Virus record (IMG/VR): IMGVR_UViG_3300006919_000109
Span: 1 to 43,422 of that record
Source of the DNA: a virus
DNA: 43,422 bases
Reading direction: 5' to 3' (one strand)
In this document: positions 1 through 43,422 of the stretch, one piece after another
Numbering within the stretch: position 1 is the first letter of the stretch
Layout: each line of letters starts with the position of its first letter
Notes under the pieces: model-generated
The model's database searches: none
Told to the model about the DNA's origin: nothing
Seen by the model: the letters and a program-made list of their open reading frames with translations, nothing else
Translations under genes and position numbers: made by a program

Positions 1-764
1 ACCTTGCTTTTTTCTGGAGCAGGTACAGCTGCTGGTTCTTCAGCTTGCTTTGGTTGCTCACACAAGAAGTGAGTATTAAAAGCTTCTTCAAGCTCATCAA
101 AAGATAGAACTTTAAGAACATCATCCAAATCATGAACTGAGTTATAGATAGCTTCCATCTTCTTCTTATCTTCTCCAACGCCTGGAATTTCTCCAGATGA
201 AGCAAATCGAGAAGAAACAAATGTCGGATATTCACCTTGTCGTTCAACCTTAATCTTAAAAGAACAACCTTCTGGTGAAAGGTCAAAAATACGTTCACCG
301 AATTCATCTGCATCTTCACCGTTCATAGCTTCATCCATAATCTTTTGGAGCTGTTTGCCATAACGAAGGATCTTAACCTTACCGTTATTTTCTGGATCGT
401 TAGTATCATTAATAACGTATACATTAACAAACCAGTTTTCTCGCCTCATAAGCTTCTTAGCTTTTTCAACTTGCTCAACAGTACCATGCTTAAGCAACCT
501 CAAACGACCTTCTGCAATCGGGTCACGCTCTCCCCAAGTACTGGGGGATACAAATTGAACATACTCTCCAGTTGCGTATGATTCCCAACCAAAATTAAAG
601 TAATGGAAGAATGTTTTCTTCGGTTCTTCAAGATTAGGTACCAGACGAACAGTATAGGTATGCCCTGGTGGAGTCCTAAGAATTTCCCGTACACCGGATT
701 TAGCTTTGGACTTGTTAAGTTCTTCCTTAATGGATTCGAACATTGACTTAGTGAATTTACTCAT
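1..764 (-). CDS. 32: Single-stranded DNA-binding protein gp32, C-terminus cut by window edge
   Basis: This is a T4 gp32-like ssDNA-binding protein that coats ssDNA in replication, recombination and repair. I translated it from the ATG at 764; about 254 codons are present and the frame runs off the left edge. The N-terminus is basic (MSKFTKSMFESIKEEL), followed by the OB-fold start with LRTPPGHTYTVRLVP and FFHYFNFGWES. An acidic, Pro/Ala-rich tail begins near the edge, as expected for the gp32 C-terminal partner-binding tail. The zinc-finger cysteines of T4 gp32 are absent; that segment reads FVSPSTWGERDPIAE. It lies directly downstream of a gp59-like gene, the T4 order. No promoter is obvious in the 6 nt gap, so cotranscription is likely. 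Confidence 0.88.
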   Translation of the reverse strand, partial: MSKFTKSMFESIKEELNKSKAKSGVREILRTPPGHTYTVRLVPNLEEPKKTFFHYFNFGWESYATGEYVQFVSPSTWGERDPIAEGRLRLLKHGTVEQVEKAKKLMRRENWFVNVYVINDTNDPENNGKVKILRYGKQLQKIMDEAMNGEDADEFGERIFDLSPEGCSFKIKVERQGEYPTFVSSRFASSGEIPGVGEDKKKMEAIYNSVHDLDDVLKVLSFDELEEAFNTHFLCEQPKQAEEPAAVPAPEKSK

Positions 765-770
765 ATCTTT

Positions 771-1439
771 TTATCGTTTTAGTTTTTTATCTATTATGTT
801 TTTTATTTCATTCAAGCCTGATTTACAGACCCGTTTACAATTCTCAGAACGTAAATAAGCCATTCTGAATTTCGTAAAGTCATTATATAAGTCCCCAAAC
901 ATAAAGGCAAGCAAATCATGAGGACTTTCAAAAAATTTTTTCTCAAAACCATCTATAGCAAATAGCGTATAAATGTCAACCTTTCTATCTTTTAAATGTA
1001 AAATAAAATCCGGGAATTGGCCACTACTTTTTTCAGAAAGATACATATTAAGAGGAATCTTTTTCTTCATACAATATTTGTATACGAACATCATCGACTC
1101 TTTACACTTTTTGATAGCAATTTCAGAATCAGGACTTTGTTTATCCTTTTTCTTCATATACATTGTATATATACTTCTAGCTTTAGCTGAAATATAAAAT
1201 TTTAAATCATAAAAAGCTTTAGTATCGTTTTTATAAATAGCATACGGTGCTATAAAGAAATCGTTTATACTAACATTTTGATGCCTCTCGAAAAAATTTG
1301 CAAGCTTTTTTACAGGTACATAATGTTGTTGTTCCTCAAAACCGTCAAAATTTTCTCTGAGTTTGAATGGTTGGTTATTTTTGCTTCTTGATATTGCAAG
1401 GTATGTATTATAGATGCGCTTTTCTAAGGGTGTTACCAT
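771..1439 (-). CDS. 59: gp59-like helicase loader
   Basis: This is probably the T4 gp59 family helicase-assembly factor, which loads gp41 helicase onto gp32-coated ssDNA. At 222 residues it is close to T4 gp59 (217), all-helical and lysine-rich. It sits immediately upstream of gp32, as in T4. The C-terminal part (VDIYTLFAIDGFEKKF, then a helix ending FTKFRMAYLRSENCKRVCKSG) follows the T4 gp59 pattern of a short helix, an LLDSF-like core and a basic final helix. The call rests on length, pattern and synteny rather than a catalytic motif. The start overlaps the preceding gene by 32 nt. A weak TCGAAA-N16-TAAAAT six bases before the ATG could be its own promoter. Confidence 0.66.
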   Translation of the reverse strand: MVTPLEKRIYNTYLAISRSKNNQPFKLRENFDGFEEQQHYVPVKKLANFFERHQNVSINDFFIAPYAIYKNDTKAFYDLKFYISAKARSIYTMYMKKKDKQSPDSEIAIKKCKESMMFVYKYCMKKKIPLNMYLSEKSSGQFPDFILHLKDRKVDIYTLFAIDGFEKKFFESPHDLLAFMFGDLYNDFTKFRMAYLRSENCKRVCKSGLNEIKNIIDKKLKR

Positions 1440-1701
1440 GATAGGATTTTAAAAATCTTTTTATATATTTCGATTTGTAAATATTTGGATCGCATTCAAG
1501 AAAATATCTTATACAATCAATATCGCTTTCAAAGCTGCATAGAGTTTTAAATAATTTCAAGAATCTTTCCTCTTGTAGAAGTATAATTAAAATATTAGCG
1601 TAGTTCAAGCGTTTATTTTTTAATAAACAAATAAAAGAGCAAGCTTTATTAAAATTATTTTTAGTTTCTATATAACAAATTGAATCAAATGGCTGCATCA
1701 C
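1408..1701 (-). CDS. Hypothetical protein, 97 aa
   Basis: I do not recognise this protein. It is short, helical, and rich in Leu, Ile, Lys and Cys (MMQPFDSICYIETKNNFNKA at the start), with no membrane segment or motif I can name. It ends 32 nt inside the gp59-like gene and begins directly after the stop of the DHH-family gene, so it belongs to the gp41 to gp32 replication operon. T4 has the late co-activator gp33 near this place, but I see no gp33-like sequence, so I do not assign that function. Confidence 0.6.
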   Translation of the reverse strand: MMQPFDSICYIETKNNFNKACSFICLLKNKRLNYANILIILLQEERFLKLFKTLCSFESDIDCIRYFLECDPNIYKSKYIKRFLKSYHGNTLRKAHL

Positions 1702-2604
1702 TTAGTTTACTATATAAGGCTTTAGTAATTTCGTGAAATTTAAAAACTTTTCGGTTATTTCCCCACTAGCAGCGTATTTATAACCATCTCCATTACAAAG
1801 TTTTTTTGCAAGTTTATCTAGTTTCATTTCACAAACTTTATTCCTCCTAAAATAAACTCTATTAGCTTCCGTATTAACTATAGCTATAACATCTGCGTTA
1901 TAACTTTCAAATAATTCATCGCTTATTTCCGTTATACAACAGTCTGCGAAAGTAGCGATAAAATTATAAATTTTATCTTTTATTGGTAATTTAGTTGTAA
2001 AAAGCTGAAGGTTTCTTATTACATTTTCACATTTTTTATTTAAAAATACTAATTGATTTTTTTGATATTTATCAAAGCCAAAAAAGCCTTTATTATATTT
2101 TTCGTGAAAATCTAAAACCCTAGAATAAGAAGTCTTATTCCAAAATAGAGTTTCCATATCTTTAGATAGCTGTAGAGAATAGTTTCTACTTACAGCATCA
2201 TCAATTAATACAACTAACAGTTTTTGCTGTTCAGTTGGTTTGTACTTAAACCCTTTCTTAAATAAACTAAAAGTTAATCTTGTACTCGAACCATCTTCCT
2301 TAGCAATAACTTTCGCCAATTTAAAATTATGTTCGTTTTCCAAGAAAGCTTTATGAGCAGAAATAATAAATACATTCCCGCTATCAATTACTTCCTCTAA
2401 CCCAGATACATCAACCCCTAGAATAGTAATTTTAGAGAAATCTGAAAACGAGTTCTTGTCAAAAAATTGACGAATTTTTTCGCCAGCTGTCTTTTGAGTT
2501 ACCTCATACAGTATAGGTTTATTTTCAGCGACCCATGTATAAAGTACGTAACACCCAGCTCCGTCTAAATCATTATTAACAATTACTAGTTCAGGCTTTT
2601 TCAT
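1702..2604 (-). CDS. Divergent DHH/DHHA1-family phosphoesterase-like protein
   Basis: This resembles the DHH superfamily (RecJ, NrnA-type nanoRNases). Motif I is NNDLDGAGC at about residues 10-18 (family pattern xxDxDGxx). Motif II is ILGVDVSG near residue 64. Motif III, which gives the family its name, reads IISAHKAF near residue 82 instead of DHH. Motif IV is LVVLIDDAV near residue 133. A C-terminal DHHA1-like glycine loop is present as NGDGYKYAASGEI (about 273-285). Known members cleave short oligonucleotides or ssDNA. The degenerate motif III makes catalysis uncertain here. It overlaps gp41 by 4 nt and sits between helicase and helicase loader, so a role at the replication fork is plausible but inferred. 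Confidence 0.68.
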   Translation of the reverse strand: MKKPELVIVNNDLDGAGCYVLYTWVAENKPILYEVTQKTAGEKIRQFFDKNSFSDFSKITILGVDVSGLEEVIDSGNVFIISAHKAFLENEHNFKLAKVIAKEDGSSTRLTFSLFKKGFKYKPTEQQKLLVVLIDDAVSRNYSLQLSKDMETLFWNKTSYSRVLDFHEKYNKGFFGFDKYQKNQLVFLNKKCENVIRNLQLFTTKLPIKDKIYNFIATFADCCITEISDELFESYNADVIAIVNTEANRVYFRRNKVCEMKLDKLAKKLCNGDGYKYAASGEITEKFLNFTKLLKPYIVN

Positions 2605-3956
2605 CTACTTTTAGCTTCTTCTTCCGTTATTTCATCCGAAAAGGTTCTTAAAGCTTCGGAAGTATTTACTACGTCATCATCAGCATTCAATGTATTATCT
2701 TCAGATAAGGTAAGTGTAGGGTAATCAATAGCCATACTAACTGCTCCAAAGTTTGGACCGTATCGATTCTTCATCATACACATTTTGATCACGTTTAACT
2801 CTCTATCTTCATCTAGCTGCCAAAGACCCATAATAACGTCAGCGGTAGCAGCTGTACCAATACTCTCACTAATTGAATCCATCCCAGGATTTTCTGTATC
2901 AAACCCAGATCGATTCAACTGAGTAGCTGTAATAATAGGGCATTCAAAGAAGTAGCTCATTGCTCGTATACTTTCAGCAACATGTTTAATTCTTTCATAA
3001 CCATTATCACCTTTACCCTGTACAAGATTTAAATAATCAATAACAATTGCATCAAACTGATAACCTGTCTGCTCAATCTTTTTCACAAATGCTGTCAACT
3101 GAGAGGATGTCATTGTGTTTGGTGGAAACTCTTTAACTAGAATTCTCGAGCTAGGTAGTTTCATTTTTTTACCCTGTACGATTGCCTTTAAGCTATCTGT
3201 ATTATTAGGGAGATCGTTAAATGGTATTTGAGAGATATTTGCAGATATACGCTTACAATAAGCCTTCTCAGACATTTCAAGAGAGATAATAAGAACACTC
3301 TTATTTTGATTCGCTATATTTTGAGCAACGTTCTGAAGAAAAATACTCTTACCAACATTCGTCTCACCAGCAAACACGTATAGAGATCTACCGTCTTCAA
3401 GAAAACCACCACCAAGCTTTTTATCTAACCAGGACCAACCAGTAGAAATAGTTTTATCTACGTTTTGAAGATCATTACAATGTTTATCAATCTCTGAATA
3501 ATATTCATGACCTTTTTCATTTGCTAAAGACACCGAACAAGCACCTTCAAACATATCTAAAATTTGACCTGTATCTATAGCATCATTTCTAGAGCAAATA
3601 TCTGTTACAGCAAGCATTGTATTAAAGACAGTTCTTTCTCTAATAAACTGCTCAGTATTGTCCATAAGCTCTTTCTTATCACCTGGTTTATCTATAACTT
3701 TAAACGCTTCTACTAACTTTTTAAAAGAGTCTTTTAATTCTTCTGTAGTTAAATAACTTTTTACTTCTGTTAGTGTAGGTGGCTGGGATCTTTCTTCAAA
3801 AAAGTCTGTAATGATACCAATAATATTTTTTATATCTCTATTATTAAAAATATCTGGTTTCATATATTGTACAACTGTAGATAGATAATTTTCATCTGTC
3901 AAACAGTTAAACAAAATGACGTTTTCAAAAAAGTTAGTATCGATTTTTTTATTCAT
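2601..3956 (-). CDS. 41: Replicative DNA helicase gp41 (DnaB family)
   Basis: This is the hexameric 5'-3' replicative helicase. It has an N-terminal helical domain of about 170 residues, then a RecA-like ATPase core with Walker A GETNVGKS (about 197-204), Walker B DAIVIDYLNLV near residue 295 and an arginine-finger region KMCMMKNRYGPNFG. The 451 residues compare with about 475 for T4 gp41. The ATG overlaps the stop of the upstream glycosyltransferase (TAATG), and the 3' end overlaps the DHH gene by 4 nt, so this is one tightly coupled operon. The C-terminus is acidic (EEITEEEAKSR). Confidence 0.95.
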   Translation of the reverse strand: MNKKIDTNFFENVILFNCLTDENYLSTVVQYMKPDIFNNRDIKNIIGIITDFFEERSQPPTLTEVKSYLTTEELKDSFKKLVEAFKVIDKPGDKKELMDNTEQFIRERTVFNTMLAVTDICSRNDAIDTGQILDMFEGACSVSLANEKGHEYYSEIDKHCNDLQNVDKTISTGWSWLDKKLGGGFLEDGRSLYVFAGETNVGKSIFLQNVAQNIANQNKSVLIISLEMSEKAYCKRISANISQIPFNDLPNNTDSLKAIVQGKKMKLPSSRILVKEFPPNTMTSSQLTAFVKKIEQTGYQFDAIVIDYLNLVQGKGDNGYERIKHVAESIRAMSYFFECPIITATQLNRSGFDTENPGMDSISESIGTAATADVIMGLWQLDEDRELNVIKMCMMKNRYGPNFGAVSMAIDYPTLTLSEDNTLNADDDVVNTSEALRTFSDEITEEEAKSR

Positions 3957-4660
3957 TAGTAGTTATTGAAATAGTCTATAAAATATTTCTCGCTTTGCAA
4001 GTATTCTTCTGAAAAACTTTTTAAGCCGGGAGATTCATGTACAACATAAATAGGCGCTGTACCCATACGCAAACCTTTCTTATTTGCATCTAAACAAAAT
4101 ATAAGATCGTAATGATGAAACATAACATTTTCATCCCATTTAAGATCTTTTTCTTTTACAGTGTGAGTATGTACAGCTAAAAATAAACCATCCATTAAAG
4201 AACATCTTCTCCCAAACGGTCCAAAAGATGTAACAAACTCTTTATTATCTTCTGTAAAGTGAGATACAGCCCCACTCATTGTTTCTCTAGGACACATAAG
4301 ATGCCACAGACCATGGTTTTTGAGCTGAGGGTTTGCTCCTCCAGCTAAACCAACAATATCAAATTGAGCAAAACCCATTTCTAGTTTACTTTGAAGAAAA
4401 CCTTCTGTAATAAAAACATCGTCATGTATGTAAACTACCGCGTCAAACTTATCATAATACTTTCTCGCTTTATTATATTGAACAGAAAGGGATTTTGTAT
4501 TTTCATAATTAACTACAAGCTCACTTTCAAACCTTAATCCAGTAAAATGATTATCTGATTTCTCTTTTGTCTTATCTGTTACTAGACTTTTATAAAGAGG
4601 ACTATACTCTATAAAAGCTTTCTTATTTAATTTTGTACAAGTATAAAATAATATTTTCAT
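3956..4660 (-). CDS. Glycosyltransferase, GT-A fold, PF13712-like
   Basis: This is a small glycosyltransferase-like protein of 234 residues. The DxD-type metal/nucleotide-sugar site appears as VVYIHDDVFI near residue 75-84. It is followed by GLAGGANPQ and a conserved late segment SLMDGLFLAVHT and MFHHYDLIFCLDA, typical of the glycosyltransferase-like family seen in marine phages and capsular gene clusters. The acceptor is unknown and could be phage DNA, a virion protein or a host glycan. It overlaps gat by 4 nt upstream and gp41 by 1 nt downstream, so it is made with the replication operon, not with structural genes. That timing favours an intracellular target. Confidence 0.75.
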   Translation of the reverse strand: MKILFYTCTKLNKKAFIEYSPLYKSLVTDKTKEKSDNHFTGLRFESELVVNYENTKSLSVQYNKARKYYDKFDAVVYIHDDVFITEGFLQSKLEMGFAQFDIVGLAGGANPQLKNHGLWHLMCPRETMSGAVSHFTEDNKEFVTSFGPFGRRCSLMDGLFLAVHTHTVKEKDLKWDENVMFHHYDLIFCLDANKKGLRMGTAPIYVVHESPGLKSFSEEYLQSEKYFIDYFNNY

Positions 4661-5283
4661 ATAAAAAATGGTGAATGGGTTTCGAAATGTGTATATTCAG
4701 TATCAATTCCATCCTTTGTTACTGAAGCAAGCTTACCTTCTGGAAACTCTTTTGAACCTTCAAACTCAGTAGATGAAAAGTCGCCTTCATCATTATAAAA
4801 TAACGTTGATCCACTACGAGCTAAGAGCAATTCGTCTGCCTTAGTATTGTAAATTAACAGACTAAATGTACCTTCTAATACCTCACAAGCAGCTCTAGGA
4901 CCAATTTCATAACACAACTCAGGTATAATGCTAGAATCTACTTTATACTTTTTAAAGTTTTCTAGCTTGTAAGATTTAACTAACGGTTTTACATTAGTAA
5001 TAATACCGTTATGACAGACCTCATAACTCTGATACTCAAATGGGTGAGTTGTATCCTTATCAAATTTTTGATTCTCAGTAGTAGGGGCTTGACAATGACC
5101 TATGTAGTATTTACCGTCTGGTAATCTAGCATCATTCATTTGACCTTCTTTTGTCCAAGAACCTATATCTCGGTTTTTGTGGTCAAGCACACGTACATGA
5201 TGAGCAGAAATGCCTCTTTGCTTGTTCAGATTATATAATTTAATAAACGTTTCTCTATTTTTTGAACCAAATATAGCGCACAT
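4657..5283 (-). CDS. gat: Class II (Ntn) glutamine amidotransferase, Gat
   Basis: This is a glutaminase-type amidotransferase domain of 208 residues. I chose the ATG at 5283 because it puts the nucleophile Cys at residue 2 (MCAIFG), which class II enzymes require; an in-frame ATG 57 nt further upstream would bury it. The glutamine pocket shows GHCQAPTT and CHNGIITN. In GlmS-like enzymes the first motif carries Arg (GHTRxxT), here Gln. There is no synthase domain, so the ammonia acceptor must be a partner. QueC lies 7 nt upstream in the same operon, and Gat-QueC fusions are known to make archaeosine-type amidines, so Gat plausibly feeds NH3 to QueC or to preQ0. A TATAAT ends 6 nt before the ATG, but I see no -35. 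Confidence 0.85.
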   Translation of the reverse strand: MCAIFGSKNRETFIKLYNLNKQRGISAHHVRVLDHKNRDIGSWTKEGQMNDARLPDGKYYIGHCQAPTTENQKFDKDTTHPFEYQSYEVCHNGIITNVKPLVKSYKLENFKKYKVDSSIIPELCYEIGPRAACEVLEGTFSLLIYNTKADELLLARSGSTLFYNDEGDFSSTEFEGSKEFPEGKLASVTKDGIDTEYTHFETHSPFFI

Positions 5284-5290
5284 AATTTTA

Positions 5291-6013
5291 TTATATATTT
5301 TTCTCTTCAACAGGCCAGTTAATATTACGGTTATATACAAGCGGATCTTTCATATTATTGTCTAAGAAACCTTTTATTCTGCTTGAACAGGCAGGGCAAT
5401 GACCGCAAGAAAGTTCATTACCTTCATAACATGTCCAAGTATCTTCAAAAGGCACTTCACTTCTGATACCTAGTTGAATAATATCTTTCTTATCAAGAGT
5501 AATAAGAGGTGTACGAATAGTAATTTTATTCTTTCGGTTCAGTCCAACGATATTGTTTAGACTGCTGAAGAACTCTTCGCTACCGTCCCAGTAACCAGCT
5601 TGAGAATCTACAAGAGCGCTACCATAATATACCTCTTGAGCTCCATTAGACTCTGCATAAGAACATAAGATAGATAGCATCATTAGATTTCTAAACGGTA
5701 CATAGTTTACAGTCTGAGGGTCTCCTAAAACATCTTTAGTTTTCGCTACATCAATATTTTCGTTTGTAAGAGAAGAAGAGGTAGCTATATCTGAGAAAAA
5801 ACTTAAGTCTACAACTTCGTGAAAAATTTGGCATGCTGTTTGTTCTTGTAAGTTCTCCACTAAAGCAAAGGCTGCATCGATTTCTTTTTTAGCGTGTCTT
5901 TGATTATAAAAGAACGTAATAGCGTAAATCTCATCGTATCTTTTAGATTTAGCTGCATCGTAAATCATTACAGTGGAATCTAAACCACCACTTACTGGAA
6001 TAACACATTTCAT
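5291..6013 (-). CDS. queC: 7-cyano-7-deazaguanine (preQ0) synthase QueC
   Basis: QueC converts 7-carboxy-7-deazaguanine to preQ0 with ATP and ammonia. The ATP-pyrophosphatase PP-loop SGGLDST is at residues 8-14 when translation starts at the ATG at 6013; an upstream in-frame ATG would add 13 hydrophobic residues with no family support. The zinc-binding cysteines are near the C-terminus in CYEGNELSCGHCPACSSR. At 240 residues the length is normal. It is first in a minus-strand operon with gat, a glycosyltransferase and gp41. A uvsX terminator lies just upstream, and a TTGCTT-N17-TATTAT promoter ends 7 nt before the ATG, so it is transcribed on its own. Confidence 0.95.
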   Translation of the reverse strand: MKCVIPVSGGLDSTVMIYDAAKSKRYDEIYAITFFYNQRHAKKEIDAAFALVENLQEQTACQIFHEVVDLSFFSDIATSSSLTNENIDVAKTKDVLGDPQTVNYVPFRNLMMLSILCSYAESNGAQEVYYGSALVDSQAGYWDGSEEFFSSLNNIVGLNRKNKITIRTPLITLDKKDIIQLGIRSEVPFEDTWTCYEGNELSCGHCPACSSRIKGFLDNNMKDPLVYNRNINWPVEEKNI

Positions 6014-6020
6014 ATATAGG

Positions 6021-6049
6021 ATAATAGAATAGAAAATAAAAAAAAGCAA
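6021..6049 (-). promoter_or_regulatory. Candidate early promoter of queC-gat-gp41 operon
   Basis: On the minus strand TTGCTT (6049-6044), a 17 nt spacer and TATTAT (6026-6021) precede the queC ATG by 7 nt. The -35 overlaps the stem of the uvsX terminator. The geometry matches stronger promoters elsewhere in the window. Confidence 0.45.
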
Positions 6050-6067
6050 CAAGTAAATGTTGCTTTT
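6038..6067 (-). terminator. Rho-independent terminator after uvsX
   Basis: A perfect 9 bp stem (6042-6050 with 6059-6067, arms AAAAGCAAC/GTTGCTTTT) encloses an 8 nt loop. On the minus strand it is followed by a run of eight U (complement of 6038-6045). It lies 22 nt past the uvsX stop and before queC. Confidence 0.88.
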
Positions 6068-6089
6068 ACGATATTATTTTTAAAAAGAC

Positions 6090-7220
6090 TTATTCGTCTT
6101 CATCTTCAGCGGGTTCTCCCATTAAGGATTCTACTTTATCTTCAGTATCATTACCGTATTTCCATTTTGCGGTAATAGACTCTTCAATCGCTGGAATAAT
6201 CTTTTCATCCCAAAACTCTTTATCATCTCTGAACGTTTTGAAATAGCCAAGCTTCGTACCATCTGCAAGCATATAAGTAGAACCAGTTTGAACCATTATA
6301 CCATTATCAACAGCAAGCTCTTTAATACCTGAATACTTGTTCAAACCTGACAAGAAGTTCAAATACATTTCCGCTTGAAGGAATTGTGGTACAAAACGAT
6401 TCTTAACAGTAAGAGCTCGTAGTGTAACCCCGCTATAGCTCTTAGCGTTACTTAACATCTGATCTTTATCATTTGTCTGATCTTGTTTTTCATATTTAGC
6501 TGCTAGCTGTACTAGTACGCTTGCAAGATAAACAGGACCTTTACCACCAGATTGCTGCTTAATTAACGACGGATACATCGCAGCAGGGTCTTCATACGTA
6601 TGATTACTAAAGAGAATAGTTGTACCAGTTTTAGCAGCCTTATACGTAAGAGTTCTCATCATAGATTTGAGCTGTTTAGCTCTCAAACCCATGTCATTAG
6701 CTGACTTATCTGCGGCAGCATCATTTAACTCTTTCTGTGCAGAAAGATTTCCAAGAGAATCAATACTAATGATAAACTTACCTTTTAGTTCAGGTTTATT
6801 CTCAATAGTTTCAAGCATCTTAAAGATCTGATTTCTACAATTCTCAACAGTATCTACAGGTACATACTTCGCTTTTTCAGGATCAAGACCAACGCTTTTT
6901 GCACTTTTACTATCAACCGCAACCTCTGTATCGAAAATGACCGGAATCATTCCTTTCTTTTGAGCATTCCCTAAAATCTTATTAATAATATAAGTCTTAC
7001 CAGTCATCGAAGGACCAGAAAAGCCTGTAATACGACCCTTAGGAACACCACCAAAGAGAGAACCGGATATAATAGCATTTAGTACCATACACCCGGTATC
7101 AATCCATTCTGTTACGGCTGATAAAGTTTGATCTGAAAGAAAGCCCGCTTCTGGGTTAATTTTTTCTAAGGCGAGAAATACATCATCAATCGCCTTGTCT
7201 ACTTTTTTATCAGCACTCAT
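6090..7220 (-). CDS. uvsX: UvsX RecA-like recombinase
   Basis: UvsX forms the presynaptic filament and catalyses strand exchange in phage recombination-dependent replication. Walker A is GFSGPSMTGKTY (about 65-76), Walker B the hydrophobic strand FIISIDSLGNL near 155, and loop L2 spans the NHTYEDPAAMYPSLIKQQSGG region. The 376 residues compare with 391 for T4, and the C-terminus is acidic (GEPAEDEDE), as in T4 UvsX. It has its own promoter (TTGATT-N16-TATCAT) ending 6 nt before the ATG, and a strong terminator behind it, so it is probably a single-gene transcript. Confidence 0.95.
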   Translation of the reverse strand: MSADKKVDKAIDDVFLALEKINPEAGFLSDQTLSAVTEWIDTGCMVLNAIISGSLFGGVPKGRITGFSGPSMTGKTYIINKILGNAQKKGMIPVIFDTEVAVDSKSAKSVGLDPEKAKYVPVDTVENCRNQIFKMLETIENKPELKGKFIISIDSLGNLSAQKELNDAAADKSANDMGLRAKQLKSMMRTLTYKAAKTGTTILFSNHTYEDPAAMYPSLIKQQSGGKGPVYLASVLVQLAAKYEKQDQTNDKDQMLSNAKSYSGVTLRALTVKNRFVPQFLQAEMYLNFLSGLNKYSGIKELAVDNGIMVQTGSTYMLADGTKLGYFKTFRDDKEFWDEKIIPAIEESITAKWKYGNDTEDKVESLMGEPAEDEDE

Positions 7221-7226
7221 ATATCT

Positions 7227-7254
7227 ATGATAAATTACCTTCTAAATAAATCAA
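7227..7254 (-). promoter_or_regulatory. Early promoter of uvsX
   Basis: TTGATT (7254-7249), a 16 nt spacer and TATCAT (7232-7227) lie on the minus strand. The -10 ends 6 nt before the uvsX ATG, so +1 would fall on the start codon. Confidence 0.68.
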
Positions 7255-7256
7255 GG

Positions 7257-7658
7257 TTATTCATCAAAAAGTTTAACTACCTTTGCTTGACCTGCTGATT
7301 GAGCTGCTTCAGCTGGAGTAGCAATTGTAGGTTGATCTGGTGTGATAATTGCGCTCGGGTTAAACATCTTTTCGTATTGTTCAACGAGCTTATCGTCAAG
7401 ATTAACATCATCTCCAAAAGTAATATTACCCTTGTTGAATGACCATACAGTATCATCCTTATCCTTTTCTTTAAGAAATTCATTAAAGAAAAATGGAAGT
7501 ACTTGAACTTGAAGTTGACCTGTTTGCTGATTAGGTACAACGTTAATAATAGCCGGGTTCTTTACCTTGACTACTTCCTTATTTGATGAAACCTGTTCGC
7601 CGTAAATTGTACGACCAATTCCATCTACGAATACAATAATTTCTTTTTTATCTGCCAT
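7257..7658 (-). CDS. Conserved-type hypothetical protein between uvsX and gp43
   Basis: This 133-residue protein has no named function that I recognise. The first 65 residues are a run of short beta-like strands (VFVDGIGRTIYGEQV, KVKNPAIINVVP, GQLQVQVLPFFFNEFL), which look like a small beta-barrel, perhaps Sm- or SH3-like; that is inference. The C-terminal third is disordered and Ala/Pro/Gln-rich, ending in an acidic KVVKLFDE. Its place between the recombinase and DNA polymerase suggests a replication accessory role. It has its own TTGATT-N17-TATATT promoter, with the -10 ending 6 nt before the ATG. Confidence 0.8.
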   Translation of the reverse strand: MADKKEIIVFVDGIGRTIYGEQVSSNKEVVKVKNPAIINVVPNQQTGQLQVQVLPFFFNEFLKEKDKDDTVWSFNKGNITFGDDVNLDDKLVEQYEKMFNPSAIITPDQPTIATPAEAAQSAGQAKVVKLFDE

Positions 7659-7664
7659 AACATT

Positions 7665-7693
7665 AATATATAATAGGTTTACTTAAAAATCAA
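7665..7693 (-). promoter_or_regulatory. Early promoter of the 133-aa gene
   Basis: TTGATT (7693-7688), a 17 nt spacer and TATATT (7670-7665) lie on the minus strand, with the -10 ending 6 nt before the ATG at 7658. It sits in the short gap after the gp43 stop. Confidence 0.6.
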
Positions 7694-7694
7694 G

Positions 7695-10301
7695 TTAATT
7701 AAAGAGTTCAAACAAATTTGTTTTAACTTGTTGTCCTGGCTTTGCGAACTGCCAGTTTACAGCTTCATAACAACGCTCGAATACACTACAAACAATTTTT
7801 TCAAACATTGTATCTATATCAGGTTTAAGTAGCTGCTTAAATTCTTCAGGAAAGGAATATTTGTATGCAATAGTTTTTATACCGTATTTATTCGGTGTCT
7901 CAACATACAAGAAACGAATTTTATCTCCAGAAACGATTGGCTCATACTTATGTTTTAGATCTAACTTTTCTAAGAGAGAGTTATAGAAGTAAGCCGACTT
8001 GACATGTATAGGCATTCCTTTTACAGTTTTAAAGCCTTGACATTTAAAAGCATAATGATCATAGTTTGAAACTCCCATAACTAGAGCATAATCCTCAATA
8101 GGTAGAGCTTTAAATGTCTTGTAAAGATTGTTAAACATCCCGTTAATCTTTACATAGTCTTTTGATAAGATCATCTCTTCCATTACTTCTTTAACCAAAG
8201 GTTTAATAGGGTTAGGCATTGTTGATCTAACAACCTCAACTCCAGTATACTTAAATTTATCCGTCTTTAGACCTTCATCATCTAACTTATGTAGTACGTA
8301 TCTTTTCTTCTGCAAAAAGAGACCGCTATCACAAATTGACTCTCTCTTAAATTTAAATCTAGAATCAATTGAATTTAAAGCATTAACAGACCATGTTTGT
8401 ATACCATCGTTAAGAACATTTTCTATATCTTCAACTAAATCATAAATCTCTCTTGTTACGTCTTTTCCGTTAGCAAAATTTAGTTTCTTATGATTAATAA
8501 TATGCCTAATTGTCATGTAAACTGAATCAGTATCGTTGTAGATAATAGGATTATTCTTTACCAATTCTTCATCAGACATCTCAGTTTTTTCTTTAACATA
8601 CCGAGTAAGAATTTTATTACTTTGTTTAATAACACCTTGACCGGTAAGAGTAATTGAACGAGCAATATCCGGGTCACCCATAGGGGAGGCTTTATTACCG
8701 AAATAACCATAAATTCGGTTAATCAAAATTTTATAAGTAAGCTGCTGAATCCATAAACGCTCTACATCAAATTGAGTTTGCTTATACTCAGGATCAGATT
8801 TTTTTAAATCATTTAACTTTGCTCTAGCTACATCCCATTGACGTTTATGCTTTTGACGAATAGCATAAAATTTTTCTGTAATACTTGGAAAGATACCTTT
8901 CTTTTTCTGTAGAAAAAGTTTATCTGCTTTAGAGATTGATATTTTTTCCTTTTTACAAAAGTCTAGAAACTTTTTAGGTGAGAGTTTAAAGTCATTATTG
9001 TTTACATCTCTTACAATAATTTCTTTTTTGTTTTTTGAGACAATCGAACCAAATTTAGTTTCAGGAGATAAATTCAGAGTAATCATCACCGATGGATATA
9101 GACTGTTAGCATCGAAAGAGACTAGATAGTCTTGGAAACCTCTTTGCGGTTCACTCACATACGCGCCTTCATATTTACCGTTTCTTTCATCATCTGTTCT
9201 TATAAAGGTTGGAATGACCACGTCGTTACGTCTCGCTTCAATAATAGCTGCTCCTGTAACAGTTGAGATAGTACCTAGAGCATTCTCAAGAGGGGTAAGT
9301 CCAACAAAAGCAAGAGTACGAAGGAGTTTTATATAAAGAAGCTTTGCATCAAGCCTGACCAACAACCTAACGTCCTGTACGTTGTAGTCAACAAATGTTT
9401 CCCAATCTTTATCTGCTAAAGAAGCTAAATTAGACTCTCCAAAGTCTACTTTCTTTTCACCCAATTCAACCTGAGCAATGGAGTTCAACTTGTAGGACTC
9501 TCTAGGAGCTTGAGTAAACGTTTTATATACATCAATATAATCTACACATGAAACACCGTCTATAGACCATTTTGCTTGCATCTTTCCAAAGGCAGATCTT
9601 ACCTCCCTGGCTCTAATCTTACCGACCGGAGACAAACGTCTTGGTTCAGATTCATCAAACAATATAGCAATTCGATTAATGATATATGGTAAATCGAAGA
9701 ACTCAGAGTTCCAACCAGAAATTACATCCGGGTAATCTACGGCTTGGAATTCGAGAAATTTTTGAAACATATCTCTCTCATCTTCACATCTAAAGTAAAT
9801 ATGATCTTTACTTTTTGGTTCATAATCATTATAACCCCAAGAATAGTATTTTTCATCTATTGTATCATAGATTGTTATAATGTTTACAGGATGAGCAGCT
9901 TTATTAGCTTCTGGGAATTCGTCTGGTGAATATACCTCAATATCAAGAAACCAAACCTTTAACGGCATAGAAACAGGGTCAATATTATCCCAGTTCTTCC
10001 AGTAGTAATCAATTAGAAACTGATGCTCGATTCGGAGATTTTCATACACTCGTATAACGCCTCTATCTTCTCCAGCTTTTGATCTTAAAGAAACAGCTCG
10101 TTCATATTCTGTATCGAATTGAATTTTTTCAAGCTTGGTATTATAGATACTTGTATGAGTAGCTTTTTTGCTACTTGTCTCTCTATAGTAATAAGGTTTA
10201 ACGGTGTGTTGGGTAACTATGCGTTTACCATTTTCGTCGTATGTAAAATGGTAAATTACACCATCACCAGATTCTTGTCTGTAAGCTATATTCCTGTACA
10301 T
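7695..10301 (-). CDS. 43: Replicative DNA polymerase gp43 (family B)
   Basis: This is the 868-residue phage replicative polymerase with 3'-5' proofreading; T4 gp43 has 898. Exonuclease motifs are DIEVYS (about 121), NSEFFDLPYI (about 200) and YNVQDVRLL (about 310). Polymerase motif A is FDANSLYPSV (about 396), motif B is KILINRIYGYFG (about 532), motif C is YNDTDSVYM (about 590), and KKRYV follows near 667. It is continuous with no intein or split. A TTGATA-N16-TATTAT promoter ends 8 nt before the ATG. It is followed by the 133-aa gene, which has its own promoter. Confidence 0.97.
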   Translation of the reverse strand: MYRNIAYRQESGDGVIYHFTYDENGKRIVTQHTVKPYYYRETSSKKATHTSIYNTKLEKIQFDTEYERAVSLRSKAGEDRGVIRVYENLRIEHQFLIDYYWKNWDNIDPVSMPLKVWFLDIEVYSPDEFPEANKAAHPVNIITIYDTIDEKYYSWGYNDYEPKSKDHIYFRCEDERDMFQKFLEFQAVDYPDVISGWNSEFFDLPYIINRIAILFDESEPRRLSPVGKIRAREVRSAFGKMQAKWSIDGVSCVDYIDVYKTFTQAPRESYKLNSIAQVELGEKKVDFGESNLASLADKDWETFVDYNVQDVRLLVRLDAKLLYIKLLRTLAFVGLTPLENALGTISTVTGAAIIEARRNDVVIPTFIRTDDERNGKYEGAYVSEPQRGFQDYLVSFDANSLYPSVMITLNLSPETKFGSIVSKNKKEIIVRDVNNNDFKLSPKKFLDFCKKEKISISKADKLFLQKKKGIFPSITEKFYAIRQKHKRQWDVARAKLNDLKKSDPEYKQTQFDVERLWIQQLTYKILINRIYGYFGNKASPMGDPDIARSITLTGQGVIKQSNKILTRYVKEKTEMSDEELVKNNPIIYNDTDSVYMTIRHIINHKKLNFANGKDVTREIYDLVEDIENVLNDGIQTWSVNALNSIDSRFKFKRESICDSGLFLQKKRYVLHKLDDEGLKTDKFKYTGVEVVRSTMPNPIKPLVKEVMEEMILSKDYVKINGMFNNLYKTFKALPIEDYALVMGVSNYDHYAFKCQGFKTVKGMPIHVKSAYFYNSLLEKLDLKHKYEPIVSGDKIRFLYVETPNKYGIKTIAYKYSFPEEFKQLLKPDIDTMFEKIVCSVFERCYEAVNWQFAKPGQQVKTNLFELFN

Positions 10302-10309
10302 TCAAGATG

Positions 10310-10337
10310 ATAATAGATGCTTTTGGAGTAATATCAA
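10310..10337 (-). promoter_or_regulatory. Early promoter of gp43
   Basis: TTGATA (10337-10332), a 16 nt spacer and TATTAT (10315-10310) lie on the minus strand, 8 nt before the gp43 ATG. The -35 overlaps the last codons of the upstream glycosyltransferase. Confidence 0.65.
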
Positions 10338-11590
10338 GAATTATTTTCTAGTTTAATTGTTTTTATACCATTGTACTTATTTACTAATTCTCTTTCAATG
10401 GTTCCGTACTTATGACCTTGATAAATTTCTTTCCACATCCCGATATTTTCCTTATTTTCGAGAAATAGTTTTTCACCTTTAGCTCTATTCCTTCTAATAC
10501 TTTTCATAAAAGTATCTTTGTTCTTTAAAGCGCCTTTTACTTGATCAACCATTTCGTCTCCGGTATTAAATTTAAGTTCAACGTCCTTATAAGGGTTAAG
10601 ATTCTGGCAAACCGGGATAAGACCTAAAACACTTGCTTCAGTATTTTTTATTTCGCTCTTACATCTGTTAAATGTATTATCAATAAGAGGGGCTACCATT
10701 GCCTGACATTTCAAACTATTTAGCTTCTCGGGATAATCGTAAAGCTTTGTCCAGGGATGGAATTCTATTTTACCTGTATTAGCTAAATCAGCTAGAGCTC
10801 TAGGCAACGTTCCGTAGAATACCCACTGAAAATCATTAACTGTTTTTCTTACTGCGTCTAAAATATGACCAAAATCATCTCTACCTTTTACCCTGTTATC
10901 TACATCAGTATGGGCTCCTGAACCTGCATAAAGTACTCTAGGCTTTTTCTTGTTTTTATCATAGTATCTACCAATTCTTTTTTCATCGAAGAGATTACCA
11001 GCCCACCATTTAGGAATAAAATTAGGCACTACAGTAGCGTTTAGATGACCTGTTTTGCTTTTATAATACTCTGCAATTGTTGGAGTTGTAGTTGTAATTT
11101 CATCACACATTAACATAATCTCAGCTGAAGTTTTCCTTACTTCAGGGTCTGAAAAGCCTGGCTTAAAATGATTATACTCAGGGATATCTTCATAGAACAT
11201 TACATCGTCTATTTCATATATTAATTGAAAACCGTATTTCTCTTGAAGCTGTTTCAAAAATTTTACGTAGTGAAGCTGAGCAGGTGTGGCTTGTCTCTGA
11301 ATTCTTACAGTTTTTAGTGTACTAAAAAATCTTTCATCTCCTATCATTTGACATACGTTCATTACAACGCTCATCATTCTTGAGTTTAATTGATCGCTTG
11401 GCCAGAACACTCTCCAGAAACCACAACCAGATTGATCTGCAATAAAATTTACAGCCTTAGGTAAAGAGGTTTCTTCCTGAGCTGGAAGATTTTGTTTTTG
11501 GGTAATTAAACCTTGTTGAATAGGTTGAAGACCTAAAGGCATACCTAGTGAAGGGGCGCCTATTACATTTGGAAAACCTGTACGAATCAT
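10334..11590 (-). CDS. Glycosyltransferase, GT-B fold (GT4-like)
   Basis: This 418-residue protein has the two Rossmann halves of GT-B enzymes. The N-terminal half carries LIYEIDDVMF (about 125-135) and TTTTPTIAEYY, as in GT4 proteins. The C-terminal half carries RVLYAGSGAHTDVD and the donor-site segment CKSEIKNTEASVLGLIPV, with the Lys/Glu pair expected for nucleotide-sugar binding. The first 45 residues are Gly/Pro/Gln-rich and probably disordered. Acceptor and sugar are unknown. It lies between gp46 and gp43 on the same strand, which suggests expression with the replication genes and an intracellular acceptor. Confidence 0.85.
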   Translation of the reverse strand: MIRTGFPNVIGAPSLGMPLGLQPIQQGLITQKQNLPAQEETSLPKAVNFIADQSGCGFWRVFWPSDQLNSRMMSVVMNVCQMIGDERFFSTLKTVRIQRQATPAQLHYVKFLKQLQEKYGFQLIYEIDDVMFYEDIPEYNHFKPGFSDPEVRKTSAEIMLMCDEITTTTPTIAEYYKSKTGHLNATVVPNFIPKWWAGNLFDEKRIGRYYDKNKKKPRVLYAGSGAHTDVDNRVKGRDDFGHILDAVRKTVNDFQWVFYGTLPRALADLANTGKIEFHPWTKLYDYPEKLNSLKCQAMVAPLIDNTFNRCKSEIKNTEASVLGLIPVCQNLNPYKDVELKFNTGDEMVDQVKGALKNKDTFMKSIRRNRAKGEKLFLENKENIGMWKEIYQGHKYGTIERELVNKYNGIKTIKLENNS

Positions 11591-11604
11591 CTTATATAAT
11601 TATT

Positions 11605-13410
11605 TTATTCTTCTTTAAAATCCACACGACAGGTAATTCCATTTTTCTTCTCTAAGTTAACAATCTCGCCAGTAGCCGCTTTAATGGATTCTTTTCTATG
11701 AGAAATAATATAACAGCTCTCGTTAAAAGTCTCTATTCTTTCTTTTAGTACTTCGAGAACCAATTCTACACCTTTTTCGTCAAATGAACAATCGAACAAT
11801 TCATCGAACAAACATAAATTATAAGCTACATCACCTTGAAGTCTTCTTATATCCATAAAAGAAAACATACAAGCTAAATCAATTGCTTTTTTTTCTGCTC
11901 CAGAAAAATTATTATAACAACTCTCTATACCTTTATCATTAATAATTTTCTCTTCAAAATATTCATCGAACAATAAAGTACAATTAGAATCTAACTTTGA
12001 TAGATAAATGTTAATTTTATTATTAAAGAGTTCTAATATTTTTTTAATAATGTAAGACTTAACACCCTCTTCTGAAACAACAAATTTAACACTATCTAGG
12101 GTCTTGGATAGTTTTTTAATTTTTTCTATCTTTTCATTTGTCTCAAAAGTTTTCTTCTCAATATCTTTAATTAGATCAGTGAAGACATTTTTATCGTTTT
12201 TTACTATTTCAATATCTTCTTCAAGAGATATAAGCCATTCTTGAAGTTGGTTTTTTCTTTGCTGATTATTTGTATAGTTCGTTTCTTCGACGAGTACACT
12301 TTTAATTTTCTTACTTGTAGTTTTAAGTTGTTTATTAATAAACTTTTTTACACCTTCAAATTGAGATAGATCTTTTTTGAGCTTTTCTATTTCTTGAGTG
12401 TTTTCTTTTATAAAATTTTTAATTTTTTCTTTTTCTTCTTTAATATGATTTTTATCTTCTCTATCAACACTCTTCAAACAAACAGGACACTTATCATCTT
12501 TTGTACCCATTTTTTTGTATTGCTTATTAAGCTCTTCGATAATTGTTTCTAGTTTAGTTATACTTTTATGAAAATCATTTATCTTAGTATCTACTTTATT
12601 AATACTATCGTTCGATGCTTTAATTTGCTCTTCTAGAGAAGATACAGATTTCTTTTCATACTTGTTAAAATATTCTTCCAACTCTTGGAGTTCAACTTTA
12701 TTATTATTTTGTCTTTTTAAGTATTTTTCTAGTCTAAATTTTCTTTCATCTTCAAAGACGATACTTCTAGAATTTAATTCATCAAGATTATTTTTATTTT
12801 CGTTTAGTTTAGTTGTTTCAATATTAAAAGCATTTTTTACTTCAGAAATATCTGATCTAAGTAAATCAAGCATCTTTGAAAATACTTCTAAATTAAAAAT
12901 ACTCTCGATAAACTTTCTCTTATCTTGTTTTTTCATTCCCATAAAAGGAATGGTATTATTAATTGTTAGAATAATACAGTTTTTAAATATTTCTTGGTTT
13001 GTGGATAAGAGATGCTCAATATAACTATTAGTATTACTAATACTATCGAGTGTCTTATCTTCTCCATCTACTGAAAGATAAACCTTCGAAGGGCTGAGTG
13101 TTCTTTCTATTTCTATCTCCTTGAGAGAAGTCTCATCAATCACCGAGAAACAAAGTTTAACAACAGCTCCGTCATTTATAAGGTTATTGCTTATAAAATC
13201 TTTTTTAATATCTCTTAACGTTGTACCGAAGACGGCGAAATAAATAGCATCTGCAATAGCGGATTTTCCAACACCATTCCTTCTATCTTCTTTATCTTTA
13301 TTTGACCCGGTGATAATGTTAAGACCCTTTTTAAAGTCTACTTCAACAAATTCGTCCCCAATAGAGAGAAAGTTTTTAATATAAAGTTTTTTAAATTCAA
13401 TAAATTTCAT
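11605..13410 (-). CDS. 46: Recombination endonuclease subunit gp46 (Rad50/SbcC-like)
   Basis: This is the SMC-like ATPase partner of gp47, which processes DNA ends for recombination-dependent replication. Walker A GVGKSAIADAIYF is at about 45. Two long Lys/Glu-rich coiled-coil arms flank a zinc-hook CPVC near residue 310. The ABC signature is FSGAEKKAIDLA (about 498) and Walker B is CLFDELFD (about 532). The 601 residues compare with 560 in T4. It overlaps gp47 by 4 nt, the usual coupled arrangement, and is translated after it. Confidence 0.95.
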   Translation of the reverse strand: MKFIEFKKLYIKNFLSIGDEFVEVDFKKGLNIITGSNKDKEDRRNGVGKSAIADAIYFAVFGTTLRDIKKDFISNNLINDGAVVKLCFSVIDETSLKEIEIERTLSPSKVYLSVDGEDKTLDSISNTNSYIEHLLSTNQEIFKNCIILTINNTIPFMGMKKQDKRKFIESIFNLEVFSKMLDLLRSDISEVKNAFNIETTKLNENKNNLDELNSRSIVFEDERKFRLEKYLKRQNNNKVELQELEEYFNKYEKKSVSSLEEQIKASNDSINKVDTKINDFHKSITKLETIIEELNKQYKKMGTKDDKCPVCLKSVDREDKNHIKEEKEKIKNFIKENTQEIEKLKKDLSQFEGVKKFINKQLKTTSKKIKSVLVEETNYTNNQQRKNQLQEWLISLEEDIEIVKNDKNVFTDLIKDIEKKTFETNEKIEKIKKLSKTLDSVKFVVSEEGVKSYIIKKILELFNNKINIYLSKLDSNCTLLFDEYFEEKIINDKGIESCYNNFSGAEKKAIDLACMFSFMDIRRLQGDVAYNLCLFDELFDCSFDEKGVELVLEVLKERIETFNESCYIISHRKESIKAATGEIVNLEKKNGITCRVDFKEE

Positions 13411-14444
13411 TTACATTTTTTATACAATTGCAGAGTATAATCAATTATATCATCTTTATTATCAATTTCAAGCTTATTAATAAACTCTCTTATTGCTTCA
13501 GTTACATCAACACTCGAGAAATCAACATCTGAGACAATTTTTTGTACTCCAATATTATATTTGTAATCAACAGTTAAGTTTAAAGGTTTAAGCTTATTAA
13601 TTTCTTTTATCCATTCATCTATCTCTTCAGGGGTGTATTTCGTATCTACAGTTAATCGTACAAAGTTTCCCGGAGTATACTTTTCTAATAATTTTTTATT
13701 TTCTCTAATCTCCCCTAATTTAAGTTTTCTGTGCTTTGGAGATATTTCATTAGGTATAAAATCAATAGCACTTGTCTCTAGATCAAGTATACAGATTCCT
13801 CTCGGTTCAGTTGAATCTCCGAAATCCATATTATAGGGAGCACCGAGATATATGATATTACCATTTGAATATTCTCTAAATTGACGTGTATGAAAATGAC
13901 CTGTAATAATATGAGGAGATTTTTGAAATAATTCATCACTCGTAAAGCCATGATCACAGAGTTTAGTTTCATTTAATTTAAATGAAGCAATTTCGAAATG
14001 ACCAAAAACATAATCACTCTTTGGTATGTCTGATACTTCAGTACCCCAAGGACAAAAAGATAATGTTTTACCGAAAAAAACATCTGATGTTAGTTCGTCT
14101 ATAACAGTAATATTTTTATAACCCTTTAAGATTGAAAGAGAATGTACTGATGAATTGTTTTTAAAAAAGCAATCATGATTACCTGTTATCATCGTGATAT
14201 TAAAATCAGATAGTTCAGATAAAAATTTAGATGTTGCTTGTATTGTATTAACTGCAATTTCATCTCGGTAGTGTAAAAGATCGCCACAAAAAATAATATC
14301 TTTAATTTTTCTTTTTTTGAGCTCTTTTTTCATCCATTTACCAAACTCAAAAGCTATTTCATGCCATTGAGTTGAGTTTTGGTGAACACCGAGATGAAGG
14401 TCGCTAAAGCAACACACTTTTGAATTTTTAATAGTAATACTCAT
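13407..14444 (-). CDS. 47: Recombination endonuclease subunit gp47 (Mre11/SbcD-like)
   Basis: This is a metallophosphoesterase nuclease with the full motif series: CFSDLHLGVH (about 12-21), CGDLLHYRDE (about 50), TGNHDCFF (about 92) and GHFHTRQF (about 182). At 345 residues it matches T4 gp47 (339). It overlaps gp55 upstream and gp46 downstream by 4 nt each, so the order gp55-gp47-gp46 is translationally coupled, resembling the arrangement in T4 and its relatives. Confidence 0.96.
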   Translation of the reverse strand: MSITIKNSKVCCFSDLHLGVHQNSTQWHEIAFEFGKWMKKELKKRKIKDIIFCGDLLHYRDEIAVNTIQATSKFLSELSDFNITMITGNHDCFFKNNSSVHSLSILKGYKNITVIDELTSDVFFGKTLSFCPWGTEVSDIPKSDYVFGHFEIASFKLNETKLCDHGFTSDELFQKSPHIITGHFHTRQFREYSNGNIIYLGAPYNMDFGDSTEPRGICILDLETSAIDFIPNEISPKHRKLKLGEIRENKKLLEKYTPGNFVRLTVDTKYTPEEIDEWIKEINKLKPLNLTVDYKYNIGVQKIVSDVDFSSVDVTEAIREFINKLEIDNKDDIIDYTLQLYKKCK

Positions 14445-14947
14445 TCGTACTGGGAGTTATAATTATCCTCTTTTTCAGGATTAACATACACACCATCCCC
14501 ACCTGGTTCAGAATTAAGAACTTCTCTGTAATAGGTTTCTTGATATGCAGCAATTGTTTCTTTTTCTCTTTTCTCTTTTTTAATTCTAGTAATAAAAGCA
14601 TGAAATGCAATGGTTGTAAAATAAGAAAATGGGTTATAATTATTTCCCTTAGAGTCTTTGCTATCAATATTAAATTTTTTATTTTTTAAAGCGGTATACA
14701 TTTTAATAACTGCATCCCCTACCATATCCTCTCTGTAAGAATAATTTATAAAATTTGGAGCATAAGAAAGTCCTTTGGCAATTTTGTAGATACTCTCTGC
14801 AAGATAATCGTTAATATCATCAGATTTATAATATTCTTTTATCTCTTTATAAAAGAGTTTTGGATCTACATAAAACTGCTCTTTAGGATTTTTTTTCTTT
14901 TCATCCATTACATCCGTTTCCACTTTATTTGAAATTTTACTTTTCAT
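14441..14947 (-). CDS. 55: Late-transcription sigma factor gp55
   Basis: gp55 is the T4 family sigma factor that directs host RNA polymerase to TATAAATA late promoters, working with the sliding clamp. The 168 residues compare with 185 in T4. The conserved core reads IAKGLSYAPNFINYSYRED, MVGDAVIKMYTAL and NPFSYFTTIAFHAFITRIKK (about 55-125), followed by the KREKET stretch. The C-terminus is acidic. At least nine TAAATA-type elements of the right form sit in front of late genes in this window, consistent with an active gp55 system. It overlaps uvsW by 11 nt. Confidence 0.92.
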   Translation of the reverse strand: MKSKISNKVETDVMDEKKKNPKEQFYVDPKLFYKEIKEYYKSDDINDYLAESIYKIAKGLSYAPNFINYSYREDMVGDAVIKMYTALKNKKFNIDSKDSKGNNYNPFSYFTTIAFHAFITRIKKEKREKETIAAYQETYYREVLNSEPGGDGVYVNPEKEDNYNSQYE

Positions 14948-16370
14948 AAAAATCTTTTACCCCGTATGGTATTTGTTCTTGTTTATATAATTGTTTTCTC
15001 TTTTCGAAATGTTGTAATCCATAACGTAAATTATCAATAATATCGAAAATTAAAAATTGTTTTTTATCAGAATGTAAACGTAGACCACGACCGATAGACT
15101 GAATAATTTTTACTTTTGCTTTTCCGCCAGCTGAAAATATTAAGTAATGCAAATTCTTAATATTAATACCTGTTGAAAATATTTTTGAAATAGCAATAAC
15201 ACAAATATTGTTTTGCTCTTCCATAAGTTTTTGTACTCGTCTTCGTTCTTCTACATCTACTTCACCTCGTATAAAATATATTTCTTTATTAATTTTATTT
15301 TCGGTTAGTTTTTTCTCTAACTCTAAACCGTGATCAATTAAATCTACTAGAATAAGACAATTATTGTCTACTCTATCACAAAGGTTAGATATAAAATTGT
15401 TTCTGTAATCTGATGATATAATGTATTTCTGTTCTTGAGTAAACAATTCTGTTGGATTATCTATATCAGCAGATCTAAAAATTGGAGGATTAAGATAATT
15501 TAATCTTAAACCTGCTACCTTTGCCGGGGTTACATAACTCTCAAGTTTTAACTCGTGAGCTTTTTTAGAGTATTTCACCGAACCAAATTTAGAGAATATA
15601 TTCCATTGATCCATAGACTCTTCTGGTAGTGTACCAGTAAAGCCGAATTTATGAAAAGTAAGGATTCGCTTAATGAGTTTGTTGATTTTGTTGCCCTTGC
15701 GGACCTTGTGCACTTCGTCTACGATTAAAACATCTATACTCTCTGTCCATTCCGTGTTGCTCTTCTCCGAGAGTAAGATGCCTGTATTCGCTATGATAAC
15801 GTTTGTTGAGAAATCTAATTCGTCTTTTCCTGTCCATATGCTAAATGAAAAATTAACACCATAATCATTAAAGTCTCCTTTTGTTTGCTTTACCAACCCC
15901 AAGTCTGGTACTATTATAAGACATTTAAACTCAGGATTCTCTCTATATAAATTTTCTAATAAAGAAGAAATAATTAACGTCTTACCACCAGAAGTAGCTA
16001 ACTCAATTATCCCGTGATGATTATGTAAACACGTTTTTACAACATCTTCTTGATAATCTCTCAGCTGTAAGTTAAGTTTAGGGTCTTCAAAATTAAACCT
16101 TAAAGTAGGTTCAGTTGCTTTTTTTAACCGATCTGTTAACTCAAAAGTTGTATCGTTTTCTCTACACCATTTAATAATTTCTTCCGTAAAATGTAATTCA
16201 AACTTACCAGTAGGTGTAATTAGATAGGTTCTATCTTTTACAAAAAAACCTCTTCGTCTAGCAAAATTAGCAGCTTCATTTTTAACAGAAAAGTGCTCTC
16301 TTAGCTCTGCGAAATCTCCGGAAACTATCTTTCCATTATTTCTCCCTGTATCTAAATCTAAAGTTATCAT
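14937..16370 (-). CDS. uvsW: UvsW recombination helicase (SF2)
   Basis: UvsW unwinds branched DNA and R-loops and drives the switch from origin to recombination-dependent replication. The 477 residues compare with 503 in T4. An N-terminal substrate domain is followed by the SF2 core: motif I LATSGGKTLIIS (about 122-133), motif II VDEVH (about 216), motif III FTGTLPE (about 241) and motif VI QSIGRGLRLH (about 430). It overlaps uvsY by 4 nt upstream and gp55 by 11 nt downstream. Confidence 0.95.
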   Translation of the reverse strand: MITLDLDTGRNNGKIVSGDFAELREHFSVKNEAANFARRRGFFVKDRTYLITPTGKFELHFTEEIIKWCRENDTTFELTDRLKKATEPTLRFNFEDPKLNLQLRDYQEDVVKTCLHNHHGIIELATSGGKTLIISSLLENLYRENPEFKCLIIVPDLGLVKQTKGDFNDYGVNFSFSIWTGKDELDFSTNVIIANTGILLSEKSNTEWTESIDVLIVDEVHKVRKGNKINKLIKRILTFHKFGFTGTLPEESMDQWNIFSKFGSVKYSKKAHELKLESYVTPAKVAGLRLNYLNPPIFRSADIDNPTELFTQEQKYIISSDYRNNFISNLCDRVDNNCLILVDLIDHGLELEKKLTENKINKEIYFIRGEVDVEERRRVQKLMEEQNNICVIAISKIFSTGINIKNLHYLIFSAGGKAKVKIIQSIGRGLRLHSDKKQFLIFDIIDNLRYGLQHFEKRKQLYKQEQIPYGVKDFYEK

Positions 16371-16780
16371 GTGGTTTCTAACTTCATAATCTCTACGATA
16401 TTTTTTACATCGTAAGTAAAAGAAGAAAGTATTCTTTCAACCTTCTCTAAATATTCTATTATCTGACTATTGTAATATATTTGATCTGAGATATCTACAA
16501 CTAAGTCTGATTTATTCGCAGCTTCTGCAATCTTTCTCGTATCGAGTTTTACAGGAGATTCTTTAATAGCCTTTTCAGCAAGCTTGTTTATAAGTTTTTC
16601 TTTTTCGGATCTTAATTTACCTCCAAGCATTTTATGTCTAATCAATCTTCCAACAAACAAATGCTTTATAAGAGGAGCTTTCATCTGTTTCTCCTTTACA
16701 TTAAATTCATCAACTTGACAAAACTCGCTCAATTCTTCAGAGTATTTTTCTAAAAGTTCTAAGCTCGGTTTTATATCCAT
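16367..16780 (-). CDS. uvsY: Recombination mediator UvsY
   Basis: UvsY loads UvsX onto gp32-covered ssDNA. The protein is 137 residues, the same length as T4 UvsY, and all-helical. It has the basic central helix (KLRSEKEKLINKLAEKA), the KESPVKLDTRKIAE segment and the C-terminal IEYLEKVE...DVKNIVEIMK block typical of the family. It starts the uvsY-uvsW-gp55-gp47-gp46 operon. A TATAAT ends 6 nt before its ATG. The divergent late gene at 16827 starts 46 nt away. Confidence 0.82.
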   Translation of the reverse strand: MDIKPSLELLEKYSEELSEFCQVDEFNVKEKQMKAPLIKHLFVGRLIRHKMLGGKLRSEKEKLINKLAEKAIKESPVKLDTRKIAEAANKSDLVVDISDQIYYNSQIIEYLEKVERILSSFTYDVKNIVEIMKLETT

Positions 16781-16786
16781 TACTCT

Positions 16787-16792
16787 ATTATA
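16787..16792 (-). promoter_or_regulatory. -10 element for the uvsY operon
   Basis: TATAAT (16792-16787, minus strand) ends 6 nt before the uvsY ATG. The best -35 at 16-nt spacing is GTGGAT, a poor match, so only the -10 is convincing. Confidence 0.45.
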
Positions 16793-16812
16793 ATATATTT
16801 TTCTAGATATCC

Positions 16813-16820
16813 ACTAAATA
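16813..16820 (+). promoter_or_regulatory. Late promoter, ACTAAATA
   Basis: A gp55-type element ends 6 nt before the ATG at 16827. It has no -35, as expected for T4-type late promoters. Confidence 0.6.
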
Positions 16821-16826
16821 ATTAAA

Positions 16827-17069
16827 ATGAAAACATACGAGGAGAGATTTTTACGTATACTTGAAGACGGAGGAGATGGAGGAGGAGCTATGACGTCAGG
16901 TAGCGGTGGGGTTTTTGGAGACTTCGGAGGTCACGGCGGAGATGTAGGTAACTCTGATTGGTATGCTACAGGAGATGCTAGAAACTTATTCGGATGGGGT
17001 GGCGGTGTTGTACATAGACGTAGAAAGAAGCGTAAGAAGAAGAGTAGAAAGAGAAAGAGTAAGCGTTAA
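16827..17069 (+). CDS. Small late protein with capsid-targeting-like N-terminus and basic tail
   Basis: This 80-residue protein begins MKTYEERFLRILEDGG. T4 internal head proteins begin MKTYQEFIAEA, the capsid-targeting sequence removed by the gp21 protease after an (L/I)xE site. Here ILE at residues 11-13 followed by DGG fits the cleavage pattern except for Asp in place of Ala, Gly or Ser. The middle is Gly-rich (residues 14-60) and the last 20 residues are almost all Arg, Lys and Ser, an obvious nucleic-acid-binding tail. A basic, Gly-rich, late-expressed protein fits a DNA-associated internal head protein. That role is inferred. Confidence 0.72.
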   Translation: MKTYEERFLRILEDGGDGGGAMTSGSGGVFGDFGGHGGDVGNSDWYATGDARNLFGWGGGVVHRRRKKRKKKSRKRKSKR

Positions 17070-17078
17070 GTAAACTAG

Positions 17079-17486
17079 ATGTGGTTGTATCCAGAAGAAT
17101 TTGACCCGGAAGACTATCAAGGGTTTGTGTATAAGATTACAAATCTTAATACTGGTCAATACTACATAGGTAAAAAATTTTTTTGGAAGTTAATTAAACG
17201 ACCACCTCTTAAGGGTAAAAAAAGAAGAAGAATTGAAAAAGTAGAATCAGATTGGAAAACTTACTGGAGTTCTTGCAATGAGCTTGCAGAAGATTTAAAA
17301 ACTCTGGGTGAAGAAAAATTTAAAAGAGAAATATTACTTCTCTGTGAATCAAAGTGGCAGTGCGCTTATCAGGAAGCGAGACTACAATTCGAACATAAAG
17401 TTCTAGAAGACCCTACCTCTTATAACGGTATCATTAATATAAGATTAAGAAAATTTTTAAAGAAAGAAGAAAATGGAGAAGATTAA
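17079..17486 (+). CDS. GIY-YIG-type endonuclease-like protein
   Basis: This is a 135-residue protein with the GIY-YIG signature at residues 15-33: GFVYKITNLNTGQYYIGKK, where VYK and YYIG take the GIY and YIG places. Downstream are ESDWKTYWSS, EKFKREILLLC and a conserved YQEARLQFE with the Glu expected for metal binding, ending in NGIINIRLR. Similar stand-alone proteins occur in cyanophage and other T4-like genomes and are usually annotated as Seg-like homing endonucleases, although a housekeeping nuclease role is also possible. It starts 9 nt after the previous stop and overlaps the next gene by 14 nt. Confidence 0.75.
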   Translation: MWLYPEEFDPEDYQGFVYKITNLNTGQYYIGKKFFWKLIKRPPLKGKKRRRIEKVESDWKTYWSSCNELAEDLKTLGEEKFKREILLLCESKWQCAYQEARLQFEHKVLEDPTSYNGIINIRLRKFLKKEENGED

Positions 17487-18048
17487 AAAATTACTGTTCG
17501 GAAAAAATGTTAAGTTTTTAGGTATCGGTGCTACTGTACTTATTATTTTATTTGTAATTATTAAGACAACTTTTATTAATAATAAACAATTAGATGATGC
17601 TATTAAAAAGACAGTTTCAAACGATGATGTAAAACTTACCTTGATGATGTATGGAGTTACTTTTAATTCTTCAGTATTTGCGGATCCAGAATATAATCTT
17701 CTTTCTAAAGACTGGGTTGAAACAAATGCTCAAATGGATTTCTTACAATTCTTAAGAGATTTAGGTCTTACTGAATGGAAACAAAATGTTGGAGATTGTG
17801 ATGATTTTGCTAAAGCGTTTACAGTATTTTTAAAGTCTTATATTAAAAAAGAACACCCTAATGCAGCTTCTCCTGCTGTTGGAGAGATTTACTATATAAG
17901 AGATGAAGGTGGCGCTCATGCAATAAATGTAATTGTACTAGATGATCCTTCAGGGTTATACTCTCTATCTTTCTTCGAACCACAAGCTCAGAAGTTTGTA
18001 AACCTTTCACAAGAAGAGATAAAATCAATTTATTTCCTCTCAATTTAA
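17473..18048 (+). CDS. Membrane-anchored papain/transglutaminase-like cysteine peptidase
   Basis: The protein has 191 residues. An uncleaved N-terminal membrane anchor spans about residues 14-33 (FLGIGATVLIILFVIIKTTF), with a basic stretch before it. The outer or lumenal part shows an ordered Cys-His-Glu pattern: GDCDDFAKAF (about 106-115), GGAHAINVIV (about 145-154) and LSFFEPQAQK (about 164-173). This is the layout of transglutaminase-like and papain-like peptidases, including the C-terminal domain of some lectins. Substrate is unknown; host cell-wall or envelope protein processing is conceivable. The start overlaps the GIY-YIG gene by 14 nt. Confidence 0.62.
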   Translation: MEKIKKLLFGKNVKFLGIGATVLIILFVIIKTTFINNKQLDDAIKKTVSNDDVKLTLMMYGVTFNSSVFADPEYNLLSKDWVETNAQMDFLQFLRDLGLTEWKQNVGDCDDFAKAFTVFLKSYIKKEHPNAASPAVGEIYYIRDEGGAHAINVIVLDDPSGLYSLSFFEPQAQKFVNLSQEEIKSIYFLSI

Positions 18049-18056
18049 AAAATAAG

Positions 18057-18085
18057 TTGATTATTAAAAAACTTATGGTTACAAT
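18057..18085 (+). promoter_or_regulatory. Early promoter of the gene at 18092
   Basis: TTGATT (18057-18062), a 17 nt spacer and TACAAT (18080-18085) lie before the gene. The -10 ends 6 nt before the GTG at 18092, which supports that unusual start. Confidence 0.66.
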
Positions 18086-18091
18086 CACTTC

Positions 18092-18631
18092 GTGAACGAG
18101 ATTAAGCACCCTACTATAAACATTCCGCTATATAATTATATTTCTGCCATATCTCTGAATGAAGTTATAGATGTTATAATCGGTAAAACACAAAAAGATA
18201 TCTTTAAATATTATAACTCTTATGAAATCGATTTAACGAAAAGTTATTGTAAAAGGTTTTTCTATCATAATTTTATAAAAGAAATATGTGATATATACAT
18301 TAAACGAAAAAACCTATTTAATTTAATATTTTACTACAAAAAAGAAGATAACTTTACAAGTAAAGAAACAGAAAAGATTATAAAACTTATAAATAAACAC
18401 CTCCCTATATGCATTTATACCGGTAAAGTAAAGTTCAAACAACTAAAAGAGTATAAACAATACGGGGAAGTAATAGAAGAATGTGAAAGGATAAAAGTAT
18501 TCACTGAAAAGAAATCTCAAAAAAACTATTCATTCAAGACTATAACTTCTATATCCAAGAAATATGAGTTAAATTTTCTATCAGAGAGGTATTTTACGGA
18601 TTTAAATATAAAATTTAATCTAATCCGATAA
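18092..18631 (+). CDS. Hypothetical protein, 179 aa, GTG start
   Basis: I do not recognise this protein. It is Lys/Ile/Tyr-rich and mostly helical (for example LTKSYCKRFFYHNFIKEICD), with a second part containing LPICIYTGKVKFKQLKEY. There is no membrane segment or catalytic motif I can name. The GTG start is supported because an early-type promoter places +1 on it. It is the only clearly early gene between late genes on both sides, so it may serve a different function from its neighbours. Its last codons overlap the late promoter of the next gene. Confidence 0.7.
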   Translation: MNEIKHPTINIPLYNYISAISLNEVIDVIIGKTQKDIFKYYNSYEIDLTKSYCKRFFYHNFIKEICDIYIKRKNLFNLIFYYKKEDNFTSKETEKIIKLINKHLPICIYTGKVKFKQLKEYKQYGEVIEECERIKVFTEKKSQKNYSFKTITSISKKYELNFLSERYFTDLNIKFNLIR

Positions 18632-18634
18632 ATA
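18627..18634 (+). promoter_or_regulatory. Late promoter, GATAAATA
   Basis: This gp55-type element overlaps the stop codon of the previous gene and ends 5 nt before the ATG at 18640. Confidence 0.72.
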
Positions 18635-18639
18635 TCTAT

Positions 18640-19143
18640 ATGAGTAATTTCACTGATACTGTTTTAAAGTATATTGATTTGTATGAAAGTGGAAATGGAC
18701 TTTCATATGGAGGAAGTGGCGGAGCTTTTACCCAATCCTCAGGGCTAGATGGTGGTGGAAGTGGTACAGGTTCTTCACAAAGCCCGCTAAGATTTCCAGG
18801 AGCTTATGAAGTACCAAGTGCAGGACCGGTTCAAAAATATGCTGTACCGAGAAAGAATGATATTCCCGACTCTTTAAAAGAGTTAGCTGTAGCAGATAAT
18901 CAAGGGGTTATAAGAACCGTTATAAATAAACTTGCAAATAAAGAGCCATTAACTGCTCCAGAACAAGAGATTGTAAATCAAATAAAACAAATGGATAAGC
19001 ATAAGGATGTATCTGCGCTTAAACAATCTCTTGACAACGATGAAGAAGAAAACGAAATGAAATCTACAAGGACTGTTATGAACGATGAAGTTGAAATGAT
19101 GAATAATCCTAATCGTCCAAGATTATCATTTTCTCAAACATAA
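18640..19143 (+). CDS. Late protein with capsid-targeting-like N-terminus, 167 aa
   Basis: Function unknown. The protein starts MSNFTDTVLKYIDLYESGNG: an amphipathic helix followed by LYE-S at residues 14-17, which fits the (L/I)xE-(A/G/S) cleavage pattern of gp21-type prohead proteases. Residues 18-55 are Gly/Ser-rich and flexible. The rest is hydrophilic and helical, with an acidic stretch (DNDEEENEMK) near the end. The late promoter in front, the start motif and the neighbours with the same features suggest a head-packaged internal protein; this is inference. Confidence 0.75.
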   Translation: MSNFTDTVLKYIDLYESGNGLSYGGSGGAFTQSSGLDGGGSGTGSSQSPLRFPGAYEVPSAGPVQKYAVPRKNDIPDSLKELAVADNQGVIRTVINKLANKEPLTAPEQEIVNQIKQMDKHKDVSALKQSLDNDEEENEMKSTRTVMNDEVEMMNNPNRPRLSFSQT

Positions 19144-19146
19144 ATA
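19139..19146 (+). promoter_or_regulatory. Late promoter, CATAAATA
   Basis: This gp55-type element spans the stop codon of the previous gene and ends 5 nt before the ATG at 19152. Confidence 0.72.
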
Positions 19147-19151
19147 CTATT

Positions 19152-19850
19152 ATGGAAATAAGTCCTTTTGATGCAAAAATTATTGAAATGCTTTCTCGAA
19201 TTGATGAGGAAGAAGGTTATGATTGGGGTTCTTCTATAGAAGTTGACCAAGGTGCTAATTATAATCAAGATCTAGTCGCTAAAAAATTATTGAGAATCGG
19301 TACTTTTGAACTTGTTGATAAGAATGATGAGTTTTATACCCTTAAAGGTAAAGGTGGTTTAGAAGTAAAAGTTGATAAAAACGGAAGAGTTAACGGTAAA
19401 ACCTATAAAGATTTTCTAAAATATTTAGGTTATTTATCCAAAAAATATAAAGAAAATAACCCAGTTGAAGAAGCTGATATTCCTCTCCCTTCAGCTCCTT
19501 CCGTAGGCGATATGCCTGAAGGTCCTTCGAATTTAGTTACCGGGGAAATGCCAATGCCTGATGCTGCAGCACCACCCGAAGACGCTCCTATAGAAGGTGA
19601 GGAAGAAGAAGAAAAAGAAACTCCGGAAGGTATTAGAGAATATATTGATATGATTAGAAGAGCCCTTACTCTTGACCCTAATACTTTAGAACTTTCAGAT
19701 TTTCAAAAGAAAGCTCTATATACTACTGTAACAGCTAAAAATGCAGAAGATAAATTAAAAGTCTATAATAAGATTTTAAATGATTATGATCCTATTGAGC
19801 AGCCTTCTGAAGTACCTAATTACGATCCTTACGCAACAAAAAATTCATAA
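19152..19850 (+). CDS. Late acidic protein, 232 aa
   Basis: No family is recognised. The N-terminus MEISPFDAKIIEMLSRIDEE is again an amphipathic helix of the kind seen in its neighbours, with IDE-E at 17-20 as an imperfect (L/I)xE site. A folded domain (about 35-95; KGKGGLEVKVDKNGRVNGKT) is followed by a long Pro/Ala/Glu linker (about 105-160) with an acidic run EGEEEEEKE, then a C-terminal helical domain (about 163-210). The late promoter and the ATG overlap with the next gene (TAATG) mean that it and the nucleotidyltransferase are made together. Confidence 0.75.
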   Translation: MEISPFDAKIIEMLSRIDEEEGYDWGSSIEVDQGANYNQDLVAKKLLRIGTFELVDKNDEFYTLKGKGGLEVKVDKNGRVNGKTYKDFLKYLGYLSKKYKENNPVEEADIPLPSAPSVGDMPEGPSNLVTGEMPMPDAAAPPEDAPIEGEEEEEKETPEGIREYIDMIRRALTLDPNTLELSDFQKKALYTTVTAKNAEDKLKVYNKILNDYDPIEQPSEVPNYDPYATKNS

Positions 19851-20482
19851 TGTTAAAAATTTTTGACCAGTTAGTAGAGGCTGTAGTAAATCATAACGAT
19901 TTAATTAGTCAGCCTAAAAAAGATTCTGCTTATTTTATATTTGGAAGAATGCACCCACCTACTGCTGGTCATCAACATCTTATTAACTTAGGAAAAGAGC
20001 TTGCTGAAAAAAACGATGGGGATTTTTATGTTTTTTTATCTCCAAGCTCAAAGGATAAAAAAAGTCCGTTAGAATATCAAAGCAGACTTGATGTTTTTAG
20101 AAATAATCCAAACTTTAAAGATATTAACATTGTAGATAATGATAAGGTTAAGACTCCTCAACATGCTGCAGGCTATCTTAAAAACATTTTAGGATATCCC
20201 GTACTACATATTATCGCTGGTAGTGATAGGGCAGATTACTATAGAGATACGTTTAGCAGACCGATGAGAGACGGATCCAAAGTAAATGTAGAAGTCCTAG
20301 GCGGTGAGAGAAGTTTAACTGGTAAGCAAGATCCTAATGACCCTTCTACTATAAAAGGTTCAAAAATGAGAGCTGCTGCTATTAAGGGAGACTTTGAAGA
20401 ATTTAAAAAAGGGGTACCAACCGGTACCCCTGACGAAACAATAAAAAGTGTTTATGATAAAATAAGAGAGAAATTAGTTTAA
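19850..20482 (+). CDS. Nucleotidyltransferase of the HxGH (NMN adenylyl/cytidylyltransferase) superfamily
   Basis: The 210-residue protein carries GRMHPPTAGHQHLI at about 31-44, the nucleotide-binding (T/H)xGH loop of the superfamily. Later come SPSSKDKKSPL and KGSKMRAAAIKGDFEEF (about 167-183), which takes the place of the ISSTxxR motif. Relatives join a nucleoside triphosphate to NMN, phosphopantetheine or a phospho-sugar/alcohol. NMN adenylyltransferase is one option, but the substrate cannot be read. The first residues MLKIFDQLVEAVV form a short helix with LVE-A (8-11), a perfect gp21-type cleavage site, so it may be an enzyme packaged in the head and injected. It ends tail-to-tail with the tubulin-like gene, sharing TTAA. 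Confidence 0.82.
   Translation: MLKIFDQLVEAVVNHNDLISQPKKDSAYFIFGRMHPPTAGHQHLINLGKELAEKNDGDFYVFLSPSSKDKKSPLEYQSRLDVFRNNPNFKDINIVDNDKVKTPQHAAGYLKNILGYPVLHIIAGSDRADYYRDTFSRPMRDGSKVNVEVLGGERSLTGKQDPNDPSTIKGSKMRAAAIKGDFEEFKKGVPTGTPDETIKSVYDKIREKLV
20405..20431 (-). terminator. Rho-independent terminator of the tubulin-like gene, inside an opposing ORF
   Basis: GGGGTACC (20411-20418) and GGTACCCC (20423-20430) form a perfect stem with a 4 nt loop, plus an A-T closing pair. On the minus strand it is followed by six U (complement of 20405-20410). It lies about 50 nt beyond the tubulin-like stop, within the coding sequence of the nucleotidyltransferase. Confidence 0.85.
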
Positions 20483-21645
20483 ATATCTCTTTCAATATCA
20501 CCAACACGTGCTAGTTCATCTAGCTTATCTTCTGGTTTTCCAAGACCACCAATAGCTGTAAAGATACTTAATCCAGATTTATTACCCTTATAAATACCTT
20601 GATGTACGGTAGAATTTGTCTTAAGAGTTCTCGTTAGCTGTTCAAACGCTTGATCTAAATATTCTTGAGGAATATTATCAAGAGAATCTTCATCACCAAT
20701 AACAACTGCAGCAGCGACATTACCTGTGCTCAACTTGATACCACCAGAAAGAATATTTTTCTGTAAATTATCTCGCATTGCTTTTGAAATATCTGTACCG
20801 TCAGCCCACTTAGTAACTTGAGTTGCTCCGAATACCATTACACCACTATCTAAAACAGTCTTATAATCTTTATTATCAAATGTAGAGTAACTACTATTTT
20901 TAGTAATAATATTATTAAAAAGGTTGAATAGGGTACAAATACTACCATTAGAAGTAGACCAGAATTGATTAATACTTAAACGAGGATAAAGTTTATTAAT
21001 CTTTTCATTATCAATAATAACTAATGGAGAAACAACACCTTGATCAACGTACTTTAATACTTCTTTAAGTGTTTTGTAAGCATTTGCAGCACATTTTTTA
21101 CCTTCGGTAATCTTAGGTAATGCTAAAAATACCCCTACCTTGTCAGATGAAGCTTTAGTAGAAGCTTGATACTCTCTAGCAATTTCAATTAATTCTGCAG
21201 TAGTACCAGAACCAGTACCACCACCTGCACCTGCACAAACAATTACTCTATCAAAGTCTCCTGCAAAAGATCTTCTAAACAAATCAAGAATATCTTCACG
21301 CTGCTCTTTGATAACCGCTCTTGCAACTTCTCTATCTTTACCAGCTCCAGATTCGTTGCCGATCTTAAGCTTATTCGAAATACTACAGGTTGCAAGATCT
21401 TGAGCAGCAGTATTAACTGCGCAAACTCTCTTATATCCAAGTTTGTTAAATGTTTCAGCGATTCTCGAACCACCTTGACCAGAGCCAACAAAAGCAAACT
21501 TGAAACCTACTGGAATTGAATCCTCAATATTAACATCAACTTCTTCTTCAGAAGGCATTGGAATATCAGGCAACTCCATGTCAAAAGTATCATCGCTTTG
21601 GTTTACGATAATATCATCATTTTCATTTTTTTGTTCTTCACTCAT
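20479..21645 (-). CDS. Tubulin/FtsZ-like GTPase
   Basis: The protein has 388 residues. An acidic disordered N-terminus (about 1-45) precedes a tubulin/FtsZ GTPase fold. The first nucleotide loop is FVGSGQGGSRIAE (about 52-64), then AVNTAAQDL (about 76). The G-box is GAGGGTGSGTTAEL (about 138-151), matching the tubulin signature GGGTGSG. A T7-loop-like TFDNKDYKTVLDSG (about 257-270) keeps the two Asp that activate GTP hydrolysis in FtsZ (NxDxxD), with Thr in the Asn place. Such proteins polymerise; phage PhuZ and TubZ position DNA. A late-type element (CTTAAATA) ends 5 nt before its ATG. The partner and role in a T4-like phage are unknown. Confidence 0.88.
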   Translation of the reverse strand: MSEEQKNENDDIIVNQSDDTFDMELPDIPMPSEEEVDVNIEDSIPVGFKFAFVGSGQGGSRIAETFNKLGYKRVCAVNTAAQDLATCSISNKLKIGNESGAGKDREVARAVIKEQREDILDLFRRSFAGDFDRVIVCAGAGGGTGSGTTAELIEIAREYQASTKASSDKVGVFLALPKITEGKKCAANAYKTLKEVLKYVDQGVVSPLVIIDNEKINKLYPRLSINQFWSTSNGSICTLFNLFNNIITKNSSYSTFDNKDYKTVLDSGVMVFGATQVTKWADGTDISKAMRDNLQKNILSGGIKLSTGNVAAAVVIGDEDSLDNIPQEYLDQAFEQLTRTLKTNSTVHQGIYKGNKSGLSIFTAIGGLGKPEDKLDELARVGDIERDI

Positions 21646-21650
21646 ATTTT

Positions 21651-21658
21651 TATTTAAG
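21651..21658 (-). promoter_or_regulatory. Late promoter of the tubulin-like gene, CTTAAATA
   Basis: The element (21658-21651, minus strand) ends 5 nt before the ATG at 21645. I see no -35, so it is assigned to the late class. Confidence 0.62.
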
Positions 21659-21908
21659 TTTTTGGTTTAAAAGCTTCTAAGAAAATTTCTAGAACTGTTT
21701 TTTCTTTTACTGTATTATTTACTGTTGGAACCTCTACTACATCGCCCAACATATCATAATCACCATAAATTTTTTCATCGTCGTACTCTGTAAAATCAAT
21801 TACTTCTTTTTCTACAACTGGTACAGGCTCTGCTGTAGCTTCTAGTTTATTCTTCTTTTCAATATCTTTTAAGATAATCGTACAAAGTTCCCTGTTTCTG
21901 GGTCTCTT
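21654..21908 (-). pseudogene. Frame-shifted C-terminal extension of the 101-aa gene
   Basis: An open frame of 84 codons runs from a stop at 21909-21911 to the stop at 21654-21656 and has no ATG, GTG or TTG start at its beginning. Its product is acidic and coherent (for example IILKDIEKKNKLEA, VIDFTEYDDEKIYG and a C-terminal EIFLEAFKPKT). It follows the 101-aa gene in the -1 frame with a 40 nt overlap, so the two were probably one protein of about 170 residues. The cause may be an indel, a sequencing error or a recoding event; I see no classical slippery heptamer in the overlap. Confidence 0.55.
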
Positions 21909-22174
21909 TTAGATCTTGTAATAAAGCTTTCAATTTCAGCTTTGGTAAATACTCCTTCTAATCTTTCGATAGGATTTTTAAGATCTCCCCAGATATAATG
22001 AATAAGATACCTTTCTGTTACTCTTGCACAATCTCTTATAACGAAATAGGCAGCCTTTTTAAGTATTTTTACTCCAGTATCTGGCTTATTTGCAGCAGTT
22101 TTAGCAGGACTTAAAAGCGCAGCCTGCTTACTTTCACTCGCTTTAAGAATTTTATGTTCAAATTCGTACGCCAT
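21869..22174 (-). CDS. Hypothetical protein, 101 aa, probably truncated by frameshift
   Basis: No family is recognised. The protein MAYEFEHKILKASESKQAAL... is helical and basic, with an RDCARVTERYLIHYIWGDL core and a C-terminal KAEIESFITRSKRDPETGNF. The frame stops at 21869 while the adjacent -1 frame stays open for about 70 more codons, so the intended product may be longer. A possible TTTACA-N15-TATAAT promoter (22219-22193) and a TAAATA element lie upstream. Neighbours are the tubulin-like gene downstream and folE upstream, the latter separated by a strong terminator. Confidence 0.65.
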   Translation of the reverse strand: MAYEFEHKILKASESKQAALLSPAKTAANKPDTGVKILKKAAYFVIRDCARVTERYLIHYIWGDLKNPIERLEGVFTKAEIESFITRSKRDPETGNFVRLS

Positions 22175-22220
22175 ATTATATACTTATTTAGTATTATACG
22201 ACACTTTTACAACTGTAAAC

Positions 22221-22253
22221 AAAAAAAAGAGGGAGAAAAAATCCCCCTCTTTT
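22221..22253 (-). terminator. Rho-independent terminator after folE
   Basis: AAAAGAGGG (22225-22233) pairs with CCCTCTTTT (22245-22253) around an A-rich loop, and on the minus strand the stem is followed by eight U. It lies 19 nt past the folE stop. Confidence 0.88.
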
Positions 22254-22272
22254 ACAACTAATTTCTACTAAT

Positions 22273-22929
22273 CTAACCGTAAATAGGTTTACGGATGAAT
22301 TCATAAAACTCATTTCTTGTTGCAGAATCATCCATAAAATCTCCAGACAACTTACTCGTCTTCATAACACAACCATCATGCTTAACACCTCTCAAGCAAG
22401 CACATGTATGAGTTGCTTCAATAACTACCGCTACTCCTTTATTCCTTTCACATACTTCATCAATCGCTGTATGAATTTGCATCGTCATCCCTTCTTGAAT
22501 CTGTGGGCGTCTTGCGAAGTATTCTACAATACGGTTTAGCTTGCTCAGACCAATTACCCTACCTTCGAGTGAAGGGATATATGCGACATGCGCTTTACCT
22601 GTAAACGCAAGATGATGATGACTACATAGGCTCTTAACAGGGATATTAGTCTGAGCAACTATACCATCGTAACCATCAGATGGAAACGAAGTAACTTTTG
22701 GTGGCGCATTATAGCAGCCAGAAATAAGATCATAAACAAATGACTTCGCTACCCGATATGGGGTGTTATCACTATTAGGATCTGACCGCCAATCAAAGCC
22801 GAGAGCGTCTAGAAATTTCTCATAGGCTTTTGACGCGTTATTAATAATATCTTCTTGTTGTTCCTCCGTTAGAGCTACTGAACTATTAGCAGTAGGTAAC
22901 AAAAATTCTTTCACTCGTTCATCATTCAT
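22273..22929 (-). CDS. folE: GTP cyclohydrolase I
   Basis: FolE converts GTP to dihydroneopterin triphosphate, the first step towards 7-deazaguanines (and folate). The zinc and active-site motif CSHHHLAFTGKAHVAYIP is near residues 99-116, followed by GLSKLNRIVEYFARRPQIQE and the second zinc Cys in THTCACLRGVKHDG, all canonical. I chose the ATG at 22929 (MNDERVKEF, 218 residues) over one 51 nt upstream, because a TTGATT-N16-TATAAT promoter ends 7 nt before it and the longer form would lie across that promoter. With queD, queE and queC in the window, its role is most likely preQ0 supply. Confidence 0.96.
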   Translation of the reverse strand: MNDERVKEFLLPTANSSVALTEEQQEDIINNASKAYEKFLDALGFDWRSDPNSDNTPYRVAKSFVYDLISGCYNAPPKVTSFPSDGYDGIVAQTNIPVKSLCSHHHLAFTGKAHVAYIPSLEGRVIGLSKLNRIVEYFARRPQIQEGMTMQIHTAIDEVCERNKGVAVVIEATHTCACLRGVKHDGCVMKTSKLSGDFMDDSATRNEFYEFIRKPIYG

Positions 22930-22936
22930 ATTTTTT

Positions 22937-22964
22937 ATTATAAGTGTTGCTCTACGAAAATCAA
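22937..22964 (-). promoter_or_regulatory. Early promoter of folE
   Basis: TTGATT (22964-22959), a 16 nt spacer and TATAAT (22942-22937) lie on the minus strand, 7 nt before the ATG at 22929. It stands back to back with the late promoter at 22968. Confidence 0.82.
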
Positions 22965-22967
22965 CTA

Positions 22968-22975
22968 TATAAATA
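22968..22975 (+). promoter_or_regulatory. Late promoter, perfect TATAAATA
   Basis: This is an exact T4 late consensus, 6 nt before the ATG at 22982 of the first sulfotransferase. Only 3 nt separate it from the divergent folE promoter -35. Confidence 0.82.
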
Positions 22976-22981
22976 AACAAT

Positions 22982-23614
22982 ATGCCTATTTGTCATGATA
23001 AAAGAGTTATTTTTATTCATATACCTAAAACAGGAGGTTCTGCGGTTACGAAGGCAATGGGGTTAGATAGAGAAAACCCAGAACACTTAAGTCAAAATAA
23101 CTATAAAGATTCAATATTTTTTGAGGATAGGTGGTGGTTACCACTTCATTTACCAGCGAGAGCTATTAAAGAACTTTATCCTGAAGAGTATGAAAACTAT
23201 CATAAATTTACCGTAATTAGAAACCCTTATTATAGATTACTTTCAGCTTATTTTGATAAAGTTAAGCTTGATTGTCCGTATTCAATTATCTTTGATAATC
23301 TTAATCCTGATCATTTTGGTGAGTGGGTCTGGAGTATAAAAGAAGGTTTGATTGATAACGAACATGTTAGGCTCCAGTCAGATTATTTTAATTTAGAAGA
23401 AACTGAAATTATAAGATATGACTATATTAAAAAAGCGTGGGCAATTTTTGCCGAATCATATAATTTTACTATAACTTTACCTAGAGAAAATACAAGCGAT
23501 CTCGAAAAACCTACTTCAGAATATTTTTGCGAAATTTATCCAGAAACGATTAGACTTATTAACGAAATATACGATAAAGATTTTGAAATTCTTAAATATA
23601 GAAAACTATTTTAA
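22982..23614 (+). CDS. Sulfotransferase family 2-like protein, copy 1
   Basis: This 210-residue PAPS-dependent sulfotransferase-like protein carries the 5'-phosphosulfate loop VIFIHIPKTGGSAV (about 9-22) and the 3'-phosphate motif FTVIRNPYYRLLSAYF (about 78-93). It is small for the family but has both PAPS motifs. Relatives sulfate carbohydrates or proteins, so a virion glycan or a host surface polysaccharide is a reasonable target. It has a perfect late promoter and is followed 2 nt later by a paralogue, so both are late proteins made together. Confidence 0.85.
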   Translation: MPICHDKRVIFIHIPKTGGSAVTKAMGLDRENPEHLSQNNYKDSIFFEDRWWLPLHLPARAIKELYPEEYENYHKFTVIRNPYYRLLSAYFDKVKLDCPYSIIFDNLNPDHFGEWVWSIKEGLIDNEHVRLQSDYFNLEETEIIRYDYIKKAWAIFAESYNFTITLPRENTSDLEKPTSEYFCEIYPETIRLINEIYDKDFEILKYRKLF

Positions 23615-23616
23615 TT

Positions 23617-24243
23617 ATGCCAATTATAGATAAACATAAACTAATTCATTTACATGTACCGAAAACAGGCGGTTCGTCGATTATTAATTTTTTTGATATA
23701 TGGGGCGACGACGGAGCATTACATACATTCAAATCAGTTTTTATAGACGGTATTACTTGTACTCCACAACATTTTACTGGTTTAATGTTACAAAATTTGT
23801 TTCCTAAAAAATTCGAAAATTATAGAAAATTTATTGTTGTAAGGGATCCTTATACGAGAATTATTTCGAGTTATATTGATAAAATTAAACACTACTGTCC
23901 ATACGGCTTTAAAATTACGGAACTTGATAAAGATCATTTTCACCAATGGGTAGAGAGTAGTACTAAGCTAAATAATTTTGATCATATTTTACCTCAAGTA
24001 AGATATATCGGTCCGTTTGTTGTAGACTATTTATTAAAGTTTGAAAATCTAGAACAAGAATTTTATCAAATGTTGAACTATTTTAATATTAAAACAGATA
24101 AAAAATTACCAAAAATTAATACTGCAGCCCAACCGGTTTCAACCCTTGAACTTTCTTATCAAATAAAAACCGAAACTCTTACTCTAATTAATAATTACTA
24201 CAGTAAAGATTTTGAATTTTTCGGATACGAAAAAAGATGTTGA
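23617..24243 (+). CDS. Sulfotransferase family 2-like protein, copy 2
   Basis: This is a 208-residue paralogue of the preceding gene with the same plan: LIHLHVPKTGGSSIIN (about 9-24) and FIVVRDPYTRIISSYIDKIK (about 73-92). Both copies then carry a CPYG/CPYS segment and a shared DHFxxWV motif. Identity between the two seems modest, so the duplication is not recent and substrates may differ. It has no promoter of its own, and its stop codon overlaps the -35 of the queD promoter. Confidence 0.82.
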   Translation: MPIIDKHKLIHLHVPKTGGSSIINFFDIWGDDGALHTFKSVFIDGITCTPQHFTGLMLQNLFPKKFENYRKFIVVRDPYTRIISSYIDKIKHYCPYGFKITELDKDHFHQWVESSTKLNNFDHILPQVRYIGPFVVDYLLKFENLEQEFYQMLNYFNIKTDKKLPKINTAAQPVSTLELSYQIKTETLTLINNYYSKDFEFFGYEKRC

Positions 24244-24267
24244 TTTTAGCGAAAAGTATTTTACAAT
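24240..24267 (+). promoter_or_regulatory. Early promoter of queD-queE
   Basis: TTGATT (24240-24245), a 16 nt spacer and TACAAT (24262-24267) end 6 nt before the queD ATG. The -35 overlaps the stop codon of the upstream sulfotransferase gene. Confidence 0.75.
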
Positions 24268-24273
24268 CGATAT

Positions 24274-24888
24274 ATGAATTATTCTACTAAAGTAATCGAA
24301 TTGGGTAGTGCTGCATTTAGACAGCCTAAGGCAAAGTCTCATTGCCGATTTATTCACGGTTATAGATTAACGGCTAAGGTTACATTCAGAGCGAGCGAGC
24401 TTGATGAAAATAACTGGGTAATGGATTTTGGTGGTTTAAAAGAACTAAAAGCATTTCTCCAGGAAAAGTTTGATCATAAACTCGTAATTGCTGATAATGA
24501 TCCTGAGCTTAAAACTTTTGAAGATCTACAAAAGAAAGGGGTAGCTGAGTTAACTGTTCTTGAAGGTGGTGTTGGTATTGAGAAGTTTGCTGAATATGTT
24601 TGTAAAGCAGCTAATAGTTTTGTCCAACATAAAACCGACAATCGAGTTGAATGTATCCAAGCTGAAGTATTTGAACATGCTGATAATTCAGCTATTTATT
24701 CTCGAGAAAGCGCTCAAACAATTTCTTTTCCAGACGAAGTTACAGAAAAAGCCTATACAAAAGCACCTGTTGAAAAAGAAAAAGTACAAAAAGTTGTTCC
24801 AAAAGAAACTAATGAACCTCCGAAGGCAGTACCCGTAGGTGGAAAAAATAAACCCTCAACATGGGATTTTGGAACTAGCTGGGCTTAG
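24274..24888 (+). CDS. queD: 6-carboxy-tetrahydropterin synthase QueD, variant metal site
   Basis: QueD makes 6-carboxytetrahydropterin from dihydroneopterin triphosphate. The T-fold core is clear: SHCRFIHGYRLTAKV (about 21-35), VMDFGGLKELK (about 50), FDHKLVIADNDPEL (about 66) and VEVFEHADNSAIY (about 130). The catalytic Cys, the Asp-His pair and the substrate-anchoring Glu are kept. Of the usual three zinc His (AAH...LHGH), the first is Phe and the third Tyr (IHGY), while an extra His precedes the Cys. A charged Lys/Pro tail of about 50 residues follows the domain. It is in an operon with queE, 9 nt downstream. Confidence 0.85.
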   Translation: MNYSTKVIELGSAAFRQPKAKSHCRFIHGYRLTAKVTFRASELDENNWVMDFGGLKELKAFLQEKFDHKLVIADNDPELKTFEDLQKKGVAELTVLEGGVGIEKFAEYVCKAANSFVQHKTDNRVECIQAEVFEHADNSAIYSRESAQTISFPDEVTEKAYTKAPVEKEKVQKVVPKETNEPPKAVPVGGKNKPSTWDFGTSWA

Positions 24889-24897
24889 AATATAATT

Positions 24898-24963
24898 ATG
24901 ACTGAAATTGATCCAGATAAAAGCATATACAATTATGATATGACTGAAATTGATCCAGATAAA
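24898..24963 (+). repeat. Direct repeat duplicating the queE start
   Basis: A 24 nt sequence encoding MTEIDPDK occurs at 24898-24921 and again, identical, at 24940-24963, with 18 nt between. The perfect identity suggests a recent duplication. Confidence 0.92.
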
Positions 24964-25695
24964 GATACTATCTTTCTTAGTGACGATAAGATATTCTATA
25001 CTATTGAGGGTGAAGGAGAATACGTAGGACAGCCTTCCGTATTTATGCGCATGTCAATGTGTAATCTGACATGTATCGGTTTTAAATCAGAAGACGCGCC
25101 TTTTGGCTGTGACAGTTATGTCTCTTGGAGTATTAAGAATAAGATGACGTTTAGAGAAATATTATCTCTAATGGAAGAGCAAGGCTATGATCAATACTTA
25201 CGTAAAGGTGCTATTCTTAAACTAACTGGTGGAGAGCCACTTATTCAGCAAAAGCAGCTGTTAAAGTTTTTAGATTATATGTTTCTACAATGGGGATGGA
25301 CACCTCGTATAGATTTTGAAACTAATGCAACTCTAATGCCACACCCGGCATGGAATAGCAGAATTAAAGCTACGTTTACTACGTCCCCTAAACTTTCATC
25401 GAATGGTGATCCAGAAGAGAAAAGATATATTACTGAAACTCTTGCATGGCACTCTCAACATAACTCAGGCTTTAAGTTTGTAGTACAATCTGAGGATGAT
25501 ATGAAAGAGATTATGGAAAACTATATTAGGAAATTTAATATTGATCGTAGTAGAGTTTGGCTTATGCCTTGTGCAGGTAGTAGAGCAGAACATGAAAAGG
25601 TATGCGCTGGTGTAGCTGAATTGGCTAAGGAATATAATTTTAATTTCAGTCCGAGGTTACATTTAGTTATTTGGGATAAGGCTCTTAAGGTATGA
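24898..25695 (+). CDS. queE: 7-carboxy-7-deazaguanine synthase QueE (radical SAM)
   Basis: QueE rearranges 6-carboxytetrahydropterin to 7-carboxy-7-deazaguanine. The Fe-S cysteines occur as MCNLTC followed by CDSY, that is CX3CX11C, where QueE usually has CX3CX2C or CX14CX2C. The SAM motif LKLTGGEPLIQQ is near 104-115, and TSPKLSSNG near 160. The first 14 residues are a duplication: MTEIDPDK occurs twice. Translation could start at 24898 (265 residues) or, more likely ancestrally, at 24940 (251 residues), which has TACAAT ending 6 nt before it. It overlaps the next gene by 4 nt. Confidence 0.9.
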   Translation: MTEIDPDKSIYNYDMTEIDPDKDTIFLSDDKIFYTIEGEGEYVGQPSVFMRMSMCNLTCIGFKSEDAPFGCDSYVSWSIKNKMTFREILSLMEEQGYDQYLRKGAILKLTGGEPLIQQKQLLKFLDYMFLQWGWTPRIDFETNATLMPHPAWNSRIKATFTTSPKLSSNGDPEEKRYITETLAWHSQHNSGFKFVVQSEDDMKEIMENYIRKFNIDRSRVWLMPCAGSRAEHEKVCAGVAELAKEYNFNFSPRLHLVIWDKALKV

Positions 25696-26045
25696 TTGTT
25701 TTAAAAATTATTTCTACCATATTAAGTTTAAGTTTGTTTTTATATATTTGGTTTGATAGTCTTTTAATTGATAAACTTACTAAAGCTATACAACCGAAAA
25801 AACTTAAAGATTGGATGAAAGAGAATCCTGGTGATACCCTGCCAGAGTCTCTTTCTATGGTATATAATAATTTATTATTTCAAATGACTTCTTGTGCTTT
25901 TTGCTTTTCTTTTTGGTTAAATGTATTGAGTATAGGTGTTGTTGTTTTTATTACAACAGCGCCTATATACTTATATTGCTTTTTACCAATCACCTGGTAT
26001 CTTACTTATGTTTTGTATCTTTTGATTACTAAGCTAGAACGATGA
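25692..26045 (+). CDS. Small membrane protein with CxxC motif (DUF1360-like)
   Basis: This is a 117-residue integral membrane protein. A first hydrophobic helix covers about residues 2-24. A soluble loop (QPKKLKDWMKENPGD) follows, then SCAFCFSFWLNVLS with a CxxC at the start of the second helix (about 67-90), and a third helix (about 92-112). The C-x-x-C-x-x-F-W pattern resembles DUF1360 proteins, which occur in phages and bacteria without a firm function. It overlaps queE and the next gene by 4 nt each, so it belongs to the queDE operon. It might help import or handle a precursor, but that is only a guess from position. Confidence 0.68.
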   Translation: MIVLKIISTILSLSLFLYIWFDSLLIDKLTKAIQPKKLKDWMKENPGDTLPESLSMVYNNLLFQMTSCAFCFSFWLNVLSIGVVVFITTAPIYLYCFLPITWYLTYVLYLLITKLER

Positions 26046-26326
26046 AGATTAAAAGGTTTCATACATTTTATGAATTTGCTGAGTTTCTCTCAGAAAATAA
26101 AGAAATCTTCAAACCTTCTCCTATTAAAGGTTTTATTGACGCTGTTAATAAAATACGTTCAACGAGCTGTGGTATTTGTAAGAAGCGAAACATTGATATA
26201 GCCCTTTCTACTTATAAAAATCTCTTAGATGTTTTAAGTGAATTAGATAAAGAAAATATAAAAAATTTACTTGATGTAGATGAGGTTATATTCTATTACA
26301 ATAATAACCCTATGTTTAAATTATAA
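26042..26326 (+). CDS. Hypothetical protein, 94 aa
   Basis: No family is recognised. It is a helical protein with MKIKRFHTFYEFAEFLSENK at the start and one CGICKKR motif near residue 43. The N-terminus has an LSE-N at 16-19, reminiscent of the head-targeting pattern but with a poor P1' residue, so I do not count it. It is fused into the operon by a 4 nt overlap upstream and a 1 nt overlap (TAATG) downstream. Confidence 0.65.
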   Translation: MKIKRFHTFYEFAEFLSENKEIFKPSPIKGFIDAVNKIRSTSCGICKKRNIDIALSTYKNLLDVLSELDKENIKNLLDVDEVIFYYNNNPMFKL

Positions 26327-27036
26327 TGAGAATAGCAATTTCAGGATCACATTGTATGGGTAAGTCTACCTTAATAGGAGACTTCTTGTCAGAATGGCAG
26401 AGTTATGAACTACCAGAAAAATCATATAGACATGTTCTAAATGATTTAAATTTACCTCATAGTAGCGAGTCTACTAAAGAAACACAGAAAGCTATTTTAG
26501 ATTTCATGTGTAAGCAGGTAAAAGAATATGATAAAGAAAAAAATGTTATCTATGATAGGTGCCCTTTAGACAATCTTGTATATTCCATGTGGCTATATCA
26601 CCACGGGAAGTCTGATATTGATGAAGAATTTATTGGAGAATGCATACCTAAAGTAAGAACGGCTTTAAAAGAAATTGATATTATTTTTTATATTCCTATC
26701 ACAAAAGTCGTCCCAACTCCTGAATATGTAGATAACGGTTTTAGAGATAAAGATCCTAATACCAGAATTGAAATCGATAATTTATTTAAACTACTCTCTG
26801 TAGAAAATAGAGAAAATCCTAAATCAAATTATTTTGAACATGATGACAAGCCACCGATTATTGAAATCTTCGGATCAAGGCATGAACGTATTCAAATAAT
26901 GAAACTCTATCTTGACGGGGATGGAGACGCAGTTGCTCCTGATGAAAATTTATTCGGTGATGAGAATATTACTATGGAAGACATTGAAGCACTTGAAGCT
27001 TTAACTAAGCCAGAACCTAAAAAAACTAGAAGGTAA
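26326..27036 (+). CDS. P-loop kinase/ATPase, AAA_28 (NadR kinase-like)
   Basis: This 236-residue protein has Walker A ISGSHCMGKSTLIG (about 5-18) and a kinase-type NVIYDRCPLDNLVYS (about 74-88), the DR...D motif seen in deoxynucleoside kinases and in the nicotinamide riboside kinase domain of NadR. A hydrophobic strand IDIIFYIPI follows near 116. The last 40 residues are acidic and then basic (KPEPKKTRR). The substrate could be a nucleoside, nicotinamide riboside or an unrelated acceptor. With the NMN-adenylyltransferase-like protein at 19850 it could form an NAD salvage pair, but the two genes are not in one operon. Confidence 0.72.
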   Translation: MRIAISGSHCMGKSTLIGDFLSEWQSYELPEKSYRHVLNDLNLPHSSESTKETQKAILDFMCKQVKEYDKEKNVIYDRCPLDNLVYSMWLYHHGKSDIDEEFIGECIPKVRTALKEIDIIFYIPITKVVPTPEYVDNGFRDKDPNTRIEIDNLFKLLSVENRENPKSNYFEHDDKPPIIEIFGSRHERIQIMKLYLDGDGDAVAPDENLFGDENITMEDIEALEALTKPEPKKTRR

Positions 27037-27040
27037 AAAG

Positions 27041-27048
27041 CATAAATA
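27041..27048 (+). promoter_or_regulatory. Late promoter, CATAAATA
   Basis: This gp55-type element lies 28 nt before the ATG at 27077, unlike the 5-6 nt gap elsewhere. The transcript would start just inside the hairpin at 27050-27072. Confidence 0.6.
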
Positions 27049-27049
27049 T

Positions 27050-27072
27050 TAATAGGGTATTAAGCCCTATTA
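27050..27072 (+). other. Stem-loop at the 5' end of the late mRNA for the 71-aa gene
   Basis: TAATAGGG (27050-27057) pairs perfectly with CCCTATTA (27065-27072) around a 7 nt loop. It ends 4 nt before the ATG and has no U run, so it is not an ordinary terminator. Confidence 0.7.
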
Positions 27073-27076
27073 TGTT

Positions 27077-27292
27077 ATGAATAAATTTAATAAAAACTTC
27101 GCTAAGATTCTTGAAAGTTATGGCTCTATTAATGTTAAACATAGAATGCTATATCCGAGAAATTTAAATCTATCAGAATCATTTGTAAAAAGTTTTGAAG
27201 AAGAATTTCAACGATTAGTTTCCGAAGGTAATTGCCCTAAAAAAATATTAGAGAAAATGCAAAAAGCTCTTAGATTTCATGCTAAGTTATAG
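27077..27292 (+). CDS. Small late protein with capsid-targeting-like N-terminus, 71 aa
   Basis: The protein begins MNKFNKNFAKILESYGS. The helix followed by ILE-S at residues 11-14 fits the gp21-type (L/I)xE-(A/G/S) site, as in the late genes at 16827 and 18640. The remainder is basic and helical (NVKHRMLYPRNLNLSES, then KKILEKMQKALRFHAK). No family is recognised. A late promoter and a 5' stem-loop precede it. The stop TAG overlaps the GTG start of the following glycosyltransferase gene. Confidence 0.72.
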   Translation: MNKFNKNFAKILESYGSINVKHRMLYPRNLNLSESFVKSFEEEFQRLVSEGNCPKKILEKMQKALRFHAKL

Positions 27293-28110
27293 TGAAAATA
27301 GTTAACATAATAAATCATGGTTTTGTAAAATTTGGTTATAATTTATATAAAAATCTTGAAACAATAAACAAACATAAAGATTTATTATTATATTGTACAG
27401 ACGTAAAAACATTTGAATGTGTTAAAAAGCTTAATCTCCTTTGTGAGGTTAAGCTTTATTCGTTTTCTGATTTGCTAAAGATCGAAGAAATTAATCTTGA
27501 ACCAAATACATTATACGATCCCTGTGTAAATCACGAATATTTTTATATAAACTTTCTTAAGTATGATGCTTTTTATCAAACACTCTTAAAAGAAGGTTCA
27601 GCTCTCTATGTAGACTCTGACATAGCAGTGTTAGGAGATTTCGTTAATGATACTAAAAAGATTTTATGTGAAAATGAGTTAGTGTTTACCTTTGAGAACT
27701 ATCCGCAAAGTTCTATATCAGGTAAAGGAAAAATGTTTAACGGTGGTTATTTCGGAGCGAATCTTACTCCGTTAGTTAAAAAATTCTTCAGCGAATTAAT
27801 AAAAAGTTTTAATAAAGATTTTAATGTTGATATGTACTTTACAACCCCTCTTTTCAGAAAATATGAAAAAGAGTTAAAGTGGGCTAATCCCTCAGAAAAA
27901 ACTTTTCTACTCAATCATTGCGGTTTTAGACATACTGTAAGAATGATACAGTCTAAAAAAACTAAAGCCTATCACCCTACCTTTTATAATATTGAACAAA
28001 AGGTTAAACAATTTAAAATGCTAGATAGATGGTACGCGGGAGATATTTTAGATAACATCGAGAAATATATTAAAACCCCAAGAGGCGATGAACACTTAAA
28101 ACCTCTTTAA
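27292..28110 (+). CDS. Glycosyltransferase, GT-A fold with DxD
   Basis: This 272-residue protein has a DxD motif ALYVDSDIAVLGDF (about 104-117) in the context typical of GT8/nucleotide-diphospho-sugar transferases. MFNGGYFGANLT (about 147) and CGFRHTVRM (about 208) follow. The start is GTG at 27292, overlapping the TAG stop of the preceding gene, which favours translational coupling. It ends tail-to-tail with phoH; the two stop codons share TTAA at 28107-28110. Target unknown. Confidence 0.78.
   Translation: MKIVNIINHGFVKFGYNLYKNLETINKHKDLLLYCTDVKTFECVKKLNLLCEVKLYSFSDLLKIEEINLEPNTLYDPCVNHEYFYINFLKYDAFYQTLLKEGSALYVDSDIAVLGDFVNDTKKILCENELVFTFENYPQSSISGKGKMFNGGYFGANLTPLVKKFFSELIKSFNKDFNVDMYFTTPLFRKYEKELKWANPSEKTFLLNHCGFRHTVRMIQSKKTKAYHPTFYNIEQKVKQFKMLDRWYAGDILDNIEKYIKTPRGDEHLKPL
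27424..27457 (-). terminator. Candidate minus-strand terminator inside the glycosyltransferase gene
   Basis: AAAGCTTAA (27426-27434) pairs with TTAAGCTTT (27449-27457), with three more inner pairs. On the minus strand the stem is followed by five U. It could stop phoH read-through about 650 nt past its stop codon, but the distance makes this tentative. Confidence 0.4.
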
Positions 28111-28811
28111 GATTTTTCTTGTTTTAACTCTTCAAGCTTTCTTACAATAAATCTTAAAATTTTACTTCTTTTAATATCTTCTTCACCTAGTTTAAAAGAT
28201 TGTATACCACTTTCCTTACAATCTTCTGAATTAAATTTTTCTACCAGTCTACCGTAGCTTTTTTTATCTTTAATATCAACTTGTAAACTATCTCCGATAA
28301 CAATTAACTTACCGTGTTCTCCTAAACGAGTTAATACTACAATCAATTGATCGAGCTCAGCATTTTGAGCTTCATCTAAAATTACTATTTTATCATTAAA
28401 TGTTGTACCTCTAAGGTAGTTTAGGGGTTGTACATCTAAAACTCCCTCTGTACCCAGTTTATTAATAGTCGCAGGTGTTATCATTTCTTCTAGCTTTTCA
28501 ATAAACGGAGTTCCAAACGGTCCAATTTTTTCGTGTACCTCGCCCGGTAGGGAACCTAGCTTTTGGGGAGAAGATTCAGCAATACTTCTTAAATAAAGAA
28601 TTTCGTGAAAACTCTTACGCTGAATAAGTTTTATAGCAGCTAGTACTGCACAGTATGTCTTAGCCGTTCCAGCAGGACCGTCAATAAATATGAGCTTATT
28701 TCTTCTATCTAAAATGTTTTCAACTATAGTTTTATGATTTTCTGTAAGTTCAAATTTTTCTGTTATAGTGAAGGCGTCCTTCTTTACCGCTGCCGACTTT
28801 TTTCTTGACAT
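28107..28811 (-). CDS. phoH: PhoH-like ATPase
   Basis: This is a PhoH-family P-loop NTPase, common in marine phages, often discussed with phosphate stress and RNA metabolism but without a settled function. Walker A is IDGPAGTAKTYCAV (about 43-56) and Walker B is IVILDEAQNAEL (about 142-153). The conserved GSLPGEVHEKIGPF and VIGDSLQVD lie around them. I chose the ATG at 28811 (MSRKKSAAVKK, 234 residues) because the promoter -10 ends 5 nt before it; an upstream ATG would lie inside the promoter. It is divergent from the oxygenase gene, with overlapping promoters. Confidence 0.92.
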   Translation of the reverse strand: MSRKKSAAVKKDAFTITEKFELTENHKTIVENILDRRNKLIFIDGPAGTAKTYCAVLAAIKLIQRKSFHEILYLRSIAESSPQKLGSLPGEVHEKIGPFGTPFIEKLEEMITPATINKLGTEGVLDVQPLNYLRGTTFNDKIVILDEAQNAELDQLIVVLTRLGEHGKLIVIGDSLQVDIKDKKSYGRLVEKFNSEDCKESGIQSFKLGEEDIKRSKILRFIVRKLEELKQEKS

Positions 28812-28816
28812 ATATA

Positions 28817-28844
28817 TATTTAAATTTTTCCGTTGATAAAGCAA
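28817..28844 (-). promoter_or_regulatory. Promoter of phoH
   Basis: TTGCTT (28844-28839), a 16 nt spacer and TAAATA (28822-28817) end 5 nt before the ATG. The -10 also reads TTTAAATA, so early and late recognition are both possible. Confidence 0.58.
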
Positions 28845-28860
28845 TTAATTATATTATAAT
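28833..28860 (+). promoter_or_regulatory. Early promoter of the 2OG-Fe(II) oxygenase gene
   Basis: TTGATA (28833-28838), a 16 nt spacer and TATAAT (28855-28860) precede the gene. The ATG is 19 nt further on, so this transcript has a leader. The site overlaps the phoH promoter on the other strand. Confidence 0.78.
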
Positions 28861-28867
28861 TATTTTT

Positions 28868-28872
28868 AGGAG
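28868..28872 (+). promoter_or_regulatory. Shine-Dalgarno AGGAG
   Basis: AGGAG lies 7 nt before the ATG at 28880. It is the clearest ribosome binding site in the window and belongs to one of the few genes whose promoter leaves room for a leader. Confidence 0.75.
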
Positions 28873-28879
28873 ATAAATT

Positions 28880-29584
28880 ATGTATTTACTTAAGGAAGAA
28901 GAAGAATTACCAATTATAACGAGCGAAAATTTTCTACCTAGACAACTGGTAGAAGATTGTTTTAATGATATGTACGACGCTAAACAATACTTTGGCGTCC
29001 CTAGCTGGAGGTTTGGCGACAGCTACGATGGAGACCAGGATATGGAAAGTAATGATGTTTCTAACCCAGACTCTAACAAACATCTTTGCTGGGGAAGCGA
29101 TTTATGGATTCCAGATGCTAATATTCCGGTTGGTCCCTTTCTCGGAAATCTTGAAAGATGGTTCCATCACCAGGGTATTACAAGATTTATGAGTGAATGT
29201 AGAAGTAGAGAATTACAGTTAGGCGGAAGAATGCCTTTAACTGGTAGAACTCATATTATTAGCTACGGTGATGGTGGTTATTATAACTGGCATGCAGATG
29301 ATTTTGTCGCCGGTTTAAGTATTCATGGTAAAGATATTGCTACGACACCTCTCTTTACAATATCGTACACTCTCGTTAGAGACGAATCTTTAATCGAAGG
29401 AGGGAGTCAATTGTTTATGCATGAAGGAAAAACGTTTGAATTTCCTCTTAAAAACAATTTCTTATGTATATTCCCTTCGAGAATGTTTCACGCTTGTTCA
29501 GAAGTTAAATGTGACCCTAATATGCCATGGGAAAATAATCGATTTAACTTACAGATATGGACAGCGCAAGACGATAGATTTTAA
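28880..29584 (+). CDS. 2-oxoglutarate/Fe(II)-dependent oxygenase
   Basis: This 234-residue dioxygenase has iron ligands NWHADDF (HxD, about 137-143) and the distal His in SRMFHACSEV (about 200), with the 2OG-binding Arg in NNRFNLQIW (about 222). A stretch of Asp/Asn/Ser-rich sequence is near residues 45-68. Such enzymes are frequent in marine T4-like phages, where substrates are mostly unknown; DNA bases, proteins and small molecules are all possible. It is transcribed from a strong early promoter with a Shine-Dalgarno site. Confidence 0.88.
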   Translation: MYLLKEEEELPIITSENFLPRQLVEDCFNDMYDAKQYFGVPSWRFGDSYDGDQDMESNDVSNPDSNKHLCWGSDLWIPDANIPVGPFLGNLERWFHHQGITRFMSECRSRELQLGGRMPLTGRTHIISYGDGGYYNWHADDFVAGLSIHGKDIATTPLFTISYTLVRDESLIEGGSQLFMHEGKTFEFPLKNNFLCIFPSRMFHACSEVKCDPNMPWENNRFNLQIWTAQDDRF

Positions 29585-29594
29585 TAATCTTCTT

Positions 29595-29602
29595 CTTAAA
29601 TA
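29595..29602 (+). promoter_or_regulatory. Late promoter, CTTAAATA
   Basis: The element ends 5 nt before the ATG at 29608. A weak TAGATT lies 16 nt upstream of the TAAATA, so an early reading cannot be excluded. Confidence 0.5.
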
Positions 29603-29607
29603 ACATC

Positions 29608-31080
29608 ATGAAAAATGTTAACATTGATGTTATTATTTTAAGTAATACGGTTTCTCTTAAGCATGCAAATGTTTTGAGAGAAACCGTTACTTCTGTTTCA
29701 AACAATCCTAAAAATTATAAATTTAATATTATTGTAGTTGAATCTAATAAAAATCTTATTAATGATACAGAATTAAAAAAAATTACTGATAATTTAAATG
29801 TTAAATTTATTACACCTAAACAGGATTTTCATTACAATTTATTTCTTAATATAGCTCTAAGAGAATGTAAAGGAGATTTTATTTTAGTTTCCAATAATGA
29901 TGTAATTTATTCTGAAAATTGGTTTCATGAAATGTATAAGCATTTCGAAAAAGATAAAGAACTAATGAGTGCTTGCCCTGTGGATAGGCAATGGCATAGA
30001 CATTCTCAACAAATTTTTCCTGGCGAAAAAGAAATTTACTACGGTTATAGAACTTCTTACGAATTGACAGGTTGGTGTTTTGTACTCAAAAAAGAAGTAA
30101 TAAATAAGATAGGCTATTTTGATGAAAAATTTAAATTTTACTATCAAGATAATGATGTAAGTTGTCTTTTAAATCTTTTTGATATTAAACATGCTCTTAT
30201 TACAACTTCTCACGCTCATCATTTATTAAGTCAATCTCATGATGTGGTAGAAGACCCTTCTTATAAAAATATGGGCGCTCAAAGAATACCTATGATGGAA
30301 AAATGGGGAGATATTTTTTACTTTGAGCACGGAGCAACTCAAAGAAAAATTACTCCAGAGAAAATAGAAGAAATAAAATATTATAAAACTTATAAACGTT
30401 TAAGTATATTAATTTGTTCTTTACCGGATAGAGTAAACTACATAAAAAGATTAAAAGAGTGTTTAAAAAATCAATTAACTCCTGAGGTAGAAGTGTTAGT
30501 AGATTTTGCTGATAGAGATGAGAAGACTGTTGGACAAAAGCGTAATGATTTGCTTAAACAATCTATAGGAGAGTATGTTTGCTTTATCGATGATGATGAC
30601 TTTGTATCTGATGATTATGTCAGAAAAATTATCAAAGCTACAGATAGTAAACCTGATATTGTAGGTTTTAATACTGTAATAACTTTTGATGGCGTCCATC
30701 CCAGAAAAGTTAATAATTCGTGCGCTAACGAGAATTGGAGTCATGAAATAGGGAAAGTGCCTTGGGACTTAACCCCGCACCCTATCATTTACTATAGGTC
30801 ACCTAATCATCTTACACCAGTGAAAAGAAAAATAGCTTTAGAAATAAATTTTCCATCTATTAATAATGAAGAAGACAAATATTATTCATACGGATTAATG
30901 TCTAAATGCAAGGAAGAGGTTTTTATAGATGACTATCTTTATTTTTATGACTGTAAATCAAAAGATGAAATCGGTGAATTAATTGATGACCCCTACGAAA
31001 AGTTGATAGAATTTTACGATAAGAGAGACACGTTAAAGTACGAAATAAATAAAGTGCTGAAAATGAATAATAAGAGTTGA
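29608..31080 (+). CDS. Two-domain GT2 glycosyltransferase
   Basis: The 490-residue protein has two GT-A domains. The first (about 1-245) has IDVIILSNTVS, the DxD-like ILVSNNDVIYSENW (about 92-105) and a TGWCFVLKKEVINKIGYFDE acceptor segment. The second (about 262-490) restarts with LSILICSLPDRVNYIKR and carries EYVCFIDDDDFVSDDYV (about 322-338), a DDD metal site. Tandem domains suggest a processive or bifunctional enzyme, for example adding two different sugars. The acceptor is unknown. It carries a late-type element. Its stop codon overlaps the -35 of the next promoter. Confidence 0.86.
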   Translation: MKNVNIDVIILSNTVSLKHANVLRETVTSVSNNPKNYKFNIIVVESNKNLINDTELKKITDNLNVKFITPKQDFHYNLFLNIALRECKGDFILVSNNDVIYSENWFHEMYKHFEKDKELMSACPVDRQWHRHSQQIFPGEKEIYYGYRTSYELTGWCFVLKKEVINKIGYFDEKFKFYYQDNDVSCLLNLFDIKHALITTSHAHHLLSQSHDVVEDPSYKNMGAQRIPMMEKWGDIFYFEHGATQRKITPEKIEEIKYYKTYKRLSILICSLPDRVNYIKRLKECLKNQLTPEVEVLVDFADRDEKTVGQKRNDLLKQSIGEYVCFIDDDDFVSDDYVRKIIKATDSKPDIVGFNTVITFDGVHPRKVNNSCANENWSHEIGKVPWDLTPHPIIYYRSPNHLTPVKRKIALEINFPSINNEEDKYYSYGLMSKCKEEVFIDDYLYFYDCKSKDEIGELIDDPYEKLIEFYDKRDTLKYEINKVLKMNNKS

Positions 31081-31104
31081 ACTTATTAGAGATGATATTA
31101 TTAT
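31077..31104 (+). promoter_or_regulatory. Early promoter of the DUF366-gp62-co-chaperonin operon
   Basis: TTGAAC (31077-31082), a 16 nt spacer and TATTAT (31099-31104) end 6 nt before the ATG at 31111. The form is the same as the folE and queD promoters. Confidence 0.72.
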
Positions 31105-31110
31105 TGATGT

Positions 31111-31695
31111 ATGATATTAGAAAGTAAAATCGATTGTTACGACGGTAATTTAATTCATAATAGATTTGCTTATAGGTACTTTAAAGAAAGAACTTTACCT
31201 ATCGGTAATATAGTCGCATTCAGAGCTCCTATGCTTGTTGAAGCGGAAGGTATGATTGACCTTGAAGATGTATTACAAGGAGATTTTATCTATAGTGATG
31301 ACGCAGTAAATTTTTGTTGGGAAATACCTAATCTTGATAGTTTTGGAGCTGTATGTTTTCAACGATTGCTTAACACTCAAATTGCTCATATCTTATCTGA
31401 GATTATTGAGAAAAAAATTGAAGTAGATGGTGATGATCTTATCGTACATGCAGAACATAAGCAGCACGGTATTATTCAAGAAAAGGGTAAGGTTAGTGTT
31501 AGTATTACCCATGTTAAGAATGGAGCAGCTTTAGGCCATACAGGTATCAATGTTATTGCTGGAAAGAAAGCACCTGCTTTCGCTTTTTCCTCGGAAATGA
31601 ACGATATTCAAACCGCTACATTTATGCAAAGAGTTATTGAGACTTTTTATCAAATGGCTAACGATATATTCATCGCTACGACGAAGATTATATGA
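31111..31695 (+). CDS. DUF366-like protein, possible 7-deazaguanine-pathway enzyme
   Basis: This 194-residue protein matches my memory of the mainly archaeal DUF366 family: IVAFRAPMLVEAEGMIDLED near 36-55, a WEIPNLDSFGAVCFQRLL segment near 97-114, and the block KVSVSITHVKNGAALGHTGI (about 133-152) with an ATTKI-type ending. The family function is not firmly known to me. Alternating strands and a long helix resemble the T-fold of QueD, FolE and QueF, which is suggestive only. It has a folE/queD-type early promoter and overlaps the gp62-like gene by 4 nt. A role in altering preQ0 or its carboxy precursor is a hypothesis. Confidence 0.65.
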   Translation: MILESKIDCYDGNLIHNRFAYRYFKERTLPIGNIVAFRAPMLVEAEGMIDLEDVLQGDFIYSDDAVNFCWEIPNLDSFGAVCFQRLLNTQIAHILSEIIEKKIEVDGDDLIVHAEHKQHGIIQEKGKVSVSITHVKNGAALGHTGINVIAGKKAPAFAFSSEMNDIQTATFMQRVIETFYQMANDIFIATTKII

Positions 31696-32045
31696 CAAAT
31701 ATTTTCTCCATTTTATCTAACATTATTACTCACAAAAAAGATGATGTTATATCTGTAGAAGAAGATAGGGAGTACCAATTTTATCTTATTAACAGATGGC
31801 TTAGTATGCATAGTCCAAAATTTGCTTCTATTGTAAATGATACAACAAATAGATATTGGTCTTGCTTAACTAAAGATGAAATGAATAAACTTCTTATAAG
31901 TAGTATTCCAAGATCAAGATTTAAAAGAATTGCCTACATAAAGAAAAATAAAAAAGAAAAGACAAAGAAAGAAGAAGATATTGAAATGCTTGCTAAGAAC
32001 CTTGAACTCTCAAAAAGAGAAGTAAGTATGTATAAAGAATTATGA
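31692..32045 (+). CDS. 62: Clamp-loader small subunit gp62-like
   Basis: This is probably the gp62 subunit that joins gp44 to load the gp45 sliding clamp. It has 117 residues (T4 gp62 has 187, but marine relatives are shorter). The diagnostic part is the N-terminal FYLINRWLSMHSPKFASIVND (seen across residues about 30-50), followed by NRYWSCLTKDEMNKLLISSI and a Lys-rich helix (IKKNKKEKTKKEED). gp44 and gp45 are not in this window. The ATG overlaps the DUF366-like stop (ATGA), and its own stop overlaps the co-chaperonin start, so the three are coupled. Confidence 0.75.
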   Translation: MTNIFSILSNIITHKKDDVISVEEDREYQFYLINRWLSMHSPKFASIVNDTTNRYWSCLTKDEMNKLLISSIPRSRFKRIAYIKKNKKEKTKKEEDIEMLAKNLELSKREVSMYKEL

Positions 32046-32446
32046 GTATACCGATCCCAACACATATGCAGAAAACAACTGCATTAGATTTTGATAAGCA
32101 TGCTAAAGATACTTTTACTCTTACTGATTATGTTTTAGAAAAGGTTCTTGATAACATTATTTTAGTACAGTATGTTGATACACCTGATAGTGATAATACA
32201 ACAGTATTAAGAAAAGGTATCTTAGTACCGATTGATCATACAACCTCTGCATGGCGTATTGGAAAGATAATTCTCGCAGGTCCTGATTGTAAAAATGTTA
32301 AAGAAGGAGATTTTGTTTGCTTTCCTAACGATAAAGGAATTCCAGCCTCAAATGTAGATGTAAAAGGTATTGGTAAAGTTAAGTCTTCAATCTTTCTAGA
32401 TGAAACGAGAATTTTTGGTGTATGTTCTCCATCTGAGGAGGAATAA
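32042..32446 (+). CDS. GroES-like co-chaperonin (gp31-like)
   Basis: The 134-residue protein fits the GroES fold. After a 30-residue extension come LDNIILVQYVDTPDSDN (strand plus mobile-loop-like segment, about 36-52), GILVPIDHTTS (about 59), RIGKIILAGPDCKNVKEGDF (about 73-92), VCFPNDKGIP and GIGKV. Phage co-chaperonins such as T4 gp31 replace GroES on host GroEL to fold the large capsid protein. The ordering G(x)VV.GPG...VK.GD is the clearest evidence. The long N-terminal extension is unlike GroES. It is coupled to gp62 by a 4 nt overlap. Confidence 0.7.
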   Translation: MSIPIPTHMQKTTALDFDKHAKDTFTLTDYVLEKVLDNIILVQYVDTPDSDNTTVLRKGILVPIDHTTSAWRIGKIILAGPDCKNVKEGDFVCFPNDKGIPASNVDVKGIGKVKSSIFLDETRIFGVCSPSEEE

Positions 32447-32449
32447 ATA
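32442..32449 (+). promoter_or_regulatory. Late promoter, AATAAATA
   Basis: The element covers the end of the co-chaperonin gene and ends 5 nt before the GTG at 32455. The neighbouring GAGGAGG could alternatively serve as a ribosome site for read-through message. Confidence 0.55.
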
Positions 32450-32454
32450 ATTAT

Positions 32455-32832
32455 GTGAGAGTATCCACAGAGCAGCTTAGATTACTTTTATTGCAAAATG
32501 TAGTAGAAGTGAAGTTTACACGAAGGAGACCTAAACCAGGTTCTCCTTCTTTTCGTAGAATGTTAGCAACTAACAACTACGGACTACTTAATAGCATACA
32601 AGGAAGAACAGCTCTTAATTATAGACCCCCCTCTCACAGTCTTGAATATGACCCTAAACTTAAAGGGCTAGTTGTTACATGGGATATATTCATGCAGGAC
32701 TATAGACAAATACCAACAGCAGCTGCAGATGTAATTGCTGTGATACCCGCTAATGAAGAATTTTGGGAGTACTTTAATACAAAACTCGCATTTATGTCTT
32801 CTAAAGAGAAATTTGATTTTATGAGAGTTTAG
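32455..32832 (+). CDS. Sm-like/WYL_2 (DUF2693-type) protein, GTG start
   Basis: This 125-residue protein resembles the small T4-like phage family WYL_2 (DUF2693): LLLQNVVEVKFTRRRP near 10-25, SFRRMLATNNYGLLNS near 31-46, then LVVTWDIFMQDYRQIPTAAADVIAVI. Members are thought to have a small beta-barrel and may bind nucleic acid, but function is not settled. The GTG start follows AT, giving ATGTGA, where the overlapping ATG is followed at once by a stop. The promoter spacing puts +1 on the GTG. Confidence 0.68.
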   Translation: MRVSTEQLRLLLLQNVVEVKFTRRRPKPGSPSFRRMLATNNYGLLNSIQGRTALNYRPPSHSLEYDPKLKGLVVTWDIFMQDYRQIPTAAADVIAVIPANEEFWEYFNTKLAFMSSKEKFDFMRV

Positions 32833-32840
32833 GCTATATA
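32813..32840 (+). promoter_or_regulatory. Early promoter of the 111-aa gene
   Basis: TTGATT (32813-32818), a 16 nt spacer and TATATA (32835-32840) end 5 nt before the GTG at 32846. The -35 lies in the coding end of the preceding gene. Confidence 0.62.
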
Positions 32841-32845
32841 CTTAT

Positions 32846-33181
32846 GTGTTAACGAACGAAATATTCGAGAATGCGTTCGGAAAAAATTTTCAACGCCATT
32901 TAAAAATTATATTAAATGATAAAATTATAAGAGAGGGTAAATTATTATTATTTGCTCCTAAAGACTTCTATCTTCTGTTTACCTTAGAAATAAATGAAAA
33001 ACATAAAGTTATAGAAATACCTGTACCTTTTAGATTTAAAGTTAAAAAAGATGTAATTTATTTTAGCTATGTACTTGAAGACTTAACGGACGATATAGGT
33101 GTAAAAATAAAAACTCTAAATTATCATAAAGAATATAAGTCGAAATATTTTAACAACAGGCTTGACTTCCAGTTTAAATAA
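32846..33181 (+). CDS. Hypothetical protein, 111 aa, GTG start
   Basis: No family is recognised. The protein is basic and beta-rich in its middle (GKLLLFAPKDFYLLFTLEIN, VIEIPVPFRFKVKKDVIYFS) and ends in a charged, aromatic tail (YHKEYKSKYFNNRLDF). There is no membrane segment. The GTG start, again inside ATGTG, is supported by an early promoter whose -10 ends 5 nt before it. It lies in a run of genes that each have their own promoter. Confidence 0.65.
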   Translation: MLTNEIFENAFGKNFQRHLKIILNDKIIREGKLLLFAPKDFYLLFTLEINEKHKVIEIPVPFRFKVKKDVIYFSYVLEDLTDDIGVKIKTLNYHKEYKSKYFNNRLDFQFK

Positions 33182-33189
33182 GCTATAAT
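33162..33189 (+). promoter_or_regulatory. Early promoter of the DinG-like helicase
   Basis: TTGACT (33162-33167), a 16 nt spacer and TATAAT (33184-33189) end 6 nt before the GTG at 33196. It is the strongest consensus match in the window. Confidence 0.82.
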
Positions 33190-33195
33190 GAATAT

Positions 33196-34833
33196 GTGAT
33201 TAAAAAAGACATACTATCAGCCTTTCCAGCCCCACATACTCCTAAGACTCATCAACTACCGAATTTAAAAAAGATTGATAGTTTTTTGAAGAGTGATAAA
33301 AAATTTCTAATCCTCAGCGCACCAACTGGATCTGGTAAGTCTTTCTTCTCTAAAACAATTTCAAATCTAGCAAATGAATGTTCAGAAAACTTCAGAGACT
33401 TAGTTGACTCATATGAAATTTATAAACTTGATAAGCATGGAGAGTTTTTATACAAGGATAATATTAAACAAGAAAAACCGTTCGGTGCTTTTGCTTTAAC
33501 AATCACAAAAACCCTTCAAGATCAATATAAAAACTTTTTTGATGATACAAAAGTACTTAAGGGTAAAATTAATCACCAATGCGCTGTCGATGAAACAAAA
33601 GATGTTGAAATAGCTCCATGTGTAATAGTTGAGAAAATTAAAAAAGATTGCTGGAATAAATGTATTTGTCCGTACTATGAAGCTCGCAATCGACTATTAA
33701 CGTCTCAATTTGGTGTTTTAAATTATAGTATGTTTCTTTCTTTACCGGAAGATCTTCGAAAGAGAGAAATTTTAATTTGTGATGAAGCCGCAGAGCTAGA
33801 AGATGAGATAGTTAAGCGATTTAGCCTTGAGGTTAAGTATGATAGATTGAGTTCTCTCGGTGTTATAATTAATAAGCTTGCTACTGATATACCTAATCGA
33901 GCTCTTGAGTGGATAACAAATCTTGAAAATGAGCTAGAAACGCAAATCAACGGTCTAACTGAAAAAGCTAGAAAAAAAGATTTAAATGAAATACAGAGAA
34001 ACAAGCTTAGAAGTCTGAGTAACATTCAACGCTCAGTTTCGAACGTTGTTGGCTATTGGTCTGATTGTAAATACGTAATTGAAAAGTCTGCAGAAAAGGT
34101 TATATTCTCCCCTCTCAAGGTTGATAAACTAGCAAGCAGTATTTTTAAGTATGGGGAAAAAATTATCTTAATGTCAGCAACAATTATTGATCATAAAACA
34201 TATGCAGAAAATTTAGGAATTGATGAAAACGATTATGAATATATTGACGTACCATCTTGTTTTGATGCAGCAAAAGCTCCAATATATACCCTTGGAAAGT
34301 ATAAACTTAATTATAATACTCTTGATACATACCTTCCTAAAATTTTAGGTATCATTGAGGGTATACTTGATATGTATCCTAACCAGAAAGGTATCATACA
34401 TACCCATACCGGTAAAATAGCTTCAGCTGTAAAATCTCATTTTGTAGATAAAACTGATAGGCTATTATATTGGGAGTTTGGAAAATCGAATTCAGATATT
34501 GTTGAACAGCATCTTAGTACAGAAGAGCCGACAGTTTTAGTTTCTCCTTCTCTAACTCATGGCATAGATCTAAAAGATGATCTTGCAAGATTTCAAATTG
34601 TTATTAAACTACCATACCCGCCTTTAGGTTCAAAGAGAATTAAAACATTATATAATCTTGATAAAAAATGGTATACTAATAAGATGTTCTCAAGTCTAAT
34701 ACAGTCTTGTGGTAGAGGAGTTCGTTCAGAAACAGATGAATGTGATACTTATATTCTAGACGGTAATATAAAGAGAGCATTATTCTCGAATAAACAAGTT
34801 TTACCGATACACTTTAAAGAAAGATTTGATTAA
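33196..34833 (+). CDS. DinG/XPD-type SF2 helicase with Fe-S cysteines
   Basis: The 545-residue helicase has motif I ILSAPTGSGKSFFSK (about 38-52) and motif II ILICDEAAELED (about 194; DEAA rather than DEAH). Four cysteines between them, in HQCAVDE, APCVIVE and KKDCWNKCICPYYEAR (about 131-160), could hold a 4Fe-4S cluster as in DinG and XPD. Motif III-like IILMSATIIDH is near 325 and motif VI QSCGRGVRSETDECDT near 505. XPD-like enzymes unwind 5'-3' and act in repair or R-loop removal. The GTG start sits at the predicted +1. Its last 20 nt overlap the convergent glycosyltransferase gene. Confidence 0.86.
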   Translation: MIKKDILSAFPAPHTPKTHQLPNLKKIDSFLKSDKKFLILSAPTGSGKSFFSKTISNLANECSENFRDLVDSYEIYKLDKHGEFLYKDNIKQEKPFGAFALTITKTLQDQYKNFFDDTKVLKGKINHQCAVDETKDVEIAPCVIVEKIKKDCWNKCICPYYEARNRLLTSQFGVLNYSMFLSLPEDLRKREILICDEAAELEDEIVKRFSLEVKYDRLSSLGVIINKLATDIPNRALEWITNLENELETQINGLTEKARKKDLNEIQRNKLRSLSNIQRSVSNVVGYWSDCKYVIEKSAEKVIFSPLKVDKLASSIFKYGEKIILMSATIIDHKTYAENLGIDENDYEYIDVPSCFDAAKAPIYTLGKYKLNYNTLDTYLPKILGIIEGILDMYPNQKGIIHTHTGKIASAVKSHFVDKTDRLLYWEFGKSNSDIVEQHLSTEEPTVLVSPSLTHGIDLKDDLARFQIVIKLPYPPLGSKRIKTLYNLDKKWYTNKMFSSLIQSCGRGVRSETDECDTYILDGNIKRALFSNKQVLPIHFKERFD

Positions 34834-35701
34834 TTAACTGAGAGCAGGTTAAATGTTTTTGACAGTGTTGATATAACTCTAAATTTATTTTATTATAATC
34901 TTGAGGTATTTTATTATCTTTCGCATAAGAGTTTGTGTACTCTATAATCTCTTTTGGAAAGTTTGCTAAAGTTTTTTTAGGACAATTTTCTATTTCTGGA
35001 AAATAAGGTATACATCTACTAGATAAAATCTCGTAATGTCTTAGGCAGTCCCAGCCACCCTTTTTTATTGTTTTACCAAAATAAGAATCTCTATAATCTT
35101 TTAAATAAGAGTCTTCGTTATCAAATATATATGTAGATTTGTCTCCTGGAATAATAGTTGCTAATGTCTTTCTTTTTATAGGCATCTTTTGATATAATAA
35201 AAAATCAGGTATACCAAAAGAAATGGGACGAAAATTTTCATCATTTTCTAAATCTTCATAAATTTCTCTTTTAAAATAACTAGTTTCTTTTGAAATTTGA
35301 TCTAACCCGTCCTGAAAATCTTCCCCGTCAAGAGCTATCATATCTTCTCGTTTATATCCTGCTTTGTAAGCATCTTCTAAGTAAAATCTATCTCTCCATA
35401 TATTACCCCAGATAATTTTATCATAATATTTTTCTTGAACTTTAAGAAGCGTCTTCATAGGAGTATCAACATGAGGCGCTTTTTCAATTTTACCTGAAAC
35501 GAAAAAACCTGGAGGCCCGCTTTCTTTAGGGTATCTACTATTGAGAGTCATAGTCTCATTCCAGCCTATACCCTTAAAAAGTATTGATGGAATGCAGTAT
35601 GTGTGAATGTCAATATCTTCTCTTAAAGTTAAACCAATATAAACACAATTTGAAAGATAATCAGGATGGTCAAAGTTATTTACAAAAAGAACCCTCAACA
35701 T
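34814..35701 (-). CDS. Glycosyltransferase-like protein (GT-B, CgeB/GT1 type)
   Basis: The 295-residue protein begins with a Rossmann-like strand (MLRVLFVNNFDHPDYLSNCV). It has a diagnostic C-terminal segment KGGWDCLRHYEILSSRCIPYF (seen in two parts, about 216-236), in which a conserved RHYE and a Gly/Ser-Cys-Ile-Pro run resemble the donor site of CgeB-like and group 1 glycosyltransferases. ALDGEDFQDG near 123 is also typical. The target is unknown. It is divergent from the gp15-like gene across only 25 nt and convergent with the helicase. A TTGACT-N15-TATAAG promoter candidate overlaps the late promoter of the divergent gene. Confidence 0.72.
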   Translation of the reverse strand: MLRVLFVNNFDHPDYLSNCVYIGLTLREDIDIHTYCIPSILFKGIGWNETMTLNSRYPKESGPPGFFVSGKIEKAPHVDTPMKTLLKVQEKYYDKIIWGNIWRDRFYLEDAYKAGYKREDMIALDGEDFQDGLDQISKETSYFKREIYEDLENDENFRPISFGIPDFLLYQKMPIKRKTLATIIPGDKSTYIFDNEDSYLKDYRDSYFGKTIKKGGWDCLRHYEILSSRCIPYFPEIENCPKKTLANFPKEIIEYTNSYAKDNKIPQDYNKINLELYQHCQKHLTCSQLINQIFL

Positions 35702-35711
35702 TTGCTCATAT

Positions 35712-35738
35712 CTTATAAATAATTATGTGAGAAGTCAA
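35712..35738 (-). promoter_or_regulatory. Candidate early promoter of the minus-strand glycosyltransferase
   Basis: TTGACT (35738-35733), a 15 nt spacer and TATAAG (35717-35712) lie 10 nt before the ATG at 35701. Spacer and gap deviate from the other promoters, so this is tentative. Confidence 0.4.
35714..35721 (+). promoter_or_regulatory. Late promoter, perfect TATAAATA
   Basis: This is an exact late consensus, 5 nt before the GTG at 35727. It drives the gp15-like and adhesin genes. Confidence 0.85.
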
Positions 35739-36392
35739 CCTTTTTATTTCGAAATAAAAGATCTAATGACTCAGTTTGTAGCTGCTTTTAATTCAGTTGT
35801 TATAAACAGATATAATAAAAATAGGGCCCCTGGAGAGAAAAAAATAAGGGTTTCCTATGTATATGCGCCAAAACAACGTATTATACAAGATTATGTTAAT
35901 AGATCAATGCATTATACTTTACCCGTTATTGCTGTTAATATGGGTACGGTTGCTAGAGATAATAGTAGAGCTTTTAATAAACAATTCGGTACATTTCACC
36001 CTAATCAAGGAGTAGCTACAACTGATTATATTCCTATGCCCGTACCTGTTAATGTTACTGTTAATATGAGTTTATTAACAAAATTTCAAACAGATATGGA
36101 TCAACTTCTTAGTAATTTTATTCCATATAATAACCCGTATATAGTTATTTCATGGAAAGTACCTAGTGCTTTTGTACAAGTAGCTCAGGAAATAAGAACA
36201 GAAGTGCTTTGGAATGAGAATATAAGCATGCAATACCCTACAGATTTACCAGCAGAAACACCTTTTAGGGTAGTGGCTGATACTTCTTTTACTATTAAAG
36301 GGTGGTTATTCAAGAAACATACCGAACCAGCAAATAACATATTTGAAGTTATAACAAATCTTTACCCGGTTTCGGGGTTTGAAATTGCATGA
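35727..36392 (+). CDS. 15: gp15-like tail sheath stabiliser/completion protein
   Basis: The 221-residue protein fits the T4 gp15 family, which caps the tail tube and joins it to the neck. The order of elements matches: [20 protein letters not shown], then a basic [15 protein letters not shown], a LPVIAVNMG strand, [19 protein letters not shown] and [14 protein letters not shown], and a final [11 protein letters not shown]4 gp15 is longer (272). The assignment comes from this pattern and the structural neighbourhood; no catalytic motif exists to confirm it. GTG start inside ATGTGA, with +1 predicted on the GTG. The stop overlaps the adhesin ATG (ATGA). Confidence 0.68.
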
Positions 36393-39300
36393 ATAACGAG
36401 AATTTTTACACTCTTCCAGCTACTGGTGAAAATACTGTCCAGACAGTATCTATTTCAGCTTATCCAAATATATTTGCAAATGCACCGTTTTCAACAAAGG
36501 TAACATCTTTAGGGTTAAGCGCGAGCCAGAGAGCAAGAACAATTACATTAAGAGGAAATTTCTTTGATGTAACAAATGTATTTGTTAGCGCAGCTGATGT
36601 TTCTCTTTTTGGAGTTTCTGCTATATGGAATGATTTCTTTACTGTATCAAGTCTTTCGTCAAAACGTTACAATACATCTGCTATACAAAGATTATCGGGT
36701 TCTAATCCACCCTTTCTCGCAGGTATAATAAAGCCTTATAGACAAATAGACACAAGAACACTTGAATTTACTTTACCTCCTTTAACTGCGTTTTCAAGAT
36801 CTGATGTCTTTAACTTAGTCGTACAGAACGGTTCTGGTTATGGATATGTATCTATTACTGTTGCCCCTACTCCTGCTGTAACACCAACACCAATTCCGAC
36901 GTTAACACCTACACCTTCTGTAACTCCATCTGTTACACCTACTCTCACACCAACACCATCTATAACACCTTCAGTAACACCAACAAGTGTAACACCAACA
37001 GTTACACCTACACAGACCGCTACACCAACAAATACTCCGACAAATACTCCAACTCATACTGTTACACCTACAGTTACACCAACTCATACTGTTACACCTA
37101 CAGTTACACCAACTCATACTGTTACACCTACAGTTACCCCAACTATTCCACCTACACCTACGTTAGCGGAATTTGTAACTCTTTCTTCTGAAGGAAATGA
37201 TTACGGTCATTCTGATGTATTTGAATTATGTTATGTAGGAGATATTACTTATACATTAACTAAGAATAGTGTTACATATACTGTAACAGACAGTATTGTA
37301 CAGTATTGTAATATAACTCTACCTGAACAAAAGATAACTTTATTACCAAGTCTTAACGGTTGGTATATTCAAACTACTATTGGTGGTCAACTTGTTAACA
37401 CAGCATATAATTCAGCCGCTCAGCTTTCTTATGATATAACAGGGTTGTATCAAATATTAACAGGTGGTGGAGATATGGAAGTATTTCTCGGAGGGGTAGC
37501 AACACCAACTCCGACACCTACAGTAACCCCAACAAATGTAACACCAACACCTACTCCTTCTGTAACTCCTACAATAGCTCCAACACCTTCGCTAGCGTGC
37601 GCTATATCAGCGAGCGTAATTGGTAACCCTTACGTACAGAGTAATAAATTTGATTTAACTACATCTTTCGGTTCATTAACTTACTCCTATACGATTAATG
37701 GTGTTAATTACGTAACAACTGATTCAAACGTTATTCAGTATACAGGTAATGCTTCTACAGAATATATTACTTATTTACCAAGCTTGAACGGTTGGTACTT
37801 ATCTACATTAATAAACGGTAATGTTGTAAATATGGCTTATATCTCGGGAGCCGGTCTGTCTTATGATGTTACTGCTGATGTACAGGTTTTAACAGGTGGT
37901 GGAGATATTAGTTTTAGTTTAAGTAACGACTGCCCTACACCTACACCTACACCTACAACTACTATCACACCTACCCAAACACCTACACCTACTGTAACAC
38001 CTACTCTTGCTCCAACCCCGTCATTAGCTGCAAGCTTATCAGCGTTTGAAACTAATCAATATATGCAAAGTGATAGTTTCATACTAACCGCTCCTTTTGA
38101 AACTTTAACTTATACCTATACAGTAAACGGGGTAACTTATACGGTTACTGATCAAATCATACAATATACAGGTAATACATCTATAGAGTATATAACTTAT
38201 TTACCTAGTTTGAACGGTTGGTACTTATCCACAATAGTAAACGGCCAGTTAGTAAATACTGCTTACAATTCTGCTGGAGGTCTTTCTTATGATGTGACTG
38301 GTAGCTATCAAATATTAACAGGTGGAGGAATTGTTGAAATAGCGTTAGGAGTACCTGTAACACCTACACCTACTCCAACACCTTCCGTTACACCAACTCT
38401 TGCACCTACCCCTTCTCTTGCTGCCACACTATCTACAGCTGAGACTAACTTATATCTACAAAGTAATGAATTTGATTTAACTCTACCTTTTGGTACTTTA
38501 ACTTATTCGTATTATATTAATGGGGTTCAATACACAGTAACAGATACGAATGCAATTCAATATACTGGTAACATTTCTACAGAATATATTACATATTTAC
38601 CAAGCTTAAATGGGTGGTATGTAGCTACTACTATAAATGGAGAATTAGTAAATACTGCTTATAACTCTGCAGGCGGTCTTACATACGATGTTACAGGTAA
38701 TTATCAGATCTTAACTGGTGGTGGTAATATTGAGGTATATATAGGTTCTGCTGTAACTCCAACTCCAACACCAACACTACCAGTAACACCTACTACAACC
38801 CCAACTCAAACAGTTACACCAACTCAAACTGTAACACCAACTGTAACACCTACAATAATACCAACTGTTACACCAAACATTACACCGACTACAACCCCGA
38901 CCACAACCCCAACTCAAACAGTTACACCAACTGTAACACCTACAATAACACCAACTGTTACACCAACCATTACACCGACCACAACCCCAACTCAAACTGT
39001 AACACCAACTGTAACACCTACAATAACACCAACTGTTACACCGACTACTACACCAACTCAAACTGTAACACCAACCGTAACACCTACGATAACACCAACT
39101 GTAACACCGACTACTACACCAACTCAAACTGTAACACCAACTGTAACACCTACGATAACACCAACTGTAACACCTACAATAACACCAACTCAAACTGTAA
39201 CACCAACTGTAACACCTACGATAACACCAACTGTAACACCTACAATAACACCAACTGTAACACCAACTACTACACCAACTCAAACTGTAACACCTACTAT

Positions 39301-40222
39301 CACACCAACTGTAACACCAACTACTACACCAACTCAAACTGTAACACCGACCCCAACACAACAAATAACACCTACCAACACCCCAACCCCTACTGTAACA
39401 GTAACACCTACACCGACTACATCTCCTGCTGTTCCATGGGCTCCAGATGATGTAAATGTTGTTGCTTGGATTGATGCGAGTGATTCATCCAGTTGGTCTC
39501 AATCAGGTGGTACATTATTAGCTGTAACAGATAAAGCGGGTACTTACTCAATGACAGTAGGTGGTACACCAACTACTACTAATAGCCAAAACGGTCTTAA
39601 TGTATTTACATTTAATGGAAGTAACGAGTATCTACAAAGTACTGCTTATAGAAGCCAAGTTTCATCCGGTAACCATTGGGCTATAGGGGTATTCAGATAT
39701 GACAATACTGATAATACTCAAGATTCTTTCTGGTCTTACGAAACAAACCAATCACCTAAACGTGATTACGCAATTAGTTCAGCTAGCAGTTCTAATTCAT
39801 GGCCAGGGGAATTAGACTTAGACGCTTTAAGTTCTGGTAGAATTTCTAATACAATTGGAAACTTACAGGCTTGGAATTCAGCTAGTGTTGCTAGATTTAA
39901 TTATGCTATAGTTGTTTGTAACTTTAATAAGACTGGTAATCAAATTTCTTGTAGAGTAAATGGTTCGAATGCCTTTACTCCTGTAAATGATTATACTAAT
40001 TCTATTAGCACTAATCAAGAGTTAAGATTATTCCGTAATAGAGCAAGTCAAGAACTTGCAGGTAGAATGGGTGAGTTCTTCGCAGTAGCAGGTTTACCTG
40101 GAACTGGTGGTACAAATATTTCGAATATTGAAAAAGCAGAAGGTTACTTAGCATGGAAGTGGGGTCTTGTTTCTAACTTACCATCAGGTCACCCTTATAA
40201 GAATGCAGCTCCTACAGCTTAA
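36389..40222 (+). CDS. Large Thr/Pro-repeat adhesin with LamG-like C-terminal domain
   Basis: This 1277-residue protein is probably a virion fibre or surface adhesin. Residues 1-160 form a head domain, possibly IPT/TIG-like ([24 protein letters not shown]). A Thr-Pro linker follows (about 162-258). Four homologous beta-rich modules of about 110 residues then alternate with TP linkers; each contains YLPSLNGWY (LLPSLNGWY in the first) and a Q(I/V)LTGGG near its end. A long TP repeat (about 790-1013) leads to a concanavalin/LamG-like domain (about 1014-1277) beginning [19 protein letters not shown] and ending [20 protein letters not shown]. That domain is typical of phage glycan-binding proteins. 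It is cotranscribed with gp15. Confidence 0.82.
37051..37140 (+). repeat. Three 30 nt tandem repeats in the first TP linker
   Basis: Copies at 37051-37080, 37081-37110 and 37111-37140 each encode [10 protein letters not shown]-type decapeptides. The first two are identical and the third differs by one base near its end. Confidence 0.92.
38760..39420 (+). repeat. Thr-Pro minisatellite with 66 nt higher-order unit
   Basis: About 660 nt code for (T-x-T-P)-type repeats. A 66 nt unit starting CTCAAACTGT recurs at 38991, 39057, 39123 and 39189 with only synonymous or few changes. Shorter related units flank it. An open frame on the opposite strand, rich in Cys, Ser, Tyr and Trp, is only the antisense of this repeat. 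Confidence 0.9.
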
Positions 40223-40245
40223 TACCTTTAAAATTAAAAAGTTTT

Positions 40246-40253
40246 TATAAATA
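40246..40253 (+). promoter_or_regulatory. Late promoter, perfect TATAAATA
   Basis: This is an exact late consensus, 5 nt before the portal ATG at 40259. Confidence 0.87.
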
Positions 40254-40258
40254 ATAAT

Positions 40259-42064
40259 ATGGCAGCTACAGGCTCAGATAATAATAGTACAATGGGAAGC
40301 GCAATGGAGTATCTCTATTCGAGATTACCCTATTCATCTCCTTTAAATGACGTTGATCCGCTTGAAATAGTTAACCCTAAATACAAGCTATTTTATGGTA
40401 TGGGGTCTAACAGAGCCGCCCAGCTTAATAGAGCTGCTGTATCTACTCCAAAGACTGACTCTCACCCAATGGGTTCAATTTCTATTGATAAGAATTACAC
40501 CCAATTCATGTATGCTAACGTTGACTTTGATAAAACGAGACGTTTATTAGAATATAGAATTATGGCTCAGTTTGCTGAGGTAGCTGATGCTTTAGATGAG
40601 ATTTGTGATAGCTTTCTTAACAAAGATGAGAATGGCGAGATAGTAAATCTTATCTTACGTAATCATGAGGATGATGAGAAAATTCATTCTATTATTAATA
40701 GAGAATTACAGCAATTTTTAAATAGACTAGAGCTCGAACAAAAAGGTTGGGAATATATTAGAATGCTTCTTATTGATGGTGAACTTTATTTTGAAAATGT
40801 AATTAATGGCAAAAAGCCAGAAGCTGGGGTTCTAGGGTTTATTAATGTACCATCTGAGCTTATTGACCCTATTTACGATAATGTACAGAATCTTTTAGTA
40901 AAAGGTTATATACTTCGTAAGCCAGCTACGGATAATAGTAAAACTGAAGCATCTCAACGTCAGTCTACAACAGGTAAGTTTGAGATGGTACCAATGGAAA
41001 AAAATCAGGTAACATATATTAATTCTGGTATTTGGAATCAATCTAAAACTATTAGAGTACCTTATCTAGAAAATTGTAGAAGAGCTTATAGACAATTATC
41101 TCTTATTGAAGATTCAATTGTTATTTATAGATTAGTTAGAGCTCCTGAAAGATTAGTATTTAACGTAGATGTTGGAGATATGCCTAAGCCAAAGGCTGAA
41201 GCTTATGTTAAGAAGTTAATGAATAACTTCTGGAGTAGAAAGACATATGATAATTATAGTGGTTCAAGTGTACTTTCTTACAACCCTCAATCAATGTTAG
41301 ATGCTTTTTGGTTTCCAAAAAGACAAGGACAGGGTACTGAAGTTATAAGTTTAGCAGGTGGTGCTAATCTAGGAGAGTTATCCGACTTAGAATATTTTAT
41401 TAAAAAGCTTTATAAGTCTCTTAAAGTACCAGTAACGAGATTAAATCCAGAAGATTCTACAAATGACTCTGCTACTATATTAAGAGAAGAGTTAAAATTT
41501 GCGAATTTTATTATTAGACTTCAAAGACAATTTGCTTCAGGATTAAGAGGTGGTTTTATTACTCACCTTAAACTTAAGAAGCTTCTCGATACTTACGATA
41601 TTAAAGAAAGTGAAATTTTATTAGATTTTGTACCACCGACAAATTATTACGAGCTCAGACAAAATCAAATCCTAGAACTAAAATTCGCTAATTTCGGCCA
41701 AGTTTCTTCAAATGAGATGTTTTCTACATCATATGCAATGAAAAAATATCTTGGTTGGTCTGATATTGATATTAAAGCTAATAGAGAATGGCTTAAGAAA
41801 GATGCTGGTCTTAAGTGGGAAATCGCTCAAATTACTAACGCGGGACCTGATTGGGAAGAGCAGCAACAAGAACCAACAGCCGCTGACGGGGCAGTTGCAG
41901 GCTTTGGAGGTGGAGGTGGCGGTATGACCGATTTTGGTGGAGCTCCTGATCTTGGTGGCGATACCCCTCCTGATTTTACACCATCCCCCGGTGAGGTACC
42001 AGAGGGAGGAGGAGCAGCTCCAGAAGTAGCCCCTGGTGGAGAAACATCAGCATTACCACAATAA
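40259..42064 (+). CDS. 20: Portal vertex protein gp20
   Basis: gp20 forms the dodecameric portal for packaging and tail attachment. The 601 residues compare with 524 in T4. Hallmarks are YRIMAQFAEVADALDEICD (about 98-116), LLIDGELYFENVI, APERLVFNVDVGDMPKPKAE (about 301-320), AYVKKLMNNFWSRKTYD and VPVTRLNPEDSTNDSATILR (about 395-415). The C-terminal 55 residues are a Gly/Pro/Ala-rich extension beyond the usual portal end. It starts 5 nt after a perfect late promoter and is followed by gp13 and gp4 on the same strand. Confidence 0.96.
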   Translation: MAATGSDNNSTMGSAMEYLYSRLPYSSPLNDVDPLEIVNPKYKLFYGMGSNRAAQLNRAAVSTPKTDSHPMGSISIDKNYTQFMYANVDFDKTRRLLEYRIMAQFAEVADALDEICDSFLNKDENGEIVNLILRNHEDDEKIHSIINRELQQFLNRLELEQKGWEYIRMLLIDGELYFENVINGKKPEAGVLGFINVPSELIDPIYDNVQNLLVKGYILRKPATDNSKTEASQRQSTTGKFEMVPMEKNQVTYINSGIWNQSKTIRVPYLENCRRAYRQLSLIEDSIVIYRLVRAPERLVFNVDVGDMPKPKAEAYVKKLMNNFWSRKTYDNYSGSSVLSYNPQSMLDAFWFPKRQGQGTEVISLAGGANLGELSDLEYFIKKLYKSLKVPVTRLNPEDSTNDSATILREELKFANFIIRLQRQFASGLRGGFITHLKLKKLLDTYDIKESEILLDFVPPTNYYELRQNQILELKFANFGQVSSNEMFSTSYAMKKYLGWSDIDIKANREWLKKDAGLKWEIAQITNAGPDWEEQQQEPTAADGAVAGFGGGGGGMTDFGGAPDLGGDTPPDFTPSPGEVPEGGGAAPEVAPGGETSALPQ

Positions 42065-42068
42065 TATT

Positions 42069-42944
42069 ATGGCATCTACAATCTGTCAACCGTTATCAAC
42101 TTATTATAATACTCAACTACAAACTAACGTAGAGACATACGATAGGTTGGGTCAGAGAATTGGTTTCCAATTAGGAGCTCCAGTTCTAAAGCTTGAAGCT
42201 ACGCAAGATATGGTATATGAAAATATATCTATGGCGTGCGAGTTATTTACTAAGTATGCAGGTCATACCGAAGAGTATCTAATCTTTGATAGTAATCTTT
42301 ATAATAATGCAGCAGGTATTAGATTGGATGTATTATTTACGATTACACCTACTATGTGTGCATTAAGTGCTAATTATGATTATGATACTGAAAATTATAG
42401 AAAGGTAGTAGATGTATTTTCTTTAGAGCAGGGTACAACAACCGGTACTAATACTCTCTTTACTATTGAGCAAACAATGGCTCAACAAACATATTTTAAT
42501 TACGCTTTAGGTAATTACGGTTTTGATTTAGTTAGCTGGCATATTATGAAAGAATATCTCAGTACTAGAGAAAAACTTTTATCTCAATATTATTACTTTT
42601 ATTTCGACCCTAGAACTCAATATCTCAAAATGATGCCTGACCCTTCTCTTCAGTCTGTAACTTCAAGATGGTTTGGTTTAATTGGATGTTATGTTGAAAG
42701 ACCTATTAAACAGTTAGTTATGGAGCCTTGGGTACAACAGTATTCTTTAGCGTTAACTAAAATAGGTATAGCTCAAATAAGAGGTAAGTTTAACGGTCAA
42801 AGTCTTTTCGGTGGCGGTACTCTAAATTACCAGGATTTATTAAGTCAAGGTCTTCAAGAAAAAGAAAAACTTGAAGCTAAATTAACAGATAAACAAACAG
42901 CTGGATTTGGAGATGCAGAACCACCTCTTTTCTTTGTCGGTTAA
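42069..42944 (+). CDS. 13: Neck protein gp13
   Basis: This is the neck/head-completion protein gp13, which helps seal the filled head. The 291 residues compare with 309 in T4. The N-terminal RIGFQLGAPVLKLEATQDMV matches the T4 RLGAPxxxVELTxDQIY region. The C-terminus, from PWVQQYSLALTKIGIAQIRG through the GGGTLNYQDLL loop and EKLEAKL helix to PLFFVG, matches the T4 C-terminus. I chose the ATG at 42069 (MASTICQPLS), 4 nt after the portal stop; an ATG 33 nt upstream lies inside the portal gene and adds residues without family support. Confidence 0.86.
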   Translation: MASTICQPLSTYYNTQLQTNVETYDRLGQRIGFQLGAPVLKLEATQDMVYENISMACELFTKYAGHTEEYLIFDSNLYNNAAGIRLDVLFTITPTMCALSANYDYDTENYRKVVDVFSLEQGTTTGTNTLFTIEQTMAQQTYFNYALGNYGFDLVSWHIMKEYLSTREKLLSQYYYFYFDPRTQYLKMMPDPSLQSVTSRWFGLIGCYVERPIKQLVMEPWVQQYSLALTKIGIAQIRGKFNGQSLFGGGTLNYQDLLSQGLQEKEKLEAKLTDKQTAGFGDAEPPLFFVG

Positions 42945-43396
42945 TGTTTAAAGTAAAGCAATATAAAAAGGGTGTTTATAGACCTATAAACCCTAAAAAA
43001 TATTTGGGTACTTCTGATCCAATATTTAGAAGTAGCTATGAGCTATATTTCTTTAAATGGTGTGATAATAACCCCAGAATTTTAGAATGGGCATCTGAAG
43101 CTGTAGTTATACCCTATGTTTCTCCTTTAGATGAAAAAGTACATAGATATTACGTAGATAATAGTATTGTTTATAAAGTTAATTTAAATTTAATTAAAAA
43201 ATTTCTTGTAGAGATTAAACCGTATAAACAAACTATACCCCCAGTAAATACCTCAAGAAAAAAACAATCTACCTTTATTACTGAAGCTACTACTTATGCA
43301 AAAAATCAAGCAAAATGGGAAGCAGCAAGAGAGTGGTGTAAAAAGAGAGATTGTGAATTTATGATATTAACTGAAAAACAATTGTTTCCAAAATAA
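42944..43396 (+). CDS. 4: Head completion protein gp4
   Basis: This is T4 gp4-like, needed to complete the DNA-filled head before tail joining. At 150 residues it is the same length as T4 gp4. It has the nuclease-like motif order: IFRSSYELYFFKWCDNNP (about 27-44), EWASEAVVIPYVSPLDEKVH (about 48-67) with the catalytic-type Glu, RYYVDNSIVY and LVEIKPYKQ (ExK, about 88-96). In many relatives the Asp segment reads PDF; here VDN. It overlaps the gp13 stop by 1 nt (TAATG). Only 26 nt with no recognisable feature follow to the window end. Confidence 0.87.
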   Translation: MFKVKQYKKGVYRPINPKKYLGTSDPIFRSSYELYFFKWCDNNPRILEWASEAVVIPYVSPLDEKVHRYYVDNSIVYKVNLNLIKKFLVEIKPYKQTIPPVNTSRKKQSTFITEATTYAKNQAKWEAAREWCKKRDCEFMILTEKQLFPK

Positions 43397-43422
43397 CTTT
43401 CTATATCTAAGTTATAGTTTCT

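What the first reader, a model, noticed from the sequence alone, without database searches (positions are those of the whole stretch)
6021..33189. Early promoters placed so that transcription starts on the start codon
At least nine genes (133-aa gene, uvsX, gp43, 18092, folE, queD, DUF366, 32846, DinG helicase) have TTGA-type -35, a 16-17 nt spacer and a TAxxxT-like -10 that ends only 5-8 nt before ATG or GTG. With the usual -12 to -7 position of the hexamer, +1 falls on or within about 2 nt of the first base of the gene. Most lack a Shine-Dalgarno site. The exception, the oxygenase at 28880, has its -10 19 nt upstream and does carry AGGAG. A genome that uses leaderless mRNAs this consistently for its early genes would be unusual for a T4-like phage.
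Basis: partly seen in the sequence, partly recalled or inferred. Interest (0 to 1): 0.8.

Follow-up and report, generated by a model that had tools for sequence, protein, structure and literature searches.

The report
Phage family with leader-free messenger RNAs
In a widespread, uncultured family of T4-like phages, both the early and the late promoters sit so close to the genes that transcription should start on the first base of the start codon, so these phages appear to have largely given up the usual ribosome-binding leader that T4 and nearly all its known relatives use.

Summary
In the window, 9 of 78 TTGAnn-N15-17-TAnnnT matches end 5-8 nt before a start codon (0.18 expected, p = 2e-13). 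T4 late boxes span -13 to -6, so +1 is again the first base of the gene.

The layout holds in five more long genomes (157-230 kb) and 72 further contigs of one uncultured family (about 50-82% gp20 identity). Shine-Dalgarno frequency there equals background (5%), against 54% in T4 and 50% in 76 other T4-like contigs. The late box shows no substitutions among relatives, the spacer drifts, and codon periodicity begins near the start codon. Leaderless starts are ATG or GTG only. Overlapping downstream genes mostly lack the boxes. T4, cyanophages and Cr30 lack the layout; Pelagibacter phage HTVC008M has a few such late genes.

Best reading: a clade-wide shift from SD-led to leaderless initiation in early and late gene classes. 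Both ingredients are known; this combination in a T4-like lineage was not found in the papers searched. No 5' ends are mapped and the host is unknown.

The parts
7227..7254 (-). uvsX early promoter: -35 TTGATT 7249-7254, -10 TATCAT 7227-7232, 6 nt before ATG (7220)
   Evidence: in G3 and G5 the -10 is also 6 nt, in G1 and G4 7 nt, before their own shifted ATG
7665..7693 (-). 133-aa gene early promoter TTGATT-17-TATATT, 6 nt before ATG (7658)
10310..10337 (-). gp43 (DNA polymerase) early promoter TTGATA-16-TATTAT, 8 nt before ATG (10301)
   Evidence: Pfam DNA_pol_B; leaderless-type gp43 promoters also in G7 and G9
6021..6026 (-). queC -10 TATTAT, 7 nt before ATG (6013); -35 weak
   Evidence: G3 and G5 orthologues TATAAT at 6 nt, G1 TATACT at 6 nt, unrelated spacer sequence
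5290..5295 (-). class-II glutamine amidotransferase -10 TATAAT, 6 nt before ATG (5283); protein begins M-C-A-I-F-G, so this start codon is fixed by the catalytic Cys2 (family knowledge)
16787..16792 (-). uvsY -10 TATAAT, 6 nt before ATG (16780)
   Evidence: same spacing (6-7 nt) in relatives
18057..18085 (+). early promoter TTGATT-17-TACAAT, 6 nt before GTG 18092
22937..22964 (-). folE early promoter TTGATT-16-TATAAT, 7 nt before ATG (22929)
24240..24267 (+). queD (PTPS) early promoter TTGATT-16-TACAAT, 6 nt before ATG 24274
31077..31104 (+). DUF366 gene early promoter TTGAAC-16-TATTAT, 6 nt before ATG 31111
32813..32840 (+). early promoter TTGATT-16-TATATA, 5 nt before GTG 32846
33162..33189 (+). 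DinG-like helicase early promoter TTGACT-16-TATAAT, 6 nt before GTG 33196
   Evidence: relatives have TATACT 7 nt before GTG or close to it
35710..35738 (-). early promoter TTGACT-17-TAAGAT, 8 nt before ATG of 34814r (35701); overlaps the divergent gp15 late promoter
18627..18634 (+). late-type promoter GATAAATA, 5 nt before ATG 18640
   Evidence: same spacing in G1, G4, G5
19139..19146 (+). late-type promoter CATAAATA, 5 nt before ATG 19152
32442..32449 (+). late-type promoter AATAAATA, 5 nt before GTG 32455
   Evidence: same spacing in L092, L094, L095 (L097 has a one-base variant)
35714..35721 (+). late promoter TATAAATA, 5 nt before GTG of gp15-like tail sheath stabilizer 35727
   Evidence: conserved in relatives
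40246..40253 (+). late promoter TATAAATA, 5 nt before ATG of gp20 portal 40259
   Evidence: ATAAATA invariant at 5 nt in 12 phages; gp20 identity
22968..22975 (+). late promoter TATAAATA, 6 nt before ATG 22982
29595..29602 (+). late-type variant CTTAAATA, 5 nt before ATG 29608
21651..21658 (-). late-type variant CTTAAATA, 5 nt before ATG of tubulin-like gene 20479-21645; exact ATAAATA at 5 nt in the G1 orthologue
14441..14947 (-). gp55-like late sigma factor, the expected reader of the late boxes
   Evidence: phrog_234 E 2.6e-26; orthologues in all five long relatives
28833..28879 (+). the one leadered exception: TTGATA-16-TATAAT, 19 nt before ATG 28880, with AGGAG
   Evidence: orthologues in relatives have a -10 at about 7 nt and no SD

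Best explanation
This is a phage lineage whose transcription units mostly start on the start codon. Early genes use host sigma70-type promoters (TTGAnn, 16-17 nt, TATAAT-like) with the -10 ending 6 nt before ATG/GTG. Late genes use gp55-type boxes (nATAAATA) ending 5 nt before ATG/GTG. In both cases +1 is the first base of the start codon, or within a few nt of it, so the mRNAs are leaderless and should be translated from the 5'-terminal AUG/GUG without SD pairing. Further genes in a unit overlap their predecessor (ATGA-type junctions) and are probably reached by translational coupling, which would explain why no SD is needed anywhere. Shown: motif positions, their statistics, conservation, absence of SD, presence of gp55. 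Inferred: the exact RNA 5' ends, the leaderless translation itself, and the coupling.
For: Position statistics: p from 4e-11 to 1e-28 in each of five long family genomes; none in T4, HTVC008M or Cr30, 3 in Melnitz; ATAAATA at 5 nt: 31 in G1, shuffled mean 0.15; T4 13-35 nt and P-SSM2 mostly 12-34 nt upstream; de novo motif: ATAAATAA in the family, AGGAG in T4 and other SD-led relatives. Breadth: 72 contigs, 869 genes; SD 5.4% against 5.1% control; box at 5 nt 124 times; TATAAT-like at 6 nt 68 times; four more long genomes; 76 other T4-like contigs: SD 50%, 174 leadered late boxes, 7 at 5 nt. -35 at spacer 16/17. Footprint: no substitutions at -12..-6 in 35 late alignments, free spacer, fixed start codon, third-position periodicity. 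The -10 stays 6-7 nt from each phage's own shifted start codon. ATG/GTG only and pyrimidine at -1. Boxes in 55-64% of divergent or short-gap genes, 10% of overlapping genes. Start codon fixed by catalytic Cys2 in the amidotransferase. T at -13 in T4 late promoters: PMC2988020. Late sigma gp55.
Against: No RNA 5' ends have been mapped. A -10 fixes +1 only to within about 2 nt, and in G9 late boxes spread over 5-12 nt, so some leaders of 1-7 nt are likely. About 36-45% of divergent or short-gap genes lack a strict match to either box. The AGGAG oxygenase shows that a leader with SD is not excluded in the window. Gene starts outside the window come from my own simple caller.
Confidence: 0.88

Rival explanations
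1. The boxes are promoters, but transcripts carry very short leaders (1-7 nt) rather than none; initiation is then by 5'-proximal start-codon recognition rather than strict 5'-terminal AUG binding.
For: Spread of the late box from 5 to 12 nt in G9; early boxes at 7-8 nt in gp43, folE and 34814r.
Against: Sharp modes at exactly 5 (late) and 6 (early) nt across most of six genomes and 72 contigs; pyrimidine at -1 and purine at +1 fits a start site on the start codon.
Confidence: 0.2
2. The A/T-rich boxes are translation-initiation signals (unstructured or S1-binding sites), not promoters; the mRNAs are long and start elsewhere.
For: A/T-rich sequence before start codons is common in SD-poor bacteria (general knowledge, not tested here).
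Against: Boxes are rare in overlapping genes that would need translation signals most (10% against 55-64%); a matching -35 lies at 16/17 nt; the late box is the T4 late promoter sequence in an exact register; divergent genes need a promoter each.
Confidence: 0.05
3. The start codons are misassigned; true starts lie downstream, so ordinary leaders with SD exist inside the apparent genes.
For: Starts were called from sequence only.
Against: Codon-position periodicity of substitutions begins near the start codon, which itself is fixed; the amidotransferase start is fixed by Cys2; the same caller finds SD in 54% of T4 genes.
Confidence: 0.03

Closest known systems
Leaderless (TA-led) genes of bacteria (Zheng et al. 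2011, PMC3160421; Deinococcus-Thermus, PMC12340547; mycobacteria, PMC4633059)
   Same: -10 box about 10-12 nt before the start codon, no SD, ATG or GTG at the 5' end
   Different: Those are cellular genes read by the host sigma. Here it is a T4-like phage family, and a second promoter class of the kind read by a phage sigma (gp55) is placed the same way
T4 late promoters (gp55/gp33/gp45; Geiduschek and Kassavetis 2010, PMC2988020)
   Same: Box TATAAATA and a gp55 homologue
   Different: In T4 the box lies 13-35 nt upstream, leaving room for a leader with SD; here it ends 5 nt from the start codon
Pelagibacter phage HTVC008M and Methylophilales phage Melnitz (Kyanoviridae)
   Same: A few late genes (6 and 2) have ATAAATA exactly 5 nt from ATG
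   Different: 44-48% of their genes have SD; no early-class leaderless peak of comparable strength
Single leaderless phage genes such as those of lambda and P2 (cited in PMC3160421 and PMC4633059)
   Same: mRNA begins at the start codon
   Different: Isolated genes, not a genome-wide rule

Membership tests
T4-like phage | T4 core genes (gp43, gp20, uvsX, uvsY, uvsW, gp46/47, gp55) | tested here: met
T4-like phage | Falls inside a described T4-like family (Straboviridae or Kyanoviridae) | tested here: not met
   gp20 at most about 33% identical to any listed GenBank phage; separate clade in a gp20 tree, support 94/96
T4 late promoter | 8-bp TATA box nATAAATA with a gp55-type sigma | tested here: met
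T4 late promoter | gp33 co-activator and gp45 clamp | tested here: inconclusive
   not among hits of a phmmer search with P-RSM4 proteins in G1; only one query of each was used and gp33 is short and diverged
Leaderless (TA-led) gene | -10-like signal at a fixed ~10-12 nt before the start codon, above shuffled controls | tested here: met
Leaderless (TA-led) gene | No SD | tested here: met
Leaderless (TA-led) gene | RNA 5' end at the start codon | not testable with these tools
   no transcript data held
Far-T4 phages (RM378 group) | Closest to RM378 | tested here: not met
   gp20 25% to RM378 against 31-32% to cyanophages, Melnitz and HTVC008M; the uncultured Far-T4 contigs themselves were not compared
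Phage with Bacteroidota-type promoters | -7 element TAnnTTTG near starts | tested here: not met

The most novel reading that the evidence does not exclude
An entire lineage of T4-like phages changed its translation-initiation system from SD-led to leaderless across both sigma classes, and uses this as a takeover device: phage factors (for example the bS21 homologues seen in three genomes) shift host ribosomes towards 5'-terminal AUG/GUG mRNAs so that phage messages win over host ones. The switch itself is well supported; the ribosome-remodelling part is not excluded but has no direct evidence.
Probability: 0.12. Interest if true: 0.93.

Novelty: new variant of a known kind. Interest (0 to 1): 0.78.

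Why it matters
T4 and its relatives are a reference model for SD-led phage gene expression. It predicts hosts that translate leaderless AUG and GUG mRNAs efficiently, tells annotators to use the -10 or late box as the start-codon marker in these genomes, and gives a directly testable set of very short promoters.

Tried and rejected
Host identification: profile scans of genome contigs with gp20 (none) and gp43 (only distant 27-35% relatives); no photosystem reaction-centre gene in 12 records, so a cyanobacterial host is not suggested; no Bacteroidota -7 element, although a T4-like virus with queuosine genes has been assigned to Bacteroidetes (PMC7198788); a search for IMG taxon 2788499918, source of contig L223, found nothing. 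Far-T4 membership not supported by gp20 identity. Papers: nothing on leaderless T4-like phages in the held library; a held library is not the whole literature. The palindrome CATAAATATATTTATG, two start codons plus two late boxes in divergent pairs of G1 and G6, also occurs widely in IMG/VR; long ORFs on both sides in 8 of 81 cases, about 2 expected, so left as a side note. T at -1 alone is not diagnostic, because overlapping genes often have it too.
Full report
WHAT WAS CLAIMED.

CHECK IN THE WINDOW. The window is a 43,422-nt IMG/VR virus record classed as linear with gp43, uvsX, uvsY, a uvsW-type helicase, gp46/47-type genes, gp20 portal, gp15 and a gp55-type late sigma. All nine promoters exist as described, with small corrections: folE starts at the ATG 22929, distance 7; 32846 is ambiguous. 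Dinucleotide shuffles agree.

A SECOND CLASS. Genes without a sigma70 promoter carry nATAAATA ending 5 nt before ATG/GTG: 18640, 19152, 32455, 35727 (gp15), 40259 (gp20), with variants at 29608 and 20479r, and one at 6 nt (22982). This is the T4 late box. The T4 review places its first T at -13 (PMC2988020), so an 8-bp box ends at -6 and +1 follows 5 nt later, on the start codon. The window encodes gp55 (phrog_234, E 2.6e-26).

RELATIVES. A gp43 scan found ten loci including a 230-kb contig, G1. Starts were called with a script that uses coding potential and codon type only. In G1, 31 genes have ATAAATA at exactly 5 nt (shuffled mean 0.15). In 72 contigs and 869 genes the box ([AC]TAAATA) lies at 5 nt 124 times and at 6 nt 57 times, TATAAT-like hexamers peak at 6 nt (68; at most 30 at any other distance), and SD is 5.4% against 5.1% in a shifted control. 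Four more long genomes (157-209 kb) give the same picture.

CONTROLS. With the same caller, T4 has 54% SD and its late boxes lie 13-35 nt upstream; P-SSM2 and P-RSM4 are similar in spacing. In 76 other T4-like contigs SD is 50%, leadered late boxes number 174, and boxes at 5 nt number 7. De novo motif search returns an AGGAG-like motif for T4, HTVC008M, Melnitz, C48C1 and Cr30, and ATAAATAA at a fixed position for the family. HTVC008M has six late genes at 5 nt and Melnitz two, in genomes that otherwise use SD. A gp20 tree puts the family on one side of one branch (94/96); L108 and T4 have long branches there.

WHY PROMOTERS AND WHY THESE STARTS. (i) A TTG lies 16 or 17 nt upstream of the -10 in about two thirds of early sites, and hardly ever at 13-15 or 18-20. 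(ii) Boxes are found in 55% of divergent and 64% of short-gap genes but 10% of overlapping genes. (iii) Among relatives the late box has no substitutions at -12..-6 in 35 alignments, the spacer changes, the start codon is fixed and third-position periodicity follows; queries were chosen for having the box, subjects were not. (iv) Where a start codon has moved by a few codons (uvsX, the 133-aa gene), the -10 has moved with it. (v) Start codons at such sites are 151 ATG, 31 GTG and no TTG, against 5 GTG in 333 overlapping genes (p = 1e-10); -1 is a pyrimidine in 93 of 102 late sites. ATG or GTG at the 5' end is what leaderless translation needs in mycobacteria (PMC4633059). (vi) The amidotransferase must begin Met-Cys, which fixes its start independently.

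THE EXCEPTION. The oxygenase at 28880 has a 19-nt gap and AGGAG; its orthologues in G1, G4, G5, L097 and L106 have a -10 at about 7 nt and no SD. So the leader seems secondary in the window, and a functional anti-SD in the host is possible. A chance AGGAG cannot be excluded.

MECHANISM. Early: host RNA polymerase with sigma70 starts on the start codon. Late: gp55 polymerase does the same. The first gene of each unit is translated from its 5'-terminal AUG/GUG; the following, overlapping genes are probably reached by coupling. The 5' ends, the translation mode and the coupling are inferred.

NOVELTY. Leaderless genes, sigma70 and gp55 promoters are all known. A T4-like lineage in which both temporal classes are leaderless was not found in the papers searched. 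Filed as a new variant of a known kind.

LIMITS. Host unknown; no transcript data; own gene caller; a good part of divergent and short-gap genes have neither strict box; some leaders of a few nt are likely, most clearly in G9. 'Early' and 'late' are assigned from promoter type and gene function, not from timing data.

Noticed in passing
window 20479-21645 (-): Tubulin/FtsZ-family GTPase (Pfam Tubulin E 5.9e-17, weak TubZ C-terminal match) in a T4-like phage; also in G1, G4, G5 and the record of L095, not found in the more distant family records searched.
   Followed up: partly
window 5291-6013, 22273-22929, 24274-24888, 31111-31695: QueC, GTP cyclohydrolase I, QueD and DUF366: a 7-deazaguanine (queuosine-type) gene set, each with a leaderless-type -10.
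   Followed up: no
window 35702-35726: 25-nt divergent spacer in which the gp15 late box (+) overlaps the -10 of an early promoter on the other strand; early and late promoters may exclude each other.
   Followed up: no
L026:9813-9828 and L299:8064-8079: Perfect palindrome CATAAATATATTTATG forms two start codons and two late boxes of divergent genes 10 bp apart, in two family genomes.
   Followed up: partly
L053-L060 (HTVC008M) and L121-L128 (Melnitz): A minority of late genes have the box 5 nt from ATG and no SD, next to ordinary leadered genes: possible intermediate state.
   Followed up: partly
L024, L026, L027 (G1): About two dozen tRNA genes and a tmRNA whose predicted tag ends in AVA.
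   Followed up: no
L320 (G9), L307 (G7), L326 (G8): Phage-encoded bS21 homologues, diverged from each other.
   Followed up: partly
window 42944-43396 (+): gp4-like head completion protein matching the TnsA-like N-terminal endonuclease fold in Pfam (E 1.2e-18); a G1 gene in the same neighbourhood (2928-3386) matches P-RSM4 gp4.
   Followed up: no
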